A stretch of 64,000 nucleotides of DNA from Diadema setosum (taxonomy: Eukaryota; Echinodermata; Echinoidea; Diadematoida; Diadematidae). The stretch is from contig CM067077.1 in NCBI GenBank assembly GCA_033980235.1, forward strand, positions 3,275,972 through 3,339,971, in the 5' to 3' direction. The stretch's first letter is position 1. Each line of letters starts with the position of its first letter. A model generated the notes under the pieces. The model ran no database searches. It was not told where the DNA came from and was given only the letters and a program-made list of their open reading frames with translations. A program made the translations under genes and the position numbers. Shown piece by piece: positions 1 through 64,000 of this stretch.

Positions 1-482
1 CTTGATTAAAGGAACCCTATTTGAAGGAACACATGCAGCATCACGATTTCTCTGTAGTTTCTTTACTACATAAAAGATATGTTACAATGTAATACGAATT
101 CTGATTTATTATATCCTATTCCCTTGGTCATTCCTCCACAGAAAGTGACATACTCCATTCAAAATTATGTAACACAGAATTCTCTGGAGCATGATTATAT
201 AAAATTTGTGTTTAATTTTCAGATCAGATTTTTAAAGTGGAATTGATATCTATCATTCACAAGTGATATCCAACGAAGCAAGTTTGTGCAGATGGAAATA
301 GTTTGAGGAATACAACTTTAACAAAGCTATATCATGTATACATATTTCTTGGAAATTGACAAATTCATATCATTTGCGTAATGCATGCTCTGTATTTCAT
401 TTCACCCTTCTGTGGGATGGAAAGTAATTACAGTTGAAGTCAAGTGAATAAAGTGCATGAAAGTAAGCTTGAGATACTAGGT
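1..482. other. Flank downstream of the LRR gene
   Basis: No gene, RNA or repeat is recognised here. The stretch lies beyond the stop codon and polyadenylation signal of the minus-strand gene. It is AT-rich, and a second possible minus-strand AATAAA (TTTATT on the plus strand near 107-112) could serve as a distal signal. Confidence 0.4.
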
Positions 483-488
483 TTTATT
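483..488 (-). terminator. Polyadenylation signal AATAAA
   Basis: TTTATT on the plus strand reads AATAAA on the minus strand. It begins five bases after the TAA stop of the terminal exon at 494-496. If it is used, the 3' UTR is only a few tens of bases long. Its position right after the stop supports the terminal-exon call. Confidence 0.5.
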
Positions 489-493
489 GAAAC

Positions 494-853
494 TTACGAT
501 ACATGCTTGAGATGAGGGTAAGAGCTCAGAGATCTGATCAACTTCTTGGCTTCTTCATTGCCCACATACCCGTCCGTCACAGACAGCCTAGTTACTGTAG
601 ATGGTGCGAGTAAGGACTGGCGAAAATGATCGTCGCTTACAAACTTTGATATGTCACCCTTCACGTCGAGCTCCAAGTTGTGAGTATACAATGGCCACGC
701 ATTGTCTATGTATGAGGAAGAGCTTCCATGATATACGTAAACAGAGACCTTCTCCACATTGGGGCACAGGGAGACCACATTTAGCTGTTTGAGAAGTGAG
801 AGGGATTTGACATCTCCACCAAGATGAACGATAGGACTCCTCACAAAGCCACT
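494..853 (-). CDS. Terminal exon of an LRR (NLR-like) gene
   Basis: The frame is open from 853 to the TAA at 494-496 and encodes 119 residues. A good acceptor precedes it on the minus strand (TTTTCTTCAG, AG at 854-855), and the frame enters in phase 0 as SGFVRSPIVHLGGDVK. The phase matches every LRR exon upstream. Repeated LRR-like hydrophobic spacing is visible (LSLLKQLNVVSLCPNVEKV in the first half, STVTRLSVTD and LIRSLSSYPHLKHVS at the end). No start-codon context is seen, so this is an internal-to-terminal exon and not a small gene. Assignment to the same transcript as the LRR array is an inference from strand, phase and order. The exact receptor family is unknown because the N-terminal domains lie outside the window. 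Confidence 0.6.
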   Translation of the reverse strand, partial: SGFVRSPIVHLGGDVKSLSLLKQLNVVSLCPNVEKVSVYVYHGSSSSYIDNAWPLYTHNLELDVKGDISKFVSDDHFRQSLLAPSTVTRLSVTDGYVGNEEAKKLIRSLSSYPHLKHVS

Positions 854-3129
854 CTGAAGAAAAGTAAGGAAAAAAGATGAGAAGAATGGATGTGTTTACA
901 TGCACTCACTGCTGCTTTAGTCACAGGTCTCATAATGAGATGACAGTTAGAACGATTTTTTGAATTGTATACATTTGTAGTCGTAAATTTTGTCATTTCA
1001 AAGAAAATGTGAAGAAAACAATGTAAGCATTGCATACATCCCTAGCCTATTTATATATTCGAATCGTATCAATTCGATGCGACGCAAACAAAATTGCATG
1101 CTCCCATAAAACTTATGTCACAATTGTTTGTGTCTACACCTCGAACTAAAAATGACAAGAAATTACACCCCTTACCCACAGTGCTTAAATAGTCATTGGA
1201 ACACAAAGCAAATATACGGTCTATAAAAACATGTATATTATACAAAATGCCAGTTATCTTCACCATCCTAACAGTGATACATGTGGGTTGTATGAGAGGC
1301 ATCATCGATCATTATTTTCTCACTCTATCAATCCTGCTTTATTCTGTTTGGTCGCTCATCTATCAATGCAGTAGACATGCTTTGGTGTTATAACATCTTG
1401 TAAAAACGCACAAAGAAATACACAGATATGTTAATAATATATCACATTAAATTCAAGAGAGAACTTTATTTGGCTTGCTATATCTACATAACCCCTCCAC
1501 CTTTTTTCAGTAGGTCTAGATACTGTAGACATAAAGTGCCCAAATAACAACATTTTTCAGCTGCAGCCCAATGTCATTGAAATCTTACATTGTAACTAGG
1601 AAGAGTGTAGTATGACAAATAACTGACTACATAGTTTTTGCCTATCCTTGATAATTACCTGCAGATCAAATGAGATTCACAGAAAACGTTGGAGGAAGAC
1701 CTAACAGTGAACTGTTTATCATTTTTATAAAAGAAAAAGTATGAAAAGTATAAGTTATGAAAGTGGGGATACCACGTTACCAATCCTTCCCAACCTGACC
1801 TTCTCATTCCCTTATTGAGGAATTTCGCAAGTATATCCGCAAATGATCACGAAATGGGCACTCATGTTTCAAATACTATGAATAATAAATCATTCAGATC
1901 CACATAGAATTCTACAATGTGATAACACATGTATTTGCAAACTCTTTTGTTTTCAGCGCTGTGCTTGAATAGCAAAAAATGGAACATTCATACAATCAAT
2001 ACATCCTGCATTCCCCGTCATAAATACTTCTGTATGAAGTGCACATACAATCTTTCAAACACATATTTACGTATGTATTTAATGGGTAGTAATAGCCATT
2101 GAATTCCTTGTAATGACTGTCTGTTCCTGCTCTATATTCATCTCACCCTTTGCACACCAGCATTGTATGGATGGTGATCACAAAAGCGAAATGATTCCTT
2201 TCTTCCTCACTAATGACAGTATATTGCTTTCATCACAGAGTTTATATTTGTTAAAAGTCAAAGGTAAACACATCTATTTTCCTGATCTTTGTTAAGGCGC
2301 ATGGGAGCAGCATTGATATACGTAGATAAAGTCACGTTTTGGAAAAGTGCATGCAAGATTCTAGTTGTCGTTTTTAAGGAAGAAGAGAAAGAGAGAAAAT
2401 TCTAGAACGAACCTCATTTTCAGCTTTTTCCTTGTTGCTTCCAAGACGTGACATGGAAATCTGAAGTTCAAATTAAAGTAGCAGAATCATTGTTCTCACA
2501 TTAACAGCAATCAAATTAAAATACCGTCAGCTAAAGTATATAAATGTTGATTTTATCACAACCAGACAATCAAAATATCATAAACAGTGTTGCAATACCT
2601 GATAGATTGAGCAACAACTTTGTTTAGGGAAAAGGTGGAGATGGAGCAGGGAAAGGAAGAGACAAATAAGAGGAAAGAGAACGAGATATATGAACAGCTA
2701 CCGAGTGGGGTGGAAGGTTGACGAACATCTCCTTACATTACCATTGCAGTAGCAAAAACAAAATGAGGAAAAATAACATAATCAGGCAATAAGGAATAGC
2801 ATTGGCACTTGAATCTCATTATCTGAACCAATCATTCATATATGATATAAACATTAATTTAGACCACCACTTTAATTCATGCACTTTTACAGAAAACAGC
2901 TAACCTTCAAGTAAACTCAATACTAGATGCTGAAATACCATACGCTGAAGTATTCAAGTAGTAAAGACTATTACATTATACAACAAAGCACACATGAATA
3001 TCACTGCTGTATCAAACTAGCTTGAGTGGCCTTCTTGGCGATGGCTAAGTATGAATCTATTTCGCTATGCCCCTTCTTGGGAAAATCACAGAATCTAGCT
3101 TAGTAAACTATATCTTATTTTGATAATAC
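854..3129. other. Intron-like sequence, no gene seen
   Basis: This is AT-rich unique-looking sequence between the terminal exon and a retroelement relic. The open frames are short and lack codon structure. No exon with the array's splice pattern was found. Confidence 0.4.
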
Positions 3130-4100
3130 TCTCTTGCACCTATCAGTGTCGAAAGTGAAGTATGGTGGGCAGCAAATATACTTGCATGATTCTGTCAATA
3201 GTGCCAGGGTATTGTGTACAATTACTCAGACAAGACTAGACGCGCGTCTTTGTACTGATTTAGTAGCATTCAGTCCGTTGGGAAGCATTCAATCCTACAA
3301 ATACCTAGGTGTATACAATTACCAATGACCTGAGTTGGGGTGTACACACACAGAAAACCCAGGCAAAGGCCTCCAGAACCCTTGGTATCATTCGGAGAAC
3401 TCTAGGCAAATGTGACAAGAAGGTGAAAGTAGCCGCATACAACCAACTAGTCAGACCTCAGCTTGAGTACGCAACCTGCACCTAGAACCCACATACCCAG
3501 AAAGACAGCCAGATTTGAGAAAACATCCAGCGCCAAGCAGCAAGGTTCGTGTTCCATGATTACTCAAGGGAATCCAGTGTCACCCCTATGCTCTCTTCTC
3601 TCGGCTGGGATACACTACAGCATCGTCGCATCCTCCATCAAAGCGAGATGTTGTACAAGATCCACTATGGTTTTGTCAACATAGCCATGCCAGAAGAAAT
3701 TAGGATAGTACAAAATAACACAAGGAATCACAACCTGTCATATCTCCAACCATACTCCAGCGTCAACTGCCACCTCTACAGTTTTTACCCAAGAGCCATA
3801 AGAATTTGGAACACTCTCCCTGCCAAAGTAAACATCAGGTACTTTGATGACCTTTAGGAGTGCAGCCCTCCCTGTCATTAGACAGATGGCGCCGCACCCT
3901 ACTCTTAAGATGCTGTAATGAGAGGCACACCCGCACCGAGTACCTGCACCTGTATATAGATGCACCTGAGCTCACGTCACCACAGGCACATGCTATAGCA
4001 CACCGCACAGCACAGCCCTCTCCAGGACAGCGTCTTCGCTTTTGGGAGAGTACTCATTCAAAGTTCAATTCAATTCAATTCAATTCAATTTAATTCAATG
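3130..4100 (+). pseudogene. CR1/L2-like retrotransposon 3' end, decayed
   Basis: This is the broken C-terminal part of a non-LTR reverse transcriptase. Pieces in shifting plus frames show YKYLGV near 3297, then a block with LVRPQLEYATC spacing around 3450-3480, HDYSRESSVTPMLSSLGWD at about 3555-3610, and RAIRIWNTLPAK near 3790-3830. This is the order found in CR1/Jockey-type elements after the palm domain. At least three frame breaks or stops are present. The 3' end carries a short AATTC-type tandem repeat (4061-4098), as is common for 3' ends of this group. The upstream polymerase and endonuclease are missing, as expected for 5' truncation. The exact clade is not resolved. Confidence 0.75.
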
Positions 4101-4474
4101 TTTTATTTCATTTTTCGACAAAAAAGATATGAACATCACTTTTTTGATAACAGAAATCAAGGTGCGTAAAGTATAACACAAAAGAATGTATAAACAATGT
4201 ATATACAAAGTTCAAGGTTCAAGGTCTTTTAAATTGTGAACATCTTCACCCAGTAAATTATTGGTTCATGCAAAATTCAAAAGAACATTTAAGAGTGAGC
4301 AGGATAGTCATTTTCCTCCACAGTTGAAGTACAAGACAGTGAAGTAGAGGTGAGAGTGTGTTAGTTGATTTCTCCACTTTGAGACTTATGTTACTAAAAT
4401 AAATGAAACCATTGGTGTACATGATATGGTTTCTCTTCAACAGAAATGAGCAAAAAATCTTGTTAACAGTGTTT

Positions 4475-5072
4475 TGTCACCTCCGAAACAGTAATTCTTA
4501 GTTTTTATTAGATCTTTTATTAATCTCTAGAAAATTCTCGTTTCCTGTTGCCATATTACTATTTTCATCCAAAAGAGATTCCTGTCAATTGGACAGAATC
4601 AAACAAAATTGCTTTGTCTTCGAGAAATTATCAAATATAATATGCTTGTTGTTTCGGAGGTGACAATTGTTTCGGAGGTGACAAGTGTTAACGGAAAATT
4701 GTAAATTGCTCCGAAATGAAAACAACAGGCTATATTTCTACTACCTTCCTTCAGAGATAATGTGAGGGGATATGTTACATTTTTGCCAATGTAATGTATA
4801 ACCGATGTCAAGAATAAAAAAAAAAATCAAATACATAAATCTGTTGTCTCGGAGGTGACAGAAATGTTAACGGAAAAGTTACATAAATTTATAAATGCTC
4901 ACCAAAAAATGATAAACTATTTGAATTAAATAATCTTTGGATCAAAGTTAAGTCAGATTGATTACTATTCTGTTTTGATGGAAATTAGCAAAGTTGAATT
5001 TCATAATTGTGAACAAGAGCTAACTCAAAAGAGGGGTTAATTGTTAACGGAAAATGTCACCTCCGAAACATA
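4475..5072. repeat. Inverted-repeat element with TCGGAGGTGACA motifs
   Basis: The motif TTTCGGAGGTGACA or its reverse complement occurs five times: near 4475-4490 (inverted), 4650-4665, 4670-4683, 4845-4860 and 5056-5070 (inverted). Three copies lie close to TTAACGGAAAA. The outer copies face each other, so the stretch looks like a small non-autonomous DNA element or a decayed nest of them. It has no coding capacity. Confidence 0.45.
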
Positions 5073-6865
5073 AAGTTTGGACAATTTCAGTCTTTAAAGA
5101 AGACAAAGCAGAACCTGGTAAACATAATAGTTCTTAATGTTGGATACCTGTCTATCACAACAACAAAAATAATGAAAAGGAATAAACAATTTAATATGCT
5201 AGCTCTGACAAAAATACTATGTCAGAGTGAGTACACCAAAAGTGTTGGATTTCAAGCATGTAAGTGCCTGCCACATCTGAAAGAAAAAGAGAGGAAAGTT
5301 CATTAAGGTACCCAAGGTAGACACTATGGGTGGTAAGTTTATGAGAAAAAATAATGCATATCTGTCAGTGTATAAGAAAGTTATACACCAATTAGTGCAA
5401 ACACTGTGTTTTACACCACTGATTGTAAAAATGGCCAACCAGCAAATGATTTTAACTAGTATAGAATAGAGAATTGCAATCAATTGCAAGTTATGATCAA
5501 CTGCAGCATCCATAAGGAGAGAGATCAAACTAGGGAGAGAAGTTATACAGAAGACCATCTCTGACTCCACTTATTAAAAATTCCTCATAGAAGTAGAAAA
5601 CCTCTTAGAAGTAAAATGTGTTTCTGGGACTGGTTCCTGCATAGGCACAAGAACTGTTCTTTGCTTTTCGGCATTGATTTTTCCAAAATTAAGGTTTCAT
5701 TCAGAACCTACACATAATGATATTAAAGGGTATTAGTTTTAGATTGTTATATAGGCCTAGGTTGGTACATTTACAATGAACCTAGGTTTGTGTTTACAGT
5801 ATACCAGCGAGAAAAAGAAAAAATGTAGGTGTTAAAGGATTGTAGTTTTGGTTGAGATGGTGATTCAGCTTTTGACTTTTTGCAAGATAGAAACTACTCG
5901 ACATACTATTATCAAACAGGAGTTAAAATTCTATTTGATGAAAGTCAGATTTGGAAATATCCAAAAACAAAGTAAAGCAAAATGATCCATATACAAGAAA
6001 ATTCCCACATTTCATTAGGACCACTTTGTTTTGGGATATCTTAACCATCTCAAATTTGATTTTCGTCAAACAAAATTTACTTCCTCGTAATACAATAGTA
6101 TGTAGGCCTATGCTTTTGATAGTCATATAAGGGGAATCTCATTAATTGTTACAAAAAGTTGAAACATGCCTTGAAATCTTGTTCAGAAAATAAATAATGC
6201 CCCCAAATATCTCATTACATTTTAGTCATTTCATGGTTTACACGTGAATGAATCCACATTATTATGTCTGCATATGTTACTCCATGGTTTACAGAAGAGC
6301 CAGATACTGTATAAGGGGGAAAGATGATTGTACTGACTACTGTACTGACTACTGTCAAATGTACCCCTTGGAATTTGGTGCACTGGTATCCATGGAGGAA
6401 GGGTTGTCTGACCAGTGTTGTTTTTATTTCACCCATGGACTGGTGATATCTGCCTAATCTGTTTCCCTAATTATCCAGTTATTGGGTGTTGCCAGGCAAG
6501 TCCCAATAGATGGTGATGGACATTGGAAAGCAACTAATCACATGGGTAGAGGGTGGAGTTTGATTTTCACCGTGAGAAACTGTTTTTAGAAGTCTGTAGA
6601 AACCTTTGTTGGGAGAGGCTGTAGTGCAGTGGTGCGTGTATTAGTCTTAGCAAATGCAGACTCCTAATACGACCAACAAGGGTTTGTGCCTGCAAACTAC
6701 ATGCATGCAGCGATCTTGGCGGGATCCCGAATGAGGAATTATCGAGTAATTTGATTTTCATTGCGTTTGGTACACTAGTGAAGGTACTAACGATCCGCGT
6801 GATGTGGGCGTGTAGTTGGATGGATCGACACCGGATGCTCGCGTGTACTAGTAATGTGTTCCGTT
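5073..6865. other. Intron-like sequence, no gene seen
   Basis: The sequence is AT-rich with no recognisable domain, RNA gene or array-type exon. A 117-codon minus frame at 5217-5570 is hydrophobic and lacks family signatures, so it is not called. Short imperfect repeats occur, such as doubled ACTGACTACTGT near 6330-6355. Confidence 0.4.
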
Positions 6866-6881
6866 TGTGTATGTGTGTGTG

Positions 6882-6915
<34 letters not shown>
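6866..6915. repeat. (GT)n microsatellite
   Basis: A run of about 25 GT dinucleotides with a few interruptions. Open frames across it on both strands are low-complexity artefacts. Confidence 0.9.
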
Positions 6916-6916
<1 letters not shown>

Positions 6917-7054
6917 TTACGTTTACATGTATGTAGTGCTGGGATGTGGTTACAGTAACTGTGAGAGAGATGCAGTAGGTTGTTTCCTATTTCACTGGGA
7001 AAAAAGAAACTGGATGAAGTAGACTTAAATAACAAAAAATATATATATATAACT

Positions 7055-7645
7055 AGTAGTAGACCAGTTGGGAGTAGTCTAGTTGGCAGTAGACTAGTTG
7101 GCAGTAGATGAGTTGGCAGTAGACGAGTTGGGTGTAGACCAGTTGGGTGTAGACTAGTTGGGAGTAGACGAGTTGGGAGTAGACCACTTGGGTGTAGACG
7201 AATTGGGAGTAGACCAATTGGGAGTAGACGAGTTGGGAGTAGACCAATTGGGTGTAGACCAGTTGGGAGTAGACCAATTGGGAGGAGACCAGTTGGCAGT
7301 AGACCAGTTGGGAGTAGACTGACTGGTTATTAGACTAATTGACTATTAGACAATGAGTTGTAGACCAATTGGCTATTAGACAAAATGAGCTGTAGACTAT
7401 TTTATTCATAGACCTTATGATTAATAGACGAAATGGTCAATAGACATAATGGGTGTTAGACGAAATGTGACTTAGACAAATTGGACATTAGATAAAATGG
7501 CTAGTAGACGAAATGACAATTAGACTAATTGGCATATAGACAAAATGGTTGATAGACGAGTTGGTAGTAGACGAAGTGAGTTTAGACAAGATGGCATTAG
7601 ACTAGGTGGACAGTGGACAGGGTGGGTGTAGACGAGGTGCCAATT
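7055..7645. repeat. Degenerate 15-bp minisatellite
   Basis: The unit is close to AGTAGACCAGTTGGG. About 17 fairly regular copies occupy 7055-7310. They then grade into looser copies around a TAGAC core separated by AATGG-like spacers up to about 7645. The gradient from regular to degenerate suggests expansion from the left end. The minus frame reads as a VYSQL/VYTQL pentapeptide repeat, which simply reflects the 15-bp period. Confidence 0.85.
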
Positions 7646-8059
7646 TACCGCTGCACCTCCTTCGAAATCTTTAAGAAGAAGTTGCAGCGCATAAAGCTCC
7701 GATGAGTTTTTGTTTTGTTTTTAGCTGCACATACAAAATTGTAGAGGATTTTCAACTGCATACTGGGCATTCGGCACTGCATACTGGGCATTCGGCACTT
7801 GACAGGCATAAGGTACGATAATACGCCAGCGGCGGACTGTACCAGACGGAAAGAAGAAGAAGAAGAAGAAGAAGAAGAAGAGAAGAAGAAGTACTTGGAA
7901 AATGAATTTTGTTCATAAAGCTATAATAGATTATGTACATGTAAAAGTAACATTGCCAGTCCAGCTACAGTCACAAAAGATCCGACGAATATATCACTAC
8001 AGATGGATCTCACGGCCTGAAGCAAACCCGATTTCCTTGTAAAATTTCTTCGAACTTAC
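7646..8059. repeat. Spacer with (GAA)n microsatellite
   Basis: A (GAA)n tract lies at about 7851-7891. A 21-bp direct duplication around ACTGCATACTGGGCATTCGG occurs at 7756-7798. Nothing else is recognised before the donor site of the next minus-strand exon. Confidence 0.6.
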
Positions 8060-8167
8060 CTCGTTCCTAACATCTCGAACAGTAAGGGAACTCAGACATG
8101 GTAGATGTAAAACGGAGTGAAGAATACTAGCCGACATGGAAGCTCCGAGCAGTTCCATTCGCTGGAT
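8060..8167 (-). CDS. 108-nt phase-0 LRR exon
   Basis: On the minus strand the exon is bounded by an acceptor (CCTTAATTAG) and a consensus donor (GAG|GTAAGT). It encodes 36 residues beginning IQRMELLGAS and ending SSLTVRDVRNE, with no stop. The spacing SILHSVLHLPCLSSLTV fits one LRR of the same broad type as the array. Both ends are phase 0, so it joins the array exons upstream and the terminal exon at 853 without a frame change. It is too short to show up in simple open-reading-frame listings. The exon call rests on splice sites, phase and LRR pattern, and has not been confirmed by transcript data. Confidence 0.55.
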
Positions 8168-8400
8168 CTAATTAAGGATTAAAATCGATGTAGTGCTGAT
8201 CGTGTAAGAAGTTACTGCCAGTAAAATCTCGATTACATAATAGGAAAGTAATTTGGCACTTTGTGGTGCTTGATAATTCCACAGATGATACCTTACATTT
8301 TACTCATATTCTGGCATTTTCCTTTGCACTAGAAAAAAAAACCCAGTACAACTGAATAAGTCTTTAATATTTGTCTCATTTTATGTTTTATTCTAAAAAG

Positions 8401-8443
8401 CAGGGGAAGTGTTACGTTCGCCACAGTGGCTAATTGACTGGAG
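8401..8443 (-). pseudogene. Relic 5' end of an array LRR exon
   Basis: The minus strand shows the array acceptor (TCTGCAAAG) followed by codons for LQSISHCGERNTSPA, clearly related to the first 15 residues of array exons (LQSITHLCGPDISP). Homology then stops and the core SICTMPNLQTL half is missing. This looks like the eroded downstream edge of the array. Confidence 0.5.
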
Positions 8444-8866
8444 CTTTGCAGAAATATATGAGGAAGAAAAATGATAGTATGGGAAAAGATTAATATATCC
8501 TTTTGATTCCAACAGAAATGCACATATTTGGTTAGAGATTGCAAGAGGAGAGTACGAACATTTTTAACACTTAATTCTGGGGGCAGTGGGCTTTTAAGGC
8601 AAAAAAACAAAAACAAAAACAAACAAACAAACACACAATATGACCTGCTACCTCATCCAATTACGTCATTGTCTATGATACAACTGTTCTGAAAACAAGA
8701 AAAACGTTTGAAAGAAATGAGCTGAAGTAAATAAAAAAAAAAATGAGACAACCCTGCCTCTCATGCTGCTGCAGGACGAATGCAGAAAATTTCGTGAGAG
8801 TAGTGATAACAAACAATCATCTTTAGTGTCATTAGCTTCCCTTCATCCCTGAGAGTCAAATACATT
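8444..8866. other. Spacer, nothing recognised
   Basis: This sequence lies between the relic exon and the first recognisable array spacer. An A-rich CAAA/CAAAA tract sits at about 8605-8637. No gene is seen. Confidence 0.4.
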
Positions 8867-9087
8867 GCGTAGACTTTCCATCCCTTCATCATCTCATTTG
8901 CATTACGTGATCGTGTCCTATATCAACCTGTCATAAATGTAGAAAGGTGAAAAGTATAAACATAAAATACTATGCTAAAACTATGCAACATGGAAAGAAA
9001 CAAATTATTCTTTTTAGTCCAGCATGGCGAAAACATCGTTTAGTATCTCAATCATCTGTTTGTTTGTTTGTTTCTTTCTTTCTTTTT
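8867..9087. repeat. Partial array spacer
   Basis: Contains the landmark blocks TTGCATTACGTGATCGTG, CAACATGGAAAGAAACAAA and the TTTG microsatellite found in every unit. It is cut by the following insertion before TTGCAGGAAGG, which reappears at about 10909. Confidence 0.75.
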
Positions 9088-10853
9088 AGGTGATCCGAGT
9101 ATCTTCTCGGATCACCTTCTGTTTCTGTACGGATTCTTTCTTCTTCTTCTTCTTTTTCTTCTTTCTCCCCAAAAGTTGTGCATCGATTAGCTCAGAAAGT
9201 CCTCTTCCTATCAATTTCAAACTTATACCATATATGTATCGTCTCCCGAAGACGGCAATCGAACTAAAATCAAAGTGATCAGTCGACCGTGACGTCACTA
9301 TGACGTCATTATATGAAAACACATTCTCAATCATATCTCATTAATGGAATGGAATTTTTCAATGAAATTTACGTCACATATATTTCAAGTATGCGCATTC
9401 TACTCATATTCTCAAAATTCATATTTTCTCTTAAAACGTGCGCGTACGCGCGCGTTGAAATATTTGTATGCTCAAATCTAGCTCAAATTTTTTTTGGACA
9501 CGTTTCAGACCATTTGGAGCATTTTTTGAAAAATTGAAAAAATTGGACGGACGCGTACGCGCGCGCACATATACGCACGCACAGCTCATATGCAATGGAA
9601 ATTTCCCATTTTTTCACACTTATTGGATGCCTGAAATGTCAAGGAATATTTCTACCAAGTTTCAAGTCAATCCGACTCAATATGACGTCATACGGACCCG
9701 TCAAATTTGACATTCCGCGCGCGCGTCAATGGCGATATACAGTCCAACAATGCCAAAAAACCGCGAATTTTGAATCCGATTTTACTCGTCAGGATGGACG
9801 GTGACCCCCCATTTTCTTGACATATTCTGAAAGCTGATGAGTTGTACATGTCAATTCATGGGTTGGCGATGCTGGAAAAATGATTAAAAGATATCAAATT
9901 TCTTAATACAATTAAAAAAGTAAATTTTCAAAATGACGTCATCAAATTTCAAGTTCACTCGAGCGTATCTCATTTATCCTTTGCCAATTTTCACCCAGAT
10001 TTCAGTATGTTGTAGCTTATTAAATACTCTTTCATACATGTAATAACATCATTTTGATTGGATGACGGTATCACCTCGTAAAAATGGATTGAAAGTAATC
10101 TTGTCAAATTTGACCAGTTTACGTGTTATCTCTATGGGAGTGCAGTTTTTCTGGAAATGAAAATTGACATGACTGTCTTTTTCGAGCACTAGCTCACTTA
10201 TGCTTCGGTGAATTTCTCCCAGATTTTGATATGTTGTAGCTGAGACTTTGCGCTATCGTTAATGTGCCCTTTGTTTTTTCATACGATGTCGGGATCATGT
10301 CCAAAAACTTGGTTGAAATTAAAGCTTATCTTCGATGTATTGAGATATTCCTTTCTTTTTGCAACTTTCTTTACAATAACTCAAGAAAAACAAGCTCTAT
10401 CAGCCCAATATTTTGCACATGTTTAGTTCATGTCACGTACATTATTTCATAAAATAACAACTACTTGATCAGACGTCATCTTGGGTATGTAAATCAGGGT
10501 CAAAGGTCATAAATGTATCATCTTGTATCTTGGTGAATACATGTCCAATCTTTTTCATATTTTGCACACGTAACGACCATGTTACAAGGATAATTTCACA
10601 AAATAACCACTTTTTGCTCAGATGCCATCTTGTCTGTGCAAAGTTGGGTCAAAGGTCAAATATACTTCATTCTGTATCTTCGTTAGTGTATACGGAATTG
10701 TGTACCATAGATGGCAGGTCTGACTCCCTTTTCTAAATGAGAATCCAACCATCACACGGCCAATGTCCACTAAACACAGATGAAACCGGTATGGTCATGC
10801 CTATTGGGATCAGGAGACTCAAATCGTTGATTTACGAACAGATCGGATCACCT
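9088..10853. mobile_element. 1.77-kb non-autonomous element with AGGTGATCCGA ends
   Basis: This interrupts an array spacer between the TTTG tract and TTGCAGG. The left end AGGTGATCCGA (9088-9098) is matched by TCGGATCACCT at 10843-10853. The left end also has an adjacent hairpin partner at 9107-9117. Inside are four TGACGTCA-like palindromes (9289-9315 twice, about 9680, about 9934), alternating CG-rich runs (CGCGCG) and repeated GGTCAAAGGTCA stretches near 10497 and 10648. No transposase or polymerase is recognisable. About 35 bases after the right end (to about 10888) are of uncertain origin, so the boundary and target duplication are not secure. Confidence 0.5.
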
Positions 10854-10964
10854 AATTTGTCAGTCTTGACAAATTCCGAGTCTAGTTGTGTTGTTGTTGT
10901 TTTTTTATTGCAGGAAGGTTTACCATGCATTGAAAACCAAATGAAGCAAAGGAAATATATATAC

Positions 10965-11132
10965 CTTCGATCCTGCTGCCGATGTAACAAGGGCAAGAAA
11001 GAAATCGTCTGCTATCTTGACATGGTCAAGCTTTAACGTCTGAAGGTTTGGCATGGTGCAGATACTCTTGGCGTAAGCCTCTGATGCAGCAGGGGAGATG
11101 TCAGGTTCCTCCTGGTGTGTTATTGATTGAAG
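10965..11132 (-). CDS. LRR exon 1 (subfamily A, intact)
   Basis: 168 nt, 56 codons, acceptor TGCAAAG| and donor AAG|GTATAT on the minus strand. It encodes two 28-residue LRRs: LQSITHQEEPDIS followed by SEAYAKSICTMPNLQTL, KLDHVKIADDFFLALVTSAAGSK. LALVTS is shared with subfamily B although the rest is type A, which suggests conversion between the two. It is the last intact array exon before the tail exons. Confidence 0.75.
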
Positions 11133-11909
11133 CTTTGCAGCAACATCATATAAGGAATAAATTAATGATTTGACCATTACAAAAAAATATGACCACATTA
11201 CTCTGACCAGTTCTCATATTCCCTCAATGGCTCCCCAAACATAAACGTATCAGCTTTAAAAATCCTCCTTATTGTTTACAAGATATGTAATAATCTTGCC
11301 CATCTTTTCTTCAAGATTTGATTTCCTTCTGCTCATCAACTTCAACCCGTTCTCTCCGTTCTTTCTCCACTCTCCAGTTATCACGTGGTCCCTGCACCTA
11401 TACCCGCAGCGGCTACGGCAATAATATGGCCTTTTTTTTTTCTGTTATTTCCCAACCTCTTTGCAATAAACTTCCTATCTATATTCGTAATGTAAGTGTT
11501 CACAAGTTCAAATCATTCTTGGAAACTTATCTGTTCACTCAATTCTAATTTTGTTGTTGTTGTTGCTGCTGTTGTTACATCTTATGCACATATAATGCTG
11601 TACCTTACCTCATTCCCCCCCCCCCCCGGATTATTGTGCTTAAAAATATCAGTATTACGCACCATACAAGGAATCAACTTTAGTGTCATTACTAATCTAG
11701 TATCTACTTATCTAGTACTTTCCAAAGACTATGTAATATGGCAATGCATTTAGAGAAACAAATTATTCTTTATAATCCAACAGGGCGAAAACATCGTTTT
11801 GCCTCGCAGTCATGCCTGTGTTTGTTCTTTTGTTTTTCTGTGTGTGTGTGTGTTTTATATTGCAGAAATATCTCCCAGTCATTGGAAATCAAGCGAAGAA
11901 AGGACAAAG
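11133..11909 (+). repeat. Array intron with fossil RT tail
   Basis: Plus-strand 11205-11550 reads as the C-terminal tail of a CR1/L2-type reverse transcriptase (RISFK and NNLAHLF region, then SRGPCTYTRSGYG, then LCNKLPIYIRN, KFKSFLETYLFTQF and a stop at 11546-11548). This is the best preserved copy of the tail in the window. It is followed by a poly-C tract at 11616-11628, the ATCAGTATTACGC block and the unit landmarks. Confidence 0.65.
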
Positions 11910-12077
11910 CTTTGCTCCTGCTGCTGATGTATCAAGGGCGAAAAAGAAATCGTCTGCTATCTTGACATGGTTATGCTTTAACGTCTGAAGGTTTGGCATG
12001 GTGCAGATACTCTTGGCGTAAGCCTCTGATGCAGCAGGGGAGATGTCAGGTCCTTCCCAGTGATCTATTGATTAAAG
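11910..12077 (-). pseudogene. LRR exon 2 (A, stop codon and lost donor)
   Basis: Full 168-nt length. The second codon is TAA (CTT TAA TCA ATA) and the donor GT has become CT (AAG|CTTTG instead of AAG|GTATC). The rest keeps SICTMPNLQTL. It cannot be spliced as a normal array exon. Confidence 0.75.
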
Positions 12078-12991
12078 CTTTGCAGCAACATTATAAGGAA
12101 TACATTATTGATATGACCATTCATAAATATATATACAATAATCTTGCTCATATTTTCTTAAAGATGTGATTTCCTTCTGCTCATCCACTTCAATCCTTTC
12201 TCTTCGTTCTTCCTTCACTCTCCAGTTATCACGTGATCTCCGCACCTATACCCGCAGCTGCTACATACGGTGATAGGGCTTTTTCGGTTACTACAGTATT
12301 TCCCCATCTCTTTGCAATAAACTCCCTATCTATATTCGTATATAATGGAAGTGTTGACCAAGTTCAAACCATTGTTGAAACTTATCTCTTTACTCAATCC
12401 TAATTTTGTTATTGTTGTTGTTGATGTTGCTGTTATGTCATATGCACATAATGCTGTATCATTCTGTCCTCATTTTTTTTTTCCGGATTAATGTACTTAG
12501 AAACATCAGTATTACGCGATAAGGAATCAACTTTAGTGTCATCAATAATAAATGCTACATTCATAAAGCTTATCATAACGCATGCTTTTATGTGCGCTGT
12601 ACAATGGGGATACAAAATATAAACAAACAAATGAATAAAAAGTATAACAATCAATCTAATACATACAATAATTAAAAAAAGGGTTATGAATATTCATCTT
12701 CATGATGGAAAACAGAAAAAACGGGTTTTCTTTCCATCCCTTCATCATCTCATTTGCATTACATGATCGTGTCTCATATCAACCTGTCATAAATGTAGAA
12801 AGGTGAAAACTATAAACATATGCTAAAACTGAGCAAATTTGAAAGAGACAAACTATTCTTTTTTAGTCCAACATGGCGAAAACATCGTTTAGTGTCTCAA
12901 TCACGTGTTTGTTTGTTTGCTTGTGTTTTTGAATTGCAGGAAGGTTTCCCGTGCATTGGAAACTAATATTCTAATGAGGCAAAGAAGATAC
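12078..12991 (+). repeat. Array intron with fossil RT tail
   Basis: The tail lies at about 12125-12402 and keeps the SLQ, NKLPIYI and LLKL segments with frame breaks. Unit landmarks follow. The CAGGAAGGTTTCCCGTGC block precedes the next exon. Confidence 0.6.
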
Positions 12992-13161
12992 CTTCGCTCG
13001 TGCTGCTGATGTAACAAGGGCAAGGAAAAAAAAAACCTGTGCTATTTTGACTTTGTATAGGTGTAACGTCTGAAGGTTTGGGATGGTGCAGATACTCTTG
13101 GGGTAGGACTCTTATACAGCAGGGGAGATGTCAGGTCCCTCAAGTGTATTATTGATCGAAG
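12992..13161 (-). pseudogene. LRR exon 3 (subfamily B, frameshifted)
   Basis: 170 nt instead of 168, with the extra bases in the T run (A run on plus, 13025-13035) between the KIA and LALVTS parts. Donor GTATCT and acceptor are kept. CTMPNL is altered to the equivalent of CTIPNL. Confidence 0.7.
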
Positions 13162-13216
13162 CTTGGCAGCAAAATAATATAAGAAATACATTATTGATAT
13201 GACCATTAAAAGTATG

Positions 13217-13261
<45 letters not shown>

Positions 13262-13294
13262 GTTATTATTATTGTTATTATTATTATTATTTTA

Positions 13295-13344
<50 letters not shown>

Positions 13345-14434
13345 TTATAGTGCGCTTTTCCCAAATGGCCCAAAGCGCTTACAATCAATTCAAATATGCA
13401 CGACAGTATGATTGTGAAATTGGGTAGATATTACAGCTACAAACTAGTTGCTGCTAAAAAGATGTGTTTTCAAGGCTTTTTTGAAAACACTGACTGATGG
13501 AGACTGTCTGACGGTAAGTGGTAAATTGTTCCAGTGCTTTGAAGCAGACACAGTAAATGTCCTATCACCGGCTAAGGTGCGGGTAACAGAAAAAAAAAAA
13601 ATATATATATGATAATCTTGCTCATATTTTCTTAAAGATTTGATTTCCTTCTGCTCATCCACTTCAACCCGTTCTCTCCGTTCTTCCTTCACTCTCCAGT
13701 TATCACGTGATCCCCGCACCTATAACCGCAGCTGCTACACGCGGTGATAGGGCTTTTTCGGTTACTACAGTATTTCCCCTCTCTTTGCAATAAACTCCCT
13801 ATCTATATTCGTAATGGAAGTGTTGACCAAGTTCAAACCATTGTTGAAAACTTATCTGTTTACTCTATCCTAATTCAGTTATTATTGTTGTTGTTGCTGT
13901 TATATCATATGCACATAACGCTGTATCTGTCCTCATTTTTTTTTTCCGGATTACTGCACTTAGAAACATCAGTATTACGCGCTAAGGAATCAACTTTAGT
14001 GTCATCAATAATAAATGCTACATTCATAAAGCATACAATAGAGATACAAAATATAAACAAACAAATGAATAACAAGACAGTATAACAATCAATCTAATAC
14101 ATACAATAATTAACAAAAAGGTTCATGAATATTTATCTTCATGATGGAAAACGGGAAAAAAAAAACGGGTTTTCTGTCCATCCCTTCTTCATCTCATTTG
14201 CATTACGTGATCGTGTCCTATATCAACGTGTCATAACTGTAGAAAGGTGACAACTATAAACATAAAATACTATGCTAAAACTATGCAACATGGAAAGAAA
14301 CAAACTATTCTTTTTAGTCCAACATGGCGAAAACATCGTTTAGTATCTCAATCACGGGTTTGCTTGTATCCTTGTTTTTTTAATTGCAGGAAGGTTTCCC
14401 ATGCATTGGAAACTAAATGAGGTAAAGAAGATAC
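13162..14434 (+). repeat. Array intron with ATT microsatellite and nested L2-like fragment
   Basis: The host tail copy lies at about 13600-13875. It is preceded by an inserted retrotransposon 3' end (see 13213-13590). The second half repeats the unit landmarks up to GGAAGGTTTCCC. Confidence 0.6.
13213..13590 (-). mobile_element. L2/CR1-like 3' fragment with (ATT)n tail
   Basis: On the minus strand the fragment encodes GDRTFTVSASKHWNNLPL and then FKKALKTHLFSSN with a stop at 13444-13446, the C-terminal signature of CR1/L2-type reverse transcriptases. A 3' UTR with AGCGCTTTGGGCC and AAAAGCGC follows, then a long TAA/ATT microsatellite (about 13216-13342). It is 5'-truncated, and opposite in orientation to the fossil tail shared by all units. 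Confidence 0.75.
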
Positions 14435-14605
14435 CTTCGCTCCTGCCGCTGATGTAACAAGGGCAAGAAAAAAAAAAACATGTGCTATTTTGACTTTGTA
14501 TAGGTGTAACGTCTGAAGGTTTGGCATGGTGCAGATACTTTTGGGGAAGGACTCTGATACAACAGGGGAGATGTCAGGTCCGCAAAGGTGTGTTATTGAT
14601 TGAAG
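14435..14605 (-). CDS. LRR exon 4 (subfamily B, in frame)
   Basis: 171 nt, 57 codons, with both splice sites present (GTATCT donor). It encodes LQSITHLCGPDIS, SESFPKSICTMPNLQTL, HLYKVKIAHVFFFLALVTSAAGAK. One extra Phe from the T run keeps the frame. Confidence 0.65.
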
Positions 14606-16015
14606 CTTTGCAGCATCAAAATATAAGGAATACATTAATGATATGACCCTTACAACAAGATATGACCGCATTACTCCATGCAGTTTTCCAATCCCCCCAT
14701 TGGCTCCCCAAACATCAACTTATCAGCTTTAAAGTAATGCTTATTGTTTACAAGACATGAATCTTGCTCCATCTTTTCTTAAAGATTTGATTTCTTTCTG
14801 CTCATCCACTTCAACCCGTTCTCTCCGTTCTTCCTCCAATCTCCAGTTATCACGTGGCCCCCGCATCTATACCCGCAGCGGCTACAGCTTTTTTGGAATG
14901 GAAAGAAACAGATTTTTTTTTTTTTATTTCCCCATATCTTTGCAAGAAAAAACTCCCTATCTATATTCGTAATTAAAGTGTTGACCAAGTTCAAATCATT
15001 GTTCAAAACTTATCTGTTTATTCAAACCTAATTGTGTTGTTCTTGTTGTTGCTATTGTTATGTCGTATGCACATAATACTGGTACTTTATACCTCATTTC
15101 TTTCGGGATTAAAGCCCTTAGAAACGTCAGCATTACGCGCTATATAAGGAATCAACTTTAGTGTCATCAATAATCATAGGTGTAGCCAGGATTTTTTAGA
15201 GGGGGGTGTTTAACCCTATTAAGCCCAAGCTATTTTGACCCCTCGCAGGCCCGGGGGGGGGGGGGGGCACATTGTGCCCCCCCCCTTTATAACTTTTTTA
15301 TTATTTGATGTATCATTGTCACATTTGGCACATGGGTAGAGTAACTTATACTCTACACGACTGTACATTTGAATTTTCTCAAGGTCACCCATGGAGGGCG
15401 CTAGTTTCCAAAATATAAAGAAATACATAGGAAATGTGCTAAAAACGTATGCACATGATGCTGGTACTTTATACCTCATTTTTTTAGGGATTAAAGCCCT
15501 TAGAAACGTCAGCATTACGCACTAAGGAATCAACTTCAGTGTCATCAATAATAAATGCTACATTCATAAAGCGCATCAAAAACACATGCATCTTTAATTA
15601 TGCGCTGTACAATTCATATACAAGATACATACAAACAAATGAATAACAAGTATAACAACCAATCTCATACATACAATAATTAACAAAAAGGGGTTATGAA
15701 TATTCATCTTGATGATGGAAGACGGAAAAGCAGGTTTTCTTTCCATTCCTTTATTATTTCATTCGCATTACGTGATCGTGTCCCATGAACCTGTCATAAA
15801 CGTATCAAGGTGACAACTATAAACATGAAATACTTTGCTAAGACTATGTAACATGGAAAGAAACAGACTATTCTTTTTAGTCCAACACGGCGAAAACATC
15901 GTCGAGTATCTCAATTATCTGTTTGCTTGTTTGTTTTTGTGTTGTTGGTTTTTTTTTATTGCAGGAAGGTTTCCCATGCATTTGAAACCAAATGAAGCAA
16001 AGAAGATACATATAC
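14606..16015 (+). repeat. Array intron with RT tail, hAT fragment and duplicated end
   Basis: The fossil tail lies at 14675-15030 (CSSTSTRSLRSSSNLQLSRG and following). The hAT-like fragment at 15175-15446 follows. The last part of a unit (GTATGCACATGATGCTGG to TCAATAATAAATGC) then occurs a second time at 15447-15560, marking a recombination joint. Confidence 0.65.
15175..15446. mobile_element. Left end of a hAT-like element (duplicate of 23121)
   Basis: It begins CATAGGTGTAGCCAGG directly after TCAATAAT, at the same unit position as the large element at 23121. It shares its first roughly 270 bases with that element, including the G and C homopolymer hairpin. It is cut at AAAAAC and joined to another unit, so it is best read as a duplicated and truncated copy, not an independent insertion. 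Confidence 0.7.
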
Positions 16016-16192
16016 CTTCGATCCTGCTGCTGATGTACAGAGGGCAAGAAAGAAATCGTCTGCTATCTTGACATTGTGAAGCTCTAACGTCTGAAGGTTT
16101 GGCATGGTGCAGATACTCTTGGCGTAAGCCTCTGATGCAGCAGGGGAGATGCCAGGCATGAAAGGTCCTTCCCTGTGTTGTATTGATTGAAG
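16016..16192 (-). CDS. LRR exon 5 (A, in frame, 3-codon insertion)
   Basis: 177 nt, 59 codons. It encodes LQSIQHREGPFMPGIS, where three residues are added in the loop before SPAASEAYAKS, then QTLELHNVKIADDFFLALCTSAAGSK. Splice sites are standard (GTATAT donor). Confidence 0.7.
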
Positions 16193-17491
16193 CTTTGCAG
16201 CAACATAATATAAGGAATACATTATTGATATGACCATTAAAAAATACAATAATCTTGCTCATATTTTCTTAAAGATTTGATTTCCCTCTGCTCATCCACT
16301 TGAACCCGTTCTCTCCGTTCTTCCTTCACTCTCCAGTTATCACGTGATCCCCGCACCTATACCCGCAGCGGCTACATAATCAATAGTTTACGTGCAATCG
16401 TACCTTCTGAAATTCTTGTTAAGTTATATCACACTTTGATTATGCCTCAATTATCTTATTGCAACATAATATGGGAAATTGTGCAAAGTATCTTTTACAG
16501 CGTATTTTTATCGTAGAAAAGCGTGCAATCCGTATGATTAGCAATAGACCATTTTTTAGCCACACAGGTCCTCTATTTAAAGAACATAACTTATTGACGA
16601 TTTTTTATTTGAACAAATTTTTTTCTCGCTGTTTTCATGTACACATATATAAACAACATTTTGCCAGGTTTTCTCGATACTTCCTTCATCCAAAATAAGA
16701 ATAAATATAATACTAGACAGATGAATAGATTGTATATCCCAAATTTTAGATATTGCATTTCAAGATACACTTTGAAATATACGGGACCTGTTCTATGGAA
16801 CGATTTGCCAAATGTGATAAAGCTGTCTAATAGACTTTCAATATTTAAAAGTAGATACAAATCATTCCTTGTACATAAAGATATATTGTAAATTTGAAGT
16901 CTTATGCAGTGTACAAGCACCACACTTTGATTACTCTTGCCTTCTTATATGTACTATGCACTTTTGTAGTATAGTTTTTCTTGTGTGTATTGCATCAATG
17001 TAACTATTCTTTGCTGTAACACTTGGGATCAGCCATAGAAAGACCAACGGTCTATGTTGATCCCCCCACAAACTGAAATAGCTACTTTTATGTCGTGTTT
17101 GTCTGTTGTAAAATCCTTGTAAGTTGGACTTATTTTTCTTGTAGTGTTGCAATGTCGTACTGTGTATGTATCATTCCTGTATTTTTTGTAAATGCTTTTT
17201 ATCAGGATGTGGAAATAAATGAAATGAAATGAAAATCATCTCATTTGCATTACGTGATCGTGTCCTATATCAACCTGTCATAAATGTAGAAAGGTGAAAA
17301 CTATAAACATAAAATAGTATGCTGAAACTGTTCAACATGAAAAGAAACAAACTATTCTTTTTAGTCCAACATGGCGAAAACATCGTTTAGTATCTCAATC
17401 ACGTGTTTGTTCGTTCGCTTGTTTTTTTTTTTTTTTTTAATTGCAGGAAGGTTTCCCATGCATTGGAAACTAAATGAGGCAAAGAAGATAC
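16193..17491 (+). repeat. Array intron interrupted by L2-like insertion
   Basis: The host tail (16240-16377) stops at GCAGCGGCTACAT. After the inserted retroelement the unit resumes only at TCATCTCATTTGCATTACG (17236). Roughly half of the unit, normally CGGTGATAGGG through the ATCAGTATTACGC block, is missing here. Confidence 0.65.
16378..17235 (+). mobile_element. CR1/L2-like retrotransposon 3' end, frameshifted
   Basis: Plus-strand pieces in order: IVPSEILVKLYHTLIMPQLSYCNIIW (split here as IVPSEILVKLYHT and LIMPQLSYCNIIW), then VEKRAIRMISNRPFFSHTGP, then YTLKYTGPVLWNDLP and IFKSRYKSFLVHKDIL with a stop at about 16889-16891. At least two frameshifts separate them. The element ends in a TGAAA-type short tandem repeat at 17216-17235. 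It is 5'-truncated, and belongs to a different family from the 759-codon element at 19163. Confidence 0.75.
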
Positions 17492-17663
17492 TTTCGCTCC
17501 TGCTGCTGATGTAACACGGGCAAGAAAAAAAAAACATCTGCTATTTTGACTTTGTATATAGGTGTAACGTCTGAAGGTTTGGCATGGTGCAGATACTCTT
17601 GGGGTAAGACTCTGATACAACAGGGGAGATGGCACGTCCGCAAAGGTGTGTTATTGATTGAAG
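17492..17663 (-). pseudogene. LRR exon 6 (B, frameshifted)
   Basis: 172 nt. The excess comes from a TA duplication near 17559 and the homopolymer at 17526-17534. The donor GT is kept but the last exon base is changed (AAA|GTATC). The reading is split between frames within the second LRR. Confidence 0.7.
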
Positions 17664-18703
17664 CTTTGCAGCAACATAATATAAGAAATACATTAATGAT
17701 ATGACCCTTAAAACAAGATATGACCACATTATACTCCATGCAGTTCTCCAATCCCCCCATTGGCTCCCCGTACATCAACGTATCAACTTTAAAGTCCTGC
17801 TTTTTGTTTACAAGACATGAAATAATCTTGCTCCATCATTTCGTAAAGATTGATTTCCTTCTGCTCATGCACTTCAACCCGTTCTCTCCGTTCTTCCTCC
17901 TGTCTCCAGTTATCACGTGGCCACCGCACCTATACCCGTAGCGGCTACGGCGATATGGTTTTTATTTTATTTATTTTTTATTTCCCCATCTCTTTGCAAG
18001 AAAAAACTTCCTATCCATATTCGTAATTAAAGTGCTGACCAAGTTAATTCATTGTTAAAAACTTATCTGTTTATTCAATCCTAATTGTGTTGTTCTTGTT
18101 GTTGCTATTGTTATATCGTATGCACATGATGCTGGTACTTTATACCTCATTTCTTTCGGGATTAAAGCCCTTAGAAACGTCAGCATTACGCGCTATATAA
18201 GGAATCAACTTTAGTGTCATCAATAATAAATGCTACATTCATACGCGCATCAAAAACACATGCTTCTTTAAGTATGCGCTGTACAAGTCATTTAGAAGAT
18301 ACAAACAAACAAAATGAATAACAAGTATAACAACCAATCTGATATATACAATAATTAAGAAAAAGGGGTTATGAATATTCATCTTCATGATGGAAGACGG
18401 AAAAACAGGTTTTCTTTCCATTCCTTTATCATTTTATTCGCATTACGTGATCGTGTCCCATATCAACCTGTCATAAACGTTTAAAGGTGAAAACTATAAA
18501 CATGAAATACTTTGCTAGGACTATGTAACATGGAAAGAAACAGACTATTCCTTTTAGTCCAACACGGCGAAAACATTGTTTAGTATCTCAATCATCTGTT
18601 TGTTTGTTTTTTATTTGTTTTTTGTTTGTTTTTGTGGGTTTTTTCATTGCAGGAAGGTTTACCATGCATTGAAAACTAAATGAAGCAAAGAAGATACATA
18701 TAC
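17664..18703 (+). repeat. Array intron with fossil RT tail
   Basis: The tail lies at 17730-18085, starting at the CAGTTCTCCAATCCCCCCATT block that only B-linked introns retain (matching the HWLP region of intact elements). The normal unit landmarks complete the spacer. Confidence 0.6.
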
Positions 18704-18871
18704 CTTCGCTCCTGCTGCTGATGTACAGAGGGCAAGAAAGAAATCGTCTGCTATCTTGACATCGTGAAGCTCTAACGTCTGAAGGTTTGGCATGGTGCAG
18801 ATACTCTTGGCGTAAGCCTCTGATGCAGCAGGGGAGATGTCAGGTCCACTACTGTGTTTTATTGATTGAAG
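18704..18871 (-). CDS. LRR exon 7 (A, intact)
   Basis: 168 nt, 56 codons: LQSIKHSSGPDIS, SEAYAKSICTMPNLQTL, ELHDVKIADDFFLALCTSAAGAK. Standard acceptor and donor (GTATAT). Confidence 0.75.
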
Positions 18872-19162
18872 CTTTGCAGCAACATAATATAAGAAATACA
18901 TTATTCATATGACCATTAATAAATATATATATATAATAATGTTGCTCATATTTTCTTAAAGATTTGATTTCCTTCTGCTCATCCACTTCAACTCGTTCTC
19001 TCCGTTCTTCCTTCTCTCTCCAGTTATCACGTGATCCCCGCACCTATACCCGCAGCGGCTATCGACATACGGTGATAGGGCCTTTGCGGTTACTACAGTA
19101 TTTCCCCATCTCTTTGTAATAAACTCCCTATCTATATTCGTAATGGAAGTGTTGACCAAGTT

Positions 19163-21754
19163 TCAGGTTTAGGTTTATTTAACACTTCCATAAAAACAAA
19201 TCAACATAAAACAGAAAACATTCAGCATTACAATCAATTAGACTACACAAAAGCATTATCATTACAACAACATTCATGAGAAGTATAACAAAACAAAATG
19301 ATTGGATAGTGTTGGGAGACAAGCAGAAAGGCACAGCCTTATATTTAAGCCTGTCTCCAGAAAAAATGTACACATATATTATAACAAATCATATCATGGA
19401 AATATTTTTGATAAATATAAAACATCTCAATTTCAGCAAGTTGAAACATGGCTGTACACACCTATCAGATACACACACACACACATACGCACGCCTACAC
19501 ACAAACGGCCTAACAATCAGAAAATTCAATGTATTGATTTAGAAGGTATAACTTGTATCTCCTTTGGAATAATCGTAATGATGTGCTGCCTCGAATATCA
19601 GGAGGAATTCCGTTCCATATTTTAGGTCCATTGACAAATATCGATTTTTGAGACGGCAAGGTTCTGGCAAAAGGAACACTATATACGTTAACATTTCTCA
19701 TATTATATCTACTCTTAGTATATAACTTAAGATAATCTAATAAACATTTAGGAATCATATTGTTAAAACACAAATACATAAATATTGCACACTGATAAAT
19801 ATAAATATCTTGAAACCTCAAAAGTTTCAATTGGTAAAATATTGGAGTAGTATGGGCATAATAATCACTGTGATTTATCGAACGAATAAGTTTCTTTTGA
19901 AGCAATAATATTCTATTCACATTTGACATACTAAAATTGGCCCATATTACCGAACAGTAATTCAAATGCGGGAGAGTTAAGGTATTATACAATATAATCA
20001 AAATATTTTTAGGTAAAAATTTCAATCTGGTAAAAACTCCAACATTTTTGGCTAATTTGTTGCAGATGACCCGAGTGTGCTCATTCCAGTTCAACTTATT
20101 ATCAATTATAACACCAAGAAATTTTGTTGAATTAACCTGCTTTATCATTACATCTTTAAATTTAATCTGTATATCACATATATTAATCTTTCTATTGGTA
20201 AACATTATATAATTTGTTTTATTTACATTTATCATAAGCCTATTACAATCAAACCAATCAACAAGTTTACTAAATTCCTTATTGAAATTACTTTGAAGTA
20301 CATGATGATCATTGTCGGACATAAACACACTCGTGTCATCCGCAAATAATATCATTTGTAATTTATTAGAAACATTGACCATGTCATTAATGTAGAGCAA
20401 AAAAAGGAGTGGGCCCAAAATAGATCCCTGGGGCACACCGCATCTTACTGACATCATTTTTGATTCTACAGCTTCAGAGGTCACAAACTGTTTACGATTA
20501 CTTAAATAACTTACAAACCATTCCAATACTACTCCACGAATTCCATACAAATAAAGCTTATATAATAAAATATCATGATTAAGAGTATCAAATGCCTTAC
20601 TTAAATCTAAAAATAACCCTATCATTACATCTCTATTATTAAAAACATTTACAACTTTATGAACAAATTCAATAATGGCAGAAGATGTGGAGTGACCTGC
20701 CCTAAAACCATATTGACTATTTGTTATGATATTGCACTTATCCAGAAATTTTACAATGCGTGTATATGCACACTTTTCTAAAATTTTTGAAAACAACGGT
20801 AAAAAAGAGACGGGACGGTAATTCGATATCTGTTCTTTTTCTCCACCTTTAAAAATAGGGAGAACTTTTGCTATTTTCATTTTATCAGGAACAGTACCTG
20901 TAGTAAATGACAAGTTGATTATTGCACATATTGGGATACACAAAATATGAATAACTTTCTTTACAATAGCTACATCAAAATTATCAAAACCAGGACTCGT
21001 ATCTTTTAATTTACACACAATATCAATGATCTCTTTTGGAGAGCATGGCAAGAAAAAGGCACTTGATGGGTTTTTATGAACATATTGCATGCATTTGTCG
21101 TATTCTATATCATCACATTGTCCTGCCACACTTTCCCCAATGTTAATAAAATATTCATTAAATGCATTACTTATTGCACATTTCCCAGTAACATCTTTAT
21201 CATTCCAATGAACAGTTGTGGGTAGTATATTCTTCTTAACTCCAGAGCCAATAATGCCATTTATTATCTTCCATGTGCTTCTAATGTTGCCAGATCTGTT
21301 TTCAAATTTCTCTTTAAAATAGAATCTTCTTGCATTTTTAATTTCTTGGGTTACATAATTTCGTAATACTTTATATTTGACATATCTCTCTTGAGTACGT
21401 TTTCTCAAATATCTTTTATACAGGATATACTTTTTATAGCATAACTTTCTTAAATCCTTATTAAACCATGGCTTGTTTCTGAACTTTTTTTCACCAATCT
21501 TTTTCAAAGGAAAGCACAAATTATAAATGTACTGAAATTTCTTCAAAAATTCATCATAGGCTACATTAACATCGCTAACATTTACATTCCAATTTACCTC
21601 ATTTACCTCTTTCATAAATTGACAAACATTATCATCATTTATTACATGCTTAAATATTGGATCAGAATTATGAAAATGTAACTCTAGATGAGAAAAAGAA
21701 AATATTGGAAAGTGATCACTTATATCTGCCAATAATATACCAGTAAACATATCC
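19163..21754 (-). mobile_element. 5'-truncated non-LTR retrotransposon
   Basis: The element sits between GTTGACCAAGTT and TCAAACCATTG, which are adjacent in other units, so both ends are placed to within a base or two. The 5' end (right side) cuts into the endonuclease domain. The 3' end (left) finishes with AAATAAACCTAAACCTGAA, without a long poly-A. The target duplication is at most one or two bases. Confidence 0.85.
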
Positions 21755-21789
21755 TCAAACCATTGTTGAAAACTTATCTGTTTACTCAA
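19510..21789 (-). CDS. Reverse transcriptase of the truncated non-LTR element
   Basis: The open frame is 759 codons. The first dozen codons (MSKQISFQQWFE) come from the array flank, so the ATG is accidental. Element sequence begins around DMFTGILLAD. SDHFPIF at residues 24-30 is the end of an APE-type endonuclease, most of which is gone. Reverse-transcriptase motifs are complete: SNYRPVSFLPLFSKILEK (322-339), QYGFRAGHSTS (359-369), motif A LFLDLSKAFDTLNHD (392-406), GVPQGSILGPLLFLLYINDM (451-470) and FADDTSVF (482-489). The C-terminal region ends LPSQKSIFVNGPKIWNGIP and a stop. The layout fits the CR1/L2/Daphne group; the exact clade needs a tree. The unbroken frame suggests a recent insertion, but the copy cannot move by itself without its endonuclease. 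Confidence 0.85.
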   Translation of the reverse strand: MSKQISFQQWFEDMFTGILLADISDHFPIFSFSHLELHFHNSDPIFKHVINDDNVCQFMKEVNEVNWNVNVSDVNVAYDEFLKKFQYIYNLCFPLKKIGEKKFRNKPWFNKDLRKLCYKKYILYKRYLRKRTQERYVKYKVLRNYVTQEIKNARRFYFKEKFENRSGNIRSTWKIINGIIGSGVKKNILPTTVHWNDKDVTGKCAISNAFNEYFINIGESVAGQCDDIEYDKCMQYVHKNPSSAFFLPCSPKEIIDIVCKLKDTSPGFDNFDVAIVKKVIHILCIPICAIINLSFTTGTVPDKMKIAKVLPIFKGGEKEQISNYRPVSFLPLFSKILEKCAYTRIVKFLDKCNIITNSQYGFRAGHSTSSAIIEFVHKVVNVFNNRDVMIGLFLDLSKAFDTLNHDILLYKLYLYGIRGVVLEWFVSYLSNRKQFVTSEAVESKMMSVRCGVPQGSILGPLLFLLYINDMVNVSNKLQMILFADDTSVFMSDNDHHVLQSNFNKEFSKLVDWFDCNRLMINVNKTNYIMFTNRKINICDIQIKFKDVMIKQVNSTKFLGVIIDNKLNWNEHTRVICNKLAKNVGVFTRLKFLPKNILIILYNTLTLPHLNYCSVIWANFSMSNVNRILLLQKKLIRSINHSDYYAHTTPIFYQLKLLRFQDIYIYQCAIFMYLCFNNMIPKCLLDYLKLYTKSRYNMRNVNVYSVPFARTLPSQKSIFVNGPKIWNGIPPDIRGSTSLRLFQRRYKLYLLNQYIEFSDC

Positions 21790-22384
21790 TCCTATATTGT
21801 TATTGTTGTTGTTGTTGTTGCTGCTGTTATATCATATGCACATAATGCTGTATCTGTCCTCATTTTTTTCCTGATTAATGCACTTAGAAACATCAGTATT
21901 ACGCGCTGAGGAATCAACTTTAGTGTCATCAATAATAAATGCTACATTCATAAAGCTTATCATAACGCATGCTTTTATGTGCGCTGTACAATGGAGATAC
22001 AAAATATAAACAAACAAATGCATAACAAGTATAACAATCAATCTAATACATACAATAATTAACAAAAAGGTTCATGAATATTTATCTTCATGAAGGAAAA
22101 CGGAAAAAACGGGTTTTCTTTCCATCCCTTCATCATCTCATTTGCATTACGTTATCGTGTCCTATATCAACCTGTCATAAATGTAGAACGGTGAAAAGTA
22201 TAAACATAAAATACTATGCTAAAACTATGCAACATGGAAAGAAACAAACTATTCTTTTTAGTAGAAACATGGCGAAAACATCGTTTAGTATCTCAATCAC
22301 GTGTTTGTTCGTTTGCTTGTTTTTTTTTTTTAATTGCAGGAAGGTTTCCCATGCATTGGAAACTAAATGGGTCAAAGAAGATAC

Positions 22385-22550
22385 CTTCGCTCCTGCTGCT
22401 GATGTAATAAGAACAAGGGAAAAAAATCTGCTATTTTGACTTTGTATAGGTGTAACGTCTGAAGGTTTGCCATGGTGCAGATACTCTTGGGGAAGGACTC
22501 TGATACAACAGGGAGAAGTCAGGTCCGCAAAGGTGTGTTATTGATTGAAG
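22385..22550 (-). pseudogene. LRR exon 8 (B, frameshifted)
   Basis: 166 nt, two short of 168, with losses near the CAGGGAGAAGTC block (22507-22520) and changes in the T-run region. Splice sites are kept. The frame breaks in the first LRR. Confidence 0.7.
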
Positions 22551-24119
22551 CTTTGCAGCAACCAAATTTAAGGAATACATTAATGATATAACTCTTACAA
22601 CAAGATATGACCGCATTACTCCATGCAGTTCTCCAATCCCCCTATTGGCTCCCCACACATCAACGTATCAGCTTTAAAGTCCTGCTTTTTGTTTACAAGA
22701 CATGAAATAATCTTGCTCCATCTTTTCTTAAAAAGATTGATTTCCTTCTGCTCATCCACTTCAACCCGTTCTCTCCATTCTTCCTCCAGTCTCCAGTTAT
22801 CACGCGGCCCCCGCACCTCTTCCAGCAGCGGCTACGGCGATATGATTATTTTCTTCTACTTTTTTTTTGTTATTTCCCCATCTCTTTGAAAGAAAAAACT
22901 CCCTATCTATATTCGTAATTAAAGTGTTGACCAAGTTCAAATCATTGTTGAAAACTTATCTGTTTATTTTATCCTAATTTTGTTGTTCTTGTTGTTGCTA
23001 TTGTTATGTCGTATGCACATAATACTGGTACTTTATACCTCATTTCTTTCGGGATTAAAGCCCTTAGAAACGTCAGCATTACGCGCTATATAAGGAATCA
23101 ACTTTAGTGTCATCAATAATCATAGGTGTAGCCAGGATTTTTTAGAGGGGGGTGTTTAACCCTATTATGCCCAAGCTATTTTGACCCCTCGTAGGCCCGG
23201 GGGGGGGGGGGGGGCACATTGTGCCCCCCCCCCCTTTATAACTTTTTTATTATTTGATGTATCATTGTCACATTTGGCACATGGGTAGAGTAACTCATAC
23301 TCTACACGACTGTACATTTGAATTTTCTCAAGGTCACCCATGGAGGGCGCTAGTTTCCAAAATATAAAGAAATACATAGGAAATATGCTAAAAACTTTTT
23401 CTGCATAATTTCTTTATCCCCATTATATATGTCTTATCATAGACCAATCATTTTCATATTTGTCACAAGTGATAAACAAGTGGAATCTTATTATTTGTTA
23501 TGGTTGAAATTTCTCAAGGTCACCACATGGGGGCGCTATTCGTGTCAACATAATAATACATTATGAGACCTGAGATGAAATGTTTGGGATGGGTACATGT
23601 ACAGTTATGACATTTCATGTTTGCATAATAGTGGAATTTCAAGATTACAAATTGAAAATATGAAGAACTAATGATGTTTGAGGCATAGCTTGGGCGAGGG
23701 AATCAAAATATCACAAAATAGAAGGGCAATCTTTAGAAAGTATTATTGTTTTCAATTATCTCTATTATATCTATTGTTTTATGCCTTTGTCACATAAAAA
23801 CACAGGAAATAATAAGAAAAACTTTCCAGGACCATAATTACTTCAAATTTTACTCGTTCAACAAATTTCAGCCAAGAAACACCCATTTCATCCACTGTAA
23901 TGCTGTTAAATAAAATGGGAACAGAAAAAAGATGCAAAATCTGACTTACATGGTTGTCAGTTTATGGTTGCCATGGCAACCAGCAACATCAAATATAGCT
24001 GAATTATATATCAAAATGTTCGCAATAAGATTTTAGGAAAAGTCACCAAATTTGGTTGAAATCGGATAAAGGGCGAAGGAGTGGCAAATGAAAATCTGGT
24101 GGGGGGGGGGGGCATAATG

Positions 24120-24730
24120 TGCCCCCCCCCCCCCCGACACCGGGCGTCTTTGATATTTTTTCGTAAAAGACGCACGGTGTCAATTCGTTGTGCGCTCATT
24201 GGCTGTAGAGAGCACGCGCATCATCCATACGGGGAGTGAATCCGTGGTCCAAACACGCCCGGACGCAGCAGAAGTTTCTCATGCAGTAGCCTAAAATTGC
24301 TACGTCGTGTCTGTGGGCTCCCAAATCCGTATGCTTTTGCCAACGGACGTTGAACAAGTGTGTGTGTGTCAACGGCGTAAATCCGTGCTGAGGAGTGTGG
24401 TGGGGGGGGGGGGGGGGTGATCGGCGATAGTCACCATCACCACGATTACAAGCCCATAACCGGACGGGTGCAGCCAGTGACGTACCGTGGCGGGTTGGTC
24501 AAGACAGGGGGAGGGGGGGGGGGGCACCTCGTGGAAAAGGGTGGAAAAGTAATTTTGAGGGTGTGTATGCATGCTTGTGCGTGCGTGCGTGTGTATGTGT
24601 GTGTGCGCGTATGTGCGTGTGCTGTCAGTCTGGAAACTGTAATGGGGACTGCAATACATAACGGAATATGATACATTCCACTGCGCAGTCTTTTTTTTTC
24701 CTTATGGATTATGGAATGACGGTGTGAAAC
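24120..24730. repeat. Homopolymer and GT-rich interior of the hAT-like element
   Basis: Contains C and G runs at 24098-24134, 24402-24417 and 24508-24523, and a GTGCGT/GTGT tract at 24560-24625. The open frames across it are low-complexity. No gene is seen. Confidence 0.6.
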
Positions 24731-24734
24731 GACA

Positions 24735-25870
24735 AATTACTGGCAGCAACATCAGGAGAATTACATAACAATTGAAATGAATGCGAGCGAGCGGAGCGAG
24801 CGAGGTTGAAAATTTTGACATTTTACAGTCCCCAAACTGCCGGTTGTAGCTATATTTTTTCGCTTTGGAAATTAAGGGGGCGCAACGGGCGCAACTGCTG
24901 GTAATTACTGGCAGCAACATCGGGAGAATGGCATCACGATTAATGCGAGCGAGCGAAGCGAGCGAGCATGAAAATTTTGACATTTTACTGTCCCAAAACT
25001 GCCGTTTGTGTAGCTATATTTTTTCGCTCTGGAAATTAGGGGGCGCTCCGGACGCAACTGCTGGCAATTACTGCCAGCGACATCAGGAGAATGACATAAC
25101 GATTATTATGCGAGCGAGCGAAGCGAGCGATCTTGAAAATTTTGACATTTTACATGCAGTCCCAAAACTGCCGGTTGTAGCTATATTTTTTCGCTTTGGA
25201 AATTAAGGGGGGGGGGGCACCGGGTGCAACTGCTGGCAATTACTGGCAGCAACATTAGGAGAATAACATAAAGATTATAATATGCGAGCGAGCGCAGCTA
25301 GTGAGCCTGCAAATTTTGACATTTTACAGTCCCAAAACTGCCGTTTGTGTAGCTGTATTTTTTCACTTTGGAAATTAAGGGGAGGGGGCGCACCGGGCGC
25401 AACTGCTGGCAATTACTGGTACCAACATCAGCAGAATGGCATAGCGATTAAATGCAAGTGAGCTTGAAAATTTTGATATTTTGCAGTCCCAAAACTGCCG
25501 TTTGTAGCTATACTTTTTTGGCTTTGGAAATTAAGGGGGGGGGGTGCAACGGGCGCAACTGCTGTCAATAACTGGCAGTGACATCAGGAGAATAGCATAA
25601 CAACTAAAATAGTGAGCGAGTGGAGCGAGTGAGCTTGAAAATTTTGACATTTTTCAGTCTCAAAACTGCCGTTTGTAGCTATACTTTATATTAAGGGGGG
25701 CGCACCGGGCGCAACTACTGGCAATTACTGGCAGCAACATCAGGAGAATGGCATAGCGATTAAATGCGATCGAGCGGACCGAGTGAGCTTGAAAATTTTG
25801 ACATTTTGCACTCCAAAAACTGCCTTTTGTAGCTATATTTTTACGCTTTGGAAATTGAGAGGGTAGTCAA
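24735..25870. repeat. Tandem repeat, about seven copies of ~168 bp
   Basis: Each unit has CTGGCAGCAACATCAGGAGAA, then a GCGAGCGAGCGGAGCGAGCG block, then AAAATTTTGACATTTTACAG, CAAAACTGCCG, TTTTTTCGCTTTGGAAATTA and a G run with GGCGCAACTG. Unit starts lie near 24738, 24905, 25071, 25241, 25416, 25568 and 25725, giving periods of about 152-175. Copies differ by point changes and by loss of the GCGAGC block. A lone GCGAGCGAGCGAAGCG block recurs at 28129-28150. Confidence 0.8.
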
Positions 25871-26818
25871 TGGTGTCGGTTTATGTTCATGATTTGGGGA
25901 GGTATGACCAGCGAGGGGACGTCGAAGTGACCAAATGGGGGAAGGATATCCAAAACCTGCACTTTAGAGCATCCTTTAAAGGCATAATTTACCATTTGCA
26001 GATGAAACAAAAACTCAACATTAGTGCTTTAAAATAGTTCTAAAATGTGAGTTAGGGATAGAAACAACCACTGTAAAAATTTGAATCCGTATAATCGATG
26101 TTAAGTATTGTTGAATACACAAAATGTGAACAATAGTTATAATAAGAATGCTTCCAGAATAAACCGTATACAGTTATGGTTTATTGAGAAAAATGCTGAT
26201 ATCTCCTCATATTTTAGGCTTTATTGCAAAAATTTTATATGGTAGGATGTTTTATGATACAACAGACCTACACATATGCATCAAATGTGATATCTTGAAC
26301 ATTTGTAAAATCACTGCTCCCAAAGGTAAACTGGACCTTTAATATTACTGTTTGTGTTTGTGTGTGTGTGTGTTTTATATACATGAAAAAGTTAGGAAAT
26401 AGCCCAGGTCAAGTCTTATTATTGGCAATGCAAGGCATTTTGATATAGACTAGTATGTAAAGCAACACTGCAAAATCATTAATGATCTAGCTTTTAACGA
26501 AGAGTAAGGTACAAAGGTGTACATTCTACATCAAATTGCGCAACGTTACAGCAACTCTTTTTGCCGTTCGGATGTTCTGAGTACACTGCACACATCCTAC
26601 TTATATTCAGAATGCCAACCAGGAATCATGCTGAATCGCAATATTTTGTCGGCTCCGGACTTTTTGCACAATGTTTCACGTTATATACCTCTTTAATTAT
26701 GGTTACAAGAAATCTTAGAAAAATATCTTATTTCTTGATCCCCCTTTCATGTCGATTTCAAAAGCAGTTTAGTAACCCTTGAATTACCATTTTGGTAAGT
26801 TTTTTATTCTTTTTTTAA

Positions 26819-27386
26819 AGGACAAGTTCACCTTCATAAACATAAGGATTGAGAGAATGTAGCAATATTAGTAGAACACATCATTGAAAGTTTGAGGGAA
26901 ATCGGACAATCCGTTCAAAAGTTATGAATTTTTGAAGTTTTTGTGCAGTAACCGCTGGATGAAAAGACTACTGCAGTGTGTGAATAACTTCGATGTCACA
27001 TGCGTACAACAATATAAGGAAAATATAAAGAGAATTTCACAAAATTTCATTTTTTGAAAAAAGTACGCATTCCCCCGACTCGTTACCGACAAATGTTATG
27101 GATAATATTATTCCCCCTGTCTTTAGAAAAAGGCAAGTCAAGTGCTCTTTTATTATGCGAAAAAAGTGAAAATATGTTGAATTTTCTTTACATTTTCTTT
27201 ATACTGTTGTACGCATATGACTTACAAGCTGTAGTAGTCTCCTCATCCAGCGGTTCCAACACAAAAATTTAAAAAATTCATAACTTTTGCATCGATTGTC
27301 CAATTTTCCTCAAACTTTCACTGATGTGTTCTACTAATAATGTTGCATTCCCTCAATCCTTATGTTTATGAAGGTGAACTTGTCCT
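26819..27386. mobile_element. TTAA-flanked MITE, copy 1
   Basis: 568 bp with inverted ends AGGACAAGTTCACCTTCAT, flanked on both sides by TTAA (26815-26818 and 27387-27390). It is about the same length and sequence as the copy at 49534. The TTAA duplication fits piggyBac-type movement, although the ends do not start with the usual CCC. It has no coding capacity. Confidence 0.75.
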
Positions 27387-28987
27387 TTAACGAGCGGATG
27401 CGGGGGTGGGAAGCTTGGCGCCCCCCCCCCCCCCCCCCCCACACACACACTTAACAGGGTTCGAATTTACCACTGTTTTGCATGAAATATAAAGTATGAG
27501 GGAAGTGGCAGCAAAAATATGAAGACTTTTTGTTTTTGTTTGTTTGTTTTTTTTCTTTTGCTTGTCAGCCGACTTTTGGTGGAAAATCAGACCTTGAAAG
27601 AACGAGGAGTTTTTGTTGTTGTTTCTCTTATCTTTTGATTTTCTTTCTTCTTGACTGACAGGTGATTTTGACCCCCCCCCCCCCCCTCCCTTTAAAAACG
27701 TAGCATAGCCCTGTATAATGCCCAAATATATTCAATGAAATGGTAATATGGATCTCCATTTCTTTGTATGTAATAACGTACCGGTATTATCTTCCTGTCG
27801 GTATTGTATTTTTCTATTTTCTTGATTTAAGTCAATAAAGCAATCATCCCAGAGGCATCGTTCTGTAATGATGGTGGGTGGGGGAGGGACTTGGAGTTGG
27901 AATATCTGTGCGAGGGAGCGGAGCGACCGAATGGGGGGAGGGTGTGGGAGGGGGATACCCCCCTCTCAGACGAGGAAGATTTTGCATTTTCAGACCTGAA
28001 ATTAAGCGATCTGGTGCACACTTTTGGTGAAATTTTGGATTTACATGTTTACAATGTAGGCCTATAGGGCTATACTATTTGACGTTGTCAACGTCTTGGT
28101 CATACCTTATGTCGATATTACTGTCTTTGCGAGCGAGCGAAGCGAGCGAGCGCTTGAGAAAATTATGTATACATTATCCTACAAGCTTATTCAGCTCTGT
28201 TACCTGTCTGGAGGCGGGCGTACGAACGTCATGCAATATGCCAAAATTGATGCAATCACATTTCTGCTTCCTCCATTTTTTCCTTCAAATTTCGGGGGGG
28301 GGGGATGATTGTACAGGCCATCCCCCCTCCTCCATTTAAGGGGGGGGGGGGGGATATCCCACCCATCCCCCGGGATTTACGCCCATGGTGTGTGTGTGTG
28401 TGGGGGGGGGGGGGGGCAATGCACGGTGCAATGTGCGTCCCTCAAGAACATACATGCATCCCCCGGTAATATTGGAGGTGTTCAAAAAGGGCATTAAATG
28501 CAAATAATTTGATATTAAATGATTTTAGACATTAAGTGTAAAATCTTAGTCGATACCTAGTTGAATCATTACAAAAAATCTTTCATTGCAACAACTTCCC
28601 ATTTTCGTCTCGCACAGATGCACTGCGTTGGCGAATAAAATATTCCCACACCAGACACTCTGTTACAGAACTAACTTAGGTCTGCTGATACTGGAACGTC
28701 ATGACAGGGCTATTAGGAGTGTCAATCGTGAAAAAAAATTAGGAACTTTTTGTGCGCCTCCGCCAACAAAAAAAAAAAAGAAGAAAAGAATAAAACCCGG
28801 ATATGAATGGGTCTAATCAAAACTCATTCAAATTATTGCATATCATTTTATCTTCAAAATTTGTGGTCAAATCATGAGACAGAGTAATAGTAGCTTAACT
28901 TTGGAGGAATAAAAATTATTCACTTTCCGGAAATGGAAGTGGCAGCTAAAGGCTTTTGTTTTTATATTAGTGTTAATAGACTGGATC

Positions 28988-29018
<31 letters not shown>

Positions 29019-29987
29019 ACAAATTAGCTTAAATTAACTTCAATTATTAAGAACAAAAAAATCAAAATTTGAGGCAGTGCATTGTGTAGCGTTTTTTCTC
29101 ACTTTATTTTGGGAAAATAAGGAAGTTGATAATTTGGCAAAAAGCCGAAAGGTTCAGCTCCCCTCCCCTCCGCCGGCGAAATTGTGCTCGTATAACCAAT
29201 GTTACTACTAGTAATAAATGTATGAAGCATCAGTATAGTTAAGACTTAAGACCCCAATTTCATGAATTACTTTTACAAAGATAATGGAGAGGGGAAGACC
29301 GGATAGATCGCCGTTTTTGGTGTAACGCCTGCCATGCATAATTATGGAAAAGGGCGCAAAACAGCATTGGATAAGTAACCGACGCATTTTGTGTATAAAC
29401 AAATGGGAGAACCTGACCCAGACCACACCCGTGTAGCCAGGGGGACGATGGGTGTGGTCGCCCCCAAAACGCAAAAAAAAAAAGAAAAGAAAAAACATGA
29501 AGAAAAAAGGAGTAAAAAAGACAAGAAGGTGAGGAAAAGAAAGAAGAGAAGAAGTAGAAACGTCGATGCTTCGATAATACACAAAGCGCGTCACAGAATC
29601 GGTATAGCATACATTGCACACACAAATATAATTATGCATCATACACAATTACGGTACCGCGTACGGTATAATACCGGTAAACGGTGAACATTATGCGCAA
29701 TGTATCTTCGCGATTCGGTCAGAAAGCAAAGCAGGGAAGAGAGAGAGAGAGAAAGAAAATGAACACAAAAGAAAGGAAAGGCGGAATTCAAAACGGAAAT
29801 AAAAGCGGTAAAGACATCTTTTGTTTCATTTTTTAACATCTAAACATTGTTGAAGAGGGGTGTTGAACAGCTCAAATACCTCCCTTTTGCCCAAGGGAGG
29901 TGTTTGAACACCTCAAACACCCCCATTTCGGCAAAGGGGGGGTGTTTGAACACCCAAAACACCCCCCCCCCCCTCGCTACGCCCTTG
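27387..29987. other. Right part of the hAT-like element, no gene
   Basis: Holds poly-C/poly-G hairpins (27421-27440, 27674-27686, 28296-28305, 28340-28353, 28400-28416 and 28988-29004), CA and GT microsatellites and A/T-rich filler. The minus frames at 29208-29648 are poly-Phe artefacts of a purine-rich tract (29468-29560). Tandem GGTGTTTGAACACC palindromes lie at 29898-29955. Confidence 0.5.
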
Positions 29988-30313
29988 TCAATAATAAATG
30001 CTACATTCATAGAGCGCATCAAAAAGCACATGCTTCTTTCATTATGCGCTGTACAATTCAACTACAAGATACAAACAAACAAATGAATAACAAGTATAAC
30101 AATTAATCTAATACATACAATAATTAATAAAAAGGAGTTATGAATATTCATCTTGATGATGGAAGACGGAAAAACATGTTTTCTTTCCATCCCTTTATCA
30201 TTTCATTCGCATTACGTGATCGTGTCCTATATCAACCTGTCATAAACGTATAAAAGGTGAAAACTATAAGCATGAAATACTTTGCTAAGACTATGTAACA
30301 TGGAAAGAAACAG

Positions 30314-30567
30314 ACGCGACGCGCTACAACAAAAAGATCCTAAAGTCGCTGACGGGTGAGCCGAGAAAATCGAGTTTGAAGTCAGATCACCAAAATCTGC
30401 CAAAAACGTCGGATTTCTGTTTTTAACATAATTTTGTAGTATGATGTATCTTCTATCACCTGCCGAAATTTCGAAGCTAAATGATCAAAGGAAAGGCCTG
30501 AAAATTTTCTGGGTCATGCTCGGCTCACCCGTCAGCGACTTTAGGATCCTTTTGCTGCAGCGGGTCA
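30314..30567. mobile_element. Palindromic MITE (~250 bp)
   Basis: The terminal inverted repeats are about 48 bp, with a core ATCCTAAAGTCGCTGACGGG at the left (about 30337-30356) and its complement at about 30529-30548. It replaces or interrupts the ACAGACTATTCTTTTTAGTCC landmark of the array spacer. Confidence 0.7.
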
Positions 30568-30721
30568 CATTCTTTCTCCAACACGGCGAAAACATTGTTT
30601 AGTGTCTCAATCATCTGTTTGTTTGTTTGTTTGTTTGTTTTTGTGTTGTTGTTTTTTTTTTTTATTGCAGGAAGGTTTACCATGCATTGGAAACCAAATG
30701 AAGCAAAGAAGATACATATAC

Positions 30722-31394
30722 CTTCTCTCCTGCTGCTGATGTACAGAGGGCAAGAAAGAAATCGTCTGCCATCTTGACATACTGAGGACCTGAATATAAG
30801 AACGACCCAAGTCCAATTTTTGACCAAATTTAGTTTGACATGGGAAATTGTGGCTTATGCATGGACTCATCTTGTGTATAAATGATAAATCCTAATTACC
30901 CCCGGAAGTGCCTGAAATATATGACTTAAATCTTATATGAATGTAAACATGAAGGACTTGGGTCGTTCTTACATTCATATTATAGCGCCCTCTCTCGTCC
31001 TTCTCTAATCTCTATAGCAAAATATCATATATATGAATCAAAGAACGACCCAAGTCCATATGAATCAAAGAACGACCCAAGTCCATCACACAAACTGGCC
31101 TCTCCACAATTAATGTAAATGTTAATTGTCATAATAATATATGTTCTAAATTGCATACAATGCTGCTTTCCCATCACAGTTAAATAGAATATTATTGGAC
31201 AAATAAAAAAAAAATGAAGTTTTTTAAAGTTTACTTGAAATGGTCATCCATGGACTTGGGTCGTTCTTATATTCATATACTCCATTGTAAAGCTCTAACA
31301 TCTGAAGGTTTGGCATGGTGCAGATACTCTTGGCGTAAGCCTCTGATGCAGCAGGGGAGATGTCAGGTCCAGCACGGTGTCTTATTGATTGAAG
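30722..31394 (-). pseudogene. LRR exon 9 (A) split by a MITE
   Basis: The exon is in two pieces: 31285-31394 (first LRR and start of the second, from LQSI to QMLEL-like codons) and 30722-30780 (end, FLALCTSAAG then donor GTATAT). The insertion 30781-31284 falls in the codons before KIADD. Without it the exon would have near-standard length. The acceptor side also has GGCAAAG in place of TGCAAAG, keeping AG. Confidence 0.75.
30781..31284. mobile_element. MITE inserted in LRR exon 9
   Basis: 504 bp. The ends are inverted copies of AATATAAGAACGACCCAAGT (about 30793-30812 and, inverted, 31255-31274). The same motif recurs inside near 30955-30980 (inverted) and as a direct pair at about 31038-31085, so the element is compound. 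The flanks share CAT. It has no coding capacity. Confidence 0.75.
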
Positions 31395-32422
31395 CTTTGC
31401 CGCAAATTGAAGGAATGTATTAATGATATGACCATTACAAAATTATATGACGACATAAATCCACTTCTCCAATTCCCTCACTGGCCCCCCTAACATCAAC
31501 GTATTAGCTTTAAAATCCTACTTATTGTTTACAAGATATGTAATAATCTTGCCCATCTTTTCTTAAAGATTTTATTTTTTTTTCTGCTCATCCACTTCAA
31601 CCCGTTCTCTCCGTTCTTCCTCCACTCTCCAGTTATCACGTGTTCCCAGCACCGTCTACGGTGATAGGGCTTTTTCTGGTATTTCCTCATCTCTTTGCAA
31701 TAAACTCCCTATCTATATTCGCGATGGAAGTGTTCACAAATTCAAATCATTGTTGGAAACTTATCTGTTTAGTCAATTCTTATTTTGTTGTTGTTGCTGC
31801 TGCTGTTGTTAAATCATATCCACATAATCCTAATCCTAATTTTGTTATTGTTGTTGTTGATGTTGCTTTTGTATCATATGCACATAATGCTGTATCTGTC
31901 CTCATTTTTTTTCTGGATTAATGCACTTAGAAACATCAGTATTACGCGCTAAGGAATCAACTTTAGTGTCATCAATAATAAATGCTACATTCATAAAGCT
32001 TATCATAACGCATGCTTTTATGTGCGCTGTACAATGGAGATACAAAATATAAACAAACAAATGAATAACAAGTACAACAATCAATCTAATACATATAATA
32101 ATTAACAAAGAGGGTTATGAATATTTATCTTCATGATGGAAAACGGAGAAAAATGGGTTTTCTTTCCATCCCTTCATCATCTCATTTGCATTACGTGATC
32201 ATGTCCTATATCAACCTGTCATAAATGTAGAAAGGTGAAAACTATAAACATAAAATAATATGCTAAAACTATGCAACATGGAAAGAAACACACTATTCTT
32301 TTTAGTCTAACATGGCGGAAACATCGCTTAGTATCTCAATCACGTGTTTGTTTGTTTGCTTGTTTTTTTAATTACAGGAAGGTTTCCCATGCATTGAAAA
32401 CCAAATGAGGCAAAGAAGATAC
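31395..32422 (+). repeat. Array intron with fossil RT tail
   Basis: The tail lies at 31450-31780 with the upstream CCAATTCCCTCACTGGC block. It contains a duplication of the AATCCTAATTTTGTT segment at 31825-31860. Regular landmarks follow. Confidence 0.6.
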
Positions 32423-32590
32423 CTTCACTCCTGCTGCTGATGTAACAAGGGTAAAAAAAAGAAAATCTACTATTTTGACTTTGTATAGGTGTAACGTCTG
32501 AAGGTTTGGCATGGTGCAGATACTCTTGGAGTAGGACTCTGATACCACAGGGGAGATGTCAGGTCCGCAAAGGTGTGTTATTGATTGAAG
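32423..32590 (-). CDS. LRR exon 10 (subfamily B, intact)
   Basis: 168 nt, 56 codons. It encodes LQSITHLCGPDIS, SESYSKSICTMPNLQTL, HLYKVKIVDFLFFTLVTSAAGVK. Both splice sites are present. It is the only B copy with exactly the standard length. Confidence 0.7.
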
Positions 32591-33622
32591 CTTTGCAGCA
32601 ACAAAATATAAGGAATACATTAATGATAATGACCCTTACAACAGGATATGACCACATTACTCCATGCAGTAAAGTTCTCCAATCCCCCTATTTGCTCCCC
32701 ATACATCAACGTATCAGCTTTAAAGTCCTGCTTTTTGTTTACAAGACATGAAATGATCTTGCTCCATCTTTTCTTAAAGATTGATTTCCTTCTGCTCATC
32801 CACTTCAACCTGTTCTCTCCGTTCTTCCTCCAGACTCCAGTTATCACTTGGCCCCCGCACCTATACCCGCAGGGGCTACGGCGATATGGATTTTTTTTTT
32901 TTTTGTTATTTCCCCATCTCTTTGCAAGAAAAATTCCCTATCTATATTCGTAATTAAAGTGTTGACCAAGTTGAAATCATTGTTGAAAACTTATCTGTTT
33001 ATTCAATCCTAATTTTGTTGTTCTTGTTGTTGCTATTGTTATATCGTATGCACATAATGCTGGTACTTTATACCTCATTTCTTTCGGGATTAAAGCCCTT
33101 AGAAACGTCAGCATTACGCGCTATATAAGGAATCAACTTTAGTGTCATCAATAATAAATGCTACATTCATAAGCGCATCAAAACACACGCTTCTTTAATT
33201 ATGCTCTGTACAATTCATATACAAGATACAAACAAACAAATGAATAACAAGTATAACAACCAATCTAATACATACAATGATTAACAAAAAGGGGTTATGA
33301 ATATTCATCTTGATGATGGAAAACGGAAAAAACGGGTTTTCTTTCCATTCCTTTATCATTTCATTCGCATTACGTGATCGTGTCCCATATCAACCTGTCA
33401 TAAACGTATAAAGGTGAAACTATAAAAGCATGAAATACTTTGCTAAGACTATGTAACATGGAAAGAAACAGACTATTCTTTTTAGTCCAACATGGCGAAA
33501 ACATCGTTTAGTATCTCAATCATCTGTTTGTTTGTTTGCTTGTTTGTTTTTGTGTTGTTGTTTTATTGCAGGAAGGTTTACCATGCATTGAAAACCAAAT
33601 GAAGCAAAGAAGAAAGATATAC
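32591..33622 (+). repeat. Array intron with fossil RT tail
   Basis: The tail lies at 32655-33012 (VLQSPYLLPIHQRISFKVLL is readable at 32680-32740, then broken). The CGGGATTAAAGCCCTTAG landmark and the rest of the unit follow. Confidence 0.65.
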
Positions 33623-33790
33623 CTTCGATCCTGCTGCTGATGTACAGAGGGCAAGAAAGAAATCGTCTGCTATCTTGACATTGTGAAGCTCTAACGTCTG
33701 AAGGTTTGGCATGGTGCAGATACTCTTGGCGTAAGCCTCTGATACAGCAGGGGAGATGTCAGGTCCTCCCTCGTGGTGTATTGATTGAAG
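33623..33790 (-). CDS. LRR exon 11 (A, intact)
   Basis: 168 nt: LQSIHHEGGPDIS, SPAVSEAYAKSICTMPNLQTL, ELHNVKIADDFFLALCTSAAGSK, donor GTATAT. It shares HHEGGP with exons 12 and 22 but pairs it with a different second strand. Confidence 0.75.
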
Positions 33791-34205
33791 CTTTGCAGCA
33801 AAATAATATAAGGAATACATTATTGATATGACCATTCATATAATAATCTTGCTCATATTTTCTTAAAGATTTGATTTCCTTCTGCTCATCCACTTCAACC
33901 CGTTCTCTCCGTTATTCCTTCACTCTCCAGTTATCACGTGATCCCCGCACCTATACCCGCAGCGGCTACATGTACGGTGATAGGGCTTTTTCGGTTACTA
34001 CAGTATTTCCCCATCTCTTTGCAATAAACTCCCTATATCTATATTCGTAATGGAAGTGTTGACCAAGTTCAAACCATTGCTGGAAACTTATCTGTTTACT
34101 CAATCCTATTTTTTTTATTGTTGTTGTTGTTGTTGTTGTTGTTGCTGTTATATCATATGCACATAATGCATTGGAAATCAAATGAAGCAAAGAAGATACA
34201 TATAC
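33791..34205 (+). repeat. Shortened array intron
   Basis: Only 415 bases. The tail lies at 33838-34110. The spacer then jumps from CATATGCACATAATGC directly to GCATTGGAAATCAAATGAAGC just before the next exon, so about 650 bases of the unit were lost, probably by recombination at the short word ATGCA. Confidence 0.7.
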
Positions 34206-34373
34206 CTTCGATCCTGCTGCTGATGTACAGAGGGCAAGAAAGAAATCGTCTGCTATCTTGACATCGTAAAGCGTTAACCTCTGAAGGTTTGGCATGGTGC
34301 AGATACTCTTGGCGTAAGCCTCTGATGCAGCAGGGGAGATGCCAGGTCCTCCCTCGTGGTGTACTGATTGAAG
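34206..34373 (-). CDS. LRR exon 12 (A, intact)
   Basis: 168 nt: LQSVHHEGGPGIS, SEAYAKSICTMPNLQRL, TLYDVKIADDFFLALCTSAAGSK. Standard splice sites. Because the downstream intron (33791-34205) is short, exons 11 and 12 lie only 583 bases apart. Confidence 0.75.
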
Positions 34374-35311
34374 CTTTGCAGCAACATAATATAAGGAATA
34401 CATTATTGATATGACCATTAAAATATATGAATATAATAATCTTGCTCATACTTTCTTAAAGATTTGATTTCCTTCTGCTCATCCACTTCAACCCGTTCTC
34501 TCCGTTCTTCCTCCAGACTCCAGTTGTCACGTGGCCCCGCACCTTTACCCTCAGCGGCTACGGCGAAATTGATTTTTTTTCTTTTTATTTTCCCATCTCT
34601 TTGTAAGAAAAAACTCCCTATTCATATTCGTTAGTAAAGTGTTGACCAAGTTCAAATCATTGTTGAAAACTTATCTGTTTATTCAATCCTAATTTTGTTA
34701 TTCTTGTTGTTGCTATTGTTATATCGTATGCACATAATGCTGGTTCTTTATACCTCATTTCTTTCGGGATTAAAGCCCTTATAGAAACGTCAGCATTACG
34801 CGCTATATAAGGAATCAACTTTAGTGTCATTAATAATAAATGCTACATTCATAAAGCGCATAAAAAAACACATGCTTCTTTAATTATGCGCTGTACAATT
34901 CAGATACAAGATACCAACAAACAAATGAATAAAAAGTATAACAATCAATCTAATACATACAATAATTAACAAAAAGGGGTTATGAATATTCATCTTAATG
35001 ATGGAAGACGGAAAAACAGGTTTACTTTCCATCCTGCTATCATTTCATTCGCATTACGTGATCGTGTCCTATATCAACCTGTCATAAATGTAGAAAGGTG
35101 AAAACTACAAGTATAAACATAAAATACTATGCTAAAATTATGCAACATGGAAAGAAACAAACTATTCTTTTTAGTCCAACATGGCGAAAACATCGTTTAG
35201 TATCTCAATCATCTGTTTGTTTGTTTGTTTGTTTTTGTGTTGTTGTTTTTTTTATTGCAGGAAGGTTTACCATGCATTGGAAACAAAATGAAGCAAAGAA
35301 GATACATATAC
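34374..35311 (+). repeat. Array intron with fossil RT tail
   Basis: The tail lies at 34430-34690, then the unit landmarks in standard order. The AAGTATAACAATCAATC block and TTTG tract are intact. Confidence 0.6.
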
Positions 35312-35479
35312 CTTCGCTCCTCCTGCTGATGTACAGAGGGCAAGAAAGAAATCGTCTGCTATCTTGACATTGGAAAGCCCTAACGTCTGAAGGTTTGGCA
35401 TGGTGCAGATACTCTTGGCGTAAGCCTCTGATGCAGCAGGGGAGATGTCATGTCCTCCCCAGGGTTCTATTGTTTGAAG
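35312..35479 (-). CDS. LRR exon 13 (A, intact)
   Basis: 168 nt: LQTIEPWGGHDIS, SEAYAKSICTMPNLQTL, GLSNVKIADDFFLALCTSAGGAK. It has the most divergent first strand (EPWGG) of the in-frame copies. Confidence 0.75.
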
Positions 35480-35526
35480 CTTTGCAGCAATATAATATAA
35501 GGAATACATTATTGATGTGACCATTA

Positions 35527-35572
<46 letters not shown>

Positions 35573-35639
35573 ATCTTGCTCATACTTTCTTAAAGATTTG
35601 ATTTCCTTCTATGGAACGCCATTAAGGAAACAATACAAA

Positions 35640-36110
35640 ATTCATTTCACTCCAGCCAATATTCATTTCACCTTTAACAAATACATTTCACTCACAAACA
35701 TTGATTTTACTTTTTATAAAAATACATTTCACTTTTCAGAATAATACATTTCACTTTTCATAATAATACATTTCACTTTTAAATTCAAATTCATTTCACT
35801 TTTCACAAAAATACATTTCACTTTTAATTAAAGATTCATTTCACTTTTCACAAAAATACATTTCACTTGTACATAAAGATTCATTTCACTTTTCACAAAA
35901 ATACATTTCACTTTTACATAAAGATTCATTTCACTTTTCATAAAAATACTTTTCACTTTTAGATACAAATTCATTTCACTCTTCACAAAAATACATTTCA
36001 CTTGGCGTACCATATCACTCAGACGAAACCATTTCACTGCGCTAAAACCATTTCACTCTGATAAAACCATTTCACTCTGATATAAAACCATTTCACTCTG
36101 ATACAAAAAA
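35640..36110. repeat. Left-arm minisatellite of the foldback element
   Basis: Alternating TACATTTCACTTTT and ATTCATTTCACTTTTCACAAAAA words give a composite unit of about 47 bp, repeated up to 36000. Shorter AAACCATTTCACTCTGAT copies follow to about 36105. The mirror-image array lies at 42000-42480 in the right arm. Confidence 0.85.
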
Positions 36111-36255
36111 ATACGTTCCTCTTTTTTCCCGGCCAAAAGGGGGCGCCAGTCTGAGAGGAGTCACAGTGCCATGGCACTTTGTTAGCACTGAGCTGAGGTG
36201 ACTGTGAGTAGCCGGCCAGCTGGCCGGCTGGCTATGCATGCAGTACCTAGATTTA

Positions 36256-38580
36256 CTGAGTAGCCAGTCAGTCGGCAAGCCCGAAAAAAAAAAAAAAACC
36301 CGTCTAGAATATCCAAGTCCTCGCACGCGAGTTGACCCCGCAAGTCATAGAGAGAGCGATTGGAGAATCGTTTTGAAATGCTCATATCTTAGTCACTGAA
36401 TTACGTTTTCACATGATTTTTCTTTTATTTCATAGGTAAAGGTTAAAACTTGGATGCTATCTTGTTGATTTTTCCAAGAACGACATGAAAGATTATCAAC
36501 TTCGTGGCTAACTGATTGCAGATGTTCCGGAAATAATGGATACAGATATTCTTCTAAAATTCTCCTAAAAGTCTTCTTTTTCATCGTGGTGCACCAACAA
36601 AAGTTATATCATGTAAAAGGAAATTTATTCAGCTTTAAGATGATACCTAAAAGTGTAATGTGATGATTTTTAGATGGGTCAGCAGCCAGCTGATATCATA
36701 GGGATGTCATTCCTTTTTTTCTCGGCACGAAATCGCGAAGTACTGTACTGTCCCACATATAGAAATTGACGTGTGTCCTCGATGCCTTTGTACGTGTGTC
36801 TTACTGTATGAGCGACCCCAGCGTAAATACACGTGGTCAGTTTCGAGCGTCTAGCTGTGATATACTGTACTTGTGTCTGTCATTAGACATTACGTACCAA
36901 TAGTCTACAGCCTCTTGCTGGGCCTCCCTCTCTCTCTCTCTCTCTCCCTCTCTTCTTTTGATTATATGTCTTGTTCTTGTTATTCACAATATAATGTATG
37001 TTTGTTTTGTTTGCTTTTGTCCACCCTTCTGATTTCGTCAACAGGAAGTGTCTGATTCTCAGTTTCATTCTGCCATCAATCATTCACATCACTCTCTCTC
37101 AATTCAAAGCATCCTAAGCATCCACTCAAATACATTATAACCACTACTTATACCGTTCACTCCACTAAAGTGAACACAGTTACATTATATCGAAATTCCG
37201 CTTCCATTATCCACTTTTTTTTTACATGCTTGGTTATAACAACATTTTGATATAACAAAAGAAAGCTGTTGATCCCAAGGACTTCACTACATTACTTCAC
37301 TCTATTACTATAGGCCTACCTAACTAGGCAGAGAAATTTGCATACATTATTGCACGTGCCATTCTCATCAATTAATAAAATACAGTACCTTTTTTTCATT
37401 AATAACAACAGAGAAAGGAGCACAATCCACAATTTTCTTCATAAATGTATATACATTTCCATATATATATTTATTTATTACATGTAAGTGTTGAAAGAAC
37501 TACATTGCAGTTAAGTTTCAAGGTATCCACCAATCTTCATGACAATGTATCACACACATAACAAAAAAAAAAAACCTAAAGTAAGAGCTGCATAAGCAGT
37601 CTACAGTTTTATCTACTTTTTAGCAGTATAGTCAAATGCAGTTTTAGATCATTTTATTTTTTTATTTATAACTCATTTATTTATTCATCCATTTATTAAT
37701 TATTTTTAATTTATTTTTTGGTGGTGGTATTGGACTCAGTCTCCAGCCAAGTGGCATGTAAGAGACCTACGGAAGGTACAACTGTCAGCGGTCTTGTGAG
37801 TACATGTAGGAACGCGAGTAGGATCAGTCTGTCTTGACTACAACAGTGATGTACAGTGAACATTTAAAAAAAAAATTATTCTGGTGAAGCTCAGTAATAA
37901 GACAAGAGCAAATGAATGTACCAGGTAGTTTGAACAATTGCAGAGCTACATTGTATTGAGCAGATCTGTACAAATAATTTGCCGGCAAATTTTGACACTG
38001 GCAATAAACAAACTATACTGATACCGATGTTGCACAAACATGAAACAGTTGTGAACATTGCTTGAATGTTATGTAAGTGAATAAAATCAAGCAAGAATAC
38101 CACAAATGTTTTGAGGCAATACTCTGTAAATTACATGCCATCTACACTTTTGGCAAGGTTTCACTCAAATGATACATGTACAGAGATAACTTCATTAATA
38201 GTTCAAACTGCATGAATGTTTGAGGGTGTACAAATGCCCTTGAGTACTCTGAAGGCAGGTACACATACGTGAATCTTCTATAGTATTCACATCGCCAAGG
38301 TTTCACACACATGAATAGAGGGTGATAGTAAACTGGCAGCTGCAAGAGCAATTTTAAGGTGTACATGTATACATATGAAGTGTACTTACTGGAAACAAAA
38401 TGAAACATGTACAAAATATATAAACTTCATCGACAGTCCAAACAGCAGAGAATGTTTTGAAGGTGTACATATGCCCTTAAATACTTTGAAGGCAAGTACA
38501 ATGTATCTATTGGTCACACTGCCAATGTTTCAAACACATGAACTGGCAGCTGCATCAACAATTCAGAAGTGTACATACTA
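36256..38580. other. Foldback centre, left part; no gene seen
   Basis: A short poly-A (36283-36298), a (TC)n tract at 36926-36955 and AT-rich filler are visible. A 63-codon minus frame at 36393-36584 is not low-complexity but has no recognised domain. A 25-bp word at 36667-36691 recurs at 41508-41532 in the same orientation. Diverged direct repeats (TGAATGTTTGAGGGTGTACAAATGCCCTTGA-like) lie near 38212 and 38449. Confidence 0.4.
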
Positions 38581-38589
38581 CATATGAAG

Positions 38590-38749
38590 CAGGGGCGGAT
38601 CCAGGAATTCCGTAAAGAGGGGACGCGTTTACAAAATTAAAGGGGGACGCATGCACCCCTCCCCCCATTTTTTTCTTTTCATTTCTTTTGTTTAGACAAA
38701 AAATATAGGGGGGCGTGTGCCAGTTGCGGTCCTAACTGGATCCGCCAAT
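38590..38749. mobile_element. hAT-type MITE, 160 bp
   Basis: The ends are CAGGGGCGGATCCAGG and, inverted, CATTGGCGGATCCAG. The flanks ATATGAAG (38582-38589) and GTATGAAG (38750-38757) form an 8-bp duplication with one mismatch. CAGGGGCGGATCCAG ends are common in short hAT MITEs of animals. Confidence 0.75.
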
Positions 38750-40451
38750 GTATGAAGTACACTTACTGGAAACTAAACAGATAAAAAATTTAAAGTAACT
38801 TTAAAACATCAATATTACTGGAAATCGAAGCAGACAGATCAGATTTGGCCTTATAGCATCTTGCAAAACATCTATGTGAAGAAATCTTTCATTCCCAACT
38901 TTAGCATTGACTGTATAGGCCTATAATCTTATCTGAAATGTCAAAAGGCAAACTGATCATCCCAACATCTCTGTCAACTAAATACACATGTATCAGTACA
39001 TGTACACAAGCAGTATCATACACATTTAAAATATCTGTGTGTCACTCTCTTCATGGTTATGACTGAGTGAATGATACAAATGTGTATTCGAACCCCTTAC
39101 CAGTAACAACACTCGACAACCCTGGGGTAGACTACAGGCCAACATGAAACCCCCCAGGTGTTATAAAAATCTGCCCATCTTACCTTTCACCAGGTCCACA
39201 ATTTTTCTTTATAGGTATCTAATAAGAGCATGCCCGTTCATTGCGAACATGTTCAACATTTTGGTTGATTTGGGGGAAGTACTAATGTAATGTATCATCT
39301 ATCTAACTGTTGTGTCAAAATCTTCATCTTCCTTATCCCTTCTTGACCGTTCAATTCCTTTTGGTGACATACCTTGTGTATCTTCCTGATCGAACAGAAT
39401 TCTTACATCTTTGAAACCTCTTCTGAAATGGGTCACAACCAAAATATTAGCAATAAAACATGCATACATGTACTATTAAACTAAACCTCTTATAGTGCTT
39501 CAGTGATGATGTACAAATTAAATTCATACCTTCAGCAACAAGACATGCCCCCTGTCGAGTAATGGCTGTACGTCCAGATACTACTTCATACTGTACAATG
39601 TACTTGCTTCCATAACATTTATCAAGAATATCATGAAGGATAATATTTAGTTTAATCAGAGCTCATAATTCTGCCATCTGTACAAACTCCAAAGTAATTT
39701 AAATGCACATAATTTAACATATACTATCTTGCATAGTTCCACACATTGATGTATCTGTAATGGTCGAACTTCACATTTACTACAACAACCGTGCTTTTCA
39801 AAGAATATACATGTACATCCTCTTTACTAAAAATATTACCGTAAAGATGAATGAAGTTGATATACAGTAACATACTGTAATATGTTACAATTGTATATCA
39901 ACTTCATTCATCCTATTGTATCATATCACATATTTAGCACCTTTCTGAGGTAGGTTATCATGATCACATACTGCTCTAGGTTTTTCAATGAAATGAAAAA
40001 GTTGACAGGTGTACTAATCAGTTGTTTCTATTCTTGTGAAGAAGTCACTCAGCGCTTGCAAAACAGCAGTGCTCTCCTTGATAAAAATCTGTCAGAGATT
40101 GAATGGTATGTGTGCATCCAAGAAAACAAAATACACTATAGAACTGACAGTGTAGATCTTCTCGTTTATGTCATGCAGATTTTCCTGGAGGCCACAGAGA
40201 AGAGAATCACCTTAAATATGCATGTTCCATCGGTGTGATGTCAGGTACTGGGGATACCTACATATACAATGTGACACAAATAGAGAAAGGATTAGAAAAT
40301 GCATAACAACTTTTCCAGATATTACTCCAAATTAATCATGGATGATATTATAAACCATTATTCACAATAACATGTCCAAAAACATTATGTTGGAGTAAAC
40401 CCCAATTCAAGCAGAGAGAAACTACAGACATGCACTGTACTATGGTAAACA
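38750..40451. other. Foldback centre, middle part
   Basis: Contains a hairpin at 39847-39915 with arms around GAATGAAGTTGATATACA. A 92-codon plus frame at 39960-40238 is compositionally gene-like but matches no family I recognise. No other structure is seen. Confidence 0.4.
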
Positions 40452-40702
40452 TGAAGAGTCTGTTCGCAAAAACCGATAAGTCCATTTTTGAAGATTTTCA
40501 AGTACGGTCTCTGTCATAAAGTACAAAATAACACCTTTTAAATGAGATATTGGTCACTACATATAAAAGGGCATTTTTTAAGTTATGGTCAAAAGAAGCA
40601 AAAATTTTCTTAGTATTCTCTTTATTTTTCCTGACCTTTAATCGCAAATATCTCCATTTGGCAAATATGGACTTATCGGTTTTTGCGAACAAACTCTTCA
40701 TA
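40452..40702. mobile_element. MITE, about 250 bp
   Basis: The inverted ends are about 35 bp, containing TTCGCAAAAACCGATAAGTC at the left (40463-40482) and its complement at about 40671-40690. The outer bases GAAGAGT also pair. Target duplication is unclear. Confidence 0.75.
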
Positions 40703-41849
40703 TTATTCTGAGAATAATTGCATTCATTCAGACATCCTCGTAAACTTTATTGTTACAAATTGTAAATGCGGAAGACTAATTTAATACATCTCTATATTTA
40801 CTGACAACTTGTATACCAACTTGAAAAAATCAAATAGCCTGGTACTCTATTAGTGTTAACATTGCAGCCGGGTCAACTCTTAAACATGTCATGAAAATTA
40901 TGTTTACATCAAATACTAGAATCGCTCTTGTGCCTTCTTTCTCCATGCGAAAGAAAAAACTAATAATAATAATATTGAATCTATACTGTTCTTGTTTGTA
41001 TTAAGTGATGAGTAAGTCATATAATAATTAACTACTAAGAGATGAAGACTAAGACCCTGTTTATTATAGACAGCATACACATTGTACACTGTACGATTTT
41101 TGTGAATAAGTTGTAAATTCAAATTTACAAATTGCCATCGCCACATACAATTGTAGGCCTACCGCCACCGGCCTACACTGACTAAGTGACTTACTGTACA
41201 CAACACACGCTATCACGAAGTTCCAATTGAGCGAATGAACAACGCTAATTTCAATATATGGGACTGACCCTGCACCTCCGCAGAGATCGTTAACAACGGT
41301 GCATTTACGGTCCGAAAAAGTCCCCTTCCGCACTAGATGCGATCACGTGACCTTCCGGAGGACTAGAATACATTATTTGGCCTCTAAAAATGCAATCTTC
41401 AGGCCTAATTTTTAACAAGTTATGCTTCTAGGGCACCGTCGATCTTGGTATCTGCGTAAAGCACGAAGTATTGCCGACCTGATGAACAAAAAGTCACATC
41501 AATCCCCTTTTTAGATGGGTCAGCAGCCAGCTATAAACACGGGAATGTTTTGAAAGAGGAAAAATACTATGTCAACTTCGAGATACTATTTAAACGGCAA
41601 AAATATACTCATTTTGAACCGGAAAAAACAGCATGGCGATCACAAGAAGTCAGACATCAAACTTACCAAAAAACATCGCTGTTGAAAAGCGTTGTAAAAC
41701 ACAATTATTCAGCAAGTCAGGCGTAGATTCAATTCTCGATGTAGTACTGGTATGCATGTAACGGCACGAGCGTGCATGTGAGTGAGGCCGAGGCGAGGAC
41801 CGTCGACTGCTAGCTCGCCTCGCGTCGCTTCCGCGCCAGCGTAGCGCGC
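40703..41849. other. Foldback centre, right part; no gene seen
   Basis: AT-rich sequence with a second copy of the 25-bp word at 41508-41532. A more GC-rich stretch (41750-41850) leads into the right arm. No domain-bearing frame is present. Confidence 0.4.
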
Positions 41850-43329
41850 TAAATCTAGGTACTGCATAGCCAGCCGGCCAGCTGGCCGGCCACTCACCTC
41901 AGCTCAGTGCTAAGTGCCATGGCACTGTGACTCCTCTCAGACTGGCGCCACCTTTTGGCCGGGAAAAAAGAGGAACGTATTTTTTTTTGTATCAGAGTGA
42001 AATGGTTTTATATCAGAGTGAAATGGTTTTATCAGAGTGAAATGGTTTTAGCGCAGTGAAATGATTTCGTCGGAGTGATATGGTACGCCAAAGTGAAATG
42101 TATTTTTGTGAAGAGTGAAATGAATTTGTATTTAAAAGTGGAATGTATTTTTGTGAAAAGTGAAATGAATCTTTATGTAAAAGTGAAATGTATTTTTGTG
42201 AAAAGTGAAATGAATCTTTAATTAAAAGTGAAATGTATTTTTGTGAAAAGTGAAATGAATTTTAATTCAAAAGTGAAATGTATTTTTGTGAAAAGTGAGA
42301 TGAAGTTTAATTCAAAAGTGAAATGTATTTTTGTGAAAAGTGAAATGAATTTTAATTTAAAAGTGAAATGTATTATTGTGAAAAGTGAAATGTATTTTTA
42401 TAAAAAGTAAAATCAATGTTTGTGAGTGAAATGTATTTGTTAAAAGTGAAATGAATATTGGCTGGAGTGAAATAAATTTTTTATTGTTTCCTTAATGGCG
42501 TTCCATATCCTTCTGCTCATCCACTTCAACCTGTTCTCTCCGTTCTTCCTTCACTCTCCAGTTATCACGTGATCCCCGCACCTATACCCGCAGCGGCTAC
42601 ATACGGTGATAGGGCTTTTTTTTTTCGGTTACTACAGTATTTCCCCATATCTTTGCAATAAACTCCCTATCTAAATTCGTAATGGAAGTGTTGACCAAGT
42701 TCAAACCATTGTTGAAAACTTGTCTGTTTACTCAATCCTAATTTTGTTATTGTTGTTGTTGTTGTTGTTATGCACATAATGCTGTATCCGTCCTCATTTT
42801 TTTTTCCGGATTAATGCACTTAGAAACATCAGTATTACGCGCTAAGGAATCAACTTTAGTGTCATCAATAATAAATGCTACATTCATAAAGGTAACGCAT
42901 GTTTTATGTGCGCTGTACAATGGAGATACAAAATATAAACAAACAAATGCATAACAAGTATAACAATCAATCTAATACATACAATGACTAACAAAACGGG
43001 TTATGAATATTTATCTTCATGATGGAAAACGGAAAAAACGAGTTTTCTTTCCATCCCTTCATCATCTCATTTGCATTACGTGAGCGTGTCCTATATCAAC
43101 CTGTCAAAAATGTAGAAAGGTAAAAACTATAAACATAAAATACTATGCTAAAAATATGCAACATGGAAAGAAACAAACTATTCTTTTTAGTCCGACACAG
43201 TGAAAACATCGTTTAGTATCTCAATCATCTGTTTGTTTGTTTGTTTGTTTGTTTTTGTGTTGTTGTTTTTTTATTGCAGGAAGGTTACCATGTATTGGAA
43301 ACAAAATGAAGCAAAGAAGAAAGATATAC

Positions 43330-43440
43330 CTTCGATCCTGCTGCCGATGTACAGGTGGCAAGAAAGGAATCGTCTGCTATCTTGTCATCGAAAAGCTTTA
43401 ACCGACGGTTTGGCATGGCGCAGTGTGTTATTGATTGAAG
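43330..43440 (-). CDS. LRR exon 14 (A, in-frame 57-nt deletion)
   Basis: 111 nt, 37 codons. Acceptor and donor (GTATAT) are kept. It reads LQSITHCAMPNRRLKLFDDK and then IADDSFLATCTSAAGSK. Nineteen residues from the loop and helix of the first LRR are lost, so the two strands are fused. The frame is still phase 0-0. It may be tolerated as a shortened module or be decaying. Confidence 0.5.
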
Positions 43441-44322
43441 CTTTGCAGCAAAATAATATAAGGAATAGATTAATGATAACATGACCATTACAAAATGACC
43501 ATTGAAATATATATATATATATAATAACCTTGCTCATATTTTCGTAAAGATTTGATTTCCTTCTCCTCATCCACTTCAACCCGTTCTCTCCGTTCTCCTT
43601 CACTCTCCAGTTATCACGTGATCCCCGCACCTATACCCCATCTCTTTTCAATAAACTCCCTATCTATATTCGTAATGGAAGTGTTGACCAAGTTCAAACC
43701 ATTGTTGAAAACTTATCTGTTTACGCAATCCTATTTTTTTTATTGTTGTTGTAGTTGTTGTTGTTGTTGCTGTTATATCATATGCACATAATGCTGTATC
43801 TGTCCTCATTTTTTTCCGGATTAGTGCACTTAGAAACATCAGTATTACGCGCTAAAGAATCAACTTTAGTGTCATCAATAATAAATGCTACATTCATAAA
43901 GCTTATCATAACGTATGCTTTTATGTGCGCTGTACAATGGAGATACAAAATATAAACAAACAAATAAATAACAAGTATAACAATCAATCTAATACATACA
44001 ATAATTAACAAAAAGGGTTATGAATATTTATCTTCATGATGGAAAACGGAAAAAACGGGTTTTCTTTCCATCCCTTCATCATCTCATTTGCATTACGTGA
44101 TCGTGTCCTATAAACCTGTCATAAATGTAGAAAGGTGAAAACTATAAACATAAGATACTATGCTAAAACTATGTAACATGGAAAGAAACAAACTATTCTT
44201 TTTAGTCCAACATGGCGAAAACATCGTTTAGTATCTGAATCACGTGTTTGTTTGTTTGCTTGTTTTTTTAATTACAGGAAGGTTTCCCATGCATTGGAAA
44301 GTAAATGAGGCAAAGAAGATAC
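43441..44322 (+). repeat. Array intron with shortened RT tail
   Basis: The tail lies at 43515-43735 and lacks the CAGCGGCTACAT to TTTCC part (ACCTATACCC joins CATCTCTTTTC). The remaining landmarks are regular. Confidence 0.6.
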
Positions 44323-44499
44323 CTTCGCTCCTGCTGCCGATGTAACAAGGGCAAAAAAAAAAAAAAAAAAAAAATCTGCTATTTTGACTTTGTATAGGTG
44401 TAACGTCTGAAGGTTTGGAATGGTGCAGATACTCTTGGGGTAGGACTTTGATATAACAGGGGAGATGTCAGGTCCGCAAAGGTGTGTTATTGATTGAAG
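44323..44499 (-). CDS. LRR exon 15 (B, in frame, poly-Phe)
   Basis: 177 nt, 59 codons. It encodes LQSITHLCGPDIS, SKSYPKSICTIPNLQTL, HLYKVKIADFFFFFFFALVTSAAGAK. A run of 21 T on the minus strand gives seven Phe in place of the usual DDFFLAL. The acceptor is TGTAAAG and the donor GTATCT. The frame is open, but a seven-Phe stretch is unlikely to fold as a normal LRR. Confidence 0.55.
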
Positions 44500-45542
44500 C
44501 TTTACAGCAACAAAATATAAGGAATACATTAATGATATGACCCTTACAACAAGATATGACCACATTACTCCATGCAGTTCTCCAACCCCCCATTGGCTTC
44601 CCATACATCAACGTATCAGCTTTAAAGTCCTGCTTATTGTTTACAAGACATGAAATAATCTTGCTCCATTTTTTCTTAAAGATTGATTTCTTTCTCCTCA
44701 TCCACTTCAACCCGTTCTCTCCGTTCTTCCTCCAGTCTCCAGTTATCACGTGGCCCCCCCCCCCCCCCCCCCACTTATACCCTCAGCGGCTACGGCGATA
44801 TGGATTTTTTTTTTTCATTTTATTTGCCCAACTCTTTGGAAGAAATAACTCCCTATTTATATTCGTAATTAAAGTGTTGACCAAGTTCAAATCATTGTTG
44901 AAAACTTATCTGTTTATTCAATCCTAATTTTGTTGTTCTTGTTGTTGCTATTGTTATATCGTATGTACATAATGCTGGTTCTTTATACCTCATTTCCTTC
45001 GGGATTAAAGCCCTTATAGAAACGTCAGTATTACGCGCTATATAAGGAATCAACTTTAGTGTCACCAATAATAAATGCTACATTCATAAGCGCATCAAAA
45101 ACACATGCTTCTTTAATTATGCGCTGTACAATTCATATACAAGATACAAACAAACAAATTAATGAATAACAAGTATAACAACCAATCTAATACATACAAT
45201 AATTAACAAAAAAGGGGTTATGAATAATTATTCATCTTGATGATGGAAGACGGAAAAACAGGCTTTCTTTTCATTCCTTTATCACTTCATTCGCATTACG
45301 TGATCGTGTCCCATATCAATCTGTCATAAACGTATAAAGGTGAAAACTATAAACATGAAATACTTTGCTAACACTATGTAACATGGAAAGAAACAGACTA
45401 TTCTTTTTAGTCCAACACGACAAAAACATCGTCTAGTATCTCAATCATCTGTTTGTTTGTTTGCTTTTGTGTTGTTGTTTTTTTATTGCAGGAAGGTTTA
45501 CCATGAATTGGAAACCAAATGAAGCAAAGAAGATACATATAC
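44500..45542 (+). repeat. Array intron with RT tail and poly-C tract
   Basis: The tail lies at 44570-44935 and is disrupted by a run of about 18 C (44754-44772) after TCACGTGG. The normal landmarks follow. Confidence 0.6.
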
Positions 45543-45710
45543 CTTCGATCGTGCTGCTGATGTACAGAGGGCAAGAAAGAAATCGTCTGCTATCTTGACA
45601 TTCTGAAGCTTTAACGTCTGAAGGTTTGGCATGGTGCAGATACTCTTGGCGTAAGCCTCTGATGCAGCAGGGGAGATGTCAGGTCCTTCCCTGTGTTGTA
45701 TTGATTGAAG
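45543..45710 (-). CDS. LRR exon 16 (A, intact)
   Basis: 168 nt: LQSIQHREGPDIS, SEAYAKSICTMPNLQTL, KLQNVKIADDFFLALCTSAARSK. The first strand QHREGP matches exon 5 while the second strand differs. Confidence 0.75.
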
Positions 45711-46766
45711 CTTTGTAGCAACATAATATAAGGAATACATTATTGATATGACCATTAAAAATATATATATAATAATCTTGCTCATATTTTCTTAAAGATT
45801 TGATTTCCATCCGCTCATCCACTTCAACCCGTTCTCTCCGTTCTTCCTTCACTCTCCAGTTATCACGTGATCCCCGCACCTATACCCGCAGCGGCTACAT
45901 ACAGTAATAGGGCTCTTTCGGTTACTCCAGTATTTCCACATCTCCTTGCAATAAACTCCCTATCTATATTCGTAATGGAAGTGTTGACCAAGTTCATACC
46001 ATTGTTGAAAACTTATCTGTTTACTCAATCCTAATTTTGCTATTGTTGTTGTTGTTGTTGCTGTTATATCATATGCAAATAATGCTGTATCTGTCCTCAT
46101 TCTTTTTTCCGGATTAATGCACTTAGAAACATCAATATTACGCGCTAAGGAATCAACTTTAGTGTCATCAATAATAAATGCTACATTCATATACCGTATG
46201 CTGATACTTTATACCTTATTTCTTTAGGGATTAAAGCCCTTAGAAACGTCAGCATTACGCGCTATATAAGGAATCAACTTTAGTGTCATCAATAATAAAT
46301 GCTACATTCATACGCGCATCAAAAACACATGCTTATTTAATTATGCGATGTACAATTCATATACAAGGTACAAACAAACAAATGAATAACAAGTATAACA
46401 ATTAATCTAATACATACAATTATTAACAAAAAGGGGTTATGAATATTCATCTTGATGATGGAAGACGGAAAAACAGGTTTTCTTTCAATTCCGTTATCAT
46501 TTCATTCGCATCACGTGATCGTGTCCCATATCAATCTGTCATAAACGTATAAAGGTGAAAACTATAAACATGAAATACTTTGCTAACACTAAAATGTAAC
46601 ATGGAAAGAAACAGACTATTCTTTTTAGTCCACCACGGCAAAAACATCGTCTAGTATCTCAATCATATTCTGTTTGTTTGTTTGTTTCTGTGTTGTTGTT
46701 TTTTTCTATTGCAGGAAGGTTTCAACATGCATTGAAAACCAAATGAAGCAAAGAAGATACATATAC
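45711..46766 (+). repeat. Array intron with a joint inside
   Basis: The tail lies at 45765-46035. After ATGCTACATTCATA (46190) the spacer switches to CCGTATGCTGATACTTTATACC and repeats the CTTAGAAACGTCAGCATTACGC block. Two subtypes of this block (ATCAGTATT and GTCAGCATT) therefore follow each other in one spacer, showing recombination between unit types. Confidence 0.65.
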
Positions 46767-46850
46767 CTTCTCTCCTGCTGCTGATGTACAGAGGGCAAGA
46801 AAGAAATCGTCTGCTATCTTGACATCGTCAAGCGTTAACCCCTGAAGGTT
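46767..46850 (-). pseudogene. LRR exon 17 (A), second LRR only
   Basis: 84 nt, exactly 28 codons (NLQGLTLDDVKIADDF, then FLALCTSAAGEK), with a normal donor. The upstream half and the acceptor are replaced by TTTTTTTTCCGGATTAATGC from a later point in the unit, joined at GAAGGTTT. It lacks an acceptor in its normal place. Confidence 0.7.
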
Positions 46851-47138
46851 TTTTTTTTCCGGATTAATGCACTTAGAAACATCAGTATTACGCGCTAAGG
46901 AATCAACTTTAGTGTCCTCAATAATAAATGCTACATTCATATACCGTATGGACATAATGCTGGTACTTTATACCTCATTTCTTTAGGGATTAAAGCCCTT
47001 AGAAACGTCAGCATTACGCGCTATATAAGGAATCAACCTTAGTGTCACCAATAATAAATGCTACATTCATAAGAGCATCAAAAACACATGCTTCTTTAAT
47101 TATGCGCTGTACAATTCATATACAAGATACAATATATG
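46851..47138. repeat. Rearranged spacer between exon halves
   Basis: Contains the ATCAGTATTACGC and GTCAGCATTACGC blocks in series and ends at CAAGATACAA, where it joins the middle of the next exon. The RT tail and the landmark half of the unit are missing. Confidence 0.65.
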
Positions 47139-47251
47139 ATATGGTGAAGCGTTAACCTCTGAAGGTTTGGCATGGTGCAGATACTCTTGGCGTAAGCACC
47201 TGATGCAGCAGAGGAGATGTCAGGTCCACGACTGTGTTCTATTGATTGAAG
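47139..47251 (-). pseudogene. LRR exon 18 (A), first LRR and strand only
   Basis: 113 nt from the acceptor side (LQSIEHSRGPDIS, SGAYAKSICTMPNLQRLTLHH). The part after it, including the donor, is cut at about 47138. Together with exon 17 it looks like two ends left by unequal exchange. Confidence 0.7.
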
Positions 47252-48155
47252 CTTTGCAGCAACATAATATAAGGAATACATTATTGATATGACCGTTAAA
47301 ATATATGTATATAATAATCTTGCTCATACTTTCTTAAAGATTTGATTTCCTTCTGCTCATCCACTTCAACCCGTTCTCTCCGTTCTTCCTTCACTCTCCA
47401 GTTATCACATGGCCCCCGCACCTATATACCCGCAGCGGCTACGGCGATATGTTTGTTTTTTTCCCCATCTCTTTGTAAGAAAAAACTCCCTATCCATATT
47501 CGTAATTAAAGTGCTGACCAAGTTCAAATCATTGTTGAAAACTTATCTGTTTATTCAATCCTAATTTTGTTGTTCTTGTGTTGCTATTGTTATATCGTAT
47601 GCACATGATGCTGGTACTTTATACCTCATTTCTTTCGGGATTAAAGCCCTTAGAAACGTCAGCATTAGGAATCAACTTTAGTGTCACCAATAATAAATGC
47701 TACATTCGTAAAGCGCATCAAAAACACATGCTTCTTTAATTATGCGCGGTACAATTCATATATAAGGCACAAACAAACAAATGAATAACAAGAATAACAA
47801 CCAATCTAATACATACAATGATTAACAAAAAGGGGCTATGAATATTCATCTTGATGATGGAAGACGGAAAAGCAGGTTTTCTTTCCATTCCTTTATCATT
47901 TCATTCGCATTACGTGATCGTGTCCCATGAACCTGTCATAAACGTATCAAGGTGACAACTATAAGCATGAAATACTTTGCTAAGACTATGTAACATGGAA
48001 AGAAACAGACTATTCTTTTTAGTCCAACACGGCGAAAACATCGTTTAGTATCTCAATCATCTGTTTGTTTGTTTGTTTTTGTGTTGTTGTTTCTTTATTG
48101 CAGGAAGGTTTCAACATGCAGTGGAAACAAAATGAAGCAAAGAAGAAACATATAC
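47252..48155 (+). repeat. Array intron, recent-duplicate type
   Basis: The tail lies at 47300-47570. This spacer is nearly identical to 53161-54064 and to 62836-63678. Shared private changes are ACCTATATACCCGC, ATTCGTAAAGCGC, GCGCGGTAC and GGGGCTATG. Confidence 0.7.
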
Positions 48156-48323
48156 CTTCGATCCTGCTGCTGATGTACAGAGGGCAAGAAAGAAATCGTC
48201 TGCTATCTTGACATTGTGAAGCTCTAACGTCTGAAGGTTTGGCATGGTGCAGATACTCTTGGCGTAAGCCTCTGATGCAGCAGGGGAGATGTCAGGTCCG
48301 TACCAGTGGTCTATTGATTGAAG
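48156..48323 (-). CDS. LRR exon 19 (A, intact)
   Basis: 168 nt: LQSIDHWYGPDIS, SEAYAKSICTMPNLQTL, ELHNVKIADDFFLALCTSAAGSK. The donor-side flank is identical to that of exon 24 up to the codons for KIADD, after which the two exons differ. Confidence 0.75.
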
Positions 48324-48993
48324 CTTTGCAGCAACATAATATAAGGAATAAATTATTGATATGACCATTGAAAAAAAAATATATATAATAATCTTGCTCA
48401 TATTTTCTTAAAGATTCGATTTCCTTCTGCTCATTAACTTCAACCCGTTCTCTCCGTTCTTCCTTCACTCATTTCTTTTTCCAGATTAATGCAATTAGAA
48501 ACATCAGTATTACGCGCTATGGAATCAACTTTAGTGTCATCAATAATAAATGCTACATTCATAAAGCTTATCATAACGCATGCTTTTATGAGCACTGTAC
48601 AATGGAGATACAAAATATAAACAAACAAATGCATAACAAGTGGAACAATCAATCTAATACATACAACAATTAACAAAAAGGGTTATGAATATTTATCTTC
48701 ATGATGGAAAACGAAAAAAAAAAACGGGTTTTCTGTCCATCCCTTCATCATCTCATTTGCATTACGTGATCGTGTCATATATCAACCTGTCATAAATGTA
48801 GAAAGGTGAAAAGTATAAACATAAAATACTATGCTAAAACTATGCAACATGGAAAGAAACAATCTATTCTTTTTAGTCCAACATGGCGAAAACATCGTTT
48901 AGTATCTCAATCACGTGTTTGTTTGTTTGCTTGCTTTTTTAATTGCAGGAACGTTTCCCATGCATTGGAAACTAAATGAGGTATAGAGGATAC
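48324..48993 (+). repeat. Shortened array intron
   Basis: The RT tail is cut at TTCCTTCACTC (48475) and joined to ATTTCTTTTTCCAGATTAATGC, which removes about 350 bases of the unit. The remainder is regular. Confidence 0.65.
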
Positions 48994-49168
48994 CTTTGCT
49001 CCTGCTGCTGATGTAACAAGAGCAAGAAAATTATTTATTTTTTACTGCTATTTTGACTTTGTATAGGTGTAACGTCTGAAGGTTTGGCACGGTGCAGATA
49101 CTCTTGGGGTAGGACACTGATACAACAGGGGAGATGTCAGGTCCGCAAAAGTGTGTTATTGATTGAAG
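48994..49168 (-). pseudogene. LRR exon 20 (B, frameshifted)
   Basis: 175 nt. A T/A-rich expansion (49029-49043) in the variable tract shifts the frame and brings a stop after HLYKVKIAVKNK. Splice sites are kept. Confidence 0.7.
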
Positions 49169-50768
49169 CTTTGCAGCAACAAAATATAAGGAATACATTA
49201 ATGATATGACCCTTACAACAAGATATGACCACATTGCTCCATGCAGTTTTCCAATCCCCCCATTGGCTCCCCATACATCAACGTATCAGCTTTAAAGTCC
49301 TGCTTATTGTTTACAAGACATGAATCTTGCTCCATCTTTTCTTAAAGATTTGATTTCCTTCTGGTCATCCACTTCAACCCGTTCTCTCCGTTCTTCCTCC
49401 AGTTTCTAGTTATCACGTGGCCTCCGCACCTATACCCGCTGCGGCTATGGCGATATGGATTTTTTTTTTTTTTTGTTTTGTTATTTCCCCATCTCTTAGC
49501 AAGAAAAAACTCCCTATCTATATTCGTAATTAAAGGACAAGTTCACCTTCATAGACATAAGGATTGAGAGAATGCAGCAATATTACTACAACACATCAGT
49601 GACAGTTTGAGCAAAATCGGACAATCCGTTCAAAAGTTATGAATTTTTGATGTTTCTGCTCAGTCCCGGCTGGATGAAAAGATTACTATAGCTTGTGATG
49701 TCACATGAGTAGAACGATATAAAGAAAGAATAAAGAAAATTCAACATATAATTATTTCCATTTTTCTCGCATAACAAAATAACACTCGACTTCTCTCTTT
49801 CCGAAGGCAGGGGGAATAATATCACCCTTAACATACGTCAGTAGCAATTCGAAGAATTGTGCACTTTATTCAAAAAGTAAAGTTTTTTGAAATTCTCTTT
49901 TTATTTTCCTTATAGAGTTGTACGCATGTGACATCATACACTGTAGTAGTCTTCTCTTCCAGCAGTGACTGCGCAGATATTTAAAATATTCGTAACTTTT
50001 GAACGGATTGTCCAATTTTCCTCAAACTCTCACTGATGTGTTCTGCTAATATTGCTGCATTCTCTCAATCCTTATATATATGAAGGTGGACTTGTCCTTT
50101 AAAGTGTTGACCAAGTTCAAATCATTGTTGAAAACTTATCTGTTTATTCAATCCTAATTTTGTTGTTCTTGTTGTTGCTATTGTTATATCGTATGCACAT
50201 GATGCTGGTACTTTATACCTCATATCTTTAGGGATTAAAGGCCTTAGAAACGTCAGCATTACGCGCTATATAAGGAATCAACTTTAGTGTCACCAATAAT
50301 AAATGCTACATTCATAAGCGCATCAAAAACACATGCTTCTTTAATTATGCGCTGTACAATTCATATACATGATACAAACAAACAAATTAATGAATAACAA
50401 GTATAACAACCAATCTAATACGTACAATAATTAACAAAAAGGGGTTATGAATAATTATTCATCTTGATGATGGAAGACGGAAAAACAGGCTTTCTTTTCA
50501 TTCCTTTATCATTTCATTCGCATTACGTGATCGTGTCCCATATCAATCTGTCATAAACGTATAAAGGTGAAAACTATAAACATGAAATACTTTGCTAACA
50601 CTATGTAACATGGAAAGAAACAGACTATTCTTATTAGTCCAACACGACAAAATAGTATCTCAATCATCTGTTTGTTTGTTTGTTTTTGTGTTGTTGTTGT
50701 TTTTTTTTTTATTACAGGAAGGTTTACCATGAATTGGAAACAAAATGAAGCAAAGAAGAAAGATATAC
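49169..50768 (+). repeat. Array intron with TTAA MITE
   Basis: The tail lies at 49225-49533 and 50103-50160, split by the MITE within CGTAATTAAAGTGTTGACC. The landmarks after it are regular. Confidence 0.75.
49534..50098. mobile_element. TTAA-flanked MITE, copy 2
   Basis: 565 bp, ends AGGACAAGTTCACCTTCAT and its inverse. It is flanked by TTAA at 49530-49533 and 50099-50102, while uninterrupted units have a single TTAA at this point. Same family as 26819-27386. Confidence 0.85.
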
Positions 50769-50942
50769 CTTCGCTCCTGCTGCTGATGTACAGAGGGCAA
50801 GAAAGAAATCTTCTGCTATCTTGACATTGAAAAGCTTTAACCTCTGAAGGTTTGGCATGGTGCAGATACTCTTGGCGTAAGCCTCTGATGCAGCACGGGA
50901 GAATGACATGTCAGGTCCTTCCCAGTGTTCTATTGATTGAAG
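50769..50942 (-). CDS. LRR exon 21 (A, in frame, 2-codon insertion)
   Basis: 174 nt, 58 codons: LQSIEHWEGPDMSFSR, then AASEAYAKSICTMPNLQRL, KLFNVKIAEDFFLALCTSAAGAK. The two extra residues fall in the same loop as the insertion in exon 5. Confidence 0.7.
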
Positions 50943-51871
50943 CTTTGCAGCAACATAATATAAGGAATACATTATTGATATGACCATTGAAAAATATATA
51001 TATATATATATATAATAATCTTGCTCATATTTTCTTAAAGATTCGATTTCCTTCTGCTCATTAACTTCAACCCGTTCTCTCCGTTCTTCCTTCACTCTCC
51101 AGTTCTCACGTGATCCCCGCACCTATACCCGCAGCGGCTACATGTACGGTGATAGGGCTTTTTCGGTTACTACAGTATTTCCCCATATCTTTGCAATAAA
51201 CTCCCTATCTATATTCGTAACGGAAGTGTTGACCAAGTTCAAACCATTGTTGAAAACTTATCTGTTTACTCAATCCTAATTATGTTATTGTTGTTGTTGC
51301 TGTTGCTGTTATGTCCTGTGCACATAATGCTGTATCTGTCATTTATTTTTCCGGATTAATGCACTTAGAAACATCAGTATTACGCGCTAAGGAATCAACT
51401 TTAGTGTCATCAATAATAAATGCTACATTCATAAAGCTTATTATAACGCATGCTTTTATGTGCGCTGTACAATGGAGATTCAAGATATAAACAAACAAAT
51501 TAAGAACAAGTATAACAATCAATCTAATACATACAATAATTAACAAAAAGGGTTATGAATATTTATCTTCATGATGGAAAACTGAAAAAACGGGTTTTCT
51601 TTCCATCCCTTAATCATCTCATTTGCAGTACGTGATCGTGTCCTATATAAACCTGTCATAAACGTAGGAAGGTAACAAGTATAAACATAAGATACTATGC
51701 TAAAACTATGCAGCATGGAAAGAAACAAACTATTCTTTTTAGTCCGACACGGCGAAAATATCGCTTAATATCTCAATCATCTGTTTGTTTGTTTTTGTGT
51801 TGTTGTTTTTCTATTGCAGGAAGGTTTCAACATGCATTGAAAACCAAATGAAGCAAAGAAGATACATATAC
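50943..51871 (+). repeat. Array intron with fossil RT tail
   Basis: A (TA)n stretch lies at 50994-51014. The tail follows at 51010-51280, then regular landmarks. Confidence 0.6.
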
Positions 51872-52039
51872 CTTCGATCCTGCTGCTGATGTACAGAGGG
51901 CAAGAAAGAAATCGTCTGCTATCTTGACATCGTGAAGCTCTAACGTCTGAAGGTTTGGCATGGTGCAGATACTCTTGCCGTAAGCCTCTGATGCAGCAGG
52001 GGAGATGTCAGGTCCTCCCTCGTGGTGTATTGATTGAAG
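51872..52039 (-). CDS. LRR exon 22 (A, intact)
   Basis: 168 nt: LQSIHHEGGPDIS, SEAYGKSICTMPNLQTL, ELHDVKIADDFFLALCTSAAGSK. Standard splice sites. Confidence 0.75.
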
Positions 52040-52992
52040 CTTTGCAGCAACATAATATAAGGAATACATTATTGATATGACCATTGAAATATATATATAT
52101 ATATGATAATCTTGCTCATATTTTCTTAAAGATTCGATTTCCTTTTGCTCATTAACTTCAACCCGTTCTCTCCGTTCTTCCTTCACTCTCCAGTTATCAC
52201 GTGATCCCCGCACCTATACCCGCAGCGGCTACATAGTATTACGGTGATAGGGCTTTTTAGGTTACTGTACAGTATTTCCCCATCTCTTTGCAATAAACTC
52301 CCTATCTATATTCGCAATGGAAGTGTTGACCAAGTTCAAACCATTGTTGAAAACTTATCTGTTTACTCAATCCTAATTTTGTTATTATTGGTGTTGTTGC
52401 TGCTGTTATATCATGAATATTATGCACATAATGGTGTATCTGTCCTCATTTTTTTTCCGGATTAATGCACTTAGAAACATCAGTATTACGCGCTAAGGAA
52501 TCAACTTTAGTGTCATCAATAATAAATGCTACATTCATAAAGCTTATCATAACGCATGCTTTTATGTGCGCTGTACAATGGAAATACACAGTATAAACAA
52601 ACAAATGAATAACAAGTATAACAATCAATCTAATACATACAATAATTAACAAAAAGGGTTATGAATATTTATCTTCATGATGGAAAACTGAAAAAACGGG
52701 TTTTCTTTCCATCCCTTCATCATCTCATTTGCAGTACGTGATCGTGTCCTATATAAACCTGTCATAAACGTAGGAAGGTAAAAAGTATAAACATAAAATA
52801 CTATGCTAAAACTATGCAACATGGAAAGAAACAAACTATTCTTTTTAGTCCGACACGGCGAAAATATCGTTTAGTATCTCAATCATCTGCTTGTTTGTTT
52901 GTTTGTTTGTTTGTTTTTGTGTTGTTGTGTTTTTATTGCAGGAAGGTTTACCATGAATTGGAAACCAAATGAAGCACAGAAGATACATATAC
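52040..52992 (+). repeat. Array intron with fossil RT tail
   Basis: The tail lies at 52100-52375. It is closely similar to the spacer 50943-51871 in its second half (GCAGTACGTGATCGTG and GTAGGAAGGTAA/AAAAGT are shared and rare elsewhere), indicating a recent unit duplication. Confidence 0.65.
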
Positions 52993-53160
52993 CTTCGATC
53001 CTGCTGCTGATGTACAGAGGGCAAGAAAGAAATCGTCTGCTATCTTGACATCGTCAAGCGTTAACCTCTGAAGGTTTGGCATGGTGCAGATACTCTTGGC
53101 GTAAGCACCTGATGCAGCAGAGGAGATGTCAGGTCCACGACTGTGTTCTATTGATTGAAG
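52993..53160 (-). CDS. LRR exon 23 (A, intact)
   Basis: 168 nt: LQSIEHSRGPDIS, SGAYAKSICTMPNLQRL, TLDDVKIADDFFLALCTSAAGSK. Standard splice sites. Confidence 0.75.
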
Positions 53161-54064
53161 CTTTGCAGCAACATAATATAAGGAATACATTATTGATATG
53201 ACCGTTAAAATATATGTATATAATAATCTTGCTCATACTTTCTTAAAGATTTGATTTCCTTCTGCTCATCCACTTCAACCCGTTCTCTCCGTTCTTCCTT
53301 CACTCTCCAGTTATCACATGGCCCCCGCACCTATATACCCGCAGCGGCTACGGCGATATGTTTGTTTTTTTCCCCATCTCTTTGTAAGAAAAAACTCCCT
53401 ATCCATATTCGTAATTAAAGTGCTGACCAAGTTCAAATCATTGTTGAAAACTTATCTGTTTATTCAATCCTAATTTTGTTGTTCTTGTGTTGCTATTGTT
53501 ATATCGTATGCACATGATGCTGGTACTTTATACCTCATTTCTTTCGGGATTAAAGCCCTTAGAAACGTCAGCATTAGGAATCAACTTTAGTGTCATCAAT
53601 AATAAATGCTACATTCGTAAAGCGCATCAAAAACACATGCTTCTTTAATTATGCGCGGTACAATTCATATATAAGGCACAAACAAACAAATGAATAACAA
53701 GAATAACAACCAATCTAATACATACAATGATTAACAAAAAGGGGCTATGAATATTCATCTTGATGATGGAAGACGGAAAAGCAGGTTTTCTTTCCATTCC
53801 TTTATCATTTCATTCGCATTACGTGATCGTGTCCCATGAACCTGTCATAAACATATCAAGGTGACAACTATAAACATGAAATACTTTGCTAAGACTATGT
53901 AACATGGAAAGAAACAGACTATTCGTTTTAGTCCAACACGGCGAAAACATCGTTTAGTATCTCAATCATCTGTTTGTTTGTTTGTTTTTGTGTTGTTGTT
54001 TCTTTATTGCAGGAAGGTTTCAACATGCAGTGGAAACAAAATGAAGCAAAGAAGAAACATATAC
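53161..54064 (+). repeat. Array intron, recent-duplicate type
   Basis: Nearly identical to 47252-48155, with the tail at 53210-53470. Its GTATATAATAATC word is the empty site for the LTR element at 54294. Confidence 0.75.
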
Positions 54065-54232
54065 CTTCGATCCTGCTGCTGATGTACAGAGGGCAAGAAA
54101 GAAATCGTCTGCTATCTTGATATGGTGAAGCGTTAACCTCTGAAGGTTTGGCATGGTGCAGATACTCTTGGCGTAAGCCCCTGATGCAGCAGAGGAGATG
54201 TCAGTTCCACGACTGTGTTCTATTGATTGAAG
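54065..54232 (-). CDS. LRR exon 24 (A, intact)
   Basis: 168 nt: LQSIEHSRGTDIS, SGAYAKSICTMPNLQRL, TLHHIKIADDFFLALCTSAAGSK. The acceptor lies 62 bases from the LTR element, which now occupies the intron between exons 25 and 24. Confidence 0.75.
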
Positions 54233-54293
54233 CTTTGCAGCAACATAATATAAGGAATACATTATTGATATGACCGTTAAAATATATGTATAT

Positions 54294-56028
54294 TGTCACA
54301 GGGCGCTGCCGCCGCACCGCCCCGTAACTGGACGAAAGGCTCTCTCTTCTGAGAGTCTACAAAGTAGGCGAAACAAATGCTTCTTCAGTTCAATAATTGC
54401 GTGGTTTATTGTACTGAATTTTGAAACGTACTTTGTATTTACAGCATAGAAATAAAATGGTGATTAACAATCAAACACTGACAAAATCATTGCCCATTTA
54501 AGAGATACATTTAGTTAACATTATCGCTAAAGCCAGTTGATTCTTGTTCTCGGGATGAGATCATCAATTCTGTCCTCGCCCATGGGTCTAAGTTTCATCA
54601 AACTTGATTCCCCTCTAGACGGAGTCCCCTCGATCCCTCTCTAGTAGACTCTGCAGTCCAGTACCGTTGGAGCTTACTCCAGCCTAAAACTCCTTACTCC
54701 CACCTTAAACTCGGATCCTTGCTCCGACATTAACCGCCCTGTCAATTACAATGAGTGACATACACTCATAAGTTCAATAATCTTAACGAAACACTATTAT
54801 ACAATTGCTCAATGAAATTGTTCCTTCATAAATGAAACACCTACATTTCATGAGTTTAAGACAGGTTATCGGCTTGTATGTTTACATCAACAAATCTGTC
54901 AACGCTGGGTCAGCCAGCGAGGATTAACTGTCATGGATGCCCTAGGCCACTGGTGCAATAAATCTTTATGGTCATTTAGCTCAGTGTTCTGAAATGGCTT
55001 GTAGTAGTACTGGCTAAACTATTAAACATTCCCTCACTCTTACAATACATGTAACAAAATACTGTGAGGCAATAATGACATAAAAATATTATATCTTGAC
55101 TCTTCATCTTATAAAGGATTACATAATTACATGAAAATTACAATGAGAAAGATTGGTCAGCTTACAACTTTCGTTGGCGTTTCTCCCCTTTCTGTGCAAG
55201 TTACTTTCTCCCTGGCCCCTGCCGCAACCTCCTCGGGTTGATGAGAGATTTCTCTAGTGCTCAGACTCTCAAACGTACACTGAATGTGGCCTTTTGCCAC
55301 CACAACCTCTTCCTCCTTGTTCCAAATCCATCTACCAAAGGGTAGACCAGTATGTCGGCGACACTGATGTACACCGAACCCTCCCAACGAACTGGATACA
55401 AGCGTAGTGATTTCACAAACAATTTTGTGCTCTGGTCTGAAGAAATTTGGGTTTTGCATCCCGGTTTTGTTCTCCAAAATTTCCTTCTTAACTACACTTG
55501 TCTATGTAGGACCAATCACTGTATATTAATTTATTAACCAAGTTATCTTATTGGAGGAGGGGGTTAGATGGTTCAGAAAACTTTCTACCAATTGGTCAGA
55601 CTGGACACACCCCTATGAGTGACTTTTCCTTACTTTCAAAGAATTGTTTTTGAACATGATTTCCAAAGAAGGAGGATATTCCTCTGACGTTAGCTGACCA
55701 CTGCAGCTGGGTGTGACTATCAATTTCTTAACCTATGCCTCTTCTGGGCTGTCCTCCCACTGGTGGACATTTGGCAGGTTTATGACCCTCGCTCCTGGTA
55801 GCGGTCTCCACTTGGTGTGAGTCACCCTCTCCCTTTATGTTATGCTTTATTACACTCGTGCCCCTGACGTAATGACGGGTTGAGGGGTTACTACCCTTTT
55901 GCTTCCTGTGCAGTGTAAACTCATTTTTAGTGAATGCCTTGCACATAAACATAAATTTGATGTAAAAGGGCTGATGAGATTATCAGTAGGACTTTCACAT
56001 GGACAATGTAACCTACCATGTCGTGACA
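54294..56028 (-). repeat. 3' LTR (1,735 bp)
   Basis: Begins TGTCACGACATGG and ends CTGTGACA in element orientation. Compared with the 5' LTR it lacks an 18-bp segment near 54936. The polypurine tract lies just upstream in element orientation. Confidence 0.9.
55157..55477 (-). CDS. 106-codon frame inside the 3' LTR
   Basis: The frame is in the element's sense direction, starting about 550 bases into the LTR, and begins MENKTGMQNPNFFRPEHK. It has no signal peptide, membrane segment or recognised domain. The copy in the other LTR has one residue change. Because LTR copies are made identical at each transposition, its presence in both shows nothing about selection. A real product is possible but unproven. 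Confidence 0.25.
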   Translation of the reverse strand: MENKTGMQNPNFFRPEHKIVCEITTLVSSSLGGFGVHQCRRHTGLPFGRWIWNKEEEVVVAKGHIQCTFESLSTREISHQPEEVAAGAREKVTCTERGETPTKVVS

Positions 56029-56596
56029 CGGCCCCCATTTGGAAGACAGTGCATGCTGTCTAAATATTACATTTACATGTCTGAAAGTTATACTGGGCAC
56101 GGAATCTGCCCTACCTCATCATCTTAGTACATCCATAACATCAGTGAAGTCCCTTCTTCGCTTCATACCACTTTATCAGTCCTTTATGTTCCTTATAGGA
56201 CTTGTTACTTCTTTAAACCTCAGCTATAATTATCACTTGTCATGATCCCGTACAAAGTGCATACAATGTAATTAAATGCCTACATTATAATAGCTGACAA
56301 AAAATGATTTGCTTAGTAACACTGTCCTCCCTACAGCTTGATAACATACATATGGCACTGACAATTTCAACCCGAAGATAACTGTAATACATTGGCCTAC
56401 ACAACTTTGTTCATAAGGCCTAGTTACCAACTCATTGGTAACACGTCAATGATCATCACATATTCATAATATTCATATTTGACATACTCACTGGTATTCG
56501 AATCCTGCCTCAAAGGAATCAGTACCGTACTTGTAACTAATTATTGATCTGTCACTAATCTGTAACAGAACCAATGAATATACACATCATACAACC
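56029..56596 (-). promoter_or_regulatory. 3' untranslated region with polypurine tract
   Basis: AAATGGGGGCCG (56029-56040, minus strand) abuts the 3' LTR and is the likely plus-strand primer for reverse transcription. No env-like frame lies between RNase H and the LTR. Confidence 0.65.
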
Positions 56597-57811
56597 TTAT
56601 TCCTTTGGGCATCGGCTGAGAAAGTCAGCGGCTACATTGTCTGTGCCCTTAACAGCAATCACTGTGTACCTGTAAGGCTGCAGGGCGAGTGCCCATCTCA
56701 ACACTCTACTGTTATGAATCTTGGCTTGGGCAAGATACATGAGTGGGCGGTGGTCGACTTCGAGCTGGAAGTGAGAGCCGTAGAGAAACACGTCAAACTT
56801 TTTGACAGCCCAGGCTAGGGCTAGGCACTCCCGCTCGATGACAGCATACCTACGTTCAGCATCCGATAGCTTGCGGCTGACGTAAGCGACGGGGAATTTC
56901 CCCTCTCCTATGCGCTGCATGAGTACCGCGCCTATTCCTACATCGGAGGCATCCGTTGCTAGGATATACGGCAGCTCGGGGTTCGGAAGGTGTAGGATGG
57001 GTGGGGCTGAGAGGCGCGCTTTGAGGGTATCGAATGCCCTCTGTTCTAGGTCCCCCCATTCTACCTTGTTAGGAAGTCCCTTCTTTGTGAGATCCGTTAG
57101 TGGCACGGCGATGGCGGCAAAGTTCGGGATGAATTTCCTATAATACCCGGCAAGGCCTAGGAATGCTCGCACCTGTGTCTTTGTCTTTGGTGCCTCAGCA
57201 TTCAGAATTTGGCTCACTTTGTCTGGATGTGGTTTTAGAGTACCGTCCCCCACTACATGACCCAAAAAGTCCAACGATCTAAACCCCACATGACATTTGC
57301 TTGGCTTGGCGGTCAAGCCTGCTTCCGCGAGCCGCTGCATCGCGCTTTCCAAAGCATGGAGGTGCTCCTCCCATGTCTCGGAGTACACAAGAATGTCATC
57401 AATATAATTGACAACATTTGTCAGTCCCTCTAACACGGTGCGCATGAGCCTCGAGAAGATGGCGGGGGCATTTACCATCCCAAAAGGTAACACCGTGAAT
57501 TGGTTCAGTCCATCGTCCGTCCCAAATGCTGTTTTCCCTTTGTCTTGTTCACGCATAGGGATCTGCCAATATCCCTTGCTCAGATAGAATTTAGAGAAAT
57601 ATCTCCCCTTGGAGAGTGATGACAAGAGATCATCAACATTTGGGATGGGCTCCGGATCGAACACTGTGATGGCATTAATCTTTCTGTAATCGACACAGAA
57701 CCGATTTGTGCCGTCCTTCTTACGCACAAGCACAATGGGAGATGCATATTCTGAAACTGATTTCTCTATTACTCCCATTTTCAGCATGTCGTCAACTTCT
57801 TTTCGAATGGT
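56597..57811 (-). CDS. Reverse transcriptase and RNase H of the LTR element (defective)
   Basis: The frame is open from just after the TAG at 57812-57814. The first ATG is at 57787, giving 396 codons. Reverse-transcriptase motifs are: ASPIVLVRKKDG (15-26), RFCVDYRKIN (29-38), motif A as FSKFYLSKGYWQIP (64-77), QFTVLPFGMVNAPAIF (96-111), YIDDILVY (128-135) and FLGHVVG (174-180). RNase H follows: ATDASDVGIGAVL (277-289), ERECLALAWAVKKF (318-331), LEVDHRPLMYL (342-352) and NVAADFLSR (384-392), with acidic residues D279, E318 or E320, D345 and D388 in place. Residue 68 is Tyr where the family has the first catalytic Asp. This copy's polymerase is therefore expected to be inactive even if the stop were read through. 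Confidence 0.9.
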   Translation of the reverse strand, partial: TIRKEVDDMLKMGVIEKSVSEYASPIVLVRKKDGTNRFCVDYRKINAITVFDPEPIPNVDDLLSSLSKGRYFSKFYLSKGYWQIPMREQDKGKTAFGTDDGLNQFTVLPFGMVNAPAIFSRLMRTVLEGLTNVVNYIDDILVYSETWEEHLHALESAMQRLAEAGLTAKPSKCHVGFRSLDFLGHVVGDGTLKPHPDKVSQILNAEAPKTKTQVRAFLGLAGYYRKFIPNFAAIAVPLTDLTKKGLPNKVEWGDLEQRAFDTLKARLSAPPILHLPNPELPYILATDASDVGIGAVLMQRIGEGKFPVAYVSRKLSDAERRYAVIERECLALAWAVKKFDVFLYGSHFQLEVDHRPLMYLAQAKIHNSRVLRWALALQPYRYTVIAVKGTDNVAADFLSRCPKE

Positions 57812-60800
57812 CTAGGGCACAGCCTGTGGCATGGGATACGGTTTGCTGACAATGGGACTAGCAGTCGTCAGTTTCAGACTGCATTCCGCCATGTTTGTCC
57901 TCCCAGGGACGTCGCTTAGCTGTTGCTCATAGCGTTTCAGCACCTCGTGTGCTTGCTCGCGCTGTGCGTCGCTCAAATTTGTGTCGAGGCAGACATCCTC
58001 GATATTTTCTGTCCGAGAGAGCATCGGCATATCTATTCGCGCCTTTGCTATGTCGGGCTCCTCATCTCTGTCTTCGAAGACAGTCGCGGCGCTTGCTTGA
58101 GCCACAGTGGCGTCGCGCTCCACGTAACCTTTTAGTAGGTTTGCGTGGTAGGTTTTCAACTTCCCTTCTACATCAATGCGGAAATCGCATTTCCCCACCT
58201 TTTGCTTGATCTCGTATGGCCCTTGCCACTGCATGAGTAGCTTGCTGCTGCTGCTTGGCCTAAGTAGAAGTACCTCCTCTCCGACATTGAAATGCCTATC
58301 GCGCGCCTTCGTGTCATAGTACTTCTTGTAGCGCTTCTGGTTTCGCAGCAGTTCATTTTGCGCGAGTTCGCATGTCTGATCGAGCCGTTCTCGAAGATCA
58401 ACTACATACTCATAGGTGGTCTTTACCTCCTCGTTTACATCAGTCCCTTCCCACATTGTCTGTACGAGAGAGAGGGGCCCGCGCACCGTCCTCCCGTACA
58501 GCAGCTCGAAGGGGCTGAATCCGAGGCTAGCTTGCGGCACCTCTCTATACGCGAAAAGGACTGCCGCGAGGTATCTATCGCAGTCCTTCGGACGCTCGCT
58601 ACACATTCTCCGCAGCATTGTTTTGATCGTGCCGTTGAATCTCTCCACCATGCCGTTGCACATGGGGTGATAAGGGGTCGTCATACGCTGTTTTACGGAA
58701 AGCAGCCGCGCGATTTCCTTCATCAATTCCGAGGTGAATTGCGCTCCCCTATCACTGAGGATTTCCTCCGGCAACCCGAGCCTGCTAAATATCTCTAGCA
58801 GTGCCTCCGCAATGCGCTCTGTTTCTATACTCCGCAGCGCGACCGCCTCGGGATAGCGCGTCGCATAGTCTACCAGGGTGAGAATGTACCTGTTACCGCG
58901 CTCCGTAATTGGATCTATGGGCCCTAACAAGTCGATCGCCACTCGCTTGAAGGGGGTGTCGATGAGAGGCATCTCCCCCAGCGGTACCCTCGGCACGCTG
59001 CCCTTCTTTACCGTGCGCTGGCAAATATCGCAAGAGATGCAGTAACGCCTGACCTCACCCATCATCCCTGGCCAATGAAATTTGGCTTGTAATCTGTCTA
59101 GGGTCTTTTGAGTTTTGAGGTGCCCTGCCATTACCCCATCATGGGCTAGGGCCATCAGCCCATTTCGATACTTCTTGGGTACCACTAACTGCCTAACAGT
59201 TTGCCCATGATCAACTTTGGGAGATTCATACTCTCTGTATAGCAACCCTTGCACTACAGTGTAGTGGGTCTCACTCCCCTTACTCGTTGTCTTACTCCGC
59301 CCCTGCCTTGCATCCTCCCACAACTTAGCAAGTGTTTCATCCCCCCTTTGGGCCTCGCTAAACTCCTCCTTGTTGGATGCCAGGAGCATTGCTTCAGATA
59401 CTGTGAGGGGCTTCAGGGGTTTTTCCCTCCTGGCTTTCTGCCCTCGGGTTTCTACTGCCCCACCCCTCTCACTGTCCATAACGGACTCGTCCCCGCCCTC
59501 CTTAGGAAAATCCCAATTTGGATCGGGGTCTCCGGGTGCTCTGACCCCCGCTATATTCCCCAGAGTGAGGTCGTATAGCGGCTTACGCATCACTAGCGCC
59601 TCCACATCCCCTTTGTAATAAGGGGTATCTATTGCTACGCGTGCGACCGGCACCTCGCGCACTGTCCCGTCGAGCAACACACACCTCTGTATCTTGCCCA
59701 GCAGTTGCCCTGGTGATGTCAAACTTTCTTTGACCACCACTGTGCTGCAGCCACTATCACGTAACACTGAGGCTTCACGCCCCGAAACCACTCCCTTAAC
59801 TACGGGCATGTTCCCACTGTCACTTGAGTTAGCTGCATTCACTACTGGCAGCTCACCCCCGTTACGTGGTACATCATACTTGACGAGGGATGCATGTAGG
59901 CATGCAGCCCCCGACTCCGCACTCTTAGTGTTATCTACCTCTGCCTTTGTGTCGGTTTGCTTTAGCTGTAGCCCAGCTGCTCGGTTGAATTTGCCTGTAT
60001 TGCCTTTTGCTCGGCAGTCTTTTGAGATATGCCCTAGCTTTCCACAATTGTAACATCTTGGGGATGCTACTACACTGCCTCCATTTTTGTTTTGGGCCTG
60101 AGTGTTTTGTCTTTGCTGGGAGTTGGGCATTGGTGAGCTTCGCTTTGAGTCGTGTTTCATTTTGGGATGAGCCTCCTGGTACTGTTGGGCCAGTGTGATA
60201 AGACCCTCCAGTCCGTTAGGCCTTCTCTCTTTGATGAAGAGTTTCATTTCCTTCGGGCAGACCTTATACATCTGCTCAATGATGAACAATTCACACAGTC
60301 CCTCAAAGCTCTGTTCAATTCCAGCCAACTCCACCCATCTTAACAAATACCTCCTCAGTCGTTCCGAAAACTGGCTGTAGGTCTCGCCCTCTTCAGGCTG
60401 AGAACCACGAAATTTCTCCCTAAACCCCTCTTCTGTGAGTTCATATCTATGGAGCAGTGCACTTTTAAGTTTATCATAGTCATTGGCATCCTCGCTGGGC
60501 AAACGTGTGTACACTTCCAGAGCTTTCCCTGTTAGGAGAGTGCTAAGTGGAAGTGACCACTCTTCTCTATCCCACCCCGAGCTCTGGGCATAGCGCTCAA
60601 ACCGACACAAAAATGAATCCATGTTGTCATGCTTGTCATTAAACATGGGCAACCTTTGCACTCCTACTGCGCTCGGTCTCTCTGCTCGTGTTTTGCCTTC
60701 GGTAGCGATCTTCAATTCAATCTCTTTGAGAGTCTGTTGGTGCTCTCTTTCTTTTTGTCGCTCATCTCTTTCTTTATCTTTTACATCAACTACCTTTTGC

Positions 60801-60925
60801 CGCTCCTCCCGAGCGAATGCCAACAAATCCTCTCCCGAAAGGCCTACCTCTTTACCCATTTCAAGATATGGTTTCAAATCCATTTTGAAAATATCGGGCC
60901 GAAAATACCAAAGTGTTATAAACAC
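57812..60925 (-). CDS. Gag-protease-integrase polyprotein of the LTR element
   Basis: 1,037 codons, ending at a TAG (57812-57814) in frame with the polymerase region. The likely start is the second Met (residue 15, base 60883), as MDLKPYLEMGKEVG. A charged coiled-coil-like segment (40-75) is followed by a gag core (about 90-250), a zinc knuckle CYNCGKLGHISKDC (291-304), and an aspartic protease with LRDSGCST (active D390-S-G). The integrase zinc-binding part has H595, H602, C629 and C632. The catalytic core is D665 (RVAIDLLGP), D725 (SDRGAQF) and E761 (GMVERFNG), with D35E spacing. A GPY/F-like module is GPYEIKQKVGKCDFRI (902-917). All key residues are present. The terminal TAG seems to be a mutation and not a programmed site, since the frame continues directly into polymerase sequence. 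Confidence 0.9.
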   Translation of the reverse strand: MFITLWYFRPDIFKMDLKPYLEMGKEVGLSGEDLLAFAREERQKVVDVKDKERDERQKEREHQQTLKEIELKIATEGKTRAERPSAVGVQRLPMFNDKHDNMDSFLCRFERYAQSSGWDREEWSLPLSTLLTGKALEVYTRLPSEDANDYDKLKSALLHRYELTEEGFREKFRGSQPEEGETYSQFSERLRRYLLRWVELAGIEQSFEGLCELFIIEQMYKVCPKEMKLFIKERRPNGLEGLITLAQQYQEAHPKMKHDSKRSSPMPNSQQRQNTQAQNKNGGSVVASPRCYNCGKLGHISKDCRAKGNTGKFNRAAGLQLKQTDTKAEVDNTKSAESGAACLHASLVKYDVPRNGGELPVVNAANSSDSGNMPVVKGVVSGREASVLRDSGCSTVVVKESLTSPGQLLGKIQRCVLLDGTVREVPVARVAIDTPYYKGDVEALVMRKPLYDLTLGNIAGVRAPGDPDPNWDFPKEGGDESVMDSERGGAVETRGQKARREKPLKPLTVSEAMLLASNKEEFSEAQRGDETLAKLWEDARQGRSKTTSKGSETHYTVVQGLLYREYESPKVDHGQTVRQLVVPKKYRNGLMALAHDGVMAGHLKTQKTLDRLQAKFHWPGMMGEVRRYCISCDICQRTVKKGSVPRVPLGEMPLIDTPFKRVAIDLLGPIDPITERGNRYILTLVDYATRYPEAVALRSIETERIAEALLEIFSRLGLPEEILSDRGAQFTSELMKEIARLLSVKQRMTTPYHPMCNGMVERFNGTIKTMLRRMCSERPKDCDRYLAAVLFAYREVPQASLGFSPFELLYGRTVRGPLSLVQTMWEGTDVNEEVKTTYEYVVDLRERLDQTCELAQNELLRNQKRYKKYYDTKARDRHFNVGEEVLLLRPSSSSKLLMQWQGPYEIKQKVGKCDFRIDVEGKLKTYHANLLKGYVERDATVAQASAATVFEDRDEEPDIAKARIDMPMLSRTENIEDVCLDTNLSDAQREQAHEVLKRYEQQLSDVPGRTNMAECSLKLTTASPIVSKPYPMPQAVP

Positions 60926-61077
60926 GAGCTGCAGTCAGTAGGGTAGCTCTACCAGTTTAACACGTATGATTATTACGGTTACAAAAACCACATTTGTTTC
61001 CTCTCAGACTCAAGCCTTAAAATTTCCTCTTTAATATGGGCAGGAAATTTCACATGCCCGGGTTCTCCACCAAAATA
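60926..61077 (-). promoter_or_regulatory. 5' leader with possible primer binding site
   Basis: A few bases inside the 5' LTR the minus strand reads TGGTGGAGAACCCGGGCATG (61054-61073 on plus). TGG near the LTR edge is the usual start of a tRNA primer site. The matching tRNA is not assigned. Confidence 0.5.
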
Positions 61078-62830
61078 TGTCACAGGGCGCTGCCGCCGCA
61101 CCGCCCCGTAACTGGACCAAAGGCTCTCTCTTCTGAGAGTCTACAAAGTAGGCGAAACAAATGCTTCTTCAGTTCAATAATTGCGTGGTTTATTGTGCTG
61201 AATTTTGAAACGTACTTTGTATTTACAGCATAGAAATAAAAGTGGTGATTAACAATCAAACACTGACAAAATCATTGCCCATTTAAGAGATACATTTAGT
61301 TAACATTATCGCTAAAGCCAGTTGATTCTTGTTCTCGGGATGAGATCATCAATTCTGTCCTCGCCCATGGGTCTAAGTTTCATCAAACTTGATTCCCCTC
61401 TAGACGGAGTCCCCTCGATCCCTCTCTAGTAGGCTCTGCAGTCCAGTACCGTTGGAGCTTACTCCAGCCTAAAACTCCTTACTCCCACCTTAAACTCGGA
61501 TCCTTGCTCCGACATTAACCGCCCTGTCAATTACAATGAGTGACATACACTCATAAGTTCAATAATCTTAACGAAACACTATTATACAATTGCTCAATGA
61601 AATTGTTCCTTCATAAATGAAACACCTACATTTCATGAGTTTAAGACAGGTTATCGGCTTGTATGTTTACATCAACAAATCTGTCAACGCTGGGTCAGCC
61701 AGCGAGGATTAACTGTCATGGAAACTGTGTTCCCAGTTATGGCCCTAGGCCACTGGTGCAATAAATCTTTATGGTCTTTTAGCTCAGTGTTCTGAAATGG
61801 CTTGTAGTAGTACTGGCTAAACTATTAAACATTCCCTCACTCTTACAATACATGTAACAAAATACTGTGAGGCAATAATGACATAAAAATATTATATCTT
61901 GACTCTTCATCTTATAAAGGATTACATAATTACATGAAAATTACAATGAGAAAGATTGGTCAACTTACAACTTTCGTTGGCGTTTCTCCCCTTTCTGTGC
62001 AAGTTACTTTCTCCCTGGCCCCTGCCGCAACCTCCTCGGGTTGATGAGAGATTTCTCTAGTGCTCAGACTCTCAAACGTACACTGAATGTGGCCTTTTGC
62101 CACCACAACCTCTTCCTCCTTGTTCCAAATCCATCTACCAAAGGGTAGACCAGTATGTCGGCGACACTGATGTACACCGAACCCTCCCAACGAACTGGAT
62201 ACAAGCGTAGTGATTTCACAAACAATTTTGTGCTCTGGTCTGAAGATATTTGGGTTTTGCATCCCGGTTTTGTTCTCCAAAATTTCCTTCTTAACTACAC
62301 TTGTCTATGTAGGACCAATCACTGTATATTAATTTATTAACCAAGTTATCTTATTGGAGGAGGGGGTTAGATGGTTCAGAAAACTTTCTACCAATTGGTC
62401 AGACTGGACACACCCCTATGAGTGACTTTTCCTTACTTTCAAAGAATTGTTTTTGAACCTGATTTCCAAAGAAGGAGGATATTCCTCTGACGTTAGCTGA
62501 CCACTGCAGCTGGGTGTGACTATCAATTTCTTAACCTATGCCTCTTCTGGGCTGTCCTCCCACTGGTGGACATTTGGCAGGTTTATGACCCTCGCTCCTG
62601 GTAGCGGTCTCCACTTGGTGTGAGTCACCCTCTCTCTTTATTTATGCTTTATTACACTCGTGCCCCTGACGTAATGACGGGCTGAGGGGTTACTACCCTC
62701 TTGCTTCCTGTGCAGTGTAAACTCATTTTTAGTGAATGCCTTGCACATAAACATAAATTTGATGTAAAAGGGCTGATGAGATTATCAGTAGGACTTTCAC
62801 ATGGACAATGTAACCTACCATGTCGTGACA
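61078..62830 (-). repeat. 5' LTR (1,753 bp)
   Basis: Same ends as the 3' LTR. It carries an extra 18 bases around 61722-61740 (AACTGTGTTCCCAGTTATGG region). It should contain the promoter. No TATA box is assigned with confidence. Confidence 0.9.
61960..62280 (-). CDS. 106-codon frame inside the 5' LTR
   Basis: Counterpart of 55157-55477, differing at residue 14 (Ile here, Phe there). If transcription starts upstream within the LTR, this could be the first frame on the element RNA. No domain is recognised. Confidence 0.25.
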   Translation of the reverse strand: MENKTGMQNPNIFRPEHKIVCEITTLVSSSLGGFGVHQCRRHTGLPFGRWIWNKEEEVVVAKGHIQCTFESLSTREISHQPEEVAAGAREKVTCTERGETPTKVVS

Positions 62831-63678
62831 TATATAATAATCTTGCTCATACTTTCTTAAAGATTTGATTTCCTTCTGCTCATCCACTTCAACCCGTTCT
62901 CTCCGTTCTTCCTTCACTCTCCAGTTATCACATGGCCCCCGCACCTATATACCCGCAGCGGCTACGGCGATATGTTTGTTTTTTCCCCCATCTCTTTGTA
63001 AGAAAAAACTCCCTATCCATATTCGTAATTAAAGTGCTGACCAAGTTCAAATCATTGTTGAAAACTTATCTGTTTATTCAATCCTAATTTTGTTGTTCTT
63101 GTGTTGCTATTGTTATATCGTATGCACATGATGCTGGTACTTTATACCTCATTTCTTTCGGGATTAAAGCCCTTAGAAACGTCAGCATTAGGAATCAACT
63201 TTAGTGTCATCAATAATAAATGCTACATTCGTAAAGCGCATCAAAAACACATGCTTCTTTAATTATGCGCGGTACAATTCATATATAAGGCACAAACAAA
63301 CAAATGAATAACAAGAATAACAACCAATCTAATACATACAATGATTAACGAAAAGGGGTTAAGAATATTCATCTTGATGATGGAAGACGGAAAAGCAGGT
63401 TTTCTTTCCATTCCTTTTTCATTTCATTCGCATTACGTGATCGTGTCCCATGAACCTGTCATAAACGTATCAAGGTGACAACTATAAACATGAAATACTT
63501 TGCTAAGATTATGTAACATGGAAAGAAACAGACTATTCTTTTTAGTCCAACACGGCGAAAACAACGTTTAGTATCTCAATCATCTGTTTGTTTGTTTCTT
63601 TTTGTGTTGTTTTTTTTTTTATTGCAAGAAGGTTTACCATCCATTGAAAACCAAAAGAAGCAAAGAAGATACATATAC

Positions 63679-63852
63679 CGTCGATCCTGCTGCTGATGTA
63701 CAGGGGGCAAGAAAGAAATCGTCTGCTATCTTGACATTACAAAGAGTAACGGTTAACCTCTGAAGGTTTGGCCTGGTGCAGATAATCCCGGCGTAAGCCT
63801 CTGATGCAGCAGAGAAGATGTCAGGTCGACGACTGTGTTCTATTGATTGAAG
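63679..63852 (-). CDS. LRR exon 25 (A, in frame, divergent)
   Basis: 174 nt, 58 codons: LQSIEHSRRPDIF, SEAYAGIICTRPNLQRL, TVTLCNVKIADDFFLAPCTSAAGST. Two codons are added in the second strand, and the core has M to R and K to G changes. The last codon is ACG in place of AAG before the GTATAT donor, as expected if it is drifting. It is the most upstream exon of the gene in this window. Confidence 0.6.
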
Positions 63853-64000
63853 CTTTGCAGCAACATAATATAAGGAATACATTATTGATATGACCATTAA
63901 AATATATGTATATAATTATCTTGCTCATACTTTCGTAAAGATTTGATTTCCTTCTGCTCATCCACTTCAACCCGTTCTCTCCGTTCTTCCTCCAGACTCC
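63853..64000 (+). repeat. Array intron, cut by the window edge
   Basis: Start of another RT tail (ATCTTGCTCATACTTTCGTAAAG to TTCCTCCAGACTCC), showing that the array continues beyond 64000. Confidence 0.75.

Follow-up and report, generated by a model that had tools for sequence, protein, structure and literature searches.

The window, i.e. the whole analysed stretch of DNA of 64,000 nucleotides, carries on its minus strand a tandem array of a symmetric LRR exon, present in 24 copies and one remnant. The standard copy comprises 168 nt, is phase 0 at both ends and encodes two LRRs; typically, it is preceded by the acceptor TTGCTGCAAAG and followed by the donor GTATAT (A type) or GTATC (B type). 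For detection of the copies, a nucleotide profile derived from 8 of them was searched against the window, which gave 26 matches (E 2.1e-18 to 2.7e-61), every one located on the minus strand between 63852 and 10965. Because two copies are split by insertions and yield two matches each, these matches represent 24 distinct copies. Three cap exons were located by tblastn with Diadema proteins. From high to low positions, the features are as follows:

63679..63852, minus strand, A-type LRR-pair exon, 174 nt, in frame
54065..54232, minus strand, A-type LRR-pair exon, 168 nt, in frame
52993..53160, minus strand, A-type LRR-pair exon, 168 nt, in frame
51872..52039, minus strand, A-type LRR-pair exon, 168 nt, in frame
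50769..50942, minus strand, A-type LRR-pair exon, 174 nt, in frame
48994..49168, minus strand, B-type copy, 175 nt, frameshifted
48156..48323, minus strand, A-type LRR-pair exon, 168 nt, in frame
46767..47251, minus strand, A-type copy, split by an insertion of ~0.3 kb
45543..45710, minus strand, A-type LRR-pair exon, 168 nt, in frame
44323..44499, minus strand, B-type copy with poly-T run, 177 nt, in frame
43330..43440, minus strand, A-type copy with internal in-frame deletion, 111 nt
35312..35479, minus strand, A-type LRR-pair exon, 168 nt, in frame
34206..34373, minus strand, A-type LRR-pair exon, 168 nt, in frame
33623..33790, minus strand, A-type LRR-pair exon, 168 nt, in frame
32423..32590, minus strand, B-type copy, 168 nt, in frame
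30722..31394, minus strand, A-type copy, split by an insertion of ~0.5 kb
22385..22550, minus strand, B-type copy, 166 nt, frameshifted
18704..18871, minus strand, A-type LRR-pair exon, 168 nt, in frame
17492..17663, minus strand, B-type copy, 172 nt, frameshifted
16016..16192, minus strand, A-type LRR-pair exon, 177 nt, in frame
14435..14605, minus strand, B-type copy, 171 nt, in frame
12992..13161, minus strand, B-type copy, 170 nt, frameshifted
11910..12077, minus strand, A-type copy, stop at codon 2, donor lost
10965..11132, minus strand, A-type LRR-pair exon, 168 nt, in frame; final full array copy
8399..8442, minus strand, weak remnant of an LRR exon start (profile match, E 0.0054)
8060..8167, minus strand, cap exon 1, 36 aa, phase 0/0, AG and GTAAGT
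2413..2460, minus strand, cap exon 2, 16 aa, phase 0/0, AG and GTTCGT
498..853, minus strand, cap exon 3, 356 nt, donor GTAAGT in phase 2

The array is real, and its copy number lies far beyond chance. The 25 exon copies on one strand reported by the first-pass annotation were recovered as 24 plus the remnant, and the standard exon of 168 nt with phase 0 at both ends was borne out by copy lengths and splice sites. The reported count of 17 in-frame copies also holds (17 of 24, seven copies being broken), but only 13 of them are clean, while three are B-type copies with poly-T runs and one is shortened (111 nt). The spacing had been given as 1.05-1.2 kb, which fits 11 of the 23 start-to-start intervals (1.06-1.21 kb), or about half, and not the other 12, of which eight measure 0.58-1.77 kb and four 3.7-9.6 kb. 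Retrotransposon ORFs or an inverted-repeat element lie inside three of these four long intervals; in all, a LINE-like, a Gypsy-like and an inverted-repeat element were found within the array. The array occupies the gene region 10965..63852 as first described, but that description missed the three cap exons below 10965, the B-type exons as a distinct class, and the variation at strand positions analysed below.

The three cap exons end the array on its 3′ side with matching frames, and coding beyond cap exon 3 probably continues below window position 1. Over 168 aa, the cap protein has an identity of 92% with P0131 of D. setosum and of 88% with P0017 of D. antillarum, so that its nearest relative is from D. 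setosum.

No NACHT or other N-terminal exon was found within the 64-kb window. However, the D. setosum model P0022 contains NACHT (precomputed Pfam) and 14 tandem units of the window type, 13 of them clean. Because NACHT and units of this kind are joined in P0022, the window most likely represents the 3′ part of a Diadema NLR gene, whose NACHT exon would lie beyond position 64000. NACHT was also detected by Pfam in the homologues P0011 (D. antillarum, E 2.8e-23) and P0016, and related NACHT proteins are present in other urchins; neither a Death nor a CARD domain was found by Pfam in P0011 or P0016. The predicted structure of P0011 starts with a helical N-terminal bundle, which we read as a putative death-fold, followed by the NACHT region and the LRRs. 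Best Foldseek matches of this model were NOD2, NLRC4 and NLRP3 (E 1e-23 to 1e-22); over the whole chain, TM-scores were modest, the top one being 0.46/0.53. The assignment to NLR-type LRRs is thus supported by both the NACHT-bearing Diadema homologues and these structural matches. In a profile search of the best 7993-7996 candidates by shared words, at least 32 of the 33 proteins among the matches listed came from Diadema; the one named non-Diadema match of the first array search, on the same scale, was S. purpuratus P0018. The LRR units of the window cluster loosely with those of P0011 from D. antillarum and with two units of P0023.

In the predicted models of two homologues, each unit folds as strand-helix-strand-helix, which agrees with two LRRs per exon; predicted strands lie at unit positions 3-7 and 32-36. 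In the profile check proposed for the translated exons, Pfam LRR_2 was sub-threshold in two of four single window exons and above threshold on the homologue arrays P0002, P0003 and P0011. A PDB sequence search gave only weak matches (best E 0.054). Homologue arrays were used since a single unit is too short. The proposed exon joint SAAGSK/LQSI occurs in its exact form three times in P0011, and K/LQSI-like joints are found throughout P0022. Serial in-frame joining, also suggested earlier, is in line with D. setosum models holding 13, 15 and 20 clean units, while other models, P0017 and P0131 for instance, have one or two units only.

Comparison of the clean copies revealed six hot codons with p of 0.442, a value inflated because these codons were chosen from the very copies scored, versus 0.041 elsewhere in codons 1-39. 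They correspond to unit positions 5, 7, 8 and 34, 36, 37, which point outward on the two LRR strands, and the 12 fully scored clean copies carry 12 different six-residue combinations there. The 120-bp intron flanks have mean p of 0.128 and 0.175, with medians (0.073 and 0.119) below the means. Pooled over 13 clean copies, pS was 0.035 and pN 0.101, giving a dN/dS of 2.99 (column bootstrap 1.73-6.97) that is inflated because exon pS is very low. The 10 x-codons of the LxxLxLxx motifs, a set defined after the variation table had been viewed, hold 60% of the nonsynonymous differences among 56 codons, which was reached by 1 in 100000 random sets. Exon indels were multiples of three in 39 of 39 pairwise cases (three inserts, A-type), compared with 33 of 120 and 55 of 182 in the flanks. 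Thus, the clean copies vary mainly at predicted ligand-facing strand positions, above the intron level, while the B-type copies are little biased.

Instead of selection for binding, a local mutation or gene-conversion hotspot could produce the variation at the strand codons. It is conceivable because the x-codons are hot for both kinds of change, synonymous and nonsynonymous (pS 0.173, pN 0.316), and with 13 copies dN/dS is no higher there (2.09) than elsewhere (3.66); with 12 copies, the values are 3.79 and 3.00. Yet the seven B-type copies, at like overall divergence (0.087 vs 0.082), show little excess at the hot codons (0.079 vs 0.054 elsewhere; minimum-mutation Fisher p 0.005). Also, three to six of the six hot positions are among the ten most variable in each of seven other arrays. 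Counting against the selection reading, agreement between entropy profiles is no more than moderate for five other arrays (Spearman 0.28-0.53). On balance, we regard a hotspot as an improbable cause and tentatively favor selection at these positions.

The closest pairs of units are 53160/47251 with 99.3% identity over 415 bp and 54232/48323 with 96.9% over 653 bp; best matches of the other listed units are 84-97% identical, and 23 of 24 units had one of at least 400 bp. Repeats of ~1 kb are hard to assemble, and the 99.3% pair might raise the suspicion of collapsed or artificially repeated reads. Such an artefact has next to no probability, given the lower identity and differing insertions of the other copies and the comparable arrays predicted in D. 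setosum and D. antillarum. Across eight arrays, units group by array (18 changes vs 61.7 when shuffled); those of the window are weakly clustered (8 vs 11.5), and those of P0011 show no clustering. The near-identical pairs agree with the earlier view of an actively expanding locus, but with seven broken copies out of 24 and large elements inside it, the array also decays.

This decay, together with the poly-T runs of the B-type copies, could indicate an old NLR gene in which the LRR exons undergo drift and transposable elements accumulate. Such a relic is very unlikely, as the indels of A-type exons are exclusively multiples of three, exon divergence outside the hot codons stays below that of the introns, the cap exons are in frame and closely match a D. 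setosum protein, and variation is concentrated at strand positions. Use of the B type as an alternative short exon was considered and rejected: the D. setosum model P0002 includes a 37-residue B piece, yet pLDDT falls below 50 at residues 759-794 of its predicted structure, and B copies were therefore taken as mostly non-contributing, a view weakened by longer B pieces in P0023, a low-quality model.

Taken together, we consider it likely, on the basis of sequence comparison, that the window holds the 3′ part of a Diadema NACHT-LRR gene encoding one long LRR sensor, shaped by germline exon duplication and conversion plus diversifying selection. N-terminal and NACHT exons would be located above 64000, and serial splicing of the clean exons would yield a single cytosolic solenoid of about 26-34 LRRs, which may sense a ligand and thereby free the NACHT module for oligomerisation. 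Unequal crossing-over and gene conversion in the germline, acting on exon-intron units, would let the array grow, shrink and homogenise; since every clean exon is phase 0 at start and end, units can be gained or lost without a frameshift. Selection would favor new residues at the outward strand positions, and the predicted outcome would be a series of different binding surfaces on a nearly invariant scaffold.

The first-pass annotation also proposed a combinatorial receptor, in which cells would splice differing exon subsets, so that a single gene yields many LRR solenoids. Each of the 13 clean exons preserves the frame, and the predicted D. antillarum isoforms X1 (P0004) and X2 (P0008) are exactly one 56-residue block apart. 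P0011, itself labelled isoform X2, terminates with sequence read from the intron past an LRR exon, and the same tail follows window exon 33790. Donors of the LRR exons read GTATAT, not GTAAGT, and may be weak. Elsewhere, skipping of one LRR exon of 171 bp occurs in human NLRP3 (excerpts of PMC6642158), and LRR exons are alternatively spliced in ROCO genes of brown algae (excerpts of PMC11378527). At the locus, however, this evidence consists of gene models, the D. setosum models mentioned above hold their clean units serially, and serial inclusion accounts equally well for the variation pattern. The proposal is weak, its one hint being a predicted isoform pair, and we rate it as unlikely. Equally doubtful is its extension to an NLR gene acting as diversity generator, in which splicing would draw different subsets from interchangeable LRR-pair exons, each with a binding surface of its own, and recombination would mix these exons anew from one generation to the next; if true, intracellular receptors would vary from animal to animal with no need for somatic gene rearrangement.

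The purple sea urchin has about 200 NLR loci (excerpts of PMC5521101). The locus would offer a concrete route for a fixed germline receptor set to keep up with microbes: the scaffold of its repeat exon stays constant, a few codons predicted to face the ligand change fast, and the exon is copied and homogenised through the germline. No report of a like design for an animal LRR array was found in a search of open-licence literature, mostly at listing level. New here is the focus of clean-copy variation on outward LRR strand positions, while the design is known from brown algae and, with other repeats, from fungi. Individual variation and exon choice become directly testable at this locus.

Among known systems, Diadema P0022 and P0011 share the 56-residue LRR unit and the exon-to-exon joint with the window, and P0131, P0133 and P0017 share its cap; the window differs from P0022 and P0011 in having no NACHT part, its own copy set, broken B-type copies and insertions. 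Human NLRP3 has frame-preserving, skippable single-exon LRR modules of 171 bp (excerpts of PMC6642158). These are near the window exon in length and likewise preserve the frame. NLRP3 is not known to have a tandem array of near-copy LRR exons. Fungal NWD/HET NLRs combine near-identical repeats and concerted evolution with few strongly selected surface codons in each repeat (excerpts of PMC1805685 and PMC4986451), but their repeats are WD40 instead of LRRs. Brown-algal ROCO genes possess tandem symmetric LRR exons with exon shuffling and four concave-face sites under positive selection (excerpts of PMC11378527); these are 72-bp phase-2 single-LRR exons in ROC-COR GTPases, whereas the window has 168-nt phase-0 LRR pairs, probably with NACHT, in an animal. 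Grouping fungal, algal and window arrays denotes a working likeness of repeat-array receptors, not homology. In zebrafish NLR groups 2b and 4, each LRR is located on a single exon and the family undergoes gene conversion; positive selection is placed, in the excerpted text, in B30.2 (absent from 2b and 4) and not in the LRRs (PMC4852459). Zebrafish NLRs thus resemble the window in their single-exon LRRs, while in the window the variation lies on the LRR strand positions.

A nucleotide profile built from eight copies matched the minus strand of the window 26 times, from 63852 to 10965. As two copies are split by insertions, these matches represent 24 exon copies (named here by minus-strand start coordinate); a weak remnant of an LRR exon lies at 8442-8399. 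The array of LRR exons described in the first-pass annotation is thus real. The standard copy, encoding one two-LRR unit, has 168 nt, is in phase 0 at both ends, is preceded by AG and is followed by GTATAT (A-type) or GTATC (B-type). As had been counted before, the reading frame is intact in seventeen copies, namely 13 clean A-type copies and the following four:

44499, minus strand: in-frame B-type copy with a poly-T run
32590, minus strand: in-frame B-type copy with a poly-T run
14605, minus strand: in-frame B-type copy with a poly-T run
43440, minus strand: shortened in-frame copy of 111 nt

The seven broken copies comprise four frameshifted B-type copies, the two split copies and one A-type copy with an early stop and a lost donor. 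The spacing of about 1.05-1.2 kb proposed earlier holds for 11 of the 23 start-to-start intervals (1.06-1.21 kb) and fails for the remainder. The B-type copies make up a second exon class, whose variant sequence is nearly fixed and whose second LRR contains a poly-T run; all seven, including those with frameshifts, recur along the array within 12992-49168, and the class is also present in D. setosum gene models.

Several mobile or repeat elements were observed between the copies. A LINE-like element with an open 759-residue reverse-transcriptase ORF (Pfam RVT_1; 19510-21789, minus strand) lies between 22550 and 18871. Gypsy-like retrotransposon ORFs (zinc knuckle, integrase, RT, RNase H; 56597-60925, minus strand), a region that also gives a SCAN match, lie between 63852 and 54232. 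A long inverted repeat (35610-36255 and 41850-42507; 91% identity over 673 columns) with minisatellite-like arrays inside flanks about 6.9 kb between 43440 and 35479 and looks like a mobile element. A palindromic element of ~0.58 kb is present in two oppositely oriented copies (26814-27390 and 49530-50103; 81% identity).

Ten joined exon translations gave 21 protein matches, 19 from Diadema and one further from S. purpuratus. By searching the matched proteins back against the window, three exons with AG/GT sites and a continuous frame were located below the array:

8167-8060, minus strand: cap exon
2460-2413, minus strand: cap exon
853-498, minus strand: cap exon

At the protein level these exons match D. 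setosum P0131 with 92% and D. antillarum P0017 with 88% identity (both predicted proteins), each over 168 residues. They form the C-terminal cap, the final coding piece of which is probably situated below position 1. Arrays of a 15-16-bp minisatellite occur at 7058-7575, near the first cap exon. No NACHT or any other N-terminal exon was found within the window.

Related proteins suggest what is likely to precede such an array. In the predicted D. setosum protein P0022 (1418 aa), an N-terminal region and NACHT (precomputed Pfam) come before 14 tandem units of the same kind, 13 of them clean; D. antillarum P0011 has NACHT (E 2.8e-23) and four units. The predicted structure of P0011 (mean pLDDT 82, built from 28 sequences) runs from a helical N-terminal bundle through the NACHT region to regular strand-helix repeats. 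Pfam gave no Death or CARD match in P0011, and we read the bundle as a putative death-fold. In a Foldseek search with this structure, NOD2, NLRC4 and NLRP3 ranked first, the best match reaching whole-chain TM-scores of 0.46/0.53. For the array-only protein P0002 the prediction was an LRR solenoid (mean pLDDT 90, 9 sequences) in which pLDDT fell below 50 solely at 759-794, where the gene model includes a short B-type piece; the structures nearest to it were NLRP proteins, plant LRR F-box proteins, ribonuclease inhibitor and Toll-like receptors. An NLR gene is the most likely setting of the array, which upholds the main inference of the first-pass annotation, an immune-type locus. Four other predicted Diadema proteins (P0026, P0063, P0088, P0091) join immunoglobulin-type domains to NACHT or other NLR parts and could be fusions or annotation errors.

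Combinatorial splicing of the exons is possible. One 56-residue block is the sole difference between the D. antillarum isoforms X1 (P0004) and X2 (P0008), and P0011 ends by read-through into the intron following an LRR exon, with a tail also found after window exon 33790; both are predictions and neither demonstrates regulated exon choice.

Among the 23 units with a match spanning at least 400 bp, 21 were 84-97% identical to their closest unit. The pairs 53160/47251 (99.3% over 415 bp) and 54232/48323 (96.9% over 653 bp) are consistent with duplication of a two-unit block. On a tree comprising 89 units of eight arrays, array labels took 18 changes vs 61.7 when shuffled, and a single supported group held 12 of 13 P0022 units; the 12 window units were more mixed (8 vs 11.5), and the four of P0011 did not cluster. 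By this grouping, expansion or homogenisation takes place inside a lineage in several arrays.

The strongest new evidence at the array is the concentration of change on the predicted binding face. Computed without insertion columns, the 13 clean copies gave pS 0.035, pN 0.101 and dN/dS 2.99 (column bootstrap 1.73-6.97), a ratio inflated by the low synonymous divergence in the exons. The two LxxLxLxx motifs together have ten x-codons; this set, defined after inspection of the variation table, holds 60% of nonsynonymous differences (matched by 1 of 100000 random ten-codon sets), or 66% when copy 63852 is excluded (0 of 100000). dN/dS itself showed no rise at x-codons in 13 copies (2.09 vs 3.66 elsewhere) and was 3.79 vs 3.00 in 12. 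Introns are a fairer yardstick than exon pS: among 14 A-type copies, including broken copy 12077, 120-bp flanks differed by a mean of 0.128 upstream and 0.175 downstream (medians 0.073 and 0.119). The six hottest codons (unit positions 5, 7, 8, 34, 36, 37), picked from these same data, differed by 0.442 vs 0.041 in the remainder of the first 39 codons; with introns between, hot codons thus change faster than introns and the others slower. Overall exon divergence of the seven B-type copies was similar (0.087 vs 0.082), and in them the same codons differed by 0.079 vs 0.054 elsewhere (Fisher p 0.005 from a minimum-mutation table). Leaving out the 111-nt copy, A-type exon indels were multiples of three in 39/39 pairwise cases (three distinct inserts), while those in the flanks were so in 33/120 and 55/182.

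In the P0011 model (unit from residue 707), strands occupy unit positions 3-7 and 32-36; positions 5, 7, 34 and 36 interleave with core residues 4, 6, 33 and 35, and 8 and 37 come just after the strands. From the known LRR fold, we take the face carrying these variable residues to be the concave, ligand-facing sheet. The ten most variable positions included all six hot positions in P0002, four in P0003, P0001, P0004, P0007 and P0009, and three in P0005. Positions such as 31, 39 and 49 vary too in these seven other Diadema arrays, and the variability profile of the window, compared with those of five of them, gave Spearman correlations of 0.28-0.53. Judged from the aligned copies, such concentration would be best explained by diversifying selection.

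No report of such a design in animals was found in the literature searched, mostly at the level of titles and abstract openings. In published accounts, human NLRP3 has frame-preserving LRR exons, one of which can be skipped (PMC6642158), and fungal WD40 NLRs combine concerted evolution with selected surface codons (PMC1805685, PMC4986451). Brown-algal ROCO genes come closest in design: their LRR exons lie in tandem, alternative splicing occurs, and four concave sites are under positive selection (PMC11378527). The Diadema array differs from them in its animal host, its probable NACHT receptor class and its LRR-pair exon.
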